From NCBI RefSeq assembly GCF_018143015.1, contig NC_054740.1:50092240-50156239 (forward strand): DNA of 64,000 bases. Reading direction: 5' to 3'. The notes under the pieces were generated by a model. It saw only the letters and a list, made by a program, of their open reading frames with translations. It was not told where the DNA came from and did not search any database. Both the position numbers and the translations under genes were made by a program. This stretch comes from Lytechinus variegatus. Its lineage: Eukaryota > Echinodermata > Echinoidea > Temnopleuroida > Toxopneustidae. Each line of letters opens with the position of its first letter. Within the stretch, counting starts at the first letter, position 1. Shown piece by piece: positions 1-64,000 of the stretch.

Positions 1-1111
1 CGTCACTCGTGCTCGCCTTTAGCTTCTGCTCTACACCCCAAATCCGGACCAAAAATGTGTTCTTTGCCTTGTTTCAGGCATATTATCCTGCTACGCCTGC
101 GATATTTTGACTAATTATTGGGTAATTGTTATTCGGAAGTATCCTGCACATCGTTGAACTAAGTAAACATCGAAAAATAAGCTAAACCAGGATACCAAAA
201 AAAATTATATTGTCCCACGTACGTACTGGATTTGCGGTGTTGTTTGTAACGAGTAGCTATACTAGCGTACTGTGCATCGTGCATTGACTTTGGCGCTGAA
301 TGTCACTAGGCCGACACCTGTCGAGGCTCTTGTTCACTTTTTGTGAGGGCAATCCAGGCCTTAGCCATAAATGACATTGATAGCTGGAAAAGAGTTGTTT
401 CATCTTCATCATGAAATGGGACTGTTGTGTGTTCAACTCTGTATAGTCATACATTTTGGGGGGCAGTATCACATCCCTTAGAATAATTTAAACATTTAAA
501 TGTGGTGGACTTGGGATATACTTGTCTGGCACATGGTGGAAATATAAAGGAGAGCATACAGTCAGCCCCCTCCCGTCAGTAGAATAGAATAATGACCAAC
601 AATAATTGAGGGGGCTGAAATAATTGAGTGGAAATTATTTTAAGCAAAATGATTTAGTGGAATTATGTGCACACAGAGGGGGCTGAGCAAAAGTTCTAAA
701 AAGATGCAAGCGATTTAGTTTTTTTTACCTATTTAAAAATATAAATGTTGGATAGATTTCGACATATTTAGAAAACCTCTGTATATTTCATTTCACTCCT
801 TTTACGTTCTCTTTCTTAGTTAACTATTTATTAGTGAACTATTTTGGAAGGTCAACCTCATCCGCCTCTGTGTCTAATAAAACCTATTCACAATTCACTA
901 CTCGCTCTCTCTATCCAGCACTAAAATCTCTTCATAACTCTCCCTCTCTAGGACACGCATCTTTCTTTAGCCCCCCACTTTTTTCCAAAAGCATGTACAA
1001 AAATGTAAAAATGACCATACGATTATGATTTTTTTTGCATGGTCAGCCCCCCTCTTCCCACTTTTGGCTCAGTCCCCCCCCCCCCACTTTGAAAACCGTT
1101 CCGCGGCCCCT
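1..1111. other. Left flank, no gene recognised
   Basis: AT-rich, with several stop-rich short frames only. The right part (about 950-1112) is a copy of the hAT-like MITE ending in CCGCGGCCCCTG. No mirror copy is available in the window. Confidence 0.5.
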
Positions 1112-1112
1112 G
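950..1112. mobile_element. hAT-like MITE copy
   Basis: Ends in TTCCGCGGCCCCTG, the complement of the CAGGGGCCGCGGA start seen in the best copy (31717). It shares the core with 'catgtacaaaaatgtaaaaatgacc'. The left end is blurred. Confidence 0.55.
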
Positions 1113-2675
1113 ACTTGTGACGTATCATCATAGGGGTTTATGATAGTATCCTCTACAACTTGTAAGATCATGTTAAAATTTGAAAATGTTGGTGGCTCCC
1201 CTGATTATAGGCCCCTCCCCCATATCAAAATTCTGGATCCAACACTGATTCATCCATGAAAAATTGTTAGTAAAAAAGAATACATATATACAGTATAAAG
1301 AGTATTCATTTCTAAGGTTCCGAATGTGCTCGCTCAACCATGCAAATGTTAGTTCAGAAAGTGTGTGGTGTTTGAAATGATGGATGATAAAAACAATAGC
1401 AATTAAAGTCACATTTTAAACCGAATTTGCCCCCAATATTCACTTTAATACCCTTTAAAATGAGTCTGTGACATTGAAAATACAAATTTTCCCACTTCGA
1501 TTCGTGCTCACTCATCCATAAATAAAAAAATCGATTTCACTTTTGCACAGAATTCTGCCCATAAATTGATAAACATAACTGCCAAATGACATTCCTAAAG
1601 ACAGCATTGAAAAAAAAGTTCCACCATATTGGAGGGGGTTACTTATTCTTAAACATATGCACCCATAATGTATGCAAGTCTATGAGAGAGGAACTCACAA
1701 ATTTAACAAATATGAAATGAGGGTTTGTTTCATGGGCGGTTTTTGTTACTTCTACCAACAGTTATTTTATGAAACTTCGCATATGACTTCAGAGTAACAC
1801 TATCTAAAAGGCGCGCCCACCAAAATAACAATTTGATACGGCACAGAGTGGGGCCAAGGCCTTGAACTTTCTTCTCATTTGCATAATTTTCGAATATTGT
1901 GTGCTCACTGATGCATTAAACACCGGGATTTTCATAAAAATCAAATCAAATGAACTATGCAAGGAGGTTTGTGACGGATATCCATAGATACAAATTTCAT
2001 TTTTTTTTCCAATAACCTTAAAAAAGAGATAATCACATTCCACGTGTTCATTCAAGCGTGGATGTGTATTTAAACGCCTTTGAATCATTGAAGCATGTTA
2101 ATTGGTCATGAACATAACGAACAAGTTGAGAAAATCATTTTCAGTTACCAGAATGAAACAATACTTGCCTATGATATTTGAAAATCGTATTGTATGTTTT
2201 CAATAAATGTTCATTGAACCGTGAAACGATGAATATTGTTGAAGATACTCTTCCCCAAAATAATTGTCATCATATTCTATCATCTTTATTGATAGAAATG
2301 TGCCAAAAACCCAATAATACCAAATTTTAACTTGTGTTTATTAAACCGTGAAATTTAGCCAAAAAAGTTTTATCGTCTTTTAGAAAGTACCTGTTACAAG
2401 CCTTCTGACTATTTTTATGATGAGAATGTGGAATTAGTTCCAATAAAATGGAATCAAAGTCATGATATTTGGCTTGTGACTTTTGAAAAGTGACATTTTT
2501 GCCTTCTGACAGTGCTCACCGAAACATGACGTAAAATACATCAACAACATTTCCTCAGAGGGTAGCTTATAAAATTACCTACACGCTCATGTAAAAATAT
2601 ATTAAGAACTTGCATTGGTTCGGAAATTATTGATGTTTGTTTAAGGGGGGACTTACTTATTTTGTTGTGTATATA
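1112..2675 (+). repeat. ~1.5 kb dispersed repeat, copy A
   Basis: Its reverse complement is found, diverged, at 5018-6580. Shared landmarks are 'aggggtttatg', 'ctacaacttgt', 'ggatccaacactgat', 'tgtgctcactgatgca' and a terminal 'gacttac...tttgttgtgt'. Copies A and B form a foldback with about 2.3 kb between them. No coding capacity recognised. Confidence 0.75.
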
Positions 2676-4025
2676 TTGCGTTATATGTTTGTATTACATT
2701 TCAATTGTTACATTTGTGTTTATGATGGATTTTGTCTACTGTTTTGTTGGAAATGAAAAAAAATAAAACTGAAAACTGAAACTGAAAGGTGCGTGTTGGT
2801 TTACGTGTTTATAGTGCCGGGGAGGCCATGAACAGGTCTCATATTGTCGTATACAAATATTGACTGTAAAAGAGGAGGTCTGTGTAAATTATCATTCATC
2901 GGTTACCGAAGAAGTAATGGTTTCCCCTGTCATCCGAATACATAGCAATCTATACTTGTTACTTTTAAATACCCTATCGTTAATCACTAAGCCTAGACCA
3001 CTACAGTGCGTATACAAAAACGGAACAGTATTGAAAAGTCTATAACAAAAATTGTTTCAAAATATTATATCTATATTTTGATTTTAATAGATGCTCTGAG
3101 ATCTTATCTTTGAAATGCAATTTTTAAAAATAATTTTGTTCATGCTAGCGCGAACACAGGACGTTTTTGTCGGGGGTTCAAAGAGAGGCTTGCGCCAAAA
3201 TGACAGAAATGAGAAATTTGATTGGACTTTTGGCTAATCAGCAGCCTTCTTCTTAATCTTTTCATTTTCTTTGCCAAAATTCTCGAATATTGCTGTCAAA
3301 TTTCATTTACAAATTTATTCATTTACCTGAATCATTTAGTTTTTCATTTAAAATTCTTTTACCTTTGAATTTTCCTTCATAAGTAAGAAAAGAAGACTTT
3401 GTCAACCCAAGTAAGAAGACTTACATTATTAATTGGGAGAATTTGTAATTATTCAAATCTTTTTATTATGTGAAACAAATTATGTTATGGTACCTATAAA
3501 AGACGTGAATCCTCTTTTCAAGGGGCTATTGAATCCTTCACCGAGTTATGTGCTTGACAGGACAAACCTGAAAGGATTCATGTCTTTCAATGGCAATGGT
3601 GTATTGAGTCAATTTTGAAGGAGTAAGATGTGGCAGATCGGGTAAAATGTATTAAAAAGTTGTGAAGCGAGCAACGAAACTAAATTATTTTAATGGCATT
3701 TGAAGGATAAGACTTTAGAGCATCTATTGACACCAAAATATAGAGATCATAATTTGAAACAAAATTTTTAGAGACTTTTCAAATCTGTCCCATGGCTGAT
3801 TTTATTTGCTAAATCACATTGTAATTTAAACGAGCTGATATGCAACAGATACGTAAAATAGTATCTCTGTGAGCCTCAGCCCTTGCAAAAAAGTACCATT
3901 AAAGAAAAATGAAACACTTGAAACAAGATAGCTTGTGCAAAAAAAATTGTGAAAAATTGAATGAATATAATAAGGAAGATGAGCATTTGAAGTTTAGATT
4001 ATTATTATTATTATGTAGATCCTCC
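2676..4025. other. Spacer between repeat copies A and B, no gene recognised
   Basis: AT-rich DNA with only short, unrecognised open frames (for example 3433-3618). Confidence 0.4.
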
Positions 4026-4348
4026 CATTGGCAATGCAACAAAGATGTGGGATGTCACCATTGATCTCTAGAGGTGAAATCAGTGGATGTCACATGTGAA
4101 CAACTTCCCATTACTATTCTATATATTTAACTTAAAATGCCTCTTTTATCACATCTATCAGAAGATCATTCATCCTTTATATAGGAGGGCATTTAATACA
4201 TAGTCTCAAAAAATACATCATGGACAAAGAGTTTGTAACACCCTAAATAAGAAAGAGAAAAAGTATATTTTGGGGGTATTTCATAGTCCATCAAAGGGAA
4301 AGTTTTTCACATGTGACATCACAAATATTTGTCTCATTGCCAATGGCG
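4026..4348. mobile_element. Foldback MITE with CCATTGGCAATG ends
   Basis: The sequence CCATTGGCAATG near 4026 is repeated in reverse near 4348. Further pairing includes 'gatgtcac' and 'catgtga' blocks inside. About 320 bp, no coding. Confidence 0.5.
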
Positions 4349-5017
4349 GCGCTCCATAGTATTAGTGATCGCAATATTAAAATGGTCACTACTTTCTCAT
4401 TATTTGTCCGATTTTTCTCAAACTTGCTTTGATCTTATATTCTGTGATTTTTCTGTAAAAAAAAATGTTCCAAAGGTTTCATTCCCCTTTACCATAGTAA
4501 CCATGGTAAATTTATTTGTACCATGTTACGACCCAGGGCCGTTGCCCGAACATTTTTTTTTTGGGGGGGTGGGGGCGTACCAGGTAAATTTGCAAACTAA
4601 CTTGGCACAGAGATATACGGTCTTATGTACACGTAAGCTCCCGAAGGGAGCTAGAGAGGGAACTCTAGGGTTTTTTTAGACATAGCCAACATGGCTGCTG
4701 GCGGAAAGGTTGATTTTGGAAGGTCAATATTTTATTCTTGACAATGACGTCAAATTACGCAAACTACCGGCGAGGTGCTTTTTTTGGACTCTGCGAATTT
4801 CAAGTTTCTGAAACGAAATAGCTAGACTAATCATCTGTTTATAGAATTAATGTTCGGAATCATGATTTCTGAGTGATCTTCATTGGAGCAGAAAATCTTG
4901 GAGGGAACAGCGATATAAATTTTAATGATATTCCATCCGAATAAAATAAATCAAGTTAATTTTCATGTTTTGATCTCACTTGCAATCGAAATGTGTTTGC
5001 CAGGGTTCGAGGGCATG

Positions 5018-6580
5018 TACTTTACACAACAAAAATATAAGTCCACCTTAAACAAACATCCATAATTTCCGAACCAAATTGAGTTTATAACATATGTTTA
5101 CATTAGCGTGTAGAAGAATTTATAAGCTACCATCTGTATTAATGTTATGGACGTATTTTATGTCATGCTTCAGTGAGCACCGCCAGAAGACAAAATTGTC
5201 ACTTTTCAAAAGTCACACGCCAAATATCATGATTTTTCTTCTACTTTATTGGAACGAATTCCACATTCTCATCATGAAAAATAGTCAGAAGACTAGTAAA
5301 AGTTACTTTCTAAAAGACGATACAAGTTTTTTGGCTAAATTTTACAGTTAACTAAATACAAGTTTAAATTTAGTATAATTTGATTTTTTACACATTTCTA
5401 TCGATAAAAATGATCGAATATGATGGCAGTTATTTTTGGGAAGAGTATCTTCAACAATATTCATCGTTTCACGGATCAACGGTCATTTAATGAAAGCAAA
5501 AATACGAATTTCAAATATAGGCAAGTATTGTTTCATTTTGGTATTTTTTCGTTATATTCATGACCAATTAACATGCTTCAATGATTCAAATGCGTTTAAT
5601 TAAACATTCACGCTTGAATGAACATGTGGAATGTGATTAACTATTTTTTACGTTATTGGAAAAACTGCAGTTGCTAACTATGGATATCTGTCACAAACCT
5701 CCTTTCATAGTTCATTTAATTTGATTTTGGTAAAAAATCCCGATATGCTTCAGTGAGCACACAATATTCGAAAAATATGCAAATGCGAAGAAAGTTTAAG
5801 GCCTTGGTCCCACTCTGTGCCGTTTCGAATGATTATCTCGATGTACGCGCCTTTTGGATAGTCTTACTCTGAAGCCATGTGCGAAGTTTTATGGAAAAAA
5901 AATGTAGGCAGAAGTAACAGAAACCGTCCATGAAACAAACCCTCATTTCCTTTTTGTTAAAATGTTGACTTCCCCTCTCATAGACATTGTGTACACCATG
6001 TGTGCAATGTTTAAGGATAGTGACCCCTTATTTATTATGGTGGAACTTTTGTTCAAGGCTGTCTTTAGCAATGTCATTTCGCAGTTATGTTTATGAACTT
6101 ACGGGCAAAATTATGTGCCAAAATGAAATCGATATATTTATTTATGGATGAGTGAGCATCCATCAAAGTGGGAAAAGGGACACTTTCAACATCACAGACT
6201 CATTTTGAGGTGATATATATAGTGAATAATGGGGGCAAATCCGGTTTCAAATGTGACTTAATTGCTTTTGTTTTTATTATCCATCAGTTTTATCACCACA
6301 CATTTTCCGAACATTTTACATTTTCATGGTTGAGCTAGCACATTCAAAAACTTGGGAATTAATACTCTTTATACTGCATAAATATATTTTTTCCTTTTAA
6401 TTTCTCAGGAGCAGTTGAATTTATGGACAAATCAGTGGTGGATCCAGAATTTAAAAATGGGGAGGGACCGAGTTATTGGGAGTGAGTGACACCAACATTT
6501 TCCTATTTTAACATGCTTTTAACAAGTTGTAGGGGATACTGCCATAAACCCCTATCATGATAAGTCATAAAACATTGTTC
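5018..6580 (-). repeat. ~1.5 kb dispersed repeat, copy B (inverted)
   Basis: Inverted relative to copy A and mirrored in the right arm at 61935-63490. The inner end carries 'acacaacaaaaatataagtccacc', the counterpart of the 'gacttac' end of copy A. Confidence 0.75.
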
Positions 6581-7326
6581 ACTCAACCATAAACAAACGA
6601 TTTAAAAATTTTGTGTGAGGTGGCTAAATGATGGATGGTAAAACAGCTCTAACACCATAAAGTTTCCCTAAAAAAACAACTTTTGTCCCACTTTGTATTT
6701 ACACAATCTGAAAAACCACTCTTGTGACTTTCAAACATTGTCATTTTTAATTCAGTCTTTGATAAGCCAGTTCGTAGTTCCTTTCTGCGCATGATCAAAA
6801 GATTCTACGCATGATCAGAAGAAGGTCATTTGTACTAAAGTAACATGGTGCTTTAAATCTAATGAGATAGGCACCAACTTTGATGTCTTGATTATTCATG
6901 TATTCTTTCTAATTGTCGTTTCCATTTACATCCACAAAAAACAACAATGCTTCCACGAACGACTGGTATTTCAGTTTGTCAAGTACATTGTGCAACATGC
7001 TAAGATGTGCATTCAAAGTAGGAATGCAACAGCTACCTTCATTAAGTGTTCATTGAAGTGCTATTCTAGTCACCTGATCTATTCAATTTCTTCATCCTGC
7101 TATGAAAGGCAAGCTTACGTAATATCTTGCTTTGAAATCTGCCTATCATAATGAAAGAAATGAAAGGTCATTTGACCTAAATTGCCCATGAAGTAACCAC
7201 GAACTGGTCTATAACTCATGCATGACTCAATCGATCAATCGTATTTTTCTCCAGGAGTTGCTTAATGAGTGTAGAAAATATCATATTTCAAAATTATTCC
7301 GTTCAAAAGTTACAGCAATTTGATTT
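6581..7326. other. No gene recognised
   Basis: Unique-looking AT-rich sequence with an unsupported 87-codon frame (6888-7151) that also exists, with substitutions, in the mirror arm. Confidence 0.4.
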
Positions 7327-7640
7327 AGGGGGACTTACTTTTTGTTATGTACACAACAACAAAAGTAAGTCCCCCTTCTAACAAACATCAATAATTTCCG
7401 AACCAATGCGAGTTTTTAATATATTTTTACATGAGCGTGTAGGTAACTTCTTAAGCTACCCTCTGAGTAAATGTTATGGACGTGTTTTACGTCATGCTTC
7501 AGTGAGCACCGTCAGAAGGCAAAAATGTCACTTTTCAAAAGTCACAAGCCAAATATCATGACTTTGATTCCATTTTATTGGAACTAATTCCACATTCTCA
7601 TCACGAAAATAGTCAGAAGGCTTGTAAAGGCCACCGCACA
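7327..7640 (-). repeat. Partial copy of the ~1.5 kb repeat with back-to-back ends
   Basis: 7327-7376 is a near-perfect palindrome of two 'gggggacttacttttgtt' ends. The rest matches the inner 280 bases of copies A and B. Mirror at about 60893-61189. Confidence 0.7.
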
Positions 7641-8060
7641 CTTACGACCCGACTGGTCGGCGACTGGCTTGCGACTGAGTGAGGGGAGATGAATCGCATT
7701 TGTTTTGTACACATATTTTCAGATTTTCCCCTTTATTTTACATATTTCACATTATCACCTCCAGACCTTGACATATATGGTGTGGATTATATTTTCTCAT
7801 GAGATATGTTGTGCTCAGAAGGAGGCAAGATGCAATTTGAAAGATGAGGAAAATCTGAAAATTTGTGTACAAAACAAATGAAGAGTTGTCCACAAAATCA
7901 GCCATTTTGTAGCACGTTTGCCAATTTGAGGATCCACATAGAAAGTACAACAAGACTTTTTAATCGTCCATAACTTGCTTATTCCATAACCGATTTTGAT
8001 GAAACTTTTTTTTTAAATGGTTCCTCTCAATTTACTCTTTCCAATAAGATTGCTTCTATT
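7641..8060. repeat. Dispersed repeat, also at 23780-24140
   Basis: Shares 'cttttgttttgtacacaaatt...cagattttcccctttac' and 'aagagttgtccac' segments with 23780-24140, and with the mirror copies. Non-coding. Confidence 0.55.
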
Positions 8061-8488
8061 CTTAGGTAGCTGTGCTGGTATTCCTGTCCGGCTAGCATAG
8101 AACCAGTGGGAAGCAGCCGCGAAATTTAACGTTGATTTTTTGGGAGAGGGGCCTTCTAACCGGGGGGTTTAACCCCCCCCCCTTCGGGGAGCTAAAACAA
8201 GGATATCGGTCAGTTCCAGACATACTTGTATGTAACTCTCTAATTAGAGGTATTATGCATGTTCATGTTTTATAGTTATGTCATTGTGACACCAGAATCC
8301 GAAAAGCATTCATCTCTGTTTAATAAAGCCACGACATAATCGCACTGTCACGTGTGAAGTGACTTTTTTTAATTATTTACCTACTGCTGCTTGACAGCAA
8401 ATAAGGAATACGTAAAACTGAGGATTACAATTATTAGAAGATTTAATCAAATCTCTTCATCCATTCTTTTGTTCTCTTTTGATTGGGT

Positions 8489-9169
8489 TTACACTTATTG
8501 TACATGAAAAATATACATAGATATAACAAAATACATCTTAACTGAATAATAACAGTTGACTAGAGCCCCCATCATCTCTTCTGGCTTGACATGCCCCAAT
8601 CGGCCCTGGTGGTCGGTCCAGTTCCTGGCCTCCGCAGCTTGCGATGTCTCTTCCACTCGGCCTCCGCAGACAGTTACCCCTTGCTGAGTAGCCTCCAGAT
8701 CAGAGAGATGTGGCTTCAACGAATTAGTGGACGAGATCGAGCCCCCAATAACGACATGAATTTTGACCAATCATGTCAGTGGAGAACCGGCGGCAGCTGG
8801 GGTCGTTATCTCTTCACCGACGTAGTCCCTCAGTTTTAACTTAGACTGCCTATATATACTAACTTCTGTAGTCTATTCTAGCTTAGGTGGTTCTCCCTGA
8901 ATTACTGAAACTAACCATCAAATAGATACCGTTACTAGGACTAACTGTAAAATTTCTATAAAGTAATTCAAAGAATTTCAATAACAGATGAGTGCATAAA
9001 GCAACACATTCTTAATAATAAAAGGCTTCCTGTACAGCTGTAATTCTACATTCATCAATTCTAGAGCACTATTGGCTGTTCATGACACTTGTATGAAAAT
9101 GCTTCACCTAATAAGAAATATTTCTAACACATGTACAAAATATGACATAAATCTGGTACACTTGTACTC
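8489..9169 (-). mobile_element. Possible LTR-type promoter and leader remnant (left copy)
   Basis: On the minus strand a TATATATAGG box (8850-8859) is followed by a GC-richer leader. The trinucleotide TCA then leads directly into TTGGGGGCTCGATCTCGTCC, which resembles an LTR end plus tRNA-type primer site. Neither the second LTR nor coding sequence was found, so this is a tentative call. Mirror at 59350-60030. Confidence 0.25.
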
Positions 9170-9372
9170 TAAGGGGGGGGGGGAGTATCAAGCGTTTCCA
9201 ATGCTTGCTTTTCAAAACATATGTACATGCTTGTCTACAAGACAACCCTAACCTGGATAAAGTAAAAATGTTTAACACATGTTTAAATTTTAACTGAAAC
9301 ATTCTTAAATTAAATTTCTTTCCTTACACGCACATTATGTTGTTATTTCATTTTGTTCGCCGAGAATAAGTA

Positions 9373-9720
9373 ATAATAATAATAATAATAATGAAATTAT
9401 TAAACAGCACTTAAAATGCATATACGGGGACTGGTGCCTGATCTTAATGCCCTGTTCACCCACAGGAATAAGAAATCTGTATCTGTATCTGTCCGTTGGC
9501 GTACAAACACCAGCATCTGGTTGTCGCGTACGTTTGGGTTTAGGGGGTCAAGCGCTAAACACAGTTAATTTTGGTAGTGTGCTTTGGAGACAAGCGTGTT
9601 GATGTCCAAACTTTCAAGTTTGAGTTTGAAAACTCCTCCGTCTTTAGAATTTCTGACATCCTCAGAGAGAAGGTTCCATTCTGGGATGGTCTTGGGATAC
9701 AGGGAGTGTCGGTAGCAGTT
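9373..9720 (-). pseudogene. LINE ORF2 3' end with (ATT)n tail (left copy)
   Basis: The minus strand at 9720-9565 reads LYPKTIPEWNLLSEDV and FKLKLESLDI before a stop, the typical C-terminus of CR1-like LINE proteins ('PRTIPEWN' region). A 3' untranslated region with 'cagatacagatacagattt' and a trinucleotide (ATT)n tail follow. It is 5' truncated. Confidence 0.75.
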
Positions 9721-10680
9721 TTGATCATCATCATGTCCATCATGGCCTTTATTTTTACAATTATCACCATAATCCGCATTGTTATCATCTCCATCTTCAT
9801 CATTATATAATTATGAACAAAATAACATTTCCGTTCTGCTTTATAAATGTATTTATTAATTTAATGACTCTTATTCCGGTCATTTTTTCCAAGCAATCTA
9901 CTTGTAATGACAATCCTTCTCCAGCACACTGTAAATGTTATAATTCTTTTTTCGTTGGTAGTAGATCATATTTGTTTATAATGACTTTAATATATATATA
10001 TATTATTGTGTATGATTCATACAAAAATCAATTACCGATATGGTATATTTGATACGTAATGGATATGGTATTGTATACGAAGGTTATGAATGCAGAAGAA
10101 AACAATAATGAAATCAAATACACAGCAAAAAAAAACCTGTCTGAGTCGACTAATATAAAACAACATAATTATTTTGCTCTGTTTGACACACCAAGCGCCT
10201 CGTATACTCTAGAAAATGTTTTTGGGACATATCGTCAAATTACATGTTCATAACTATTCCCTTTTCACACGTAATAATTCCATCGACAAACTTTTGGACT
10301 ATCAATATCATTTTGTAGTCACAGATAAGCAAGGTCACTGACCTCCATTTCCTCGGCTCCTTAGTACGCTCATCTTTAATATACACGAAATAGTCAAGTA
10401 ATAACATCTGATATAAATCTACATATAATTATGACATTCATTTTGATTTTTTTTTCTACATTTTCCTTTTAAACTATGGCTAAAACACCTGCCTAATATG
10501 ATCAATTCTATCTGATTCTGGTATTAATACTTGTTTTGCGTTGCAAACCTTGTCACATCTTAAACAATGTTTTTTTTATTTACATAACGAGTTCATGGAT
10601 AGCATTGGAAACAAGGAAAAGGGTATGTGTGTATGTTGGGTGTGAGACAAAGAGAGAGACAGAAAGAAAGAATTGTAGAT
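9721..10680. other. No gene recognised
   Basis: AT-rich DNA with a short (TA)n tract near 9990-10004 that is longer in the mirror arm (41897-41919). Confidence 0.4.
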
Positions 10681-12615
10681 GTTATATATAAGAATAATTG
10701 TAGAAGAATATTATGAAAGCAGTTACATTAATCTATTAGTTATTTCCTCTTTAAAAATAGCCTAGAATGATCAAGTACATTCCACAGCATGTTTGTAAGA
10801 ACGTTCCAGATGTCTTTATATTATGCAGGCCTTGCCTATTTAAAAGGCCAAGGAGTTGTATTGTTATTTCTGAATAGAGATTAGGAACAATAGGCTTAGC
10901 TATGTTATTGACACTCTTGATTTCAATGAGGTCATTCAAGAATGTTTTAGAAATGAAGAAGGCTCCTGAAAGAGGAAGAACATTCTTTTGGAAGGCAATG
11001 CTAGAACTTTCCATTATAGTGAAATCTAGAAGGATAGCTGTAATGGGTATATAAAAGCTGCAGTTTCTTTAAGGATTTCATCACATCATATTAGATCACT
11101 TGATCACCACATCATATGAGAGCAGGAGATCACATCACATCATATGAGAGCAGGAGATCATCACATCATACGAGATCCCTTCACCAGATCATATCAGTTT
11201 ATTTCCACCTGGAATATCTATATTGTGTGGAATTATTTGCCCACCATCAATGAACTGTTTGCAGTTATCTTGAGAGAGAAATTATCAGTTCTCATCGAGA
11301 TCATCAACATCATCAACCTGTTCAATGAACACTCTTCAACCCATGTATTGCTGAATTTCACTGTTAATCATCATCAACATCGTCTTCACGGACATTTCAA
11401 CTCGTTACAGTGACTTTTATTATTCATCGGACTTCAACATCAGTTTCATCATCGCCATCATCAATAAGGAATCTTCCCAGCCTACCTGGAAAATAAATTG
11501 GACTATAACAGTGAACTATAACCCTGGATTGTACATCAAACACTTCAAGAGATTAATGTAAGATTATTTGGTTTTATTTTGTTTAAGTACATGATCAATT
11601 TCCTGTAATAAAAAAAAGGAAAATTTAAACTTTATATTTTAAAATCTACTTGTTATTTGTTGCAGTATCGTAACATAGAATGTTACGTTACTGCAACAAA
11701 TAACAATAAAATAATTTGAAATTGAATGTCCTTTTCTTTTATTACAGGAAATATAACACTCAAAAACTAAGAAAACATAAATAAATATCTTACGCCTCTT
11801 GAGGTGACAGATGTGCAATATATCCGATTAATAATCCAAATGATAAAATCCAGATAAGAGTCCACAATGATGGCGACGATGAAACTGATGCTGAAGCACG
11901 ATGAATAACAAGAGTCACTGTAACGAGTTGAAATGTCCGTGAAGACGATGTTGATGATGATTAACAGTCAATTTCAGCAATCCATGGGTTGAAGAGCGTT
12001 AATTGAACAGGTTGATGATGTTGATGATCTCGATGAGAACTGAAAATTCCTCTCTCAAAATAACTGCAAACAGTTCATTGATAGTGTGCAAATAATTCCA
12101 CAGAAGATAATTATTCCAGGTGGAAATCAACACCGCTCTGACATAAAGTGTGGCATGAAACTCTGAGTTCTGATCTGATATGATGAAGTAATCTGATATG
12201 ATGTGATGATGTCCTTTTATATGCACATTTCAACTATTCTAGATCATTCTAGTATTCACTATTCTAGAGGCTTCTATATAGTATTCACTATTATGGAAGG
12301 TTCTAGTATTGTCTTTAAAAAAACATTCTCCTTTCAGGAGCAGTCAAATTCCAGAAGACTCTTGAATGACCTCATTGAAATTAACATGTGTCAACAAAAC
12401 AGCTAAGCCTATTCAATTCCACTACCAATACAATTTTATTGTAAAGTAATCTCGATTCAGAAATAACAATAATCCTTGGCCTTTAAATAGGCAGAGGCCT
12501 ACTTAACAAAAACTTATGTTGTGGAATGTTCTTGATCATTGTAGGCTATTCTTAAAGGGGGGAAATTACTAAATAAATGAATGTAATTGCTTTTACAATT
12601 CTTCTTATATATAAC
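10681..12615. mobile_element. ~1.9 kb foldback element downstream of the P450 gene (left copy)
   Basis: Begins GTTATATATAAG and ends with its complement. The two halves are imperfect inverted copies meeting near 11678, where 'gtaacat' faces 'atgttac' across three bases. Both halves hold the same diverged sequence, for example 'catcatcaacatcgtcttcacggacat' facing its complement. A GATCACATCA-type minisatellite lies at 11085-11190 in one half only. No transposase seen. It ends beside the P450 3' end. Confidence 0.8.
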
Positions 12616-12745
12616 AAGAAAGAAAAGGGGAAAGAAATAAAGAAAGAAAACAAGAAAGAAAAAGATAAGATAACAAAGAAAGAAAGAAAGAAAAGAAGAC
12701 AGAAATAATGGATGAATAAATGAATGAATGAATGAATGAAAGAGG
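12616..12745. repeat. Tetranucleotide microsatellites (GAAA/TGAA)
   Basis: Interrupted AAAG/GAAA runs followed by TGAA repeats between the foldback and the P450 stop codon. Mirror at 39137-39266. Confidence 0.8.
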
Positions 12746-12769
12746 CGACAAAGTCAGAAAGTAACATTT

Positions 12770-12948
12770 TTACAATCTTTTCTCAGCTCTAATACGGAAA
12801 TCAGGCGGTATCAATGCAAGTCCAGGTATTGGTTCAGTGTTTGTCGGTGAATCCTCAGACAAGTAAAAGTTGAATCTTTGAAGGAGACACGTGAAAGCCA
12901 GGAAGATTTCCATCTTTGCCAATATCTCTCCCAAGCACGAACGACTCC
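12770..12948 (-). CDS. P450 left copy, exon 6 (haem cysteine and stop)
   Basis: Follows an acceptor ending ATAG and completes the haem loop with SRSCLGE, the cysteine being the thiolate ligand. It then runs through the C-terminal helix L and beta sheets ([13 protein letters not shown]) to TAA at 12772-12770. A (TTTC)-type microsatellite follows within 60 bases downstream. Confidence 0.92.
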
Positions 12949-15900
12949 CTATGCAATTTAAAGTAATAAATCAACTGGTTTAATCATCAAAGTGATTGGA
13001 ATTGGCTGTTCGAAAGGATATTAATACTAAATAATAATAATATTATCTGTGTACCGCTATCATAAAACATGTCTCTAAGCGATAAGGAAAATATATAGAG
13101 AAGGAATTTCAGCAAAATGACCCTGAAATTTACTGCAATTATCAGGGTTACATGTAAATGTGCAGATGAGGATTACTGTGTGCAAATTACGCAAAAGTAT
13201 GAAATCATTAAATCATCATGTTGTAAAATCAAATAAATTCGAAGGTAAAAAGAAATATCAAACCAACATAACGCTGAAAATGTCATTGAATTTGGATGTA
13301 AAGATTTTACAAAAATAGTTTCATCATCCTGTCGGTTTCCAATTTGAACCCGATCACGTCACTCGCTATTTTTAAGAATAATTTTGTATCCATTTTGTCT
13401 TTAACATAATACAAACACATTAGAGAATTTCTGGCTAAAAACATGGGCAGAGGTGCCCCTAATTATTATTATTCACCACGAGAAGCCCTCAGGAGAATAG
13501 TACTATGTGATGTTCCTTCGATGCGAACAGTTTCACCGAGATCCCCGATAGTATAACATAGAGTGTCAATCGCGCCAACATTCTGAAATAATTGAAATAA
13601 CCATTAACCACGAGAAGCTCTTTCAACCAATCAAAGAAGGATAAATATTTAATCCCAAATGTAAAGCGAAATAAAGCTTTATTTCACCCAGGAATTAGTA
13701 GCATTTCAATTGTTGTTGCATATACAACTTTTTGTGAAAATAGGTGAATGAAAAAAATGTAGTAACTCTCTTGTTTTTCATTCAATTTTGATGAAATTTT
13801 CTGGCCCGAATTCACAAAGGTGGTGTTAAAACCATCGGTTGAACCCATTGTTTATGCAGATTTCCTCTATAAATTACGCTGACAATGACGCATGTTGACG
13901 TGGATATCCACACTATTCTTTTCATGAGTCCACCGTTTTGAATTAATGAGCCCGCTCTCGATTAAGTCAGTAAACCTGGCAATTGAGCGCGCTTCACACG
14001 CCCACTATAATATTAATGACTCAAAAATTTTGCTGGTGCCCCCCAATGCCATGACCCACCGTACGCCACCGCAATGAATAATACAAACGAAAAAAATGAT
14101 ATCCCCAGTTTTCGATATACATTTGATAATAATCGTAAAAAGAGCGTCTAGACCAAAATTTAGCAGTTTGGAGTAATATTCAAGGTTTTACAGCCAAATT
14201 ATTATTTTATGCATCAAAATAATCAAAAAATAACTTTGATTTTGGAAGAATTGAATAGAGGCCTATCAAATGAGGGACGTTACGCCATGAGGGAGGTGCG
14301 CGCCAATTTTCGGCGAGATCGCTACCAAGATCTGTTCGATAAGGGAGGGGGGGAACACCTCCTCCACCTTGCCTTGGCTATAACAGATTAAGCATCATAA
14401 ATATATATCCCTTACTGAAAATTTATTGGTGTTTGACTAGTTGAGAACCTTTCGAATCATAATTTCACGAGAAAAATGAAATTCATCGAAGATCAAGAGT
14501 CTCCGAGATTCACCGGCAAGTTTGGTGATGCGACGGCACAGACGCTTTATCTGCATGGGTCCGCTGAGCGCAGCAGAATCAGCACACACGCAGGTAAATA
14601 CAATACTAGCTCTTGGGCCGCGGATACAAGGGGGGGGGGGGCCCCCCCCCCCTCCACCAATTTTTTCCAAAACTGTAAACAAAAACGTAAAAATGACCAC
14701 ACGATAGTGATTCTTTGCATGCTCATGCAGCCCCCCCCCCCTTTGAAAACCGCTCTGCGGTCCCTGCTTAAGCTGAATCACAAACTTTCCGATAATTAAA
14801 TGTCATTGTGAAACCTCGTCTTGCTTTTTTATAATTTCCCCTATTTCCTTTTGATTTAACCGGTTCATGCTCAAGTTGTTATTTGTTATATTCATATGCT
14901 ATGCAACTACAGGAATATTCATTAGGAGGCTGCACTCTATAAGCGCCGCTTTTTAGCAGCCTCCTCCATTTCCATCCTGATATGGAATAATCTTGAATAC
15001 AATTTTTGCACAGGGATACCTAAAATATGTTTTGTTATTTATATGTCAAAATGTACAAAACAAATTGTAATTGTTGAAAATGGAAATAAACGAAATGAAA
15101 TAATGATTCTGCATGCTAAAATGGCCGTCATTCGATCATCGAAAGATTCAGGCTGCTTAATTTTAGTTCACAACCTTCACAACCGGTAAGTGAAATTATT
15201 AGACGAGCTCACAGCCACGCCGCGCAATACCAAATCACCTCGAGTGATGCTTGGGAGCCGGTTGGGTAATAGCCGCGCGCAGTTAAGCTGATATAGATTT
15301 TGTTCAGTTCATGGAGATGGGTCAATTAGAACATTACCAATATTTTCGTCCAAACTTTAAAATTGAAGGGATATAAAACAAATATACCGGGTGTTTCTTT
15401 CGAAAGGATAGTCAAAGCATTCTTCGGTTGGTCTGGCAACCTCGGATAAAATATTTCCACTATACTTTTTCAAACTCGGTACGACGACGGTTTACCAACC
15501 ATCATCACCAACACCACCTGACTTGTCACATAAAAGCATGTGATATACCATGGACCTATTAAGAGCCTACCTGTACCAAATGGAATGAATGCATCCGGTT
15601 TGATAATGCTCTTCCCATCTTCACACAGAAATCGTGAAGGTTTGAACTTTTCAGGCTGGTCCCAGTACTCTGTACTGTGCATGAGCTCCCATAAATTCAC
15701 GAGGACCGCTAAAATGTCGAAGGCAAGAGAAGATGAAAAGAAAACATTGCAATATAAGAATTAGCTTAAAAACTAATGTTGTTACATCAAACTAATTCAA
15801 TTTGATATGTTGAAGCCATTTTTGATACCTGTATATGCTTGACTGACTTCTGTTTTGCAGATTGCTTACCAAACAACACCTGCCTGCATGAAGAATTGCA

Positions 15901-18900
15901 GTCAATCCTCAAAGGGGACTTACGTTATACTGATTGCATTTGCTACCACCGGTCTGTTATTACATATAAATTTTACAGGAAAGGCATAGATTGTGCAAAA
16001 AGGATGTTACTCGACTGGAAATGCATGGCGGCAAACGACTCTGAGACACAAGCCACTTGGGATCCTAGTCGGATGAAAATATATAAATCATATCACAACC
16101 TAGACGTAGGCTATTTGGACGGAGTTACACCTACCTTTCTCCGAACAAATCCTTGTTCGGAGAAAGGTAGGAGTATCTCTGTCCACACAGGCACTACTCC
16201 GATCTTTCATCTGAGCTCCCTCCGACCCTTCCTCCGTCCTGCTGGTTCCAGGAGTATCGTGGTCGGATGAAGGCCTGAGTGACTGTACCTATTTTACTAA
16301 GGATATACCGCAGAGGGAGACTCTGATCCGCAACCATGGGCGTCGGCGCATCCAAATGATTATAATGGGGATGGGGGCATCTCATTGTTGCGTCCTCTCA
16401 AACACGAAAGACAATCCTTTGTTTCGACGCCCTGCTCCCCCCCCCCGGTCGAATACTGACCTGTTCCTTTAGGAATGGAATATCCTTTGACCACAGCATC
16501 CCTACTGGTGAATCTGGGAAACCCAAGGGGTGCTACTGGTCGAAATCTCTGGATTTCCAAGATAGTTGCCATTGTCAGTGGCATTGCCTCCCTGTCTGCC
16601 ATCGATGGTGAGCGATGATCGCCAATAATGCTATCAATCTCAGCTTGCACCTGGAAGATGGTTGGGAGAGTGCATCACAAAAATATGATCAGACGTCTTA
16701 AAGTATATCAGGGCCCTGGTGAAGGGTTTTTTCTGGAAATTTGTTGTAAATTTGAAAAGAAAAAAAAGGGTGTCACTTCAAAATCGAGGTATTTATTCAG
16801 GTTACATTTTCAGCCCCAACACTCCCGCTTCCCAGTGCCACACACATACAAAATATACAACGCTGCTTATTATATGAAGCTTACAGTAATTGTTTAAACA
16901 GTTTAAACAAGTGTTGAATTTTTTATATATCTAACCTTGAATGATTTAAACATGATTGTTTAAACGGTTAAACAAATGCTGTAAGGTTCATATAGTAAAG
17001 AGCATTGTATGAAATCTTAAACAGCGTTTTTACTGTGCATTTAGTATAAATTTTGATTAAAGGATATTGCGCAATTTCTCAGTCTGAAATACTTTTTTGA
17101 ATTAACGATGCATTTTCTGCACAGATATCAATTACATCTTTAGGAAAGACGGAAATTTGACAAGTCAAATGTAATTCTTCATCACTGCCCCAAATGTGTT
17201 GTCAAAATATGAGACCGTTTGTATGCAAAGTATTCCCCTACAATTATAATCGATTGCCTATTACATCCACCAATAATGTTTGATGTGTAGTCGCTCTTAG
17301 ACAAATATCGATTCATAACAGTGATAACAAAAATTGTTTTAAAAACAAAATCAAGACTGTAGACACAGGTACTGTCAGTTACCACCACCTTCCATTGTGT
17401 TCCGTGAGCGGTTTGCATGGTTTGGATGATTTTAATTTGAACACAAAGAAGAGAAAAGTGTTTACAAAATTACTAACGCAAATAATTAAGAAAATTGTCG
17501 CCTATTGACATGGAAATTGAATGAATGGCAAACTCGCTAATTTTGAGAATATCATTAATTTCATTTAGAATTCTGTTATCGAAGTCGTCTTCATATATCT
17601 GACTAAAAAATGCAACATATCCGGACAATTGGTTACGGAAAATACCTAGGCCTACAACTGATAACAACCCTCACGCTATGTGTGTGTGTGTGGCTTCTCG
17701 TGCACCATCGGGCTTACCGTCATTCCTTAGACGATTTATCTTGCCACCATTTTACATTTTTCCACCCATCATGATTTATTAAAATTAATTTACTTACCAC
17801 TGGTGGGATGGAACACCCTATCAACAAAGGTTGTTTTTCGTTGGGTCCTTTTATGCCATGTGTTAAAAAATATCATATACATAAACATTTCATTCTTTTT
17901 CATCTTGAACCTCCACTAATCTGTTTAATAGTCCTGAAAAGAATGTTTTTGTTTAATAACAGTATACACAAATTGCGAGGGAAACAAACTGATTGATGGC
18001 ATACTATAATCATCATGTTTAAACTTTTCATTTTTTTCATCATCATTATAATTTTTCTACCCTTAATTATTGGGGGGGGGGTGATAATACAGGCCATCCC
18101 CCCACTTGAAATATTGGGGGGGATATATCCCCCATTCCCCCCCCCCCCCGTGATCGACACCCATGCTTAAGTCAGTCAAGAATGAATAGGACAATTAAGG
18201 GCCACTAGTTTTCGCACCTGCTTCATGGTATCAGGATGCGATGCCATCAAGAAAATAGCCCACATCAACGTCGTACTCGTGGTCCCTGTCCCTGCCGCAA
18301 ACAGATCGAAGATGCCACGCCACACCCTCGTCTCATCAAATACGATGTCATCTCTGCGTTTTTTCTGCTCTCGAATCTCCAAGACGTAGAGGTCAATGAT
18401 GTCTCTAATGTGCTGATCATCGAGGCTGTTCTCGTGTTCCCGGACCATGCGCGTTACCAGAGATTTGAGCCGGAAGACCAGTTGACGGAAGTCAGAGTAC
18501 AAAGGCGTGTGTAGGAGAAACGGGAAAAGTTGTCCCACGGAGAAAAATGTGATGGTTGACAGTGCAGTGTGCATTCTTCCAATCAATTCCTTGAATTCTG
18601 GATCATTTAAATCAAACCTTCAAGGAGCAGAAAGTATATACAACAATCATTGCAATAAGAATATCAGCAAATAACTGGAAATTAATCTATGACAGATCGG
18701 TAATGCCTACCTGACATTCATCAAAAAAGATAAGCAATATTGTATTATTGTGAGCAAAATGTTCAATTTTACTTATTTTCAACCAACACAGATGAACTTT
18801 CATGAAAATATTGTATCTTCACCATTTGCAAAATAGAAACTTCGCGATTAAGAATTTCAAGTTTATATATAAATATTTTTCTATATCTACTTTTCAACAT

Positions 18901-21372
18901 ACAAATGAAAAATGCAAAAATACAAATCAATTATAAACATCTTACTATTTTACCGACTTCTTAGTTTATGTTAAATTTGTGAATAAAGTACAGCGGACGG
19001 ATGCCACTTGCACCGGCAATGTGATCCCTGATATTTCGCAATCATCACTGTTCATGCAGTAGAGGCGAGGCAAGGGGAATGGTGCTCAAAGCTCAAAGCT
19101 GGCAGAGTAAATGGCAATTAGTTTGTGAAAGATCATAATTGTTATGATTAATTTCAAATTACTTTATACTCGGTATTTTGAAAGCTTCTATCGGAGTATA
19201 CAGGATTTCTGACATTTTACTATATGCATTGGTGAGTGGAGCGAACGCAGTTAAGCGGAACAACCAAAATACAGAGACTGAAGCTTTTAGTCTACTATCG
19301 GAGGCACCCTTTCCCCCATATTCATGCATCGATCTCGTGAGTACTTTGGCGCCTATTCGTGTACACTTACCTCTGTCCGAAGGTTATGCCGCAGATGATG
19401 CTGGATACGGAGTGGGTGATAAGTTCTCTTGGGTTGAAACTGGTTTCTTGGTTATTCTCGATGACCTCACAAAGTACGTTCGCCTCTTCGATGATCCGTT
19501 GTTCCATGCTGTACTTCCCAACGCCGAACGTCCTCATAGCACCGAAGCCAAAGCGACGACGAGCTTTCCATACAGGGCCATTGTCAAAGGCAAAACTACC
19601 TGAAAAAAATGAATGACTAAACCTAATACCGAGTTGAAACGAGTGTTGATTTGCGCTCTAAATTGTGATCAAGACATCAAATCCATTATGAACCTTGGCA
19701 TACTGTGCACAACCATGATAACGGTCTGAATTGAGTTCTTGTTTGGTCCCCTTCCAGTTATGCCAAATATTGCGATGATAATGAATACAATAATAACTGG
19801 GCTGCATAAAGTGTCTTTTTTATTCCTTGATTCATTTATTCGGTTGGTAATTTGTAATGTACATATCTATTTATTCATTAATGCATTAATATATTTCTTT
19901 ATTTCATATATTAAAAAATAGTAGCCCAATCAGCAAAGCACTATCGGTTCCATTTTGGGCCATTTAAAATGCAAAGTATGCAGGCCTATATGCACAGAGC
20001 GGGGGCCGCGGAAACGGGGGGGGGGGGGCTGGTCTTCAGCCCCCCACTCTTTTTTTCCTAAACTATGTACAAAAACATGAAAATGGCCATAAGATTGTGA
20101 TTTTTTGCATGGTCAGCCACCCCCCCCCTTAAAAACCGTTCCGCGGCCCCTGCAGAGACAAAATTAAAGCTATATATATATATATATATGTATAAAATAC
20201 ATGAACCTGCATGCAATATGTTACATAGTTATTAAAGGTCAAGTCCACCCCAGAAAAATGTTGATTTGAATCAATAGAGATAAATCAGACAAGGACAAGG
20301 CTGAAAATTTAATCAAAATCGGATGTAAAATAAGAAAGTTATGACATTTCAAAGTTTCGCTTATTTTCAACAAAATAGTTATATGAACGATCCAGTTATA
20401 ATACATCCAAATGAGAGAGTCGATGATGTCACTCACTCACTATTTCTTTGGTTTTTTTATTGTTTAGATTATACAATATTTCAATTTTACGAATTTGACG
20501 ATTAAGACCTCCTTGCCTGAAGCACAAATTGTTAAAATAAAGGAATTCCATGTGTTCAGGGAGGAATGAAACTTCATTTCACATGACAATGACGAGAAAA
20601 TAAAAATATTTCATATTTCATATAATAAATTACAAAAGAAATAGCGAGTGAGTGATGTCATCAACTCTCTCATTTGGGTGTAACTGGCTCGTTCATATAA
20701 ATATTTTGTTGAAAATAAGCGAAACTTTAAAATGCCATAACTTTCTTATTTTACATCCAATTTTGATGAAATTTTCAGTGTTATGCTTGTTGAATTTTTC
20801 ACTTTTTATTCAAATCAAGTTTTTGTTGGGGTGGACTTGTCCTTTAAGTATAAATTTAGATTGGGTCACATTAACATTCTACCAACACTATGGAACAGGT
20901 TTAAATGAATGATCTGCTGTGATAACTCCTATATCAATCCTATATTAATCTATCAATCTGAAAGTTTAACTCTTGATAATTCTTGATAATTTGGTACAAC
21001 CTAATTACCCGCAGAACCAAGAGCGTATTTGAGCAGAGGGGGCATATGTCGGTCTGAAAAGGTATCGGACTGGTTCACGAAGGTTTCTTTAACCGCATCG
21101 ATGTCGTTCATCACCATGATCGTCTGGGGTCCTACACGAATCGAGAAAATGTTGCCGTACTTGTCCATCAGTCCTCGGAAGACATGGCGAAAGTCTCCAC
21201 GGAGCATAAGAAGATGTCCGATCAGTGGGAGACCCGGAGGCGAAGGGGGCAGAGGAAACGCCGACTTTCTTCTTGATTTGGATCCCACCACCAGCCATTT
21301 CACAAGAAGGAAAGCAGCGACGAACACCAGCCCATCTCTCAATCTGCTAGTTTGGAATATACCCATATCCAT
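12770..21372 (-). CDS. Cytochrome P450, CYP2-like, six exons (left copy)
   Basis: This is a complete haem-thiolate monooxygenase gene. Exons on the minus strand are 21009-21372, 19371-19599, 18218-18617, 16461-16650, 15571-15708 and 12770-12948. They total 1500 nt, giving 499 residues plus stop, the normal length for a microsomal P450. All introns are GT-AG and the phases (1, 2, 0, 1, 1) keep frame throughout. The N-terminus has a hydrophobic signal anchor, then basic residues and a proline-rich hinge ([14 protein letters not shown]), so an endoplasmic reticulum membrane protein is expected. Further motifs are WKARRR (helix C), AGTGTTST (helix I oxygen activation), EIQR (ExxR of helix K), FKPSRF (PERF region) and [12 protein letters not shown] (haem loop with the cysteine ligand). 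Family-level CYP2 affinity is inferred from these motifs; substrate is unknown. The predicted protein looks identical to the right-arm copy. Confidence 0.93.
12949..15570 (-). other. P450 left copy intron 5
   Basis: 2.6 kb intron splitting the haem loop. It holds the hAT-like MITE at 14615-14766 and other non-coding repeats. An open frame at 14209-14391 has no recognised domain. Confidence 0.85.
14615..14766. mobile_element. hAT-like MITE copy in intron 5 (left)
   Basis: Starts GGGCCGCGGA and ends CGCTCTGCGGTCCCTG, with long poly-G/poly-C runs inside both ends. Confidence 0.6.
15571..15708 (-). CDS. P450 left copy, exon 5
   Basis: Encodes [16 protein letters not shown], the PERF-region variant FKPSRFL, and the first half of the haem loop (FIPFGTG). 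The exon breaks inside the haem-binding loop in phase 1, with donor GTAGGC. Confidence 0.92.
16117..16184. repeat. 68-nt hairpin in P450 intron 4 (left)
   Basis: Two 32-base arms pair with about four mismatches around a 4-base loop. The innermost 20 bases (CTACCTTTCTCCGAACAA side) are perfect. The size resembles a microRNA precursor or the tip of a decayed foldback. Nothing else supports a functional RNA. Confidence 0.7.
16461..16650 (-). CDS. P450 left copy, exon 4
   Basis: Begins [13 protein letters not shown] directly after a CAG acceptor. It contains the helix K E-x-x-R as EIQR and then [12 protein letters not shown], a typical beta-1 substrate-lining stretch. It ends in phase 1 at KGT before GTCAGT. 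Confidence 0.92.
16651..18217 (-). other. P450 left copy intron 3
   Basis: 1.57 kb, AT-rich, with G/C homopolymer runs near 18070 and 18140. No exon-like sequence was found between the helix I and helix K exons, and the coding frame needs none. Confidence 0.8.
18218..18617 (-). CDS. P450 left copy, exon 3
   Basis: Encodes RFDLNDPEF through helices F-I. It includes [10 protein letters not shown] and the oxygen-activation motif [14 protein letters not shown], ending at PDTMKQ. The exon ends in phase 0 before a GTGCGA donor. The 400 nt length fuses regions that are often separate exons in vertebrate CYP2 genes. Confidence 0.93.
18618..19370 (-). other. P450 left copy intron 2
   Basis: 753 bases, no repeats recognised, with a short AT-rich run near 18865. 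Confidence 0.8.
19371..19599 (-). CDS. P450 left copy, exon 2
   Basis: Preceded by a T-rich tract ending in CAG and followed by the donor GTAAGT. It encodes [17 protein letters not shown], whose W-x-x-x-R is the helix C haem-propionate contact, and runs to ICGITFGQ. It ends in phase 2. Confidence 0.93.
20000..20152. mobile_element. hAT-like MITE copy in intron 1 (left)
   Basis: Ends TTCCGCGGCCCCTG at 20152. The left end is mutated (CGGGGGCC). Confidence 0.65.
20232..20847. mobile_element. 616 bp foldback MITE in intron 1 (left)
   Basis: Starts TTAAAGGTCAAGTCCACCCC and ends with its complement. Inner arms pair through 'gaaagttatgacatttcaaagtttcgctt' and 'gatgatgtcactcactcac' blocks around a loop near 20470-20630. 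I recall this family as very abundant in sea urchin genomes (from memory, not checked). Confidence 0.8.
21009..21372 (-). CDS. P450 left copy, exon 1
   Basis: The ATG is at 21372-21370. The exon encodes a signal anchor (about residues 13-29), a basic stretch, the proline hinge and helices A-B' up to [10 protein letters not shown]. The donor GTAATT follows at 21008. A phase 1 junction makes the next codon GGT. This start is chosen because it gives the usual anchor length and no other in-frame ATG precedes the anchor. Confidence 0.93.
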
Positions 21373-22607
21373 CCTCCGTCTCCACGTATTGACTTTGTTA
21401 ATACATTCAATATCCCGAAAATATCAAGCAGCTCTTAGTCCGCTGTAATAGGCCTCTATTTCTGACTACTGGTCAAACAATGAGCAGTGATCAAACCTTT
21501 CTTTGAATTTGTTTACACAACTTTGAAAGGTGTATCCACTCAAAGAATCGACTGAAGGACAATCAAATCACTTTTCAGATCGGAATCTATTACTGCGCTT
21601 GCAACCATGTTACACACTCTTACAGTACATCGACACAGGTCCCTCTCCACAACGAGAGTCTATACTCAATCTTCTCTTGATTTCAAAATCTCAGGTTAAT
21701 GGAGATATCTCCAGGGTTAAACTATGACTTTACACGTCCGATTATTCTAATACAAACGAAAAAAGTATCTTTGAAGCTTCAAAACACATGAATGCATGAG
21801 TGGTGTATTTGAATTATTGCAGCACGAAATAAAATGGTGGATGCCCCCGTGGATTCTGAACAAAAAGAGTTTATTGTCATGCAACAAAAACATTACGCGG
21901 TTGGCTTAAGAGACCTCGATGGTTCTACGCTGTAGGCCGGCACCAGAACGTGTGAAGGTATGGTGAAAATCTTGGGTGAAATGTTTTTTTAATGCGAATG
22001 CAGCTATGCATGTCATCAGATATACCTCAAACACGTCGCCTTGTTATGCTGACATCTGAACTACATGTAGTACGTTCAAAGTCCACCTGGGCTCCCATTT
22101 CATAAAGAATTGCAATAACAGATTATGCACAATTTCTGAAGTAAACTCACTATCAGCCAGTCAAATTGAATTATTTCAATAGCTTAAAACTGTTATTGCA
22201 AATTCATGATTTATGAAACGGGCACCCGATAACTCTCTTATCAATATGACATTAAATTGATTTGGTAGTGAGTTCCATTTTTTCTGTATAGGTTGGGCCC
22301 TCAACTCGGCTCATCCTAGTGCAAAATTGCGAATGCATATTATGCTAATATATTGAAAATATGAAATTTTTGAAATGTTTTCACGCTGTCTTTACCATGT
22401 TTATATTGATTTCACTCATCTGCGATTCTTGGAATATTTGCACAACTCTTGGAATATCTCTGGTATTCCAATCTGAGACATCCAATATATAATTTCTAAT
22501 TTGTTGTCCTTTGTTTTGTTTTCTTTTGTATGTGTTTGAATGCAGCAGGACCCTCTGGGAGAACAGTGTACGTCACTGATGAGGCTACCCTGGATAAATA
22601 AGACTTT
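21373..22607. other. Upstream region of the left P450 gene, no gene recognised
   Basis: Would contain the promoter. No clear TATA box sits at the usual distance from the start codon, and no open frame is supported. Mirror at 29266-30498. Confidence 0.5.
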
Positions 22608-22627
22608 ATAATAATAATAATAATACC
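22608..22627. repeat. (ATA)n microsatellite
   Basis: Trinucleotide run; mirror near 29245-29264. Confidence 0.8.
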
Positions 22628-23102
22628 CCCAAAAAATGTAATTTGTTATTTCAAATGTTATATTTTTCAAATTACTTTCTAAGTTAGTCAGTCTACATAA
22701 TCTCTATGGAAGGGGTCAGAGGCCTTAAATGCAAGATTCTCAACCAAGACGTGGAGCGGGGAGGGGGTGAATGTATGGGCACACCCCTTAAATTTTGAAA
22801 CAAAAGACATACCCATTAAATTGCTTTATTTGGGACTGACGATCTTTTTTTTTTGGGGGGGAGGGGGTGTCAAGTTTATCTCTGGAGAGAAAATTCCTTT
22901 CTTCGGGAGGGCTGATGGCCTTTAAAATAAAATTACCTGATTATTTATTTATTCAATTGTTTGTGTGTTTATTTATATGTTAATTGAGTTTGGGGGTTGT
23001 CAAGCTTTTAAGGTGGAAAAATGCTCTTCATAATTATGACTAGCACACTACACCCCTCATCACTTCCGGAAAGCTTAAGCTTTAGTTTAGACCCAACTTT
23101 TT

Positions 23103-23104
<2 letters not shown>

Positions 23105-23180
<76 letters not shown>

Positions 23181-23216
23181 ATGGTGTGGGTGTGCGTGTG
23201 TGTGTGTTTATTGTTG
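23105..23216. repeat. (AT)n-(GT)n microsatellite (left)
   Basis: (AT)n to about 23153 and then (TG)n with interruptions. Long open frames here are artefacts of the repeat. Mirror at about 28660-28767, with different run lengths. Confidence 0.95.
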
Positions 23217-24830
23217 TTTGTTTTTCTTTGCTTTACATGTATACGTTTCATAATGTTATTTTTATTGTATGATTGTACATTATTCATGTCTATTGTAAAA
23301 TATGTATATGTTCTTTTTATCGTTGCAGGGCCTCTTTTTAAATCAGTTACAAAAATTGAAATGGATAACCTGTGTAAATAAAACTGAAATAGATAAATAT
23401 ATAAATAAATAATTATGAAATGATTACCATTTTGGGGGAGTTTTTGATCGTCTAAATTTTCGGAGTAACACCCCCCCCCCTTCACCTCCCCCCCCCATGT
23501 ACTGTCAGTGTCATTCACATAATTGTGCTACCTTCTTAAAAATAGAACACTAATTGGAAATGTAAATATTTATTCTTAATTTCTGTCTAGGTCTTGTGGC
23601 AGTCATGTAACTAAATATCGTGATTGTCTTGCGAATTGTCATGGACTCTATACCCTTCAATTTATCGCTTGAAGGTATTCAAACGAAAAAAGTCAATTTA
23701 ACCGTGCGTGCTTATTTAAATGAATAAAAATCCCAAAGAGGGTGTATCAATGTTATTTAGAAAAGGTGAAATGAGAGAAGTGCGATTTAAAGCCTCATCA
23801 AAATCGGTTGATAATAAATAAGAGTTGTGGAAATTTCAGATGCATTAAAACACTTTTTATAGGGATCCACAAATTGGCAGAAAGCTTTCAAAATCGCTGA
23901 CTTGGGAAAATATCGATCACCTGTTTTGTACACAAATTTCCAGATTTCCCCTTTACCTATATATTTCTGCTTGTCTCTTTCCTGAGCCTAGCACACACGA
24001 AGTTAATTATATCTTCATATCATTATGTTTTGCTTGGGAGGGAAGATGCGGAATGAAACATATTGGGGAAAATCTGAAAATTTGTTTACAAAACCAATGA
24101 AGAGTTGTCCACTACAAACAGCTAATTTGAAGGACCTTTCATAAAAATTGATAAGGATGCATCTCACTATCAAAAATACGAGCGCGCTGTGCGAGCTGCA
24201 AGGTTTTAGAAAATGAGACCTGAACGCGATATTTTGGATACTTTTTTAATCATAAAATAATCAATAGGACGTTCCTCACTAATCCCAGATGATGATTACC
24301 AAAAATATGCTCACAATGTTACATTTTTAAGTTTGAATATCTTTTTTTTTCAGCACGGGCTCGCGTTTTCATGAGTGAGATAATATCCTTTTCGTAAAAT
24401 ACTTCGAACATTTCATAAAATGCCCCTATTTCATGTTAGTATGTCAATAATATCATCCCAAATACGACCCTTCTCACGAATTGCCCTGAACAGTCCTTAT
24501 AATCTACCATATCCATGTCAGTAGGTCCTGTATCAAAACCTTCTAATCACGCTTTAAAATTATGAATGCAAAAAGAAAATGCTTTTAAAACTTTTCAGGT
24601 CTTAATACCAACACTTTTTAGATCGCACTCCGTAATCTCGGTACTCTTCATGAGCTAAGCAGACTACCCCCTTCACAATAATATATAAATGTCAAACGGT
24701 GCTTTAAACATTCCCTAATATAATTTATCAGCATTTGTGTATGTCAGGGGCGTCGATCCATTTTTCGGATTGGGAGGTAAAATCATGAATCAACATTTCA
24801 AAGGAACTCGATCAAACAAAACAAACAACT
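23217..24830. other. No gene recognised; dispersed repeat at 23780-24140
   Basis: Mostly AT-rich. 23780-24140 matches the 7641-8060 repeat. Mirror at about 27050-28660. Confidence 0.5.
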
Positions 24831-27036
<2,206 letters not shown>

Positions 27037-28659
27037 AGAGTTGTTTGTTTTGTTTGATCGAGTTCCTTTGAAATGTTGATTCATGATTTTACCTCCCAAT
27101 CCGAAAAATGGATCGACGCCCCTGACATACACAAATGCTGATAAATTATATTAGGGAATGTTAAAGCACCGTTTGACATTTATATATTATTGTGAAGGGG
27201 GTAGTCTGCTTAGCTCATGAAGAGTACCGAGATTACGGAGTGCGATCTAAAAAGTGTTGGTATTAAGACCTGAAAAGTTTTAAAAGCATTTTCTTTTTGC
27301 ATTCATAATTTTAAAGCGTGATTAGAAGGTTTTGATACAGGACCTACTGACATGGATATGGTAGATTATAAGGACTGTTCAGGGCAATTCGTGAGAAGGG
27401 TCGTATTTGGGATGATATTATTGACATACTAACATGAAATAGGGGCATTTTATGAAATGTTCGAAGTATTTTACGAAAAGGATATTATCTCACTCATGAA
27501 AACGCGAGCCCGTGCTGAAAAAAAAAGATATTCAAACTTAAAAATGTAACATTGTGAGCATATTTTTGGTAATCATCATCTGGGATTAGTGAGGAACGTC
27601 CTATTGATTATTTTATGATTAAAAAAGTATCCAAAATATCGCGTTCAGGTCTCATTTTCTAAAACCTTGCAGCTCGCACAGCGCGCTCGTATTTTTGATA
27701 GTGAGATGCATCCTTATCAATTTTTATGAAAGGTCCTTCAAATTAGCTGTTTGTAGTGGACAACTCTTCATTGGTTTTGTAAACAAATTTTCAGATTTTC
27801 CCCAATATGTTTCATTCCGCATCTTCCCTCCCAAGCAAAACATAATGATATGAAGATATAATTAACTTCGTGTGTGCTAGGCTCAGGAAAGAGACAAGCA
27901 GAAATATATAGGTAAAGGGGAAATCTGGAAATTTGTGTACAAAACAGGTGATCGATATTTTCCCAAGTCAGCGATTTTGAAAGCTTTCTGCCAATTTGTG
28001 GATCCCTATAAAAAGTGTTTTAATGCATCTGAAATTTCCACAACTCTTATTTATTATCAACCGATTTTGATGAGGCTTTAAATCGCACTTCTCTCATTTC
28101 ACCTTTTCTAAATAACATTGATACACCCTCTTTGGGATTTTTATTCATTTAAATAAGCACGCACGGTTAAATTGACTTTTTTCGTTTGAATACCTTCAAG
28201 CGATAAATTGAAGGGTATAGAGTCCATGACAATTCGCAAGACAATCACGATATTTAGTTACATGACTGCCACAAGACCTAGACAGAAATTAAGAATAAAT
28301 ATTTACATTTCCAATTAGTGTTCTATTTTTAAGAAGGTAGCACAATTATGTGAATGACACTGACAGTACATGGGGGGGGAGGTGAAGGGGGGGGGGGTGT
28401 TACTCCGAAAATTTAGACGATCAAAAACTCCCCAAAATGGTAATCATTTCATAATTATTTATTTATATATTTATCTATTTCAGTTTTATTTACACAGGTT
28501 ATCCATTTCAATTTTTGTAACTGATTTAAAAAGAGGCCCTGCAACGATAAAAAGAACATATACATATTTTACAATAGACATGAATAAGGTACAATCATAC
28601 AATAAAAATAACATTATGAAACGTATACATGTAAAGCAAAGAAAAACAAACAACAATAA
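27037..28659. other. No gene recognised
   Basis: Mirror of 23217-24830, including the dispersed repeat at about 27740-28095. Confidence 0.5.
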
Positions 28660-28685
28660 ACACACACACACGCACACCCACACCA

Positions 28686-28767
<82 letters not shown>
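28660..28767. repeat. (CA)n-(TA)n microsatellite (right)
   Basis: Mirror of 23105-23216. Confidence 0.95.
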
Positions 28768-28768
<1 letters not shown>

Positions 28769-29265
28769 AAAAAGTTGGGTCTAAACTAAAGCTTAAGCTT
28801 TCCGGAAGTGATGAGGGGTGTAGTGTGCTAGTCATAATTATGAAGAGCATTTTTCCACCTTAAAAGCTTGACAACCCCCAAACTCAATTAACATATAAAT
28901 AAACACACAAACAATTGAATAAATAAATAATCAGGTAATTTTATTTTAAAGGCCATCAGCCCTCCCGAAGAAAGGAATTTTCTCTCCAGAGATAAACTTG
29001 ACACCCCCTCCCCCCCAAAAAAAAAAGATCGTCAGTCCCAAATAAAGCAATTTAATGGGTATGTCTTTTGTTTCAAAATTTAAGGGGTGTGCCCATACAT
29101 TCACCCCCTCCCCGCTCCACGTCTTGGTTGAGAATCTTGCATTTAAGGCCTCTGACCCCTTCCATAGAGATTATGTAGACTGACTAACTTAGAAAGTAAT
29201 TTGAAAAATATAACATTTGAAATAACAAATTACATTTTTTGGGGGTATTATTATTATTATTATAA

Positions 29266-30498
29266 AGTCTTATTTATCCAGGGTAGCCTCATCAGTGACG
29301 TACACTGTTCTCCCAGAGGGTCCTGCTGCATTCAAACACATACAAAAGAAAACAAAACAAAGGACAACAAATTAGAAATTATATATTGGATGTCTCAGAT
29401 TGGAATACCAGAGATATTCCAAGAGTTGTGCAAATATTCCAAGAATCGCAGATGAGTGAAATCAATATAAACATGGTAAAGACAGCGTGAAAACATTTCA
29501 AAAATTTCATATTTTCAATATATTAGCATAATATGCATTCGCAATTTTGCACTAGGATGAGCCGAGTTGAGGGCCCAACCTATACAGAAAAAATGGAACT
29601 CACTACCAAATCAATTTAATGTCATATTGATAAGAGAGTTATCGGGTGCCCGTTTCATAAATCATGAATTTGCAATAACAGTTTTAAGCTATTGAAATAA
29701 TTCAATTTGACTGGCTGATAGTGAGTTTACTTCAGAAATTGTGCATAATCTGTTATTGCAATTCTTTATGAAATGGGAGCCCAGGTGGACTTTGAACGTA
29801 CTACATGTAGTTCAGATGTCAGCATAACAAGGCGACGTGTTTGAGGTATATCTGATGACATGCATAGCTGCATTCGCATTAAAAAAACATTTCACCCAAG
29901 ATTTTCACCATACCTTCACACGTTCTGGTGCCGGCCTACAGCGTAGAACCATCGAGGTCTCTTAAGCCAACCGCGTAATGTTTTTGTTGCATGACAATAA
30001 ACTCTTTTTGTTCAGAATCCACGGGGGCATCCACCATTTTATTTCGTGCTGCAATAATTCAAATACACCACTCATGCATTCATGTGTTTTGAAGCTTCAA
30101 AGATACTTTTTTCGTTTGTATTAGAATAATCGGACGTGTAAAGTCATAGTTTAACCCTGGAGATATCTCCATTAACCTGAGATTTTGAAATCAAGAGAAG
30201 ATTGAGTATAGACTCTCGTTGTGGAGAGGGACCTGTGTCGATGTACTGTAAGAGTGTGTAACATGGTTGCAAGCGCAGTAATAGATTCCGATCTGAAAAG
30301 TGATTTGATTGTCCTTCAGTCGATTCTTTGAGTGGATACACCTTTCAAAGTTGTGTAAACAAATTCAAAGAAAGGTTTGATCACTGCTCATTGTTTGACC
30401 AGTAGTCAGAAATAGAGGCCTATTACAGCGGACTAAGAGCTGCTTGATATTTTCGGGATATTGAATGTATTAACAAAGTCAATACGTGGAGACGGAGG
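29266..30498. other. Upstream region of the right P450 gene, no gene recognised
   Basis: Mirror of 21373-22607. It is about 9 kb from the same region of the other copy, so the two genes do not share a short bidirectional promoter. Confidence 0.5.
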
Positions 30499-30862
30499 AT
30501 GGATATGGGTATATTCCAAACTAGCAGATTGAGAGATGGGCTGGTGTTCGTCGCTGCTTTCCTTCTTGTGAAATGGCTGGTGGTGGGATCCAAATCAAGA
30601 AGAAAGTCGGCGTTTCCTCTGCCCCCTTCGCCTCCGGGTCTCCCACTGATCGGACATCTTCTTATGCTCCGTGGAGACTTTCGCCATGTCTTCCGAGGAC
30701 TGATGGACAAGTACGGCAACATTTTCTCGATTCGTGTAGGACCCCAGACGATCATGGTGATGAACGACATCGATGCGGTTAAAGAAACCTTCGTGAACCA
30801 GTCCGATACCTTTTCAGACCGACATATGCCCCCTCTGCTCAAATACGCTCTTGGTTCTGCGG
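30499..30862 (+). CDS. P450 right copy, exon 1
   Basis: Signal anchor, basic residues and [13 protein letters not shown] hinge, ending in phase 1 before GTAATT. The open frame and both overlapping alternative frames match the left exon, so the exon appears unchanged at the nucleotide level. Confidence 0.93.
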
Positions 30863-33800
30863 GTAATTAGGTTGTACCAAATTATCAAGAATTATCAAGA
30901 GTTAAACTTTCAGATTGATAGATTAATATAGGATTGATATAGGAGTTATCACAGCAGATCATTCATTTAAACCTGTTCCATAGTGTTGGTAGAATGTTAA
31001 TGTGACCCAATCTAAATTTATACTTAAAGGACAAGTCCACCCCAACAAAAACTTGATTTGAATAAAAAGTGAAAAATTCAACAAGCATAACACTGAAAAT
31101 TTCATCAAAATTGGATGTAAAATAAGAAAGTTATGGCATTTTAAAGTTTCGCTTATTTTCAACAAAATATTTATATGAACGAGCCAGTTACACCCAAATG
31201 AGAGAGTTGATGACATCACTCACTCGCTATTTCTTTTGTAATTTATTATATGAAATATGAAATATTTTTATTTTCTCGTCATTGTCATGTGAAATGAAGT
31301 TTCATTCCTCCCTGAACACATGGAATTCCTTTATTTTAACAATTTGTGCTTCAGGCAAGGAGGTCTTAATCGTCAAATTCGTAAAATTGAAATATTGTAT
31401 AATCTAAACAATAAAAAAACCAAAGAAATAGTGAGTGAGTGACATCATCGACTCTCTCATTTGGATGTATTATAACTGGATCGTTCATATAACTATTTTG
31501 TTGAAAATAAGCGAAACTTTGAAATGTCATAACTTTCTTATTTTACATCCGATTTTGATTAAATTTTCAGCCTTGTCCTTGTCTGATTTATCTCTATTGA
31601 TTCAAATCAACATTTTTCTGGGGTGGACTTGACCTTTAATAACTATGTAACATATTGCATGCAGGTTCATGTATTTTATACATATATATATATATATAGC
31701 TTTAATTTTGTCTCTGCAGGGGCCGCGGAACGGTTTTTAAGGGGGGGGGGTGGCTGACCATGCAAAAAATCACAATCTTATGGCCATTTTCATGTTTTTG
31801 TACATAGTTTAGGAAAAAAAGAGTGGGGGGCTGAAGACCAGCCCCCCCCCCCCCGTTTCCGCGGCCCCGCTCTGTGCATATAGGCCTGCATACTTTGCAT
31901 TTTAAATGGCCCAAAATGGAACCGATAGTGCTTTGCTGATTGGGCTACTATTTTTTAATATATGAAATAAAGAAATATATTAATGCATTAATGAATAAAT
32001 AGATATGTACATTACAAATTACCAACCGAATAAATGAATCAAGGAATAAAAAAGACACTTTATGCAGCCCAGTTATTATTGTATTCATTATCATCGCAAT
32101 ATTTGGCATAACTGGAAGGGGACCAAACAAGAACTCAATTCAGACCGTTATCATGGTTGTGCACAGTATGCCAAGGTTCATAATGGATTTGATGTCTTGA
32201 TCACAATTTAGAGCGCAAATCAACACTCGTTTCAACTCGGTATTAGGTTTAGTCATTCATTTTTTTCAGGTAGTTTTGCCTTTGACAATGGCCCTGTATG
32301 GAAAGCTCGTCGTCGCTTTGGCTTCGGTGCTATGAGGACGTTCGGCGTTGGGAAGTACAGCATGGAACAACGGATCATCGAAGAGGCGAACGTACTTTGT
32401 GAGGTCATCGAGAATAACCAAGAAACCAGTTTCAACCCAAGAGAACTTATCACCCACTCCGTATCCAGCATCATCTGCGGCATAACCTTCGGACAGAGGT
32501 AAGTGTACACGAATAGGCGCCAAAGTACTCACGAGATCGATGCATGAATATGGGGGAAAGGGTGCCTCCGATAGTAGACTAAAAGCTTCAGTCTCTGCAT
32601 TTTGGTTGTTCCGCTTAACTGCGTTCGCTCCACTCACCAATGCATATAGTAAAATGTCAGAAATCCTGTATACTCCGATAAAAGCTTTCAAAATACCGAG
32701 TATAAAGTAATTTGAAATTAATCATAACAATTGTGATCTTTCACAGACTAATTGCCATTTACTCTGCCAGCTTTGAGCTTTGAGCACCATTCCCCTTGCC
32801 TCGCCTCTACTGCATGAACAGTGATGATTGCGAAATATCAGGGATCACATTGCCGGTGCAAGTGGCATCCGTCCGCTGTACTTTATTCACAAATTTAACA
32901 TAAACTAAGAAGTCGGCAAAATAGTAAGATGTTTATAATTGATTTGTATTTTTGCATTTTTCATTTGTATGTTGAAAAGTAGATATAGAAAATATATTAT
33001 ATATATAAACTTGAAATTCTTAATCGCGAAGTTTCTATTTTGCAAATGGTGAAGATACAATATTTTCATGAAAGTTCATCTGTGTTGGTTGAAAATAAGT
33101 AAAATTGAACATTTTGCTCACAATAATACAATATTGCTTATCTTTTTTGATGAATGTGAGGTAGGCATTACCGATCTGTCATAGATTAATTTCCAGTTAT
33201 TTGCTGATATTCTTATTGCAATGATTGTTGTATATACTTTCTGCTCCTTGAAGGTTTGATTTAAATGATCCAGAATTCAAGGAATTGATTGGAAGAATGC
33301 ACACTGCACTGTCAACCATCACATTTTTCTCCGTGGGACAACTTTTCCCGTTTCTCCTACACACGCCTTTGTACTCTGACTTCCGTCAACTGGTCTTCCG
33401 GCTCAAATCTCTGGTAACGCGCATGGTCCGGGAACACGAGAACAGCCTCGATGATCAGCACATTAGAGACATCATTGACCTCTACGTCTTGGAGATTCGA
33501 GAGCAGAAAAAACGCAGAGATGACATCGTATTTGATGAGACGAGGGTGTGGCGTGGCATCTTCGATCTGTTTGCGGCAGGGACAGGGACCACGAGTACGA
33601 CGTTGATGTGGGCTATTTTCTTGATGGCATCGCATCCTGATACCATGAAGCAGGTGCGAAAACTAGTGGCCCTTAATTGTCCTATTCATTCTTGACTGAC
33701 TTAAGCATGGGTGTCGATCACGGGGGGGGGGGGGGAATGGGGGATATATCCCCCCCAATATTTCAAGTGGGGGGATGGCCTGTATTATCACCCCCCCCCA

Positions 33801-36800
33801 ATAATTAAGGGTAGAAAAATTATAATGATGAAAAAAATGAAAAGTTTAAACATGATGATTATAGTATGCCATCAATCAGTTTGTTTCCCTCGCAATTTGT
33901 GTATACTGTTATTAAACAAAAACATTCTTTTCAGGACTATTAAACAGATTAGTGGAGGTTCAAGATGAAAAAGAATGAAATGTTTATGTATATGATATTT
34001 TTTAACACATGGCATAAAAGGACCCCAACGAAAAACAACCTTTGTTGATAGGGTGTTCCATCCCACCAGTGGTAAGTAAATTAATTTTAATAAATCATGA
34101 TGGGTGGAAAAATTAAACGGAGTAAAATGGTGGCAAGATAAATCGTCTAAGGAATGACGGTAAGCCCGATGGTGCACGAGAAGCCACACACACACACATA
34201 GCGTGAGGGTTGTTATCAGTTGTAGGCCTAGGTATTTTCCGTAACCAATTGTCCGGATATGTTGCATTTTTTAGTCAGATATATGAAGACGACTTCGATA
34301 ACAGAATTCTAAATGAAATTAATGATATTCTCAAAATTAGCGAGTTTGCCATTCATTCAATTTCCATGTCAATAGGCGACAATTTTCTTAATTATTTGCG
34401 TTAGTAATTTTGTAAACACTTTTCTCTTCTTTGTGTTCAAATTAAAATCATCCAAACCATGCAAACCGCTCACGGAACACAATGGAAGGTGGTGGTAACT
34501 GACAGTACCTGTGTCTACAGTCTTGATTTTGTTTTTAAAACAATTTTTGTTATCACTGTTATGAATCGATATTTGTCTAAGAGCGACTACACATCAAACA
34601 TTATTGGTGGATGTAATAGGCAATCGATTATAATTGTAGGGGAATACTTTGCATACAAACGGTCTCATATTTTGACAACACATTTGGGGCAGTGATGAAG
34701 AATTACATTTGACTTGTCAAATTTCCGTCTTTCCTAAAGATGTAATTGATATCTGTGCAGAAAATGCATCGTTAATTCAAAAAAGTATTTCAGACTGAGA
34801 AATTGCGCAATATCCTTTAATCAAAATTTATACTAAATGCACAGTAAAAACGCTGTTTAAGATTTCATACAATGCTCTTTACTATATGAACCTTACAGCA
34901 TTTGTTTAACCGTTTAAACAATCATGTTTAAATCATTCAAGGTTAGATATATAAAAAATTCAACACTTGTTTAAACTGTTTAAACAATTACTGTAAGCTT
35001 CATATAATAAGCAGCGTTGTATATTTTGTATGTGTGTGGCACTGGGAAGCGGGAGTGTTGGGGCTGAAAATGTAACCTGAATAAATACCTCGATTTTGAA
35101 GTGACACCCTTTTTTTTCTTTTCAAATTTACAACAAATTTCCAGAAAAAACCCTTCACCAGGGCCCTGATATACTTTAAGACGTCTGATCATATTTTTGT
35201 GATGCACTCTCCCAACCATCTTCCAGGTGCAAGCTGAGATTGATAGCATTATTGGCGATCATCGCTCACCATCGATGGCAGACAGGGAGGCAATGCCACT
35301 GACAATGGCAACTATCTTGGAAATCCAGAGATTTCGACCAGTAGCACCCCTTGGGTTTCCCAGATTCACCAGTAGGGATGCTGTGGTCAAAGGATATTCC
35401 ATTCCTAAAGGAACAGGTCAGTAGTCGACCGGGGGGGGGGGGGGAGCAGGGCGTCGAAACAAAGGATTGTCTTTTGTGTTTGAGAGGACGCAACAATGAG
35501 ATGCCCCCATCCCCATTATAATCATTTGGATGCGCCGACGCCCATGATTGCGGATCAGAGTCTCCCTCTGCGGTATATCCTTAGTAAAATAGTTAAAGTC
35601 ACTCAGGCCTTCATCCGACCACGATACTCCTGGAACCAGCAGGACGGAGGAAGGGTCGGAGGGAGCTCAGATGAAAGATCGGAGTAGTGCCTGTGTGGAC
35701 AGAGATACTCCTACCTTTCTCCGAACAAGGATTTGTTCGGAGAAAGGTAGGTGTAACTCCGTCCAAATAGCCTACGTCTAGGTTGTGATATGATTTATAT
35801 ATTTTCATCCGACTAGGATCCCAAGTGGCTTGTGTCTCAGAGTCGTTTGCCGCCATGCTTTTCCAGTCGAGTAACATCCTTTTTGCACAATCTATGCCTT
35901 TCCTGTAAAATTTATATGTAATAACAGACCGGTGGTAGCAAATGCAATCAGTATAACGTAAGTCCCCTTTGAGGATTGACTGCAATTCTTCATGCAGGCA
36001 GGTGTTGTTTGGTAAGCAATCTGCAAAACAGAAGTCAGTCAAGCATATACAGGTATCAAAATGGCTTCAACATATCAAATTGAATTAGTTTGATGTAACA
36101 ACATTAGTTTTTAAGCTAATTCTTATATTGCAATGTTTTCTTTTCATCTTCTCTTGCCTTCGACATTTTAGCGGTCCTCGTGAATTTATGGGAGCTCATG
36201 CACAGTACAGAGTATTGGGACCAGCCTGAAAAGTTCAAACCTTCACGATTTCTGTGTGAAGATGGGAAGAGCATTATCAAACCGGATGCATTCATTCCAT
36301 TTGGTACAGGTAGGCTCTTAATAGGTCCATGGTATATCGCATGCTTTTATGTGACAAGTCAGGTGGTGTTGGTGATGATGGTTGGTAAACCGTCGTCGTA
36401 CCGAGTTTGAAAAAGTATAGTGGAAATATTTTATCCGAGGTTGCCAGACCAACCGAAGAATGCTTTGACTATCCTTTCGAAAGAAACACCCGGTATATTT
36501 GTTTTATATCCCTTCAATTTTAAAGTTTGGACGAAAATATTGGTAATGTTCTAATTGACCCATCTCCATGAACTGAACAAAATCTATATCAGCTTAACTG
36601 CGCGCGGCTATTACCCAACCGGCTCCCAAGCATCACTCGAGGTGATTTGGTATTGCGCGGCGTGGCTGTGAGCTCGTCTAATAATTTCACTTACCGGTTG
36701 TGAAGGTTGTGAACTAAAATTAAGCAGCCTGAATCTTTCGATGATCGAATGACGGCCATTTTAGCATGCAGAATCATTATTTCATTTCGTTTATTTCCAT

Positions 36801-39112
36801 TTTCAACAATTACAATTTGTTTTGTACATTTTGACATATAAATAACAAAACATATTTTAGGTATCCCTGTGCAAAAATTGTATTCAAGATTATTCCATAT
36901 CAGGATGGAAATGGAGGAGGCTGCTAAAAAGCGGCGCTTATAGAGTGCAGCCTCCTAATGAATATTCCTGTAGTTGCATAGCATATGAATATAACAAATA
37001 ACAACTTGAGCATGAACGGTTAAATCAAAAGGAAATAGGGGAAATTATAAAAAAGCAAGACGAGGTTTCACAATGACATTTAATTATCGGAAAGTTTGTG
37101 ATTCAGCTTAAGCAGGGACCGCAGAGCGGTTTTCAAAGGGGGGGGGGGGGCTGCATGAGCATGCAAAGAATCACTATCGTGTGGTCATTTTTACGTTTTT
37201 GTTTACAGTTTTGGAAAAAATTGGTGGAGGGGGGGGGGGCTCCCCCCCCCCCTTGTATCCGCGGCCCAAGAGCTAGTATTGTATTTACCTGCGTGTGTGC
37301 TGATTGTGCTGCGCTCAGCGGACCCATGCAGATAAAGCGTCTGTGCCGTCGCATCACCAAACTTGCCGGTGAATCTCGGAGACTCTTGATCTTCGATGAA
37401 TTTCATTTTTCTCGTGAAATTATGATTCGAAAGGTTCTCAACTAGTCAAACACCAATAAATTTTCAGTAAGGGATATATATTTATGATGCTTAATCTGTT
37501 ATAGCCAAGGCAAGGTGGAGGAGGTGTTCCCCCCCTCCCTTATCGAACAGATCTTGGTAGCGATCTCGCCGAAAATTGGCGCGCACCTCCCTCATGGCGT
37601 AACGTCCCTCATTTGATAGGCCTCTATTCAATTCTTCCAAAATCAAAGTTATTTTTTGATTATTTTGATGCATAAAATAATAATTTGGCTGTAAAACCTT
37701 GAATATTACTCCAAACTGCTAAATTTTGGTCTAGACGCTCTTTTTACGATTATTATCAAATGTATATCGAAAACTGGGGATATCATTTTTTTCGTTTGTA
37801 TTATTCATTGCGGTGGCGTACGGTGGGTCATGGCATTGGGGGGCACCAGCAAAATTTTTGAGTCATTAATATTATAGTGGGCGTGTGAAGCGCGCTCAAT
37901 TGCCAGGTTTACTGACTTAATCGAGAGCGGGCTCATTAATTCAAAACGGTGGACTCATGAAAAGAATAGTGTGGATATCCACGTCAACATGCGTCATTGT
38001 CAGCGTAATTTATAGAGGAAATCTGCATAAACAATGGGTTCAACCGATGGTTTTAACACCACCTTTGTGAATTCGGGCCAGAAAATTTCATCAAAATTGA
38101 ATGAAAAACAAGAGAGTTACTACATTTTTTTCATTCACCTATTTTCACAAAAAGTTGTATATGCAACAACAATTGAAATGCTACTAATTCCTGGGTGAAA
38201 TAAAGCTTTATTTCGCTTTACATTTGGGATTAAATATTTATCCTTCTTTGATTGGTTGAAAGAGCTTCTCGTGGTTAATGGTTATTTCAATTATTTCAGA
38301 ATGTTGGCGCGATTGACACTCTATGTTATACTATCGGGGATCTCGGTGAAACTGTTCGCATCGAAGGAACATCACATAGTACTATTCTCCTGAGGGCTTC
38401 TCGTGGTGAATAATAATAATTAGGGGCACCTCTGCCCATGTTTTTAGCCAGAAATTCTCTAATGTGTTTGTATTATGTTAAAGACAAAATGGATACAAAA
38501 TTATTCTTAAAAATAGCGAGTGACGTGATCGGGTTCAAATTGGAAACCGACAGGATGATGAAACTATTTTTGTAAAATCTTTACATCCAAATTCAATGAC
38601 ATTTTCAGCGTTATGTTGGTTTGATATTTCTTTTTACCTTCGAATTTATTTGATTTTACAACATGATGATTTAATGATTTCATACTTTTGCGTAATTTGC
38701 ACACAGTAATCCTCATCTGCACATTTACATGTAACCCTGATAATTGCAGTAAATTTCAGGGTCATTTTGCTGAAATTCCTTCTCTATATATTTTCCTTAT
38801 CGCTTAGAGACATGTTTTATGATAGCGGTACACAGATAATATTATTATTATTTAGTATTAATATCCTTTCGAACAGCCAATTCCAATCACTTTGATGATT
38901 AAACCAGTTGATTTATTACTTTAAATTGCATAGGGAGTCGTTCGTGCTTGGGAGAGATATTGGCAAAGATGGAAATCTTCCTGGCTTTCACGTGTCTCCT
39001 TCAAAGATTCAACTTTTACTTGTCTGAGGATTCACCGACAAACACTGAACCAATACCTGGACTTGCATTGATACCGCCTGATTTCCGTATTAGAGCTGAG
39101 AAAAGATTGTAA
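30499..39112 (+). CDS. Cytochrome P450, CYP2-like, six exons (right copy)
   Basis: Mirror copy of the left-arm gene. Exons are 30499-30862, 32270-32498, 33254-33653, 35227-35416, 36172-36309 and 38934-39112, totalling 1500 nt (499 residues plus stop). Every junction is GT-AG with phases 1, 2, 0, 1, 1. All P450 landmarks are present: N-terminal anchor and proline hinge, [24 protein letters not shown] and the haem loop [12 protein letters not shown]. The expected role is NADPH-dependent monooxygenation of a hydrophobic substrate at the ER, relying on P450 reductase; the substrate cannot be read from the sequence. The start codons of the two copies lie 9.1 kb apart and the genes point away from the palindrome axis. 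I saw no coding difference between the copies, while introns differ by SNPs and small indels. Confidence 0.93.
31024..31640. mobile_element. 617 bp foldback MITE in intron 1 (right)
   Basis: Mirror of 20232-20847, with both termini intact. Confidence 0.8.
31717..31869. mobile_element. hAT-like MITE copy in intron 1 (right)
   Basis: Best start of the family: CAGGGGCCGCGGAACGG. CAGGGG-type ends are typical of hAT elements. Length about 153 bp with poly-G/poly-C just inside each end. Confidence 0.65.
32270..32498 (+). CDS. P450 right copy, exon 2
   Basis: Acceptor TTTTTTCAG, donor GTAAGT. Contains the helix C motif WKARRR. Ends in phase 2. Confidence 0.93.
32499..33253 (+). other. P450 right copy intron 2
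   Basis: 755 bases, mirror of the left intron 2. The AT run near 32990 is longer here (ATATATTATATATATA) than its partner. Confidence 0.8.
33254..33653 (+). CDS. P450 right copy, exon 3
   Basis: Helices F to I, including AGTGTTST. The phase 2 entry codon AGG is split across the intron. Ends CAG before GTGCGA in phase 0. Confidence 0.93.
33654..35226 (+). other. P450 right copy intron 3
   Basis: Mirror of the left intron 3. Homopolymer run lengths differ near 33722 and 33792. Confidence 0.8.
35227..35416 (+). CDS. P450 right copy, exon 4
   Basis: Acceptor CTTCCAG. Contains the helix K E-x-x-R (EIQR) and the RFRPVAPLG stretch. Donor GTCAGT, phase 1. Confidence 0.92.
35697..35764. repeat. 68-nt hairpin in P450 intron 4 (right)
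   Basis: Mirror of 16117-16184 with the stem conserved. Confidence 0.7.
36172..36309 (+). CDS. P450 right copy, exon 5
   Basis: Acceptor ATTTTAG. Contains the FKPSRFL motif and the first half of the haem loop. Donor GTAGGC, phase 1. Confidence 0.92.
36310..38933 (+). other. P450 right copy intron 5
   Basis: Mirror of the left intron 5, with the MITE at 37113-37267. Poly-G tract lengths differ between copies. Confidence 0.85.
37113..37267. mobile_element. hAT-like MITE copy in intron 5 (right)
   Basis: Starts CAGGGACCGCAGAGCGG and ends TCCGCGGCCC. Mirror of 14615-14766. Confidence 0.6.
38934..39112 (+). CDS. P450 right copy, exon 6 (haem cysteine and stop)
   Basis: Acceptor GCATAG. Completes the haem loop (SRSCLGE) and ends with TAA at 39110-39112, about 50 bases before the tetranucleotide microsatellite. 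Confidence 0.92.
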
Positions 39113-39136
39113 AAATGTTACTTTCTGACTTTGTCG

Positions 39137-39266
39137 CCTCTTTCATTCATTCATTCATTCATTTATTCATCCATTATTTCTGTCTTCTTTTCTTTCTTTC
39201 TTTCTTTGTTATCTTATCTTTTTCTTTCTTGTTTTCTTTCTTTATTTCTTTCCCCTTTTCTTTCTT
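39137..39266. repeat. Tetranucleotide microsatellites (TTTC/ATTC)
   Basis: Mirror of 12616-12745, 25 bases downstream of the right P450 stop codon. Confidence 0.8.
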
Positions 39267-41219
39267 GTTATATATAAGAAGAATTGTAAAAGCAATTACA
39301 TTCATTTATTTAGTAATTTCCCCCCTTTAAGAATAGCCTACAATGATCAAGAACATTCCACAACATAAGTTTTTGTTAAGTAGGCCTCTGCCTATTTAAA
39401 GGCCAAGGATTATTGTTATTTCTGAATCGAGATTACTTTACAATAAAATTGTATTGGTAGTGGAATTGAATAGGCTTAGCTGTTTTGTTGACACATGTTA
39501 ATTTCAATGAGGTCATTCAAGAGTCTTCTGGAATTTGACTGCTCCTGAAAGGAGAATGTTTTTTTAAAGACAATACTAGAACCTTCCATAATAGTGAATA
39601 CTATATAGAAGCCTCTAGAATAGTGAATACTAGAATGATCTAGAATAGTTGAAATGTGCATATAAAAGGACATCATCACATCATATCAGATTACTTCATC
39701 ATATCAGATCAGAACTCAGAGTTTCATGCCACACTTTATGTCAGAGCGGTGTTGATTTCCACCTGGAATAATTATCTTCTGTGGAATTATTTGCACACTA
39801 TCAATGAACTGTTTGCAGTTATTTTGAGAGAGGAATTTTCAGTTCTCATCGAGATCATCAACATCATCAACCTGTTCAATTAACGCTCTTCAACCCATGG
39901 ATTGCTGAAATTGACTGTTAATCATCATCAACATCGTCTTCACGGACATTTCAACTCGTTACAGTGACTCTTGTTATTCATCGTGCTTCAGCATCAGTTT
40001 CATCGTCGCCATCATTGTGGACTCTTATCTGGATTTTATCATTTGGATTATTAATCGGATATATTGCACATCTGTCACCTCAAGAGGCGTAAGATATTTA
40101 TTTATGTTTTCTTAGTTTTTGAGTGTTATATTTCCTGTAATAAAAGAAAAGGACATTCAATTTCAAATTATTTTATTGTTATTTGTTGCAGTAACGTAAC
40201 ATTCTATGTTACGATACTGCAACAAATAACAAGTAGATTTTAAAATATAAAGTTTAAATTTTCCTTTTTTTTATTACAGGAAATTGATCATGTACTTAAA
40301 CAAAATAAAACCAAATAATCTTACATTAATCTCTTGAAGTGTTTGATGTACAATCCAGGGTTATAGTTCACTGTTATAGTCCAATTTATTTTCCAGGTAG
40401 GCTGGGAAGATTCCTTATTGATGATGGCGATGATGAAACTGATGTTGAAGTCCGATGAATAATAAAAGTCACTGTAACGAGTTGAAATGTCCGTGAAGAC
40501 GATGTTGATGATGATTAACAGTGAAATTCAGCAATACATGGGTTGAAGAGTGTTCATTGAACAGGTTGATGATGTTGATGATCTCGATGAGAACTGATAA
40601 TTTCTCTCTCAAGATAACTGCAAACAGTTCATTGATGGTGGGCAAATAATTCCACACAATATAGATATTCCAGGTGGAAATAAACTGATATGATCTGGTG
40701 AAGTGATCTCGTATGATGTGATGATCTCCTGCTCTCATATGATGTGATGATCTCAAATGATGTGATGTGATCTCCTGCTCTCGTATGATGTGGTGATCAA
40801 GTGATCTAATATGATGTGATGAAATCCTTAAAGAAACTGCAGCTTTTATATACCCATTACAGCTATCCTTCTAGATTTCACTATAATGGAAAGTTCTAGC
40901 ATTGCCTTCAAAAAGAATGTTCTTCCTCTTTCAGGAGCCTTCTTCATTTCTAAAACATTCTTGAATGACCTCATTGAAATCAAGAGTGTCAATAACATAG
41001 CTAAGCCTATTGTTCCTAATCTCTATTCAGAAATAACAATACAACTCCTTGGCCTTTTAAATAGGCAAGGCCTGCATAATATAAAGACATCTGGAACGTT
41101 CTTACAAACATGCTGTGGAATGTACTTGATCATTCTAGGCTATTTTTAAAGAGGAAATAACTAATAGATTAATGTAACTGCTTTCATAATATTCTTCTAC
41201 AATTATTCTTATATATAAC
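39267..41219. mobile_element. ~1.9 kb foldback element downstream of the P450 gene (right copy)
   Basis: Mirror of 10681-12615, with the axis near 40202. The minisatellite (about 40690-40810) differs in unit arrangement from the left copy. Confidence 0.8.
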
Positions 41220-42187
41220 ATCTACAATTCTTTCTTTCTGTCTCTCTCTTTGTCTCACACCCAACATACACACATACCCTTTTCCTTGTTTCCAATGCTA
41301 TCCATGAACTCGTTATGTAAATAAAAAAAACATTGTTTAAGATGTGACAAGGTTTGCAACGCAAAACAAGTATTAATACCAGAATCAGATAGAATTAATC
41401 ATATTAGGCAGGTGTTTTAGCCATAGTTTAAAAGGAAAATGTAGAAAAAAAAAATCAAAATGAATGTCATAATTATATGTAGATTTATATCAGATGTTAT
41501 TACTTGACTATTTCGTGTATATTAAAGATGAGCGTACTAAGGAGCCGAGGAAATGGAGGTCAGTGACCTTGCTTATCTGTGACTACAAAATGATATTGAT
41601 AGTCCAAAAGTTTGTCGATGGAATTATTACGTGTGAAAAGGGAATAGTTATGAACATGTAATTTGACGATATGTCCCAAAAACATTTTGTAGAGTATACG
41701 AGGCGCTTGGTGTGTCAAACAGAGCAAAATAATTATGTTGTTTTATATTAGTCGACTCAGACAGGTTTTTTTTGCTGTGTATTTGATTTCATTATTGTTT
41801 TCTTCTGCATTCATAACCTTCGTATACAATACCATTTCCATTACGTATCAAATATACCATATCGGTAATTGATTTTTGTATGAATCATACACAATAATAT
41901 ATATATATATATATATATTAAAGTCATTATAAACAAATATGATCTACTACCAACGAAAAAAGAATTATAACATTTACAGTGTGCTGGAGAAGGATTGTCA
42001 TTACAAGTAGATTGCTTGGAAAAAATGACCGGAATAAGAGTCATTAAATTAATAAATACATTTATAAAGCAGAACGGAAATGTTATTTTGTTCATAATTA
42101 TATAATGATGAAGATGGAGATGATAACAATGCGGATTATGGTGATAATTGTAAAAATAAAGGCCATGATGGACATGATGATGATCAA
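41220..42187. other. No gene recognised
   Basis: Mirror of 9721-10680. The (TA)n tract at 41897-41919 is longer than in the left arm. Confidence 0.4.
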
Positions 42188-42538
42188 AACTGCTACCGAC
42201 ACTCCCTGTATCCCAAGACCATCCCAGAATGGAACCTTCTCTCTGAGGATGTCAGAAATTCTAAAGACGGAGGAGTTTTCAAACTCAAACTTGAAAGTTT
42301 GGACATCAACACGCTTGTCTCCAAAGCACACTACCAAAATTAACTGTGTTTAGCGCTTGACCCCCTAAACCCAAACGTACGCGACAACCAGATGCTGGTG
42401 ATTGTACGTCAACGGACAGATACAGATACAGATTTCTTATTCCTGTGGGTGAACAGGGCATTAAGATCAGGCACCAGTCCCCGTATATGCATTTTTAAGT
42501 GCTGTTTAATAATTTCATCATTATTATTATTATTATTA
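42188..42538 (+). pseudogene. LINE ORF2 3' end with (ATT)n tail (right copy)
   Basis: Mirror of the left fragment. Coding remnant 42188-42343, tail near 42515-42538. Differences from the left copy in the 3' part ('ctggtgattgtacgtcaacgg' versus 'gtgtttgtacgccaacgg') show arm divergence. Confidence 0.75.
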
Positions 42539-42741
42539 CTTATTCTCGGCGAACAAAATGAAATAACAACATAATGTGCGTGTAAGGAAAGAAATTTAAT
42601 TTAAGAATGTTTCAGTTAAAATTTAAACATGTGTTAAACATTTTTACTTTATCCAGGTTAGGGTTGTCTTGTAGACAAGCATGTACATATGTTTTGAAAA
42701 GCAAGCATTGGAAACGCTTGATACTCCCCCCCCCCTTAGAG

Positions 42742-42882
42742 CGCCATTTGATGTTATAGTGTTATAGCGCCATCTGCGTCTGTCATGCGACAACTCGTCT
42801 GTCCTACACTTCGGTTAATTACGGTTAATAAAAGTATTGATCTACAACTACAAAGTTGCAACTGTGTCTTAATTTATTGTCG
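42742..42882 (+). repeat. 5' LTR (141 bp)
   Basis: Identical base for base to 59209-59349. It begins CGCCATTTG and ends ATTGTCG, lacking the usual TG...CA ends. An AATAAA polyadenylation-type signal lies in the run ggttaataaaag near 42827. Confidence 0.85.
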
Positions 42883-42884
42883 TG

Positions 42885-42902
42885 CTGGCCGCTATTGGGA
42901 TT
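42885..42902 (+). promoter_or_regulatory. Candidate primer-binding site
   Basis: A TGG trinucleotide two bases past the 5' LTR begins TGGCCGCTATTGGGATTC, where the tRNA primer site of an LTR element is expected. The matching tRNA was not identified, so the assignment rests on position and the leading TGG. Confidence 0.4.
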
Positions 42903-43048
42903 CACTCACGCCTGATTTCTTTTCTGAGGCCACGTTTGAAGGACTTTGCTGAGAGGAAAACAGCCGGTTGCACCGTAAAAGTAAGTTTACCGTGAACGAG
43001 TAGTTGGTTAGATCTAGCCGTAAGTAGTGTCGGTCCCACAGCCTTACA

Positions 43049-45420
43049 ATGGCGTGTAGTATGCCGAAAGTACCTAAGCAATGGTGCTTGGGTAAAATTG
43101 AATCCATTACATCCTTTGAAGGATGGAGGCAGAATCTTTTGTACACTTTGAATCTTGATCCTAACTTTGCTTTCTTCCTTTCTGAGTCGGTAACATGGGG
43201 TAAGAAAACAAAAGCTAACCCTACAAGGGGTTTCATAGATGACAATCCCTCTGTTCCTTCAGAATTACGCAAAACTGCTCAACAGAAAGCGAACCTACTT
43301 GATCTTATGCTAGGTCAGATTGCTAACTTTTGTCCCGTCATTGCTAGAAATTCTATTGTCCGCAATTCCACTTCTTTGAACGACATTTGGGCCACTATTA
43401 GACTTCACTATGGCTTTCAGGCAACAGGCGCTCATTTTTTGGATTTTTGCGAGATCAAGCTGGAATCTGATGAGCGGCCAGAAGATTTATATCAGAGATT
43501 ACTTGCCTTTGTCGAGGACAATTTGTTGACAGTTGTTAGTGGTATTACCCATCATGGTGATCCCATCTTGGACGATGAAGAACTTTCGCCTTCCATTGAG
43601 AATTTCATTGTTCTGCAGTGGCTTCGCCTTTTGCACCCTGACCTCCCCCAGGTGGTGAAGCAAAGGTACGGCACAGAACTCCGTTCACGTACACTTGCAT
43701 CCCTCAAACCTGAAATTTCTCAGGCTCTTACTAGTCTTTTGGAGTCAGTTGAATGTTCCAGGGCGATGCGTACAGCGGCTTTTCCGCCCCGTGGTCGTAG
43801 TCAGACTGCTCCCAAGCGTACTCAGTCTCGAACCCCGGCGAAGTTCCGTCCCAGGCCTTCCAAATCTTGTCCACTCTGTGTTCAGGCTGGCCGTCCTAGT
43901 GACCATTTTTTGAGTGTCTGTCCTTACCTTCCAGACTCCGATCGGCAGTACATGGCTAAGGCCAGGCAGGTTGCCAAGATTTTCGATGATGGTGGTTCCG
44001 ATGATTTTGACGGTGAGGTTGACCCCCAGGAGTCATGTGACGAGGCTTGTTTTTCACCAGACCCTGGCCGTGGAGGTACCTCTTCCACACTGCGTGTCCA
44101 AGTTCGCCAGTCTCCTTATTTTGACGCATTTTATGATCATCATGCTGTTCGTATCACCCTTGACAGTGGTGCTACTGGGAATATGATGCGTGCTTCTACG
44201 GCCCGAGTATTAGGTTGTAACGTATCCTCCACCACCCAGTCAGCTCATCAGGCTGATGGGTCCTCCCCGCTGCAGGTTTGTGGTGAAACCCGTTTCACCG
44301 TTTGTCGTGGCAATCATGAGTTCCATTTTGAAGGATTGGTCATTGAGAACCTTGATGTTGACGTTTTGGCTGGTACTCCATTCATGGAAAGGAATGATGT
44401 GGCCATCAGGCCAGCAAGGAGGGAGATTTCCTTGGCTGATGGTACTGTGTTCAGTTACGGTTCCTGTAGTAAGCCTAAGGCTGGTCATGCAGTGCGTCGC
44501 GCATTTGTCCTTCGTGCCCCTTCTCAGACTACTACGATATGGCCAGGTGAATTCCTTGAGTTTTTCCTACCTCCTGAGTTTTCTGCTGATGAGACACTTG
44601 TCTTAGAGCCTCGCTCAGATTCCCCTCCTACACCAATGATCACAGAATTCTTTCCGACTCCAGGTGTTGTCTCTAGTGTTGCTGGTAGGATCCGCATCCC
44701 AAACCTCTCTTGCGGTCCTTGTGTTATCCGTCGCAATGAACATCTTTGTCAGGTTTGTCCAGTGGTTGCCTCAGATGGCGATCAGGTTGCGCAAATTCCT
44801 CCTAGTCAGACTGCCCTCCCCTCTGTGGTGCAGGGAGGGCCGTCATTATCACAGCCTTCTCAGTCTGTTATTGTGGATCCTGATAATATCCCCCCCTCAA
44901 AGGCAAGGGGTGATTTTCAGTCTCTTCATGCAGTACATGATTGTGTGTTTAGCCCTTCATCTAAGGGTTACAATGGTGCATCTGGTCCATTCAAGGCCGT
45001 CGTGAACATGGGTCCTGTTCAGCCCCCACAACGCAAGGGTCGCCTTCCCTTGTATTCCCAAGAGAAGCTTATTGAGTTGCAGCGTAAGTTTGATGACCTT
45101 GAGAAACTTGGCGTCTTTGCACGCCCTGAGGATATTGGTGTTACGGTTGAATATGTCAACCCGTCGTTTCTTGTGAAGAAGCCGAATGGCGGCTCTCGTC
45201 TTGTCACAGCCTTTGCTGATGTTGGGCGCTACTCTAAGCCCCAGCCCTCAGTTTTGCCAGACGTTGATTCCACTCTGAGAAAGATAGGTCAGTGGAAGTA
45301 CATTATTGCATCTGATCTTGCAAGTGCCTTTTATCAAATACCTCTCTCTCGTGATTCAATGAAGTATTGTGGTGTTGCTACCCCTTTCCGCGGCATCAGG
45401 GTTTACACCCGTTGTGCTAT
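43049..45420 (+). pseudogene. Retrotransposon gag-pro-RT, 5' part of a split polyprotein
   Basis: The open frame from ATG 43049 continues to a stop at 45440-45442, but the last 22 bases belong to the inserted DNA transposon. Residues 1-250 are gag-like with no strong motif. A zinc knuckle of form C-x2-C-x8-H-x4-C lies at residues 274-291, a variant of the usual CCHC spacing. An aspartic protease with D-S-G-A-T sits at about 372-376. The reverse transcriptase starts near 660 and includes [12 protein letters not shown] around 754-766, with the first catalytic Asp at 756. There is no stop or frameshift between gag and pol. The frame is broken in the RT before the catalytic A-D-D motif, so this half cannot give an active enzyme. 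Confidence 0.85.
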
Positions 45421-45433
45421 CACGGCTGTTTCA
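45421..45433 (+). repeat. 5' terminal inverted repeat of the DNA transposon
   Basis: CACGGCTGTTTCA, exact reverse complement of 56049-56061, directly preceded by the target duplication CTAT. Confidence 0.85.
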
Positions 45434-47269
45434 CTCCCATAGGCTATGTACAAAATAAGCCCTTTCAAGTACGCGCGCACGAAATCCTCGCGCGCTGCCC
45501 AGCCAGCTGATAAGCTATTTCAACTTTTACACTACTCGACGATCAACTGTAAGATTTCAATTCAACATGTGTTAAAAAGCTACATTTTTGGAGGTTTGCC
45601 TTACCTTTTAAGGTTATTCCTTTCCATCGTCATATGGTATCTCCAAAATTTCACGAGAAATCACATTCCAAATTTCGAAAATCCTTATCATTTTGATGAT
45701 ATTCACATAAATCCTGAAAGTTCCACTCTTATTAGTGACATTTTCAGTGCAATCGCGAATGAGCCTGGCCCCTGGGACTTGCAGAGAGGGACCATTTCAG
45801 GCATAATATCTTGAAAAACACTACTCCGATTTGGTGTTCTCAACGTCTCAAAAGATATAATGTCTTGCTTAATAATATATCCGATCGGCATCAATAACCC
45901 ATCATTAGTTGTCTTTTAATTCTACTTTTGCTACCCAGTACGACTACTGCACGTCAAATACCATATACGGTATTTGACGTTGCCAAGTTTCTTCTGGGAA
46001 CTTATAACACGATCATTGTTTCATTATAAGATTTGGAAGGTGTATATTTCATGAATAAAGTAACAAATTCAAATAAAAATAAGTTTGTTAAAAGTTTTAG
46101 ATATTTTTTGTTAAGTTTTGTCAGAAAAATTATGACGATATGTTGAATTTACTTTATATAGATTTGAATCATTGAAATTTATAAATACCAATTGGCAATC
46201 GATCCTTCACCGCTAACGATTTACGATTTATTTGTAAACAAAACTATCTGGACGTCATCGATCACACTTTGAATGCGGAAATGGGTCTAGATCTAACGTT
46301 AGGTCCAAGACCGGACCAAACACAGCGAGACCACTTGAACAAATGTATTTGTTTTAGAGGAAAATTCTACTTGAATTATTCCATTACTCTTCTCATAATT
46401 AAAATTTGAGAGAAATGTTGCAACTAAAACGATTCACGTTCGTCTGACAGCATTTTGTGATCCTTTTTAGCCTTGATCCTGGGGAGAGCCTATTTTAGAA
46501 TGGGAGATCGAGTCGACGATACCAAGTACATGTACCACGGATCATGATTGATCATGGAAAAAAAATTATTTCTTCTAACTAGCTGTCATCATATAAGCCG
46601 TGAGAGTACATTGGCCTATTTTTTCAATGGCATGAATTGCTTAAGTTGGCGGTCCTCTAAAAAAATAGGCAAACTCTTTCTCATTAAAAAAATGAAAAAA
46701 ATAAATAACTTGTTATAGTAGCCTAAGTAGGAATATTTAAGAGGGATGGGTCAAGCTGAATGAAATGTTGATGACCCCCCCCCAAAAAAAAACAGAGTCT
46801 TAGCCTCCAATTTTTGGTCGTCCCTAACCCCCCCAAAAAAAAATAAAAAGAAATAAATGAATAAATAAATAATTGAATAAAAAAGGGTCTTTCAAAAAAT
46901 TTAGTAAGGGCGGTCTTTTTTTTCTATCTCGGCGCTTCCCTCTTGAAAACTTATAGATCATTTTAATCTTAAATCTGCCTTTTTTATTTGTAATGTTTCA
47001 TGATTTTATGCTTTTCCATCATGCTAATCATTTGTAAATATTGTGATTGTTATGATTTACTTCAATAAAAACTTAAATATAAAAAATAGTGTTTTTTTTA
47101 ATTGTGGTGGGGGGTGGGAGGGTTAAAAAAATTGAAGGGGGTTTAACCCCTGTAACCCCCACCCCTGTGTATGCCACTGACTTGTTAATACTGAACCAGA
47201 TCCAGAGACAGGGGCCGGCCCCGGGGCCATCTTACTTTTGAGGATAAGGCAGTCCCCCCCCCCCCCGCC
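45434..47269. other. Transposon interior, no gene recognised
   Basis: AT-rich sequence with a 122-codon open frame (45446-45814) that begins 25 bases inside the transposon and resembles no family I know. Poly-C/poly-A runs occur near 46770-46850. No exon or domain is supported. Confidence 0.5.
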
Positions 47270-47411
47270 CCTTCTGGAAAGTGGTGTTAGGTGCCATGGA
47301 AGTTTTGAAAATGGGGGCTGACCATGCAATAATCATATTTATATGGTAATTTTTATGTTTTTGTACATGGTTTAAGAAAGCCCTCACAGCCCCCCCCCCC
47401 TCACAGCCCCT
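47270..47411. mobile_element. hAT-like MITE copy (degenerate) inside the DNA transposon
   Basis: Shares the core 'gctgaccatgcaa ... tttttatgtttttgtaca' (reverse orientation of other copies) and a terminal CAGCCCCTG. It is more diverged than the copies in the palindrome arms. Confidence 0.5.
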
Positions 47412-49498
47412 GGTGTTGACTAGTATCATTGTCACTGATTTTTTTAAAAATAACTTTGTTAAATTTTTTAAATGGAAACTATGTTTTTTCTTATTGTGGA
47501 GGTGAAATATTACCCCCCCCCCACCGTCATAAATACCCAAGCCAATCCAACCCCACAATACCTCAGAGGAAGGTCCAGTATTTTTAAAATCAAGAGGGTG
47601 CAAAGAGCAAAACTGAAAATTGATTGGGTGCAGATGACAATTTTCTATGCAATTTCCTAAAACTGGCTATAGGCCTATAGTTATATTAGCAGTATGTTCA
47701 ATTGAGATATTTTTTTCAAAATGAGGAGGGGGGGGGGGGGACATCCCTTCCAACCCTGCCTTTGACTCTGGTTTTTCAGTTCATCAATACTGCCTTTGTC
47801 CCGTTTCATTAATTGTTTGTTGTCAGTGATCAAGGATTTAATATGCATCGGCCCCATTGCATAAAAAAGTTACAATTATGATTTACCATGCAAATACAAC
47901 TTGTATGGAGTCCTTGATCTTGATTGGCTTTGATTAGTGTTAACATGGTAGTTACCATTTGATAACAAGGTTACCATAATACTAACTTTTATGCAATTGG
48001 GGCACTGGAGAAGGCAAAATTGAGGAAGGGGTGGCGTATTAATGACAATGGCCTTTCATTTGGATAAGGCTGCCTAATCAAGGAGTCATTCTCAAAATAT
48101 AGCATGCCAGGCAGCATACAAGTATATGTGCCTCACCCTTGTTCCTTTATCCTTGATTATACAGCAGAATGTTAGATGTCTCAAGTAGTCATGGCAGGTC
48201 ATCCCTTGCTTATAACAAGAGTAAGATTATATAAACGAATTTCATTCAAAATTTACAATAAAATTGCAGTGAATTACTACATATTTTAGGAAGTTTAGAT
48301 ACGGATAGAGTTTCGTTCACATTCAACTATTTATTGAACCACATTTGAAAATTTGCCCTCCAGTGACATTACATGCACAGATATATATATATAAATAAAC
48401 ATCAAGACAATAATTTTACTTGAAAGAAACCTTCCAATAAAATAATATTTTAATAAGCATGTATAACAACTGAGGTAGGAGGTAAAGTTCAATCTCTACA
48501 TGTCTGTTGGGTTAATGAAACCCTCGTAACTTTATAAAAGCTATAAAATATGGATGAAAGGAGAAGGGATTGAACTCCTAAATGAAAACAATGGTCACTT
48601 GTCAGGTCTGCATTATATACCCCCTCCCAAAAAAAGAATTAATATGAATATGAAAAAAATCAGTCATTTTAAAACATAATATATTTGCAAATTTCATGTG
48701 ATCTACCACTCACACAGCCAAAAAAATTGGTTATCTAATAATCATTGTTGTATGCATATCAATTACAGTGTACATAACAATTAAAAAAAACACTGAAAAA
48801 ATACTTTCACCTTCACATGCCTGGCAAATTCAGTACCCCGTGGATAATTTTTTTTATGCAATGATACAAGACTTAAAAATACAATAAATATAAATTACAA
48901 ATCAGATAAGTGACTACTGGTAATTGATTAGATTGGATATGACATGCACATGTAGCTCATTCCTTTATATTCTCAAAATTATTGAATTTGTAAAAATAAT
49001 CTGAATCTCGTTGTTCTCTGCATTTTAAGTGACTAGAAATGTAAACCATAGTCATAATTCATATGATACAATATAATACATTGCTATTATAATACACATT
49101 TTCAGTTGTTTTTAACCTACTATTTAACATACAATTCAATTCAAGGTTTATTAGAAACATGAGTCGCAGCCAAATGGCTGAATTGTTCATGTATACAAAG
49201 TAAAAACAATAAAAAGACTCATTACATATTTCAAACATTAAAAAACAGTAACCTTTGTAAAAACTGACATGAGGAATATGTGTATAGGCAAGAATACTTT
49301 GGCAAAGAAAATTTATATACATGTACATAAGATAATGAGGAAATAGTAAATTAAAAATAATAAAAAACAAAATACGTAAACGTTTGTAAAAGATCAATAA
49401 AAATATATGGATATTAAAAAGAGTTGATTTCCTCATTCATTAAAAAACTTACTTGATATTGCAAGTAGGCTGGTATTGCTTTCAAATGAGCAATGGGT
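47412..49498. other. Transposon interior, no gene recognised
   Basis: AT-rich sequence with poly-C runs near 47510, a poly-G run near 47730 and scattered short open frames without recognisable domains. Confidence 0.4.
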
Positions 49499-50042
49499 TT
49501 ATTGATTGGGCATGTCTTTATTCAGGAGATCTATGAAATATGGTATGGGGCTATTGCGAAATCGATTTGTCCTACATTTGTATTGCTGATATCTAGGAGT
49601 ATGTCGGAGATTGATGGGTAAGTTTTTTGGAGGAGGTAACCAGGTACTGAATGTTGGATATTTGGTTACAGATATTGCGAAATCCAGGCCGAGTTTCTCC
49701 CTTCTGTATTCCAGAGTAGGAATTTCACATGATAGGCAAGCACTGGCATAATCTGTGTAGTTTGCCCGGGTAGTTTGGGCCCAACATGATTCTACAAGCT
49801 CTTTTTTGAATTTGCTCTAAACTTCTTACATATTTCTTTGTAAGCCCACCATTAAAAACTGGGGTGCAATATTCCATAACAGGACGAATGTAGCCCATGT
49901 ATACCAATTTCAGATCCGATAGAGACAGCCCATATTGCTTCGAAAGCCTAAACATGTACAACTTCCTGTTACATTTTTTGATGATTTCCATGATATGTAT
50001 GTCCCATTTTAGATTGGATTGGACGATTACACCAAGAATTTT
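49499..50042 (-). pseudogene. Non-LTR retrotransposon (LINE) reverse transcriptase 3' fragment
   Basis: On the minus strand, from about 50042, the reading KILGVIVQSNLKWD leads into a 1-frame stretch with YIRPVMEYCTPVF and LEQIQKRACRIM, the thumb and C-terminal region of LINE reverse transcriptases. After a frameshift near 49740 the reading continues through LSCEIPTLEYRREKL and RTNRFRNSPIPYFIDLLN to a stop at 49501-49499. This is the end of ORF2 of a Jockey/CR1-like element without RNase H. It is 5' truncated and frameshifted, so inactive, and predates the movement of the DNA transposon that carries it. Confidence 0.8.
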
Positions 50043-51607
50043 AACAGACTGTTACATGTTATTAACTTCTTAATCAATACACTTCAAATCGAACAAGAGT
50101 GTTGCTAAGGCGGGCACAAGATATATGCTGTCTGTAACATGGAAAATGGAGCTATTGGTCAAACAAGATAAGTGAAAGATGGTGACTTCACCTTTGACCT
50201 TCTGACCTCTAAATCAATAGGCTTCCTGGGATCCATGCTAGTATCGTGCACCAAATTATATGAGCCTAGATTCTACAAGCTCTTTTTTTAAATTGCTCTA
50301 AACTGAAGTTATCACGTTTACAAGGAAAAGTTAACGGACGGACGGACACCGAGCATGATACCATAATACGTCCCGTCAAGACGGGCGTATAAAAAGTGAT
50401 GCCTGTAGTCTTTGAATAAAAGTTTGAAGTGAAATATATCTAAATTATTGGAACTAAATTTTTTTTTTCAATTTGAATATTATATTATTATGACATTTTC
50501 CTACTAGTGTAGTATAATTAGACATGTCATGAATAATAACTGTAGAGAGACATTCCAGAAGTCTTTTTTTTATTGATAATTGAATTTAATATTATTCAAT
50601 TATTGGCATTTAACTCGACAAATACTTTTTCCATTATCCACCCATTTCCATACCGAACTTCTGACCATATTGAATTGCATAATAATGCAGGCAAGACTGC
50701 CAGAGATGTCTTATTTGTATTGAAATACATTCATGTTAATACCCTCCTTTTAAATAAATTTGTCAGCTTGCAATCAGAATTTGATCAATTCTAACTGCAT
50801 ATCAATTAAAGTTTTGAAAGTTTTGAAATTGTTTAAAATGCTTTGACTTGTCTCTTCTTCCAGATGAATAGTTCTGAACTAATCTAGGATATTTTCAGCT
50901 ACTAACACCTAATAGATGTTTTGGGTGAATTCTATCTTGATCTTTATAAGTACATCAAAGGCTGCAAGAACTCTTTTCCCGTATCCTATGGTTGCGCACT
51001 TTAAAATTTCACTGTAGCATTTAACCTTGCAGCAAATATTCTGCACATGGATATTGGTACATATACTTGCACATGTTTCTCAAAACTCTTATTATTGACA
51101 TCGTTTAATAATTATTGATAAAAAAATAATGAATTTGTCAGATTTGATGGAGAAATACTAAATTTGAAAAAAAAATAATTATAAGCAAAAGATAGGGAAT
51201 CCAATAAACCACCTTTTCTGACTAAGTAATTTTCAGTTGATTATTAACATTAGGCAGTTGATTATTAACATCAGGCCTTTGACCCATTATCCTAATGAAA
51301 GTACATGTATTACCCAAGGATCAGATGTAGTGTGAACATAATTGATGCAGAAATAAAGGAATGTGACCAAGTTGAACAAAAACTTGACCTTTTGACCCCA
51401 ACTTCCTTTTGTAGTGAGTACCTCAGTAAATACTGAAAACATAATGAATGAAAAGTTTCACCATGTCCAATTTGTAGAACTTTTTCCTAGATAATGTTAC
51501 AAGTAGACCGTTTTTTAACTATATGTGAACTTGAGGTTTACTGTGTTTGTAGCAAAACTGGGCTCCTAAAAACATTCACAGGACATGTTAACTACAATAA
51601 AGGCCAG

Positions 51608-51755
51608 TAGAAGTAGAACAACAAGAAGCTCTTGAAAAAGCTGGAATCACACTTGAAGCAGCTAAACATTCATTCGTGGAAAGAGCCTCCAGTTCATTGT
51701 TTGGAAGAAGCGTTAGGAAGATGGTCACGTCGAAATCAACAAGATACCTGGAACA
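51608..51755 (+). pseudogene. Exon-like fragment of an unassigned protein (first of two)
   Basis: The open stretch reads VEVEQQEALEKAGITLEAA and continues to TSKSTRYLE, bounded by a CAG at 51605-51607 and a good GTAAGT donor at 51756. Its last two bases join in phase to the exon-like piece at 53297. The reading is on the plus strand and is not one of the longest open frames, so the call rests on splice signals plus the continuity of the second piece. Function unknown. The start of the gene was not found. Confidence 0.45.
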
Positions 51756-53296
51756 GTAAGTAACGCAAATTCTTAGCACTGTGAATTAAATGAGAGAATT
51801 ATCTTAATTCAAAGCTCATCACCTGTACAAATGCAACATACTACTTGTTCATTTCTTTGAAATATAGATAAAACATAATTTTTTTAAAGAATGGTTTACA
51901 AGTATAGATGTTGATCTACTTATAGTTGGAAAAAAATATATATCCCCTTCCTTATGATATCCAAATCACTTTGATTTCTCATCTTCAAGCATTTTCTTCC
52001 ATATTGAATAATTTTTACATTTAAAATAATAGTAACTGTGATAGAAATTGACACAATATTCAGAAAGTAATATGTTTCACCCTTTTACTTTCCTTTTCTT
52101 CTCCCCTTTTCTTTGTGGTGAAAATTTTTGGAGCCATGAACCAGTGTGTACATGCAAGTGAGTGGGGGCATTTTCTTTCAACCTGTATAGTGGCAGATGA
52201 ATTTAAAAGCACCAAATTTGAATTGCGGGGGAGGGTGTCTTCTAATGAATGGCCATCAAAATATTAAATTAAAATTGTTATGTATATATGCTTTAGAGCT
52301 TATACATGTGAAGAAAGCTTCTTCTTGTTTAATAGTCATTCAAAGAGATTTACATAACAAAATGCAGCAAAGGCATTGGCCATGATGAATGATGGGCACC
52401 TTAATTGGTCCACAGTACAGACAGATGAAAAGGTAAATTTCACTGAGAATTAATGTCATACTGACCTCACTGTCTTTATTATCTCCGTTCTTCTTATCAA
52501 TGGATAACCACTGAAGACCTGGCTCAAGATCTCTGGCAGTGCATGGCTCCTTGGGGTGGGGGGGGGGGCTGACCAACGGGAATTGCATCGTCTGATCTTC
52601 ACAGTCAAAGGTAGTGTCCCATCACTGCTATAGCCCCATTCCTGCATAAGATTTTGCATATGTTGCAATTGCATTCTGTAGGTAATCAAGAAATGACCAG
52701 GTTTGCCAATCCTCACTTGAACCATGGACAGTCAACAGTGATTCACTAGGTCCATAGCAGAGTCACAGACTGGAGGTGGTTAGACAACAGAAACAGAAAG
52801 AAAAGTTAGCACCAGAATATTGCTTTATTTTGAATAGTTTTAATGATCATAAAGAATGTGAAATCAATAAATTCATCTCAAGGACATTGCCACAAAGGAT
52901 TATTCATGATCATTTCATTTGCACCTTTAAATGACAATAGATATTATAATCTGCCACCAGATTCATGATTAAATTCATCAAAAGTGAGAATATATACAAT
53001 CATAAATCTTTCCTGGAGACAGAATAAAGCATTGGATTTGTACTAAAACAAGTTTTTGAGCAAATTTTGATCTGATATGCACTTGCATAATTGTATTATT
53101 TTTTTTAAAACTGTGCCGATTGTCACCAGTGTGGCCTCAAATTTTTCATTACCAGAAGACTCAAACGAAAAAGAGTAATAGAAATATCTTTAAAAATGTT
53201 GAGGGAGGTCAGCCTTTTTTTCATAGCTAAAGCTATTAATTGGTAGAAATCATCAAAACCTACCCATATGTTCATGTTCCATCATCTTTCCACAGG

Positions 53297-53401
53297 AATG
53301 GATTTCTCACAACTCACGATGGGACAATTCCTGAAGAAGAGGTGTGGATTAAGTTTGGGGGAGATCATGGTGGACAGGTGGAGGCTCATTTAAGTTGGTG
53401 A
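53297..53401 (+). pseudogene. Exon-like fragment with IKFGGDHGG motif (second of two)
   Basis: Follows a TTTCCACAG acceptor and reads NGFLTTHDGTIPEEEVWIKF, then GGDHGG, before a premature TGA at 53399-53401. In the next frame the sequence carries on with TGGGSFKLVIQ, which suggests a small frameshift in an ancestral G-G-D-x-G-G-G-S-F-K motif. I recall such a motif in expanded, possibly transposon-related proteins of echinoderms and cnidarians, but could not check this. Captured gene piece or decayed transposase are both possible. Confidence 0.45.
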
Positions 53402-54642
53402 TACAGAGGTCTGCAATGTGGAAAACACAATGCCTCATAGAAATCCTTGTTTGTTGGATGCTATGAAGGTTCCTTCCATCTCATTGCTTCAGAAAATGAC
53501 TCATTCCATCACCAAGCAACTGACAAATGAAGAAGATTAAATGTAGAAGTTAGGATATTGGAGACATAAATTTCAAATATCTATTTTGTAACGTCACAGA
53601 TGTGTAGATTACTGAAAATTGTGTGATATAATTTTTTAATTTTTTATATAAAATTAAAAAGTAAAATAGCTGGCAGTTGTTTTAGATGTTTATTTTATCT
53701 GATGTAATATAGGTATGATTTAGATTTAACCTCTGATGTAACATACATATTTTTTCCTTCAATTTTTGAGACTAGGGGAACTAGTTGAAAGGATACATAA
53801 AATAAAAAAACCTATAAATATATTGGTAATAATGTCATTTTCATGTGTGAAATTAGATTTTTCAGATTATGTTGGTGACATTAGTTAAATATGACGTATC
53901 AACACTCAAATCAACAAAAGAAGAAATTCTTTGAATACATGTTTCACCAGAGAACAACTATCATGATGATAAAAAAGACGAACAGAATTTATGCTAATCT
54001 TCCCTGTACAAAACGTGCACACAGAAGACATGTTATATTAAAGATAAAAGGATCTTTGAAAAATGAAAGTCATCTTATGATGAAATTTAGAAAACAAGAA
54101 ATGCCACAAAAGAAGCGCGTGCAGAGATAAACTATCATGTATGAACTATAATAATAAATGTATATTTTGGTCTGATACAATAGAAAATTAAAATTTAGGG
54201 CCTACCTGACCTGTGTGTATAGTTTCTTGTGAATAAATGTAGCAATGTGTGTTATTGATTGATTCATTGAAACTAAAAAATTGAGAAAACAAAGAAATAA
54301 AAAAACACAAAATCCTTCATTTCAGACCCAATTCCCCGGACCCACCGTATAGACTCTATGAAGTACAGCATATTTTTAATGCAATACCCTCCCCATGTAT
54401 CTGAAAAAACCTCAAGCAGAATCTAACCCTAAAAAATCAATTAAAAAATCTAAAGAAATAAAAAAACACAAAATCCTTCATTTCAAACCCAATCCCCGGA
54501 CCCGCCGTATAGACTCTATGCAGTACAACATATTTTTAATGCAATACCCCCCCCCCATGTATCTGGAAAAACCTCAAACCTCAAGCAGAATCTAACCCAC
54601 CCTAAAAAAATCAATTAAAAAATCTAGAATCTATAGGGCCTA
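53402..54642. other. Transposon interior, no gene recognised; short tandem duplication
   Basis: A duplicated unit of about 160 bases occurs at 54290-54440 and 54455-54610, sharing 'cacaaaatccttcatttca' and 'ccgtatagactctatg'. A basic 79-codon frame at 53891-54130 has no recognised domain. Confidence 0.5.
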
Positions 54643-54770
54643 CTAGTACTACCACTTAGCCGAGAGGACACAGTGATATTTTTATGATTTTGATATTGTC
54701 ATTTGATCAAATGACAATATCAAAATCATAAAAAATATGATCACCGAGTCCTCCAGGCTAACTAGCAGTA
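54643..54770. repeat. Spacer-free palindrome inside the DNA transposon
   Basis: The axis lies between 54706 and 54707. The inner 28 bases on each side (54679-54734) are perfectly complementary. Pairing continues with mismatches out to CTAG at 54643 and 54770. Length and terminal shape suggest a short foldback MITE or a cruciform-forming site. Confidence 0.75.
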
Positions 54771-55005
54771 GCACTGCTGGCCTTGAATCTAGTCACTAGT
54801 GCGGTGTAGTCAATATAGCCGCAGTATCACAGATATGGGTAACACTGACTGTAAATTTGTATGCAAAAAAAAAACAAATGGCCAAAAATATTGCAAGTGT
54901 TGTCATGATTGTGAAAATAAGAGTCTAGACCAAGACTGTGAAATACCCTTTTTTACGAGTCAAAGTTAGCACTCTCAGTCTCACTCAGGCAGTCTGGCTC
55001 AGCTA

Positions 55006-55440
55006 GCTCTGCCTTAACCCAGGGAGCGCCCAGGAGCTCATGTATTGACCCATACTCATGGGACAAGGGTAGATTATGGTCAAAATATCTAGCAAGATAA
55101 ATTATGAAAACAGAAATTATGCACTTACCACGATTACAGTATATGGATGAAGGTCTAACGATCGATGGCAATTCATAACAAAAATGGCCGATCGAGACGG
55201 GGGTAGGAGAAAACTTTTCGTTTGTTTGAGGTTCCAGTCTGTGCCCAGATGTCTGAAAAACTGCCACTCGTTAGACCATCATCCATATAATCGTGGTAAG
55301 TGCAAAATTTCTGTTTTCATAATTTATCTTGCTAGATATTTTGACCATAATCTACCCTTGTAGACCATTGAGTATGGTCAATTACACGGTAAGCTCCTGG
55401 GCTCCCGCCCGCTACGCGGACGGGAGTTCCCTGGGTTAGC
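55006..55440. repeat. Inverted repeat pair with roughly 105 bp spacer
   Basis: Arms at about 55006-55165 and 55270-55440 share 'gggtagattatggtcaaaatatctagcaagataaatt' type sequence in opposite orientation, plus a shared stretch around 'ctcctgggc' and 'ccctgggtta'. The second arm has an extra GC-rich hairpin (CCCGCCCGCTACGCGGACGGG). Part of the cargo near the 3' end of the DNA transposon. Confidence 0.7.
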
Positions 55441-56048
55441 TCTGCCTCAGCTCACGAAGCGCAGCTGAGCTGCTGTGTACATGAGCGGTGTCTGACCACA
55501 CAGCCAGGCGGCCCGCGACCCGGCCCTGCCCGGCTTCACCCGAGGTAGCGGCGCCCACATCCCGTACAAACAGAATGTGCTGTATCGAAAAATGAAACTA
55601 AAGTAAATTCTAATGTTGGGTCCCACGAAAAAATGCGCCAGATGAATCTTAAGTGCAATGAAAACAAAACTAAAATAATTACGAAATGCTGACAAACCGG
55701 ACTTTTTACATTTTGGACCTTATAAAGTTCCATAATTAGGTCCAGATTTGCGAGTTAACATTGGATGATGCAAACGCAAACAACATCACAAAATGGAAAA
55801 AAACAGAAAACGTATAATCCCATTGCCATACTTACGACTTTAAACATGGAAAAAAATGTTTCCTCCACGGAATTCTTGCGAAATAAATAAACTGTTGGGG
55901 ACAGACAGAGAGAGTTGGTCGTGTCAGCGCCAGATGCCACAACATTCGCCAAAGATTTTTTCATCGCCCCTGTAGAGATTGCAGCACAACAACGTTAAAT
56001 GCATATGCGCACTTGGGCCGCGAGGGGGCGCTAAGCTTATTTTCACTC

Positions 56049-56061
56049 TGAAACAGCCGTG
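56049..56061 (-). repeat. 3' terminal inverted repeat of the DNA transposon
   Basis: TGAAACAGCCGTG, directly followed by CTAT, after which the retrotransposon coding frame resumes. Confidence 0.85.
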
Positions 56062-58634
56062 CTATGGGTATGCCGGGATCAGAGACAGCATTGGAGGAGT
56101 TGATGTGTCGAGTGCTTGGAGATCTATTGTTTGAAGGTGTTGTTGTCAAGCTTGCAGACGACTTGTACTGTGGTGCTGACACCTGGCAGGCCCTTTTGCA
56201 TAACTGGTCCAGGGTGTTACATGCACTAGCCTCCAATGGTCTTCACCTGTCTCCATCTAAGACTACCGTCTGTCCAAAAACAACCACTATTTTAGGATGG
56301 GTTTGGTCTGAAGGGAGCCTCAAAGCAAGTCCTCACAGAATAACAACTTTGTCAACGTGCTCACGCCCTTCAACCGTGAAGGGAATGCGGTCTTTCATTG
56401 GAGCCTATAAGATGCTTGCTCGCGTTCTCCCAAATTGCGCATCCTATCTGGGCCCCCTGGATGATTCGATTGCAGGTATGAAATCTCAAGACCGCATCTG
56501 CTGGACGGATGAGCTTCATGATGCCTTCAACAAAGCCCAGTCCGGCATCAAGTCTACTCGTACGGTTACTCTTCCCCGGCCTTCTGATCAGCTATGGGTT
56601 GTCACTGATGGATCCGTGAAGAACCATGGTCTTGGCGCAACCATGTACGTCACGAGAGACAGGACGCCTTTCGTCGCAGGTTTTTTCAGCGCGAAGCTCC
56701 GTGGTCGTCAAATCACATGGCTACCTTGTGAAGTAGAAGCACTATCCATCGCTGCTGCCACCAAGCATTTCAGCCCATACATCATCCAGTCTCACCACCC
56801 TGTCTGCATTCTTACTGACAGCAAACCTTGTGTTCAGGCTTATGAGAAATTGTGTCGTGGTAAGTTTTCTGCCAGTCCTCGGGTTTCTACCTTTTTGGCC
56901 ACCATTAGCAGATACCAGGTTTCCTTACGTCACCTGGCGGGCTCCGCCAATGTCCCAGCTGACTTTGCGAGTAGGAATGCTCCTCCATGCCATGATGTTC
57001 GATGCCAGATCTGTACTTTCATTTCACGGATGGAAGACTCTGTTGTCCATCTTACTTCTGTTGCTGACATCCTCTCAGGAAAGATACGCCTCCCTTTCAC
57101 ATCTCGTCACGCGTGGAGTAGGATTCAGTCTGATTGTCCAGCCCTCCGCCGTGCCCATGCCCACCTTACTCAGGGTACTCGCCCGTCGAAGAAGTTGACA
57201 GGTATCCGTGATGTGAAGCGATATCTCCAGGTTGCCACCATCGCTCGTGATGGATTACTGGTCGTCCGCCGGGATCATGCATTCTTGCCACAGCAGGAGT
57301 GTATCGTCATTCCTCGCAATGTACTCCAGGGGATTCTTACTGCCCTGCATCTTCAACTTGGTCACCCCACATCACACCAACTCAAGCAGGTTGTCACACG
57401 GTTTTTCTATGCCCTGGATCTTGATGTAGCAATTCAACAGGTGACTGTCGGATGTCATAGCTGTCTCTCCCTCCAGAATGTTCCTCGTGTAGCTACTCCC
57501 CAGTCTACAGGTGACCCTCCATGTGTCATTGGGGTGTCTTTTGCTGCGGATGTCATCAAGCGTTCTCGCCAACTCATTTCCATCCTCAGGGAGAGTGTCA
57601 CTTCTTACACTGTAAGCGCTTTGATCCCTGATGAACGCAAGGAGACTCTTCGCGCAGCCCTCCTTCAGCTATGCACACCTCTCAGGCCACTTGATGGCCC
57701 TCCATCTATCGTCCGCACCGACCCTGCACCTGGATTTTCTGCTCTACAACACGATGAGTCTTTGCGCAGTCAGGGCATCACTTTGGAGGTTGGCCGTGCC
57801 AAGAACATCAACAAGAATCCTGTCGCTGAGAAGGCTGTCCGTGAGCTTGAAGATGAGCTGCTTCGTGATGATCCCCGTGGTGGTCCTGTTACTCCACTTG
57901 CACTTGCTCTGGCCACCGCTCGTCTTAACAGCCGTATCCGTGGCGTTGGTCTTTCTGCTCGTGAGCTTTGGACCCAGCGTGACCAATTCACCAGTGAACA
58001 GATTCCGTTGCATGACATGGACGTTATTACCAATCAACATGAGAAACGGCTCTCCAACCATGGGCCCAGTATGGCATCGAAGGCACCCAAACGCCTATCT
58101 TCGATGGGTGAGTCTCTTGTTCATGTTGGTGACCTTGTCTACCTGCGCTCGGACCGAACTAAGACCCAGGCCAGACCTCGCTACCTTGTCTGCAGTGTCG
58201 ACAACGATTGGTGCAACATCCGCAAGTTTGTTGGGAGCCAACTCCGTTCTACGTCATACCGTGTCCGGCGCTCGGATTGCTTGAAGGTCCCCCCAGGGAT
58301 TCCTACCTCCCATCCTACTCGACCGAGGGTTTCTGATGACGATGACGACAACCACCGTGATGAGGAGTTCCCCAGTACCAGCTCGGCGGATGACTCACAA
58401 TGCTTGCCTAATGCCTCTGACGTTACTGATGTGCCGGATGTCCCTTGCCCCCCTCCTGACCCCCCTGATATTCCCCACGAACTTTCTCACCCTGATGTTA
58501 GTCCTCCCCTTTCACTTTCTGGTCAGTCAGATCCCTCAGGGCCTCTTGACATCAATACCCCCGATAATGGCCGGCGGTATCCCTTACGCCGTCGTGTCCC
58601 CCCTTCGTATTTTAGCGACTACGTTTGTGATTGA
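56062..58634 (+). pseudogene. Retrotransposon RT-RNaseH-integrase, 3' part of a split polyprotein
   Basis: The frame resumes immediately after the DNA transposon. Counting from the Met at 56064, the RT catalytic motif is L-A-D-D-L-Y at 30-35, where most elements have Y-x-D-D. RNase H follows with D182 (TDGS), E223 and D252. The integrase zinc finger H-x4-H...C-x2-C lies at about 429-467. The integrase core has D496, D553 and E589, the last two separated by 35 residues as expected. A small C-terminal beta-barrel-like region lies near 686-742, followed by an acidic, proline-rich tail ending at TGA 58634. The frame is open throughout, so the insertion is the only visible lesion. Confidence 0.86.
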
Positions 58635-59191
58635 CTTTGGCCTGCTTTTATGTCCCTTCCCCCCTCCCCATTGCCTGTGCCTTGTCCAGCTTGCCCTTTA
58701 CTGATGGACTTTTGCTGATGGACTCTATTTTTTGGTATATATCTTTTGTTTTTTTTTATGCATTTTTGCAGCTTTAACTTTTTGGGTGTACTTATGCATG
58801 CTAATGGGTTTTTTAATGCGTCTAGCTTTTTTTCAGCTACCAAACAAACGAAAACAGCAAGCCAGCTCTATTTAAAGATTTTGATTCTAATTTGATAGTT
58901 TAGTGCTGTCAGGATCCTCACCTTACCAAACGAATACCTTTTCTCACTCCAGCTAATTCGCCTACTACCAGTTGCTGCTTATTTTTGTGCTTGTGATAAG
59001 TTATGCTGCGCATTTAGTTTTTTTGGTTATTATTTTCGGTTTTGTGTGATGTCTCATCTGTGGTAATGTCTTTGCGTATGTTTGCGTATTTTTTTTGCAG
59101 TTATTTGCGAGTTTACACTTTTATATTTTGACAATACTTTTACAAAGCTTTTTGCCTTGGATCATTGCAAAATTCTTTTCGTTTACATATT
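58635..59191 (+). other. Retrotransposon 3' untranslated region
   Basis: About 560 T-rich bases between the integrase stop and the polypurine tract. No open frame, envelope-like gene or other motif was recognised here. Confidence 0.5.
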
Positions 59192-59206
59192 AAAGGAAAA
59201 AGTGGT
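59192..59206 (+). promoter_or_regulatory. Candidate polypurine tract
   Basis: The purine run AAAGGAAAAAGTGG ends two to three bases before the 3' LTR, the position where plus-strand priming occurs in LTR elements. Confidence 0.6.
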
Positions 59207-59208
59207 TA

Positions 59209-59349
59209 CGCCATTTGATGTTATAGTGTTATAGCGCCATCTGCGTCTGTCATGCGACAACTCGTCTGTCCTACACTTCGGTTAATTACGGTTAATAAAA
59301 GTATTGATCTACAACTACAAAGTTGCAACTGTGTCTTAATTTATTGTCG
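59209..59349 (+). repeat. 3' LTR (141 bp)
   Basis: Perfect copy of 42742-42882. The next bases, GAGTATAAGTG, continue the host sequence seen uninterrupted in the left arm near 9170, with one SNP. Confidence 0.85.
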
Positions 59350-60030
59350 GAGTATAAGTGTACCAGATTTATGTCATATTTTGTACATGTGTTAGAAATA
59401 TTTCTTATTAGGTGAAGCATTTTCATACAAGTGTCATGAACAGCCAATAGTGCTCTAGAATTGATGAATGTAGAATTACAGCTGTACAGGAAGCCTTTTA
59501 TTATTAAGAATGTGTTGCTTTATGCACTCATCTGTTATTGAAATTCTTTGAATTACTATATAGAAATTTTACAGTTAGTCCTAGTAACGGTATCTATTTG
59601 ATGGTTAGTTTCAGTAATTCAGGGAGAACCACCTAAGCTAGAATAGACTACAGAAGTTAGTATATATAGGCAGTCTAAGTTAAAACTGAGGGACTACGTC
59701 GGTGAAGAGATAACGACCCCAGCTGCCGCCGGTTCTCCACTGACATGATTGGTCAAAATTCATGTCGTCATTGGGGGCTCGATCTCGTCCACTAATTCGT
59801 TGAAGCCACATCTCTCTGATCTGGAGGCTACTCAGCAAGGGGTAACTGTCTGCGGAGGCCGAGTGGAAGAGACATCGCAAGCTGCGGAGGCCAGGAACTG
59901 GACCGACCACCAGGGCCGAGTGGGGCATGTCAAGCCAGAAGAGATGATGGGGGCTCTAGTCAACTGTTATTATTCAGTTAAGATGTATTTTGTTATATAT
60001 TTGTATATTTTTCATGTACAATAAGTGTAA
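59350..60030 (+). mobile_element. Possible LTR-type promoter and leader remnant (right copy)
   Basis: Mirror of 8489-9169. The TATA-like box is at 59661-59670 and the GGGGGCTCG primer-like site is near 59770. It lies directly beside the inserted retrotransposon but is host-arm sequence, because the left arm has it too. Confidence 0.25.
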
Positions 60031-60892
60031 ACCCAATCAAAAGAAAACAAAAGAATGGATGAAGAGATTTGATTAAATCTTCTAATAATTGTAATCCTCA
60101 GTTTTACGTATTCCTTATTTGCTGTCAAGCAGCAGTAGGTAAATAATTTAAAAAAGTCACTTCACACGTGACAGTGCGATTATGTCGTGGCTTTATTAAA
60201 CAGAGATGAATGCTTTTCGGATTCTGGTGTCACAATGACATAACTATAAAACATGAACATGCATAATACCTCTAATTAGAGAGTTACATACAAGTATGTC
60301 TGGAACTAACCGATATCCTTGTTTTAGCTCCCCGAAGGGGGGGGGGTTAAACCCCCGGTTAGAAGGCCCCTCTCCCAAAAAATCAACGTTAAATTTCGCG
60401 GCTGCTTCCCACTGGTTCTATGCTAGCCGGACAGGAATACCAGCACAGCTACCTAAGAATAGAAGCAATCTTATTGGAAAGAGTAAATTGAGAGGAACCA
60501 TTAAAAAACGTTTCATCAAAATCGGTTATGGAATAAGCAAGTTATGGACGATTAAAAAGTCTTGTTGTACTTTCTATGTGGATCCTCAAATTGGCAAACG
60601 TGCTTCAAAATGGCTGATTTTGTGGACAACTCTCCATTTGTTCTGTACACAAATTTTTAGATTTTCCTCATCTTTCAAATTGCATCTTGCCTCCTTCTGA
60701 GCACAACATATCTCATGAGAAAATATAATCCACACCATATATGTCAAGGTCTGGAGGTGATAATGTGAAATATGTAAAATAAAGGGGAAAATCTGAAAAT
60801 ATGTGTACAAAACAAATGCGATTCATCTCCCCTCAATCAGTCGCAAGCCAGTCGCCGACCAGTCGGGTCGTAAGTGTGCGGTGGCCTTTACA

Positions 60893-61189
60893 AGCCTTCT
60901 GACTATTTTCGTGATGAGAATGTGGAATTAGTTCCAATAAAATGGAATCAAAGTCATGATATTTGGCTTGTGACTTTTGAAAAGTGACATTTTTGCCTTC
61001 TGACGGTGCTCACTGAAGCATGACGTAAAACACGTCCATAACATTTACTCAGAGGGTAGCTTAAGAAGTTACCTACACGCTCATGTAAAAATATATTAAA
61101 AACTCGCATTGGTTCGGAAATTATTGATGTTTGTTAGAAGGGGGACTTACTTTTGTTGTTGTGTACATAACAAAAAGTAAGTCCCCCTA
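60893..61189 (+). repeat. Partial copy of the ~1.5 kb repeat (right)
   Basis: Mirror of 7327-7640, with the back-to-back 'gggggacttac' palindrome at 61139-61188. Confidence 0.7.
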
Positions 61190-61934
61190 AATCAAATTGC
61201 TGTAACTTTTGAACGGAATAATTTTGAAATATGATATTTTCTACACTCATTAAGCAACTCCTGGAGAAAAATACGATTGATCGATTGAGTCATGCATGAG
61301 TAATAGACCAGTTCGTGGTTACTTCATGGGCAATTTAGGTCAAATGACCTTTCATTTCTTTCATTATGATAGGCAGATTTCAAAGCAAGATATTACGTAA
61401 GCTTGCCTTACATAGCAGGATGAAGAAATTGAATAGATCAGGTGACTAGAATAGCACTTCAATGAACACTTAATGAAGGTATCTGTTGCATTCCTACTTT
61501 GAATGCACATCTTAGCATGTTGCACAATGTACTTTACAAACTGAAATACCAGTCGTTCGTGGAAGCATTGTTGTTTTTTGTGGATGTAAATGAAAACGAC
61601 AATTAGAAAGAATACATGAATAATCAAGACATCAAAGTTGGTGCCTATCTCATTAGATTTAAAGCACCATGTTACTTTAGTACAAATGACCTTCTTCTGA
61701 TCATGCGTAGAATCTTTTGATCATGCGCAGAAAGGAACTACGAACTGGCTTATCAAAGATTGAATTAAAAATGACAATGTTTGAAAGTCACAAGAGTGGT
61801 TTTTCAGATTGTGTAAATACAAAGTGGGACAAAAGTTGTTTTTTAGGGAAACTTTATGGTGTTAGAGCTGTTTTACCATCCATCATTTAGCCACCTCACA
61901 CAAAATTTTTAAATCGTTTGTTTATGGTTGAGTG

Positions 61935-63490
61935 AACAATGTTTTATGACTTATCATGATAGGGGTTTATGGCAGTATCCCCTACAACTTGTTAAAAGCA
62001 TGTTAAAATAGGAAAATGTTGGTGTCACTCACTCCCAATAACTCGGTCCCTCCCCATTTTTAAATTCTGGATCCACCACTGATTTGTCCATAAATTCAAC
62101 TGCTCCTGAGAAATTAAAAGGAAAAAATATATTTATGCAGTATAAAGAGTATTAATTCCCAAGTTTTTGAATGTGCTAGCTCAACCATGAAAATGTAAAA
62201 TGTTCGGAAAATGTGTGGTGATAAAACTGATGGATAATAAAAACAAAAGCAATTAAGTCACATTTGAAACCGGATTTGCCCCCATTATTCACTATATATC
62301 ACCTCAAAATGAGTCTGTGATGTTGAAAATGTCCCTTTTCCCACTTTGATGGATGCTCACTCATCCATAAATAAATATATCGATTTAATTTTGGCACATA
62401 ATTTTGCCCGTAAGTTCATAAACATAACTGCCAAATGACATTGCTAAAGACAGCCTTGAACAAAAGTTCCACCATAATAAATAAGGGGTCACTTATCCTT
62501 AAACATTGCACACATGGTGTACACAATGTCTATGTGAGGGGAAGTCAACATTTTAACAAAAAGGAAATGAGGGTTTGTTTCATGGACGGTTTTTGTTACT
62601 TCTGCCTACATTTTTTTCCATAAAACTTCGCACATGGCTTCAGAGTAAGACTATCCAAAAGGCGCGTACATCCAGATAATCATTCGAAACGGCACAGAGT
62701 GGGACCAAGGCCTTAAACTTTCTTCGCATTTGCATAATTTTCGAATATTGTGTGCTCACTGAAGCATATCGGGATTTTTTACCAAAATCAAATTAAATGA
62801 ACTATGAAAGGAGGTTTGTGACAGATATCCATAGTTAGCAACTGCATTTTTTCCAATATCGTAAAAAATAGTTAATCACATTCCACATGTTCATTCAAGC
62901 GTGAATGTTTAATTAAACGCATTTGAATCATTGAAGCATGTTAATTGGTCATGAATATAACGAAAAAATACCAAAATGAAACAATACTTGCCTATATTTG
63001 AAATTCGTATTTTTGCTTTCATTAAATGACCGTTGATCCGTGAAACGATGAATATTGTTGAAGATACTCTTCCCAAAAATAACTGCCATCATATTCGATC
63101 ATTTTTATCGATAGAAATGTGTAAAAAATCAAATTATAGTAAATTTAAACTTGTATTTAGTTAACTGTAAAATTTTGCCAAAAAACTTGTATCGTCTTTT
63201 AGAAAGTAACTTTTACTAGTCTTCTGACTATTTTTCATGATGAGAATGTGGAATTCGTTTCAATAAAGTAGAAGAAAAATCATGATATTTGGCGTGTGAC
63301 TTTTGAAAAGTGACAATTTTGTCTTCTGGCGGTGCTCACTGAAGCATGACATAAAATACGTCCATAACATTAATACAGATGGTAGCTTATAAATTCTTCT
63401 ACACGCTAATGTAAATATATGTTATAAACTCAATTTGGTTCGGAAATTATGGATGTTTGTTTAAGGTGGACTTATATTTTTGTTGTGTAA
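61935..63490 (+). repeat. ~1.5 kb dispersed repeat, right-arm copy
   Basis: Mirror of copy B (5018-6580). Its own inverted partner (copy A) would lie beyond the window end. Confidence 0.75.
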
Positions 63491-64000
63491 AGTACATGCC
63501 CTCGAACCCTGGCAAACACATTTCGATTGCAAGTGAGATCAAAACATGAAAATTAACTTGATTTATTTTATTCGGATGGAATATCATTAAAATTTATATC
63601 GCTGTTCCCTCCAAGATTTTCTGCTCCAATGAAGATCACTCAGAAATCATGATTCCGAACATTAATTCTATAAACAGATGATTAATCTAGCTATTTCGTT
63701 TCAAAAACTTGAAATTCGCAGAGTCCAAAAAAAAGCACCTCGCACATAACTCGTGGGGAATTGTGGGAAGGAAAAACGTGTTTAATGCATAAGTATATGA
63801 ATAACACATTAGTACTTTAGCCAATCACAGAAGTGCCGGTAGTTTGCGTAATTTGACGTCATTGTCAAGAATAAAATATTGACCTTCCAAAATCAACCTT
63901 TCCGCCAGCAGCCATGTTGGCTATGTCTAAAAAAAACCCTAGAGTTCCCTCTCTAGCTCCCTTCGGGAGCTTACGTGTACGTAAGACCGTATCTCTGTGC

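Follow-up and report, generated by a model that had tools for sequence, protein, structure and literature searches.

The window, by which we mean the whole 64,000-nucleotide stretch of Lytechinus variegatus DNA analysed here, probably belongs to a real interstitial inverted triplication of a segment carrying a CYP2U1-like cytochrome P450 gene, with its copies arranged as A> <B C>, and a real, fairly recent duplication is the most likely reading in preference to a mix-up of two parental chromosomes. The assembly analysed (869.6 Mb in 33 contigs) carries three copies in this order, joined by a non-homologous junction, J1, and a spacerless junction, J2, and the three are distinct in sequence (Table 1). 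Self-BLAST of a 264-kb region placed the inverted middle copy between two direct ones, and the third copy rules out a simple two-copy palindrome. The original prediction had counted two copies and left a choice between a head-to-head duplication and a mis-join; its duplication reading is supported, and copy A extends it to an inverted triplication. Sequence distal to the unit is kept on both sides, copy A retaining the upstream flank and copy C continuing downstream, and the 264-kb region is free of any N, that is, of gaps. The genome-wide search for the unit used one 1,001-bp piece, with 40 of 7,171 first-look candidates scored; a 1.2-kb piece of the upstream flank gave one full-length match (40 of 4,002 first-look candidates scored), and the immediate downstream flank showed no repeat of at least 800 bp inside the 264-kb region except dispersed elements.

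Table 1. Features of the triplicated locus (window positions, except where C1 coordinates are given).
Feature	Position	Strand	Remarks
Copy A, mostly upstream of window	C1:50,034,617-50,093,205		
Copy A, distal tail	1..966	+	91791-93205 matches copy C 171231-172635 (self-BLAST of 264-kb region)
Junction J1	964..968	.	end of A joined to far end of inverted B, 1-bp overlap (C)
Copy B, inverted middle copy	966..25940	-	self-BLAST of window and 264-kb region
CYP2U1-like P450, copy B	12770..21372	-	gene model, 499 aa, six exons: 21372-21009, 19599-19371, 18617-18218, 16650-16461, 15708-15571, 12948-12770
Presumed mariner-like element, B side	24950..25938	-	about 1 kb, truncated by axis
Junction J2, perfect palindromic core	25547..26333	.	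393 bp each side of axis base 25940
Copy C	25941..64000	+	match to copy A continues past window to C1:50,172,635
Presumed mariner-like element, C side	25944..26931	+	same element as on B side
CYP2U1-like P450, copy C	30499..39112	+	gene model, six exons: 30499-30862, 32270-32498, 33254-33653, 35227-35416, 36172-36309, 38934-39112
LTR retrotransposon	42742..59349	+	16.6 kb; copy C only
Nested insertion	45421..56061	.	13-bp inverted termini CACGGCTGTTTCA / TGAAACAGCCGTG

Within the window, the inverted repeat is far above chance expectation. Self-BLAST of the window matched 9167-42741 onto itself in inverted orientation at 99.36%, paired 4770-9169 with 59350-63743 at 98.96%, and paired 4605-4771 with 63835-64000, giving matching arms of more than 21 kb outside the perfect core and bearing out the near-perfect repeat with a one-base axis that had been proposed. 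The left arm had been taken to start at 4605, but that position only reflects the right arm running past the window's end; the left arm itself ends at 966. A matching organisation of both arms had also been claimed, and the arms do align, but the LTR retrotransposon lies in the right arm alone, so that they are not co-extensive. Alignment of the inner 16.8 kb of the arms lists 26 indels (27 indel rows, one being the axis base) and 36 substitutions, six of which (23481-23488) represent two poly-C length differences rather than true substitutions. Because of this cluster, private sites were recounted with repeats masked.

The recount, over 21,366 repeat-masked columns, gave 53 substitutions private to A, 64 to B and 27 to C, alongside private indels of +1.6 kb in A, -91 bp in B and +16.6 kb in C; copy A also has an extra 18.4 kb relative to C, in a part of the unit to which B does not extend. 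Divergence is 0-1.1% across most of the unit, mostly 0.2-1.1%, the exception being the first 3.4 kb of copy A at 2.5-2.8%. Transitions are few relative to transversions at the masked private sites (66/78), for which reason some of these sites may be consensus errors. Private-site labels are clustered along the unit, with 54 switches vs 80.5 +- 5.2 in 5,000 shuffles, and when the masked set is divided into eight segments, all three copies contribute private sites in only four, C lacking them in three segments and A in one.

The gene is a family 2 cytochrome P450, CYP2U1-like, the subfamily being taken from the names of the matched proteins. Each copy holds an intact 499-aa P450, the protein being identical across A, B and C, and the coding comparison among copies shows a single synonymous change in 1,500 bp. 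Pfam p450 was found on five exon ORFs, the model includes the heme-binding loop FGTGSRSCLG, and PDB best matches include CYP2 chains. The best protein match (96%) is a Lytechinus pictus protein named cytochrome P450 2U1-like, which fits the earlier reading of the DNA as that of a marine animal. A higher P450 dose would be a likely consequence of the triplication.

The two junctions differ in kind. Comparison of the junction sequence with copies A and C shows J1 to be a non-homologous join, asymmetric by 12.8 kb, its B side lying 1 nt from the loop of a hairpin with an 8-bp stem that is present in the unit, as in A and C. At J2, copy A has a 6-bp inverted repeat (TATCAA-14 nt-TTGATA) exactly at the breakpoint, inside the approximately 1-kb element at the axis, which we take to be mariner-like because its ends are inverted and lie within a TA repeat. 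Among 8,000 random positions, a fraction of 0.004 lies within 2 nt of such a hairpin tip, and an inverted repeat of the J2 type occurs at 0.012 of 40,000 random positions with a loop of at most 20 and at 0.042 with a loop of at most 80, though these tests were picked after the junctions had been inspected and the J2 match is reached at 4-14% of random positions once 2 nt of slack is allowed. A short inverted repeat at J2 and a hairpin tip beside J1 are as expected for template switching of the ODIRA or MMBIR type. The loop at J2, however, is 3-5 nt vs the 14 nt predicted by simple ODIRA, a mismatch that rules out an exact ODIRA junction there, and a search for a 7-bp arm at J2 found none. For ODIRA at both junctions, J2 offers a 6-bp repeat whose loop sequence is not kept, and J1 is asymmetric, with a hairpin tip next to just one of its sides.

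We infer that the triplication arose when replication switched template at short inverted repeats. At the terminal repeat of the mariner-like element, the replicating strand would have turned back on itself, giving the near-perfect palindrome at J2, while J1 may have formed, or been revised later, by micro-homology joining beside the GC hairpin, leaving 12.8 kb duplicated, not triplicated. Separate transposon insertions would later have entered individual copies, and exchange, involving B and C close to the axis and A and C at greater distance from it, would have left neighbouring stretches alike. Only tentatively do we suggest that the germline chromosome keeps such a template-switch triplication palindrome intact and nearly spacerless, with arms that have diverged and been partly re-homogenised and with three identical P450s.

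The inverted arms of sex-chromosome palindromes stay similar to each other, apparently because they exchange sequence. The arms described here are likewise alike, apparently through exchange, but compared with the named sex-chromosome palindromes (PMC7023750) the structure has no spacer, is much smaller and includes a third copy in direct orientation. The yeast SUL1 ODIRA triplications, as described in PMC4689423 and PMC10766186, likewise have three copies with the middle one inverted and the flanks kept, and a palindromic junction located at a short interrupted inverted repeat, while the second junction can be explained if one arm of a palindrome was deleted secondarily; the present case differs in coming from an animal genome assembly, in its arms having diverged by up to about 1% and in a J2 loop shorter than predicted. 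The human PLP1 DUP-TRP/INV-DUP rearrangements (PMC4352052) similarly combine two junctions, one of them with a 1-bp overlap, so that some segments are triplicated and others duplicated, whereas the present locus is mostly far smaller, is not a patient variant, has its 12.8-kb duplication on just one side and showed no large inverted repeats flanking J2. Fold-back inverted duplications, too, show a short stretch of inverted sequence where the inversion is joined, but those described in PMC3907307 have spacers of 0.8-70 kb and a terminal deletion; here there is no terminal deletion, and the axis is one base rather than hundreds of base pairs to tens of kilobases of single-copy sequence. Local gene duplication in a sea urchin is shared with the SpTransformer segmental duplications (PMC8634487), which consist of tandem units on the kilobase scale with GA repeats at their borders, the unit here being tens of kilobases long, inverted and P450-bearing.

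The spacerless B-C axis is doubtful: it may be an exact junction or a fold-back artefact. The duplication (A plus B or C) might be real and the exact axis a sequencing or assembly fold-back, a single molecule having been read outward and then back before extension into another copy, which we regard as unlikely. The missing spacer would fit, as would the low B-C divergence alongside: over about 6 kb next to the axis B and C hardly differ, the first 6.4 kb of masked columns having no C-private and four B-private sites, a near-identity that a fold-back read would produce as well and that counts against the triplication. Such reads exist in ONT genomic data, amounting to about 0.55-0.6% of reads in one survey (PMC12870357) and to 1-4% in another study as cited there. 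However, three clean B vs C substitutions lie within 650 bp of the axis, the axis coincides exactly with a pre-existing inverted repeat, and PMC12870357 describes virtually no fold-back reads in PacBio HiFi data, with three PacBio samples examined, although the platform of the present assembly may differ. Same-molecule fold-back for the whole arms is ruled out by the private transposons and by divergence of up to 1.1%.

Alternatively, the triplication may be real and have arisen by breakage-fusion-bridge, broken sister chromatids fusing at J2 and the bridge break being repaired onto another chromatid at J1. This is distinctly unlikely, its probability being part of that given to a real triplication rather than additional to it. 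Fusion of sister chromatids (U-type) has been described as spacerless (PMC3907307), in line with the one-base axis, and the asymmetric J1 with its 1-bp overlap is also compatible; yet such fusion is described as losing distal sequence (PMC10766186), whereas both flanks are kept here, A upstream and C downstream, and the scheme calls for two events as well as a third chromatid.

Very unlikely is the reading of the arms as the two parental alleles of a single locus that the assembler put together head to head, a reading towards which the original prediction had leaned in invoking allelic variation: end-to-end arm alignment, presence/absence transposons, microsatellite length differences and the finding of only biallelic sites in the masked set speak for it, but instead of at most two distinct sequences diverging near the species heterozygosity, there are three, the third copy having its own private sites and insertions, the 0-1.1% over most of the unit lies mostly well below the approximately 3% quoted for L. 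variegatus (PMC11310861; a comparison that assumes typical local heterozygosity), the join at 966 is non-homologous and the 264 kb are gapless. A two-haplotype mixture may be envisaged in which the consensus changes haplotype at nearly every variant, and an allelic reading may still apply to the axis J2 itself.

Inverted triplications have been described from selected yeast (PMC4689423, PMC10766186) and human disease (PMC4352052), and long palindromic junctions are thought to undergo quick revision. According to PMC10766186, long palindromes lack stability and are seldom met in natural genomes, and it would count against the triplication that its palindrome must have persisted until the arms diverged. 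If true, the tentative reading of an intact germline palindrome would mean that palindromic junctions can last far longer than palindrome instability implies and that ODIRA-like events contribute to gene-family growth in animals, and would show a route to extra dose for detoxification genes. A natural case with the palindromic junction still present would allow age, stability and exchange to be measured directly in the population; should the axis turn out to be artefactual, the case would still usefully caution those who assemble genomes of highly heterozygous species.

Two scans for RNA genes in the window, one with bacterial code, found none. The LTR retrotransposon of copy C, inferred from its domains to be of Ty3/gypsy type, has identical 141-bp LTRs (42742-42882 and 59209-59349), and its coding region is broken by the nested insertion, which has CTAT at both sides.

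When the window (C1:50,092,240-50,156,239) and 200 kb around it (264 kb in total, from an assembly of 869.6 Mb in 33 contigs) are compared with themselves, one unit is found three times within the region, which has no N anywhere. These copies, termed A, B and C and each carrying a CYP2U1-like P450 gene, give the locus the anatomy of an interstitial inverted triplication, and this triplication is probably real. Searched across the assembly, a 1,001-bp segment of the unit had full-length or nearly full-length matches at three places, all at this locus, the remaining 79 of 82 listed matches spanning at most 684 bp (40 of 7,171 first-look candidates scored), and a 1.2-kb segment from the upstream flank had one full-length match among 79 (40 of 4,002 candidates scored). 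Among the papers listed by literature searches on inverted triplications, palindromes and sea urchin P450 duplications, none was seen to describe the locus.

Copies of the unit and elements within copy C (C1, contig NC_054740.1)
Feature	Position	Orientation	Ends	Basis or remark
Copy A	C1 minus 50,000,000: 34,617-93,205	forward		self-comparison
Copy B	C1 minus 50,000,000: 118,179-93,205	backward		self-comparison
Copy C	C1 minus 50,000,000: 118,180-172,635	forward		self-comparison
LTR element	window 42742-59349		identical 141-bp LTRs	copy C only
Nested insertion, 10.6 kb	window 45421-56061		13-bp inverted ends, CAC...GTG, CTAT on either side	interrupts LTR element

Comparison of the window with itself bears out the very large inverted repeat predicted to centre on base 25940, where a perfect palindromic core extends 393 bp to either side. 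The left arm was expected to begin at 4605; its end instead lies at 966, since B spans window 966-25940. The inner 16.8-kb arms are 36 listed substitutions and 26 indels apart (27 indel rows, one being the axis base), six of these substitutions really representing two poly-C length differences. This axis, the B-C junction J2, is the main doubt about the triplication, given that long palindromes are reported to be unstable and that reads folding back on themselves are known (PMC12870357); a real duplication with an artefactual axis is unlikely.

The two junctions differ in structure. At J1, the A-B junction (window 966), the unit position equivalent to 172,635 in copy C is joined to 159,869 in reverse with one base common to both, the B side lying 1 nt from the loop of a GC-rich, 8-bp-stem hairpin. 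J2 lies inside the terminal repeat of a ~1-kb element with inverted ends in a TA repeat, which we take to be mariner-like. In copy A, the sole copy with the upstream flank, the J2 breakpoint falls exactly at one arm of TATCAA-14 nt-TTGATA; no 7-bp arm was found there. By tests set up after the junctions were seen, a tip of such an 8-bp-stem hairpin is at most 2 nt away from 0.4% of random positions (n=8,000; 2-3% for 6-bp stems), and a J2-type repeat occurs at 1.2% of random positions with a loop of up to 20 and 4.2% with a loop of up to 80 (n=40,000), or at 4-14% with 2 nt of slack. Such triplications have been proposed by the authors of ODIRA, a replication template-switching model, to start with palindromic junctions that are later revised, for example by deletion of one arm (PMC10766186). 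J2 would then be a nearly unrevised palindromic junction and J1 a revised one; the model predicts a longer loop than J2 has. Close rivals as the origin are MMBIR, another template-switching model, and breakage-fusion-bridge, and the final structure does not tell them apart cleanly; breakage-fusion-bridge takes a minor share of the probability given to a real triplication.

Whether the arms are two haplotypes or a duplication had been left undecided by the original prediction, which leaned towards allelic variation. In a three-way alignment limited to the range covered by B, private substitutions number 111 in A, 77 in B and 33 in C over 24,128 clean columns, with one three-letter site, and 53, 64 and 27 over the 21,366 columns left after repeat masking; private sites of every copy are present in five of eight segments before masking and in four of eight after it. 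Copy-specific indels comprise 1.6 kb gained in A, 91 bp lost in B and 16.6 kb gained in C, and A carries a further 18.4 kb relative to C beyond the reach of B, both A insertions having short target duplications as well as inverted ends. Such sites and indels in all three copies are not what a simple mis-join of two alleles gives, although a consensus switching haplotype at nearly every variant could produce them. Most of the unit diverges between copies by 0-1.1%, well below the heterozygosity of about 3% quoted for L. variegatus (PMC11310861), except that the first 3.4 kb of A, much of it repeat-rich, diverges by 2.5-2.8% (75 A-private sites unmasked, 24 masked). A plain haplotype mis-join is improbable. 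Masked private sites comprise 66 transitions and 78 transversions, a lower ratio than natural variants would be expected to show, and a part of them may therefore be errors. C-private sites number 0 in the 6,000 clean columns nearest the axis and 33 in the other 18,128 (0.18%), which limits the substitution error rate in the former to about 0.05% or less, under the frequency of C-private sites in the latter. After masking, the 6.4 kb next to the axis hold 0 C-private and 4 B-private sites, C-private sites are also 0 in 45-49 kb, and A-private sites are 0 in 59-62 kb.

Likeness varies along the unit. Divergence between B and C is 0-0.3% as far as 52 kb and 0.8-1.1% further out; that between A and C is 0.2-0.5% from 38 kb onward and ~0.35% beyond the range of B (23 mismatches in 6,547 and 14 in 4,078 aligned columns), where another 2 kb aligns more poorly (94.5-96.8%). 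Site types are clustered: along 127 thinned sites the label switches 54 times, where 80.5 switches are expected, and each of 5,000 shuffles gave more. We read this pattern as exchange, of B with C beside the axis and of A with C at greater distance; near the axis, low divergence of B from C could also stem from fold-back reads.

Six exons encode a predicted, intact 499-aa P450 with the heme loop FGTGSRSCLG; the protein is identical in A, B and C, the coding sequence of B having a single synonymous change, and is 96% and 78% identical to P450s of Lytechinus pictus and Strongylocentrotus purpuratus, respectively. In 38-49 kb, coding sequence takes one of 38 variable sites against 14.8% of columns (binomial P 0.018). 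Both P450 genes in the window are transcribed away from the axis, which cuts none of their exons.

The right arm has a 16.6-kb LTR element that is absent from the left. It appears young, its LTRs being identical, and is flanked by just a 3-bp repeat (GAG). Pfam models for protease, reverse transcriptase, RNase H and integrase zinc-binding domains gave six matches in its two coding pieces, four of them under the curated cut-off, suggesting a Ty3/gypsy type. No start-codon ORF above 125 aa lies wholly within the nested insertion, and no stop-to-stop ORF above 199 aa in the 18.4-kb insertion of copy A (C1:50,068,533-50,086,929), which has long inverted ends (GGCCCGAATTCACAAAGGTGGAC...) and sits in an apparently LINE-like element uninterrupted there in copy C. 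Copy A also has a tRNA-like or tRNA-derived stretch (GGTGCCGTGGCCGAGTGGTC...; ~C1:50,035,647-50,035,722) in a 249-bp part whose C counterpart is only ~83 bp. Window 1115-2671 belongs to a dispersed repeat family, with 82% identity to 5023-6567 (reverse) and its counterpart at 61944-63489. Downstream of the unit, C1:50,175,245-50,179,892 (minus) holds a cluster of long ORFs that includes a cysteine-rich stretch and may represent a transposon or a gene of several exons.
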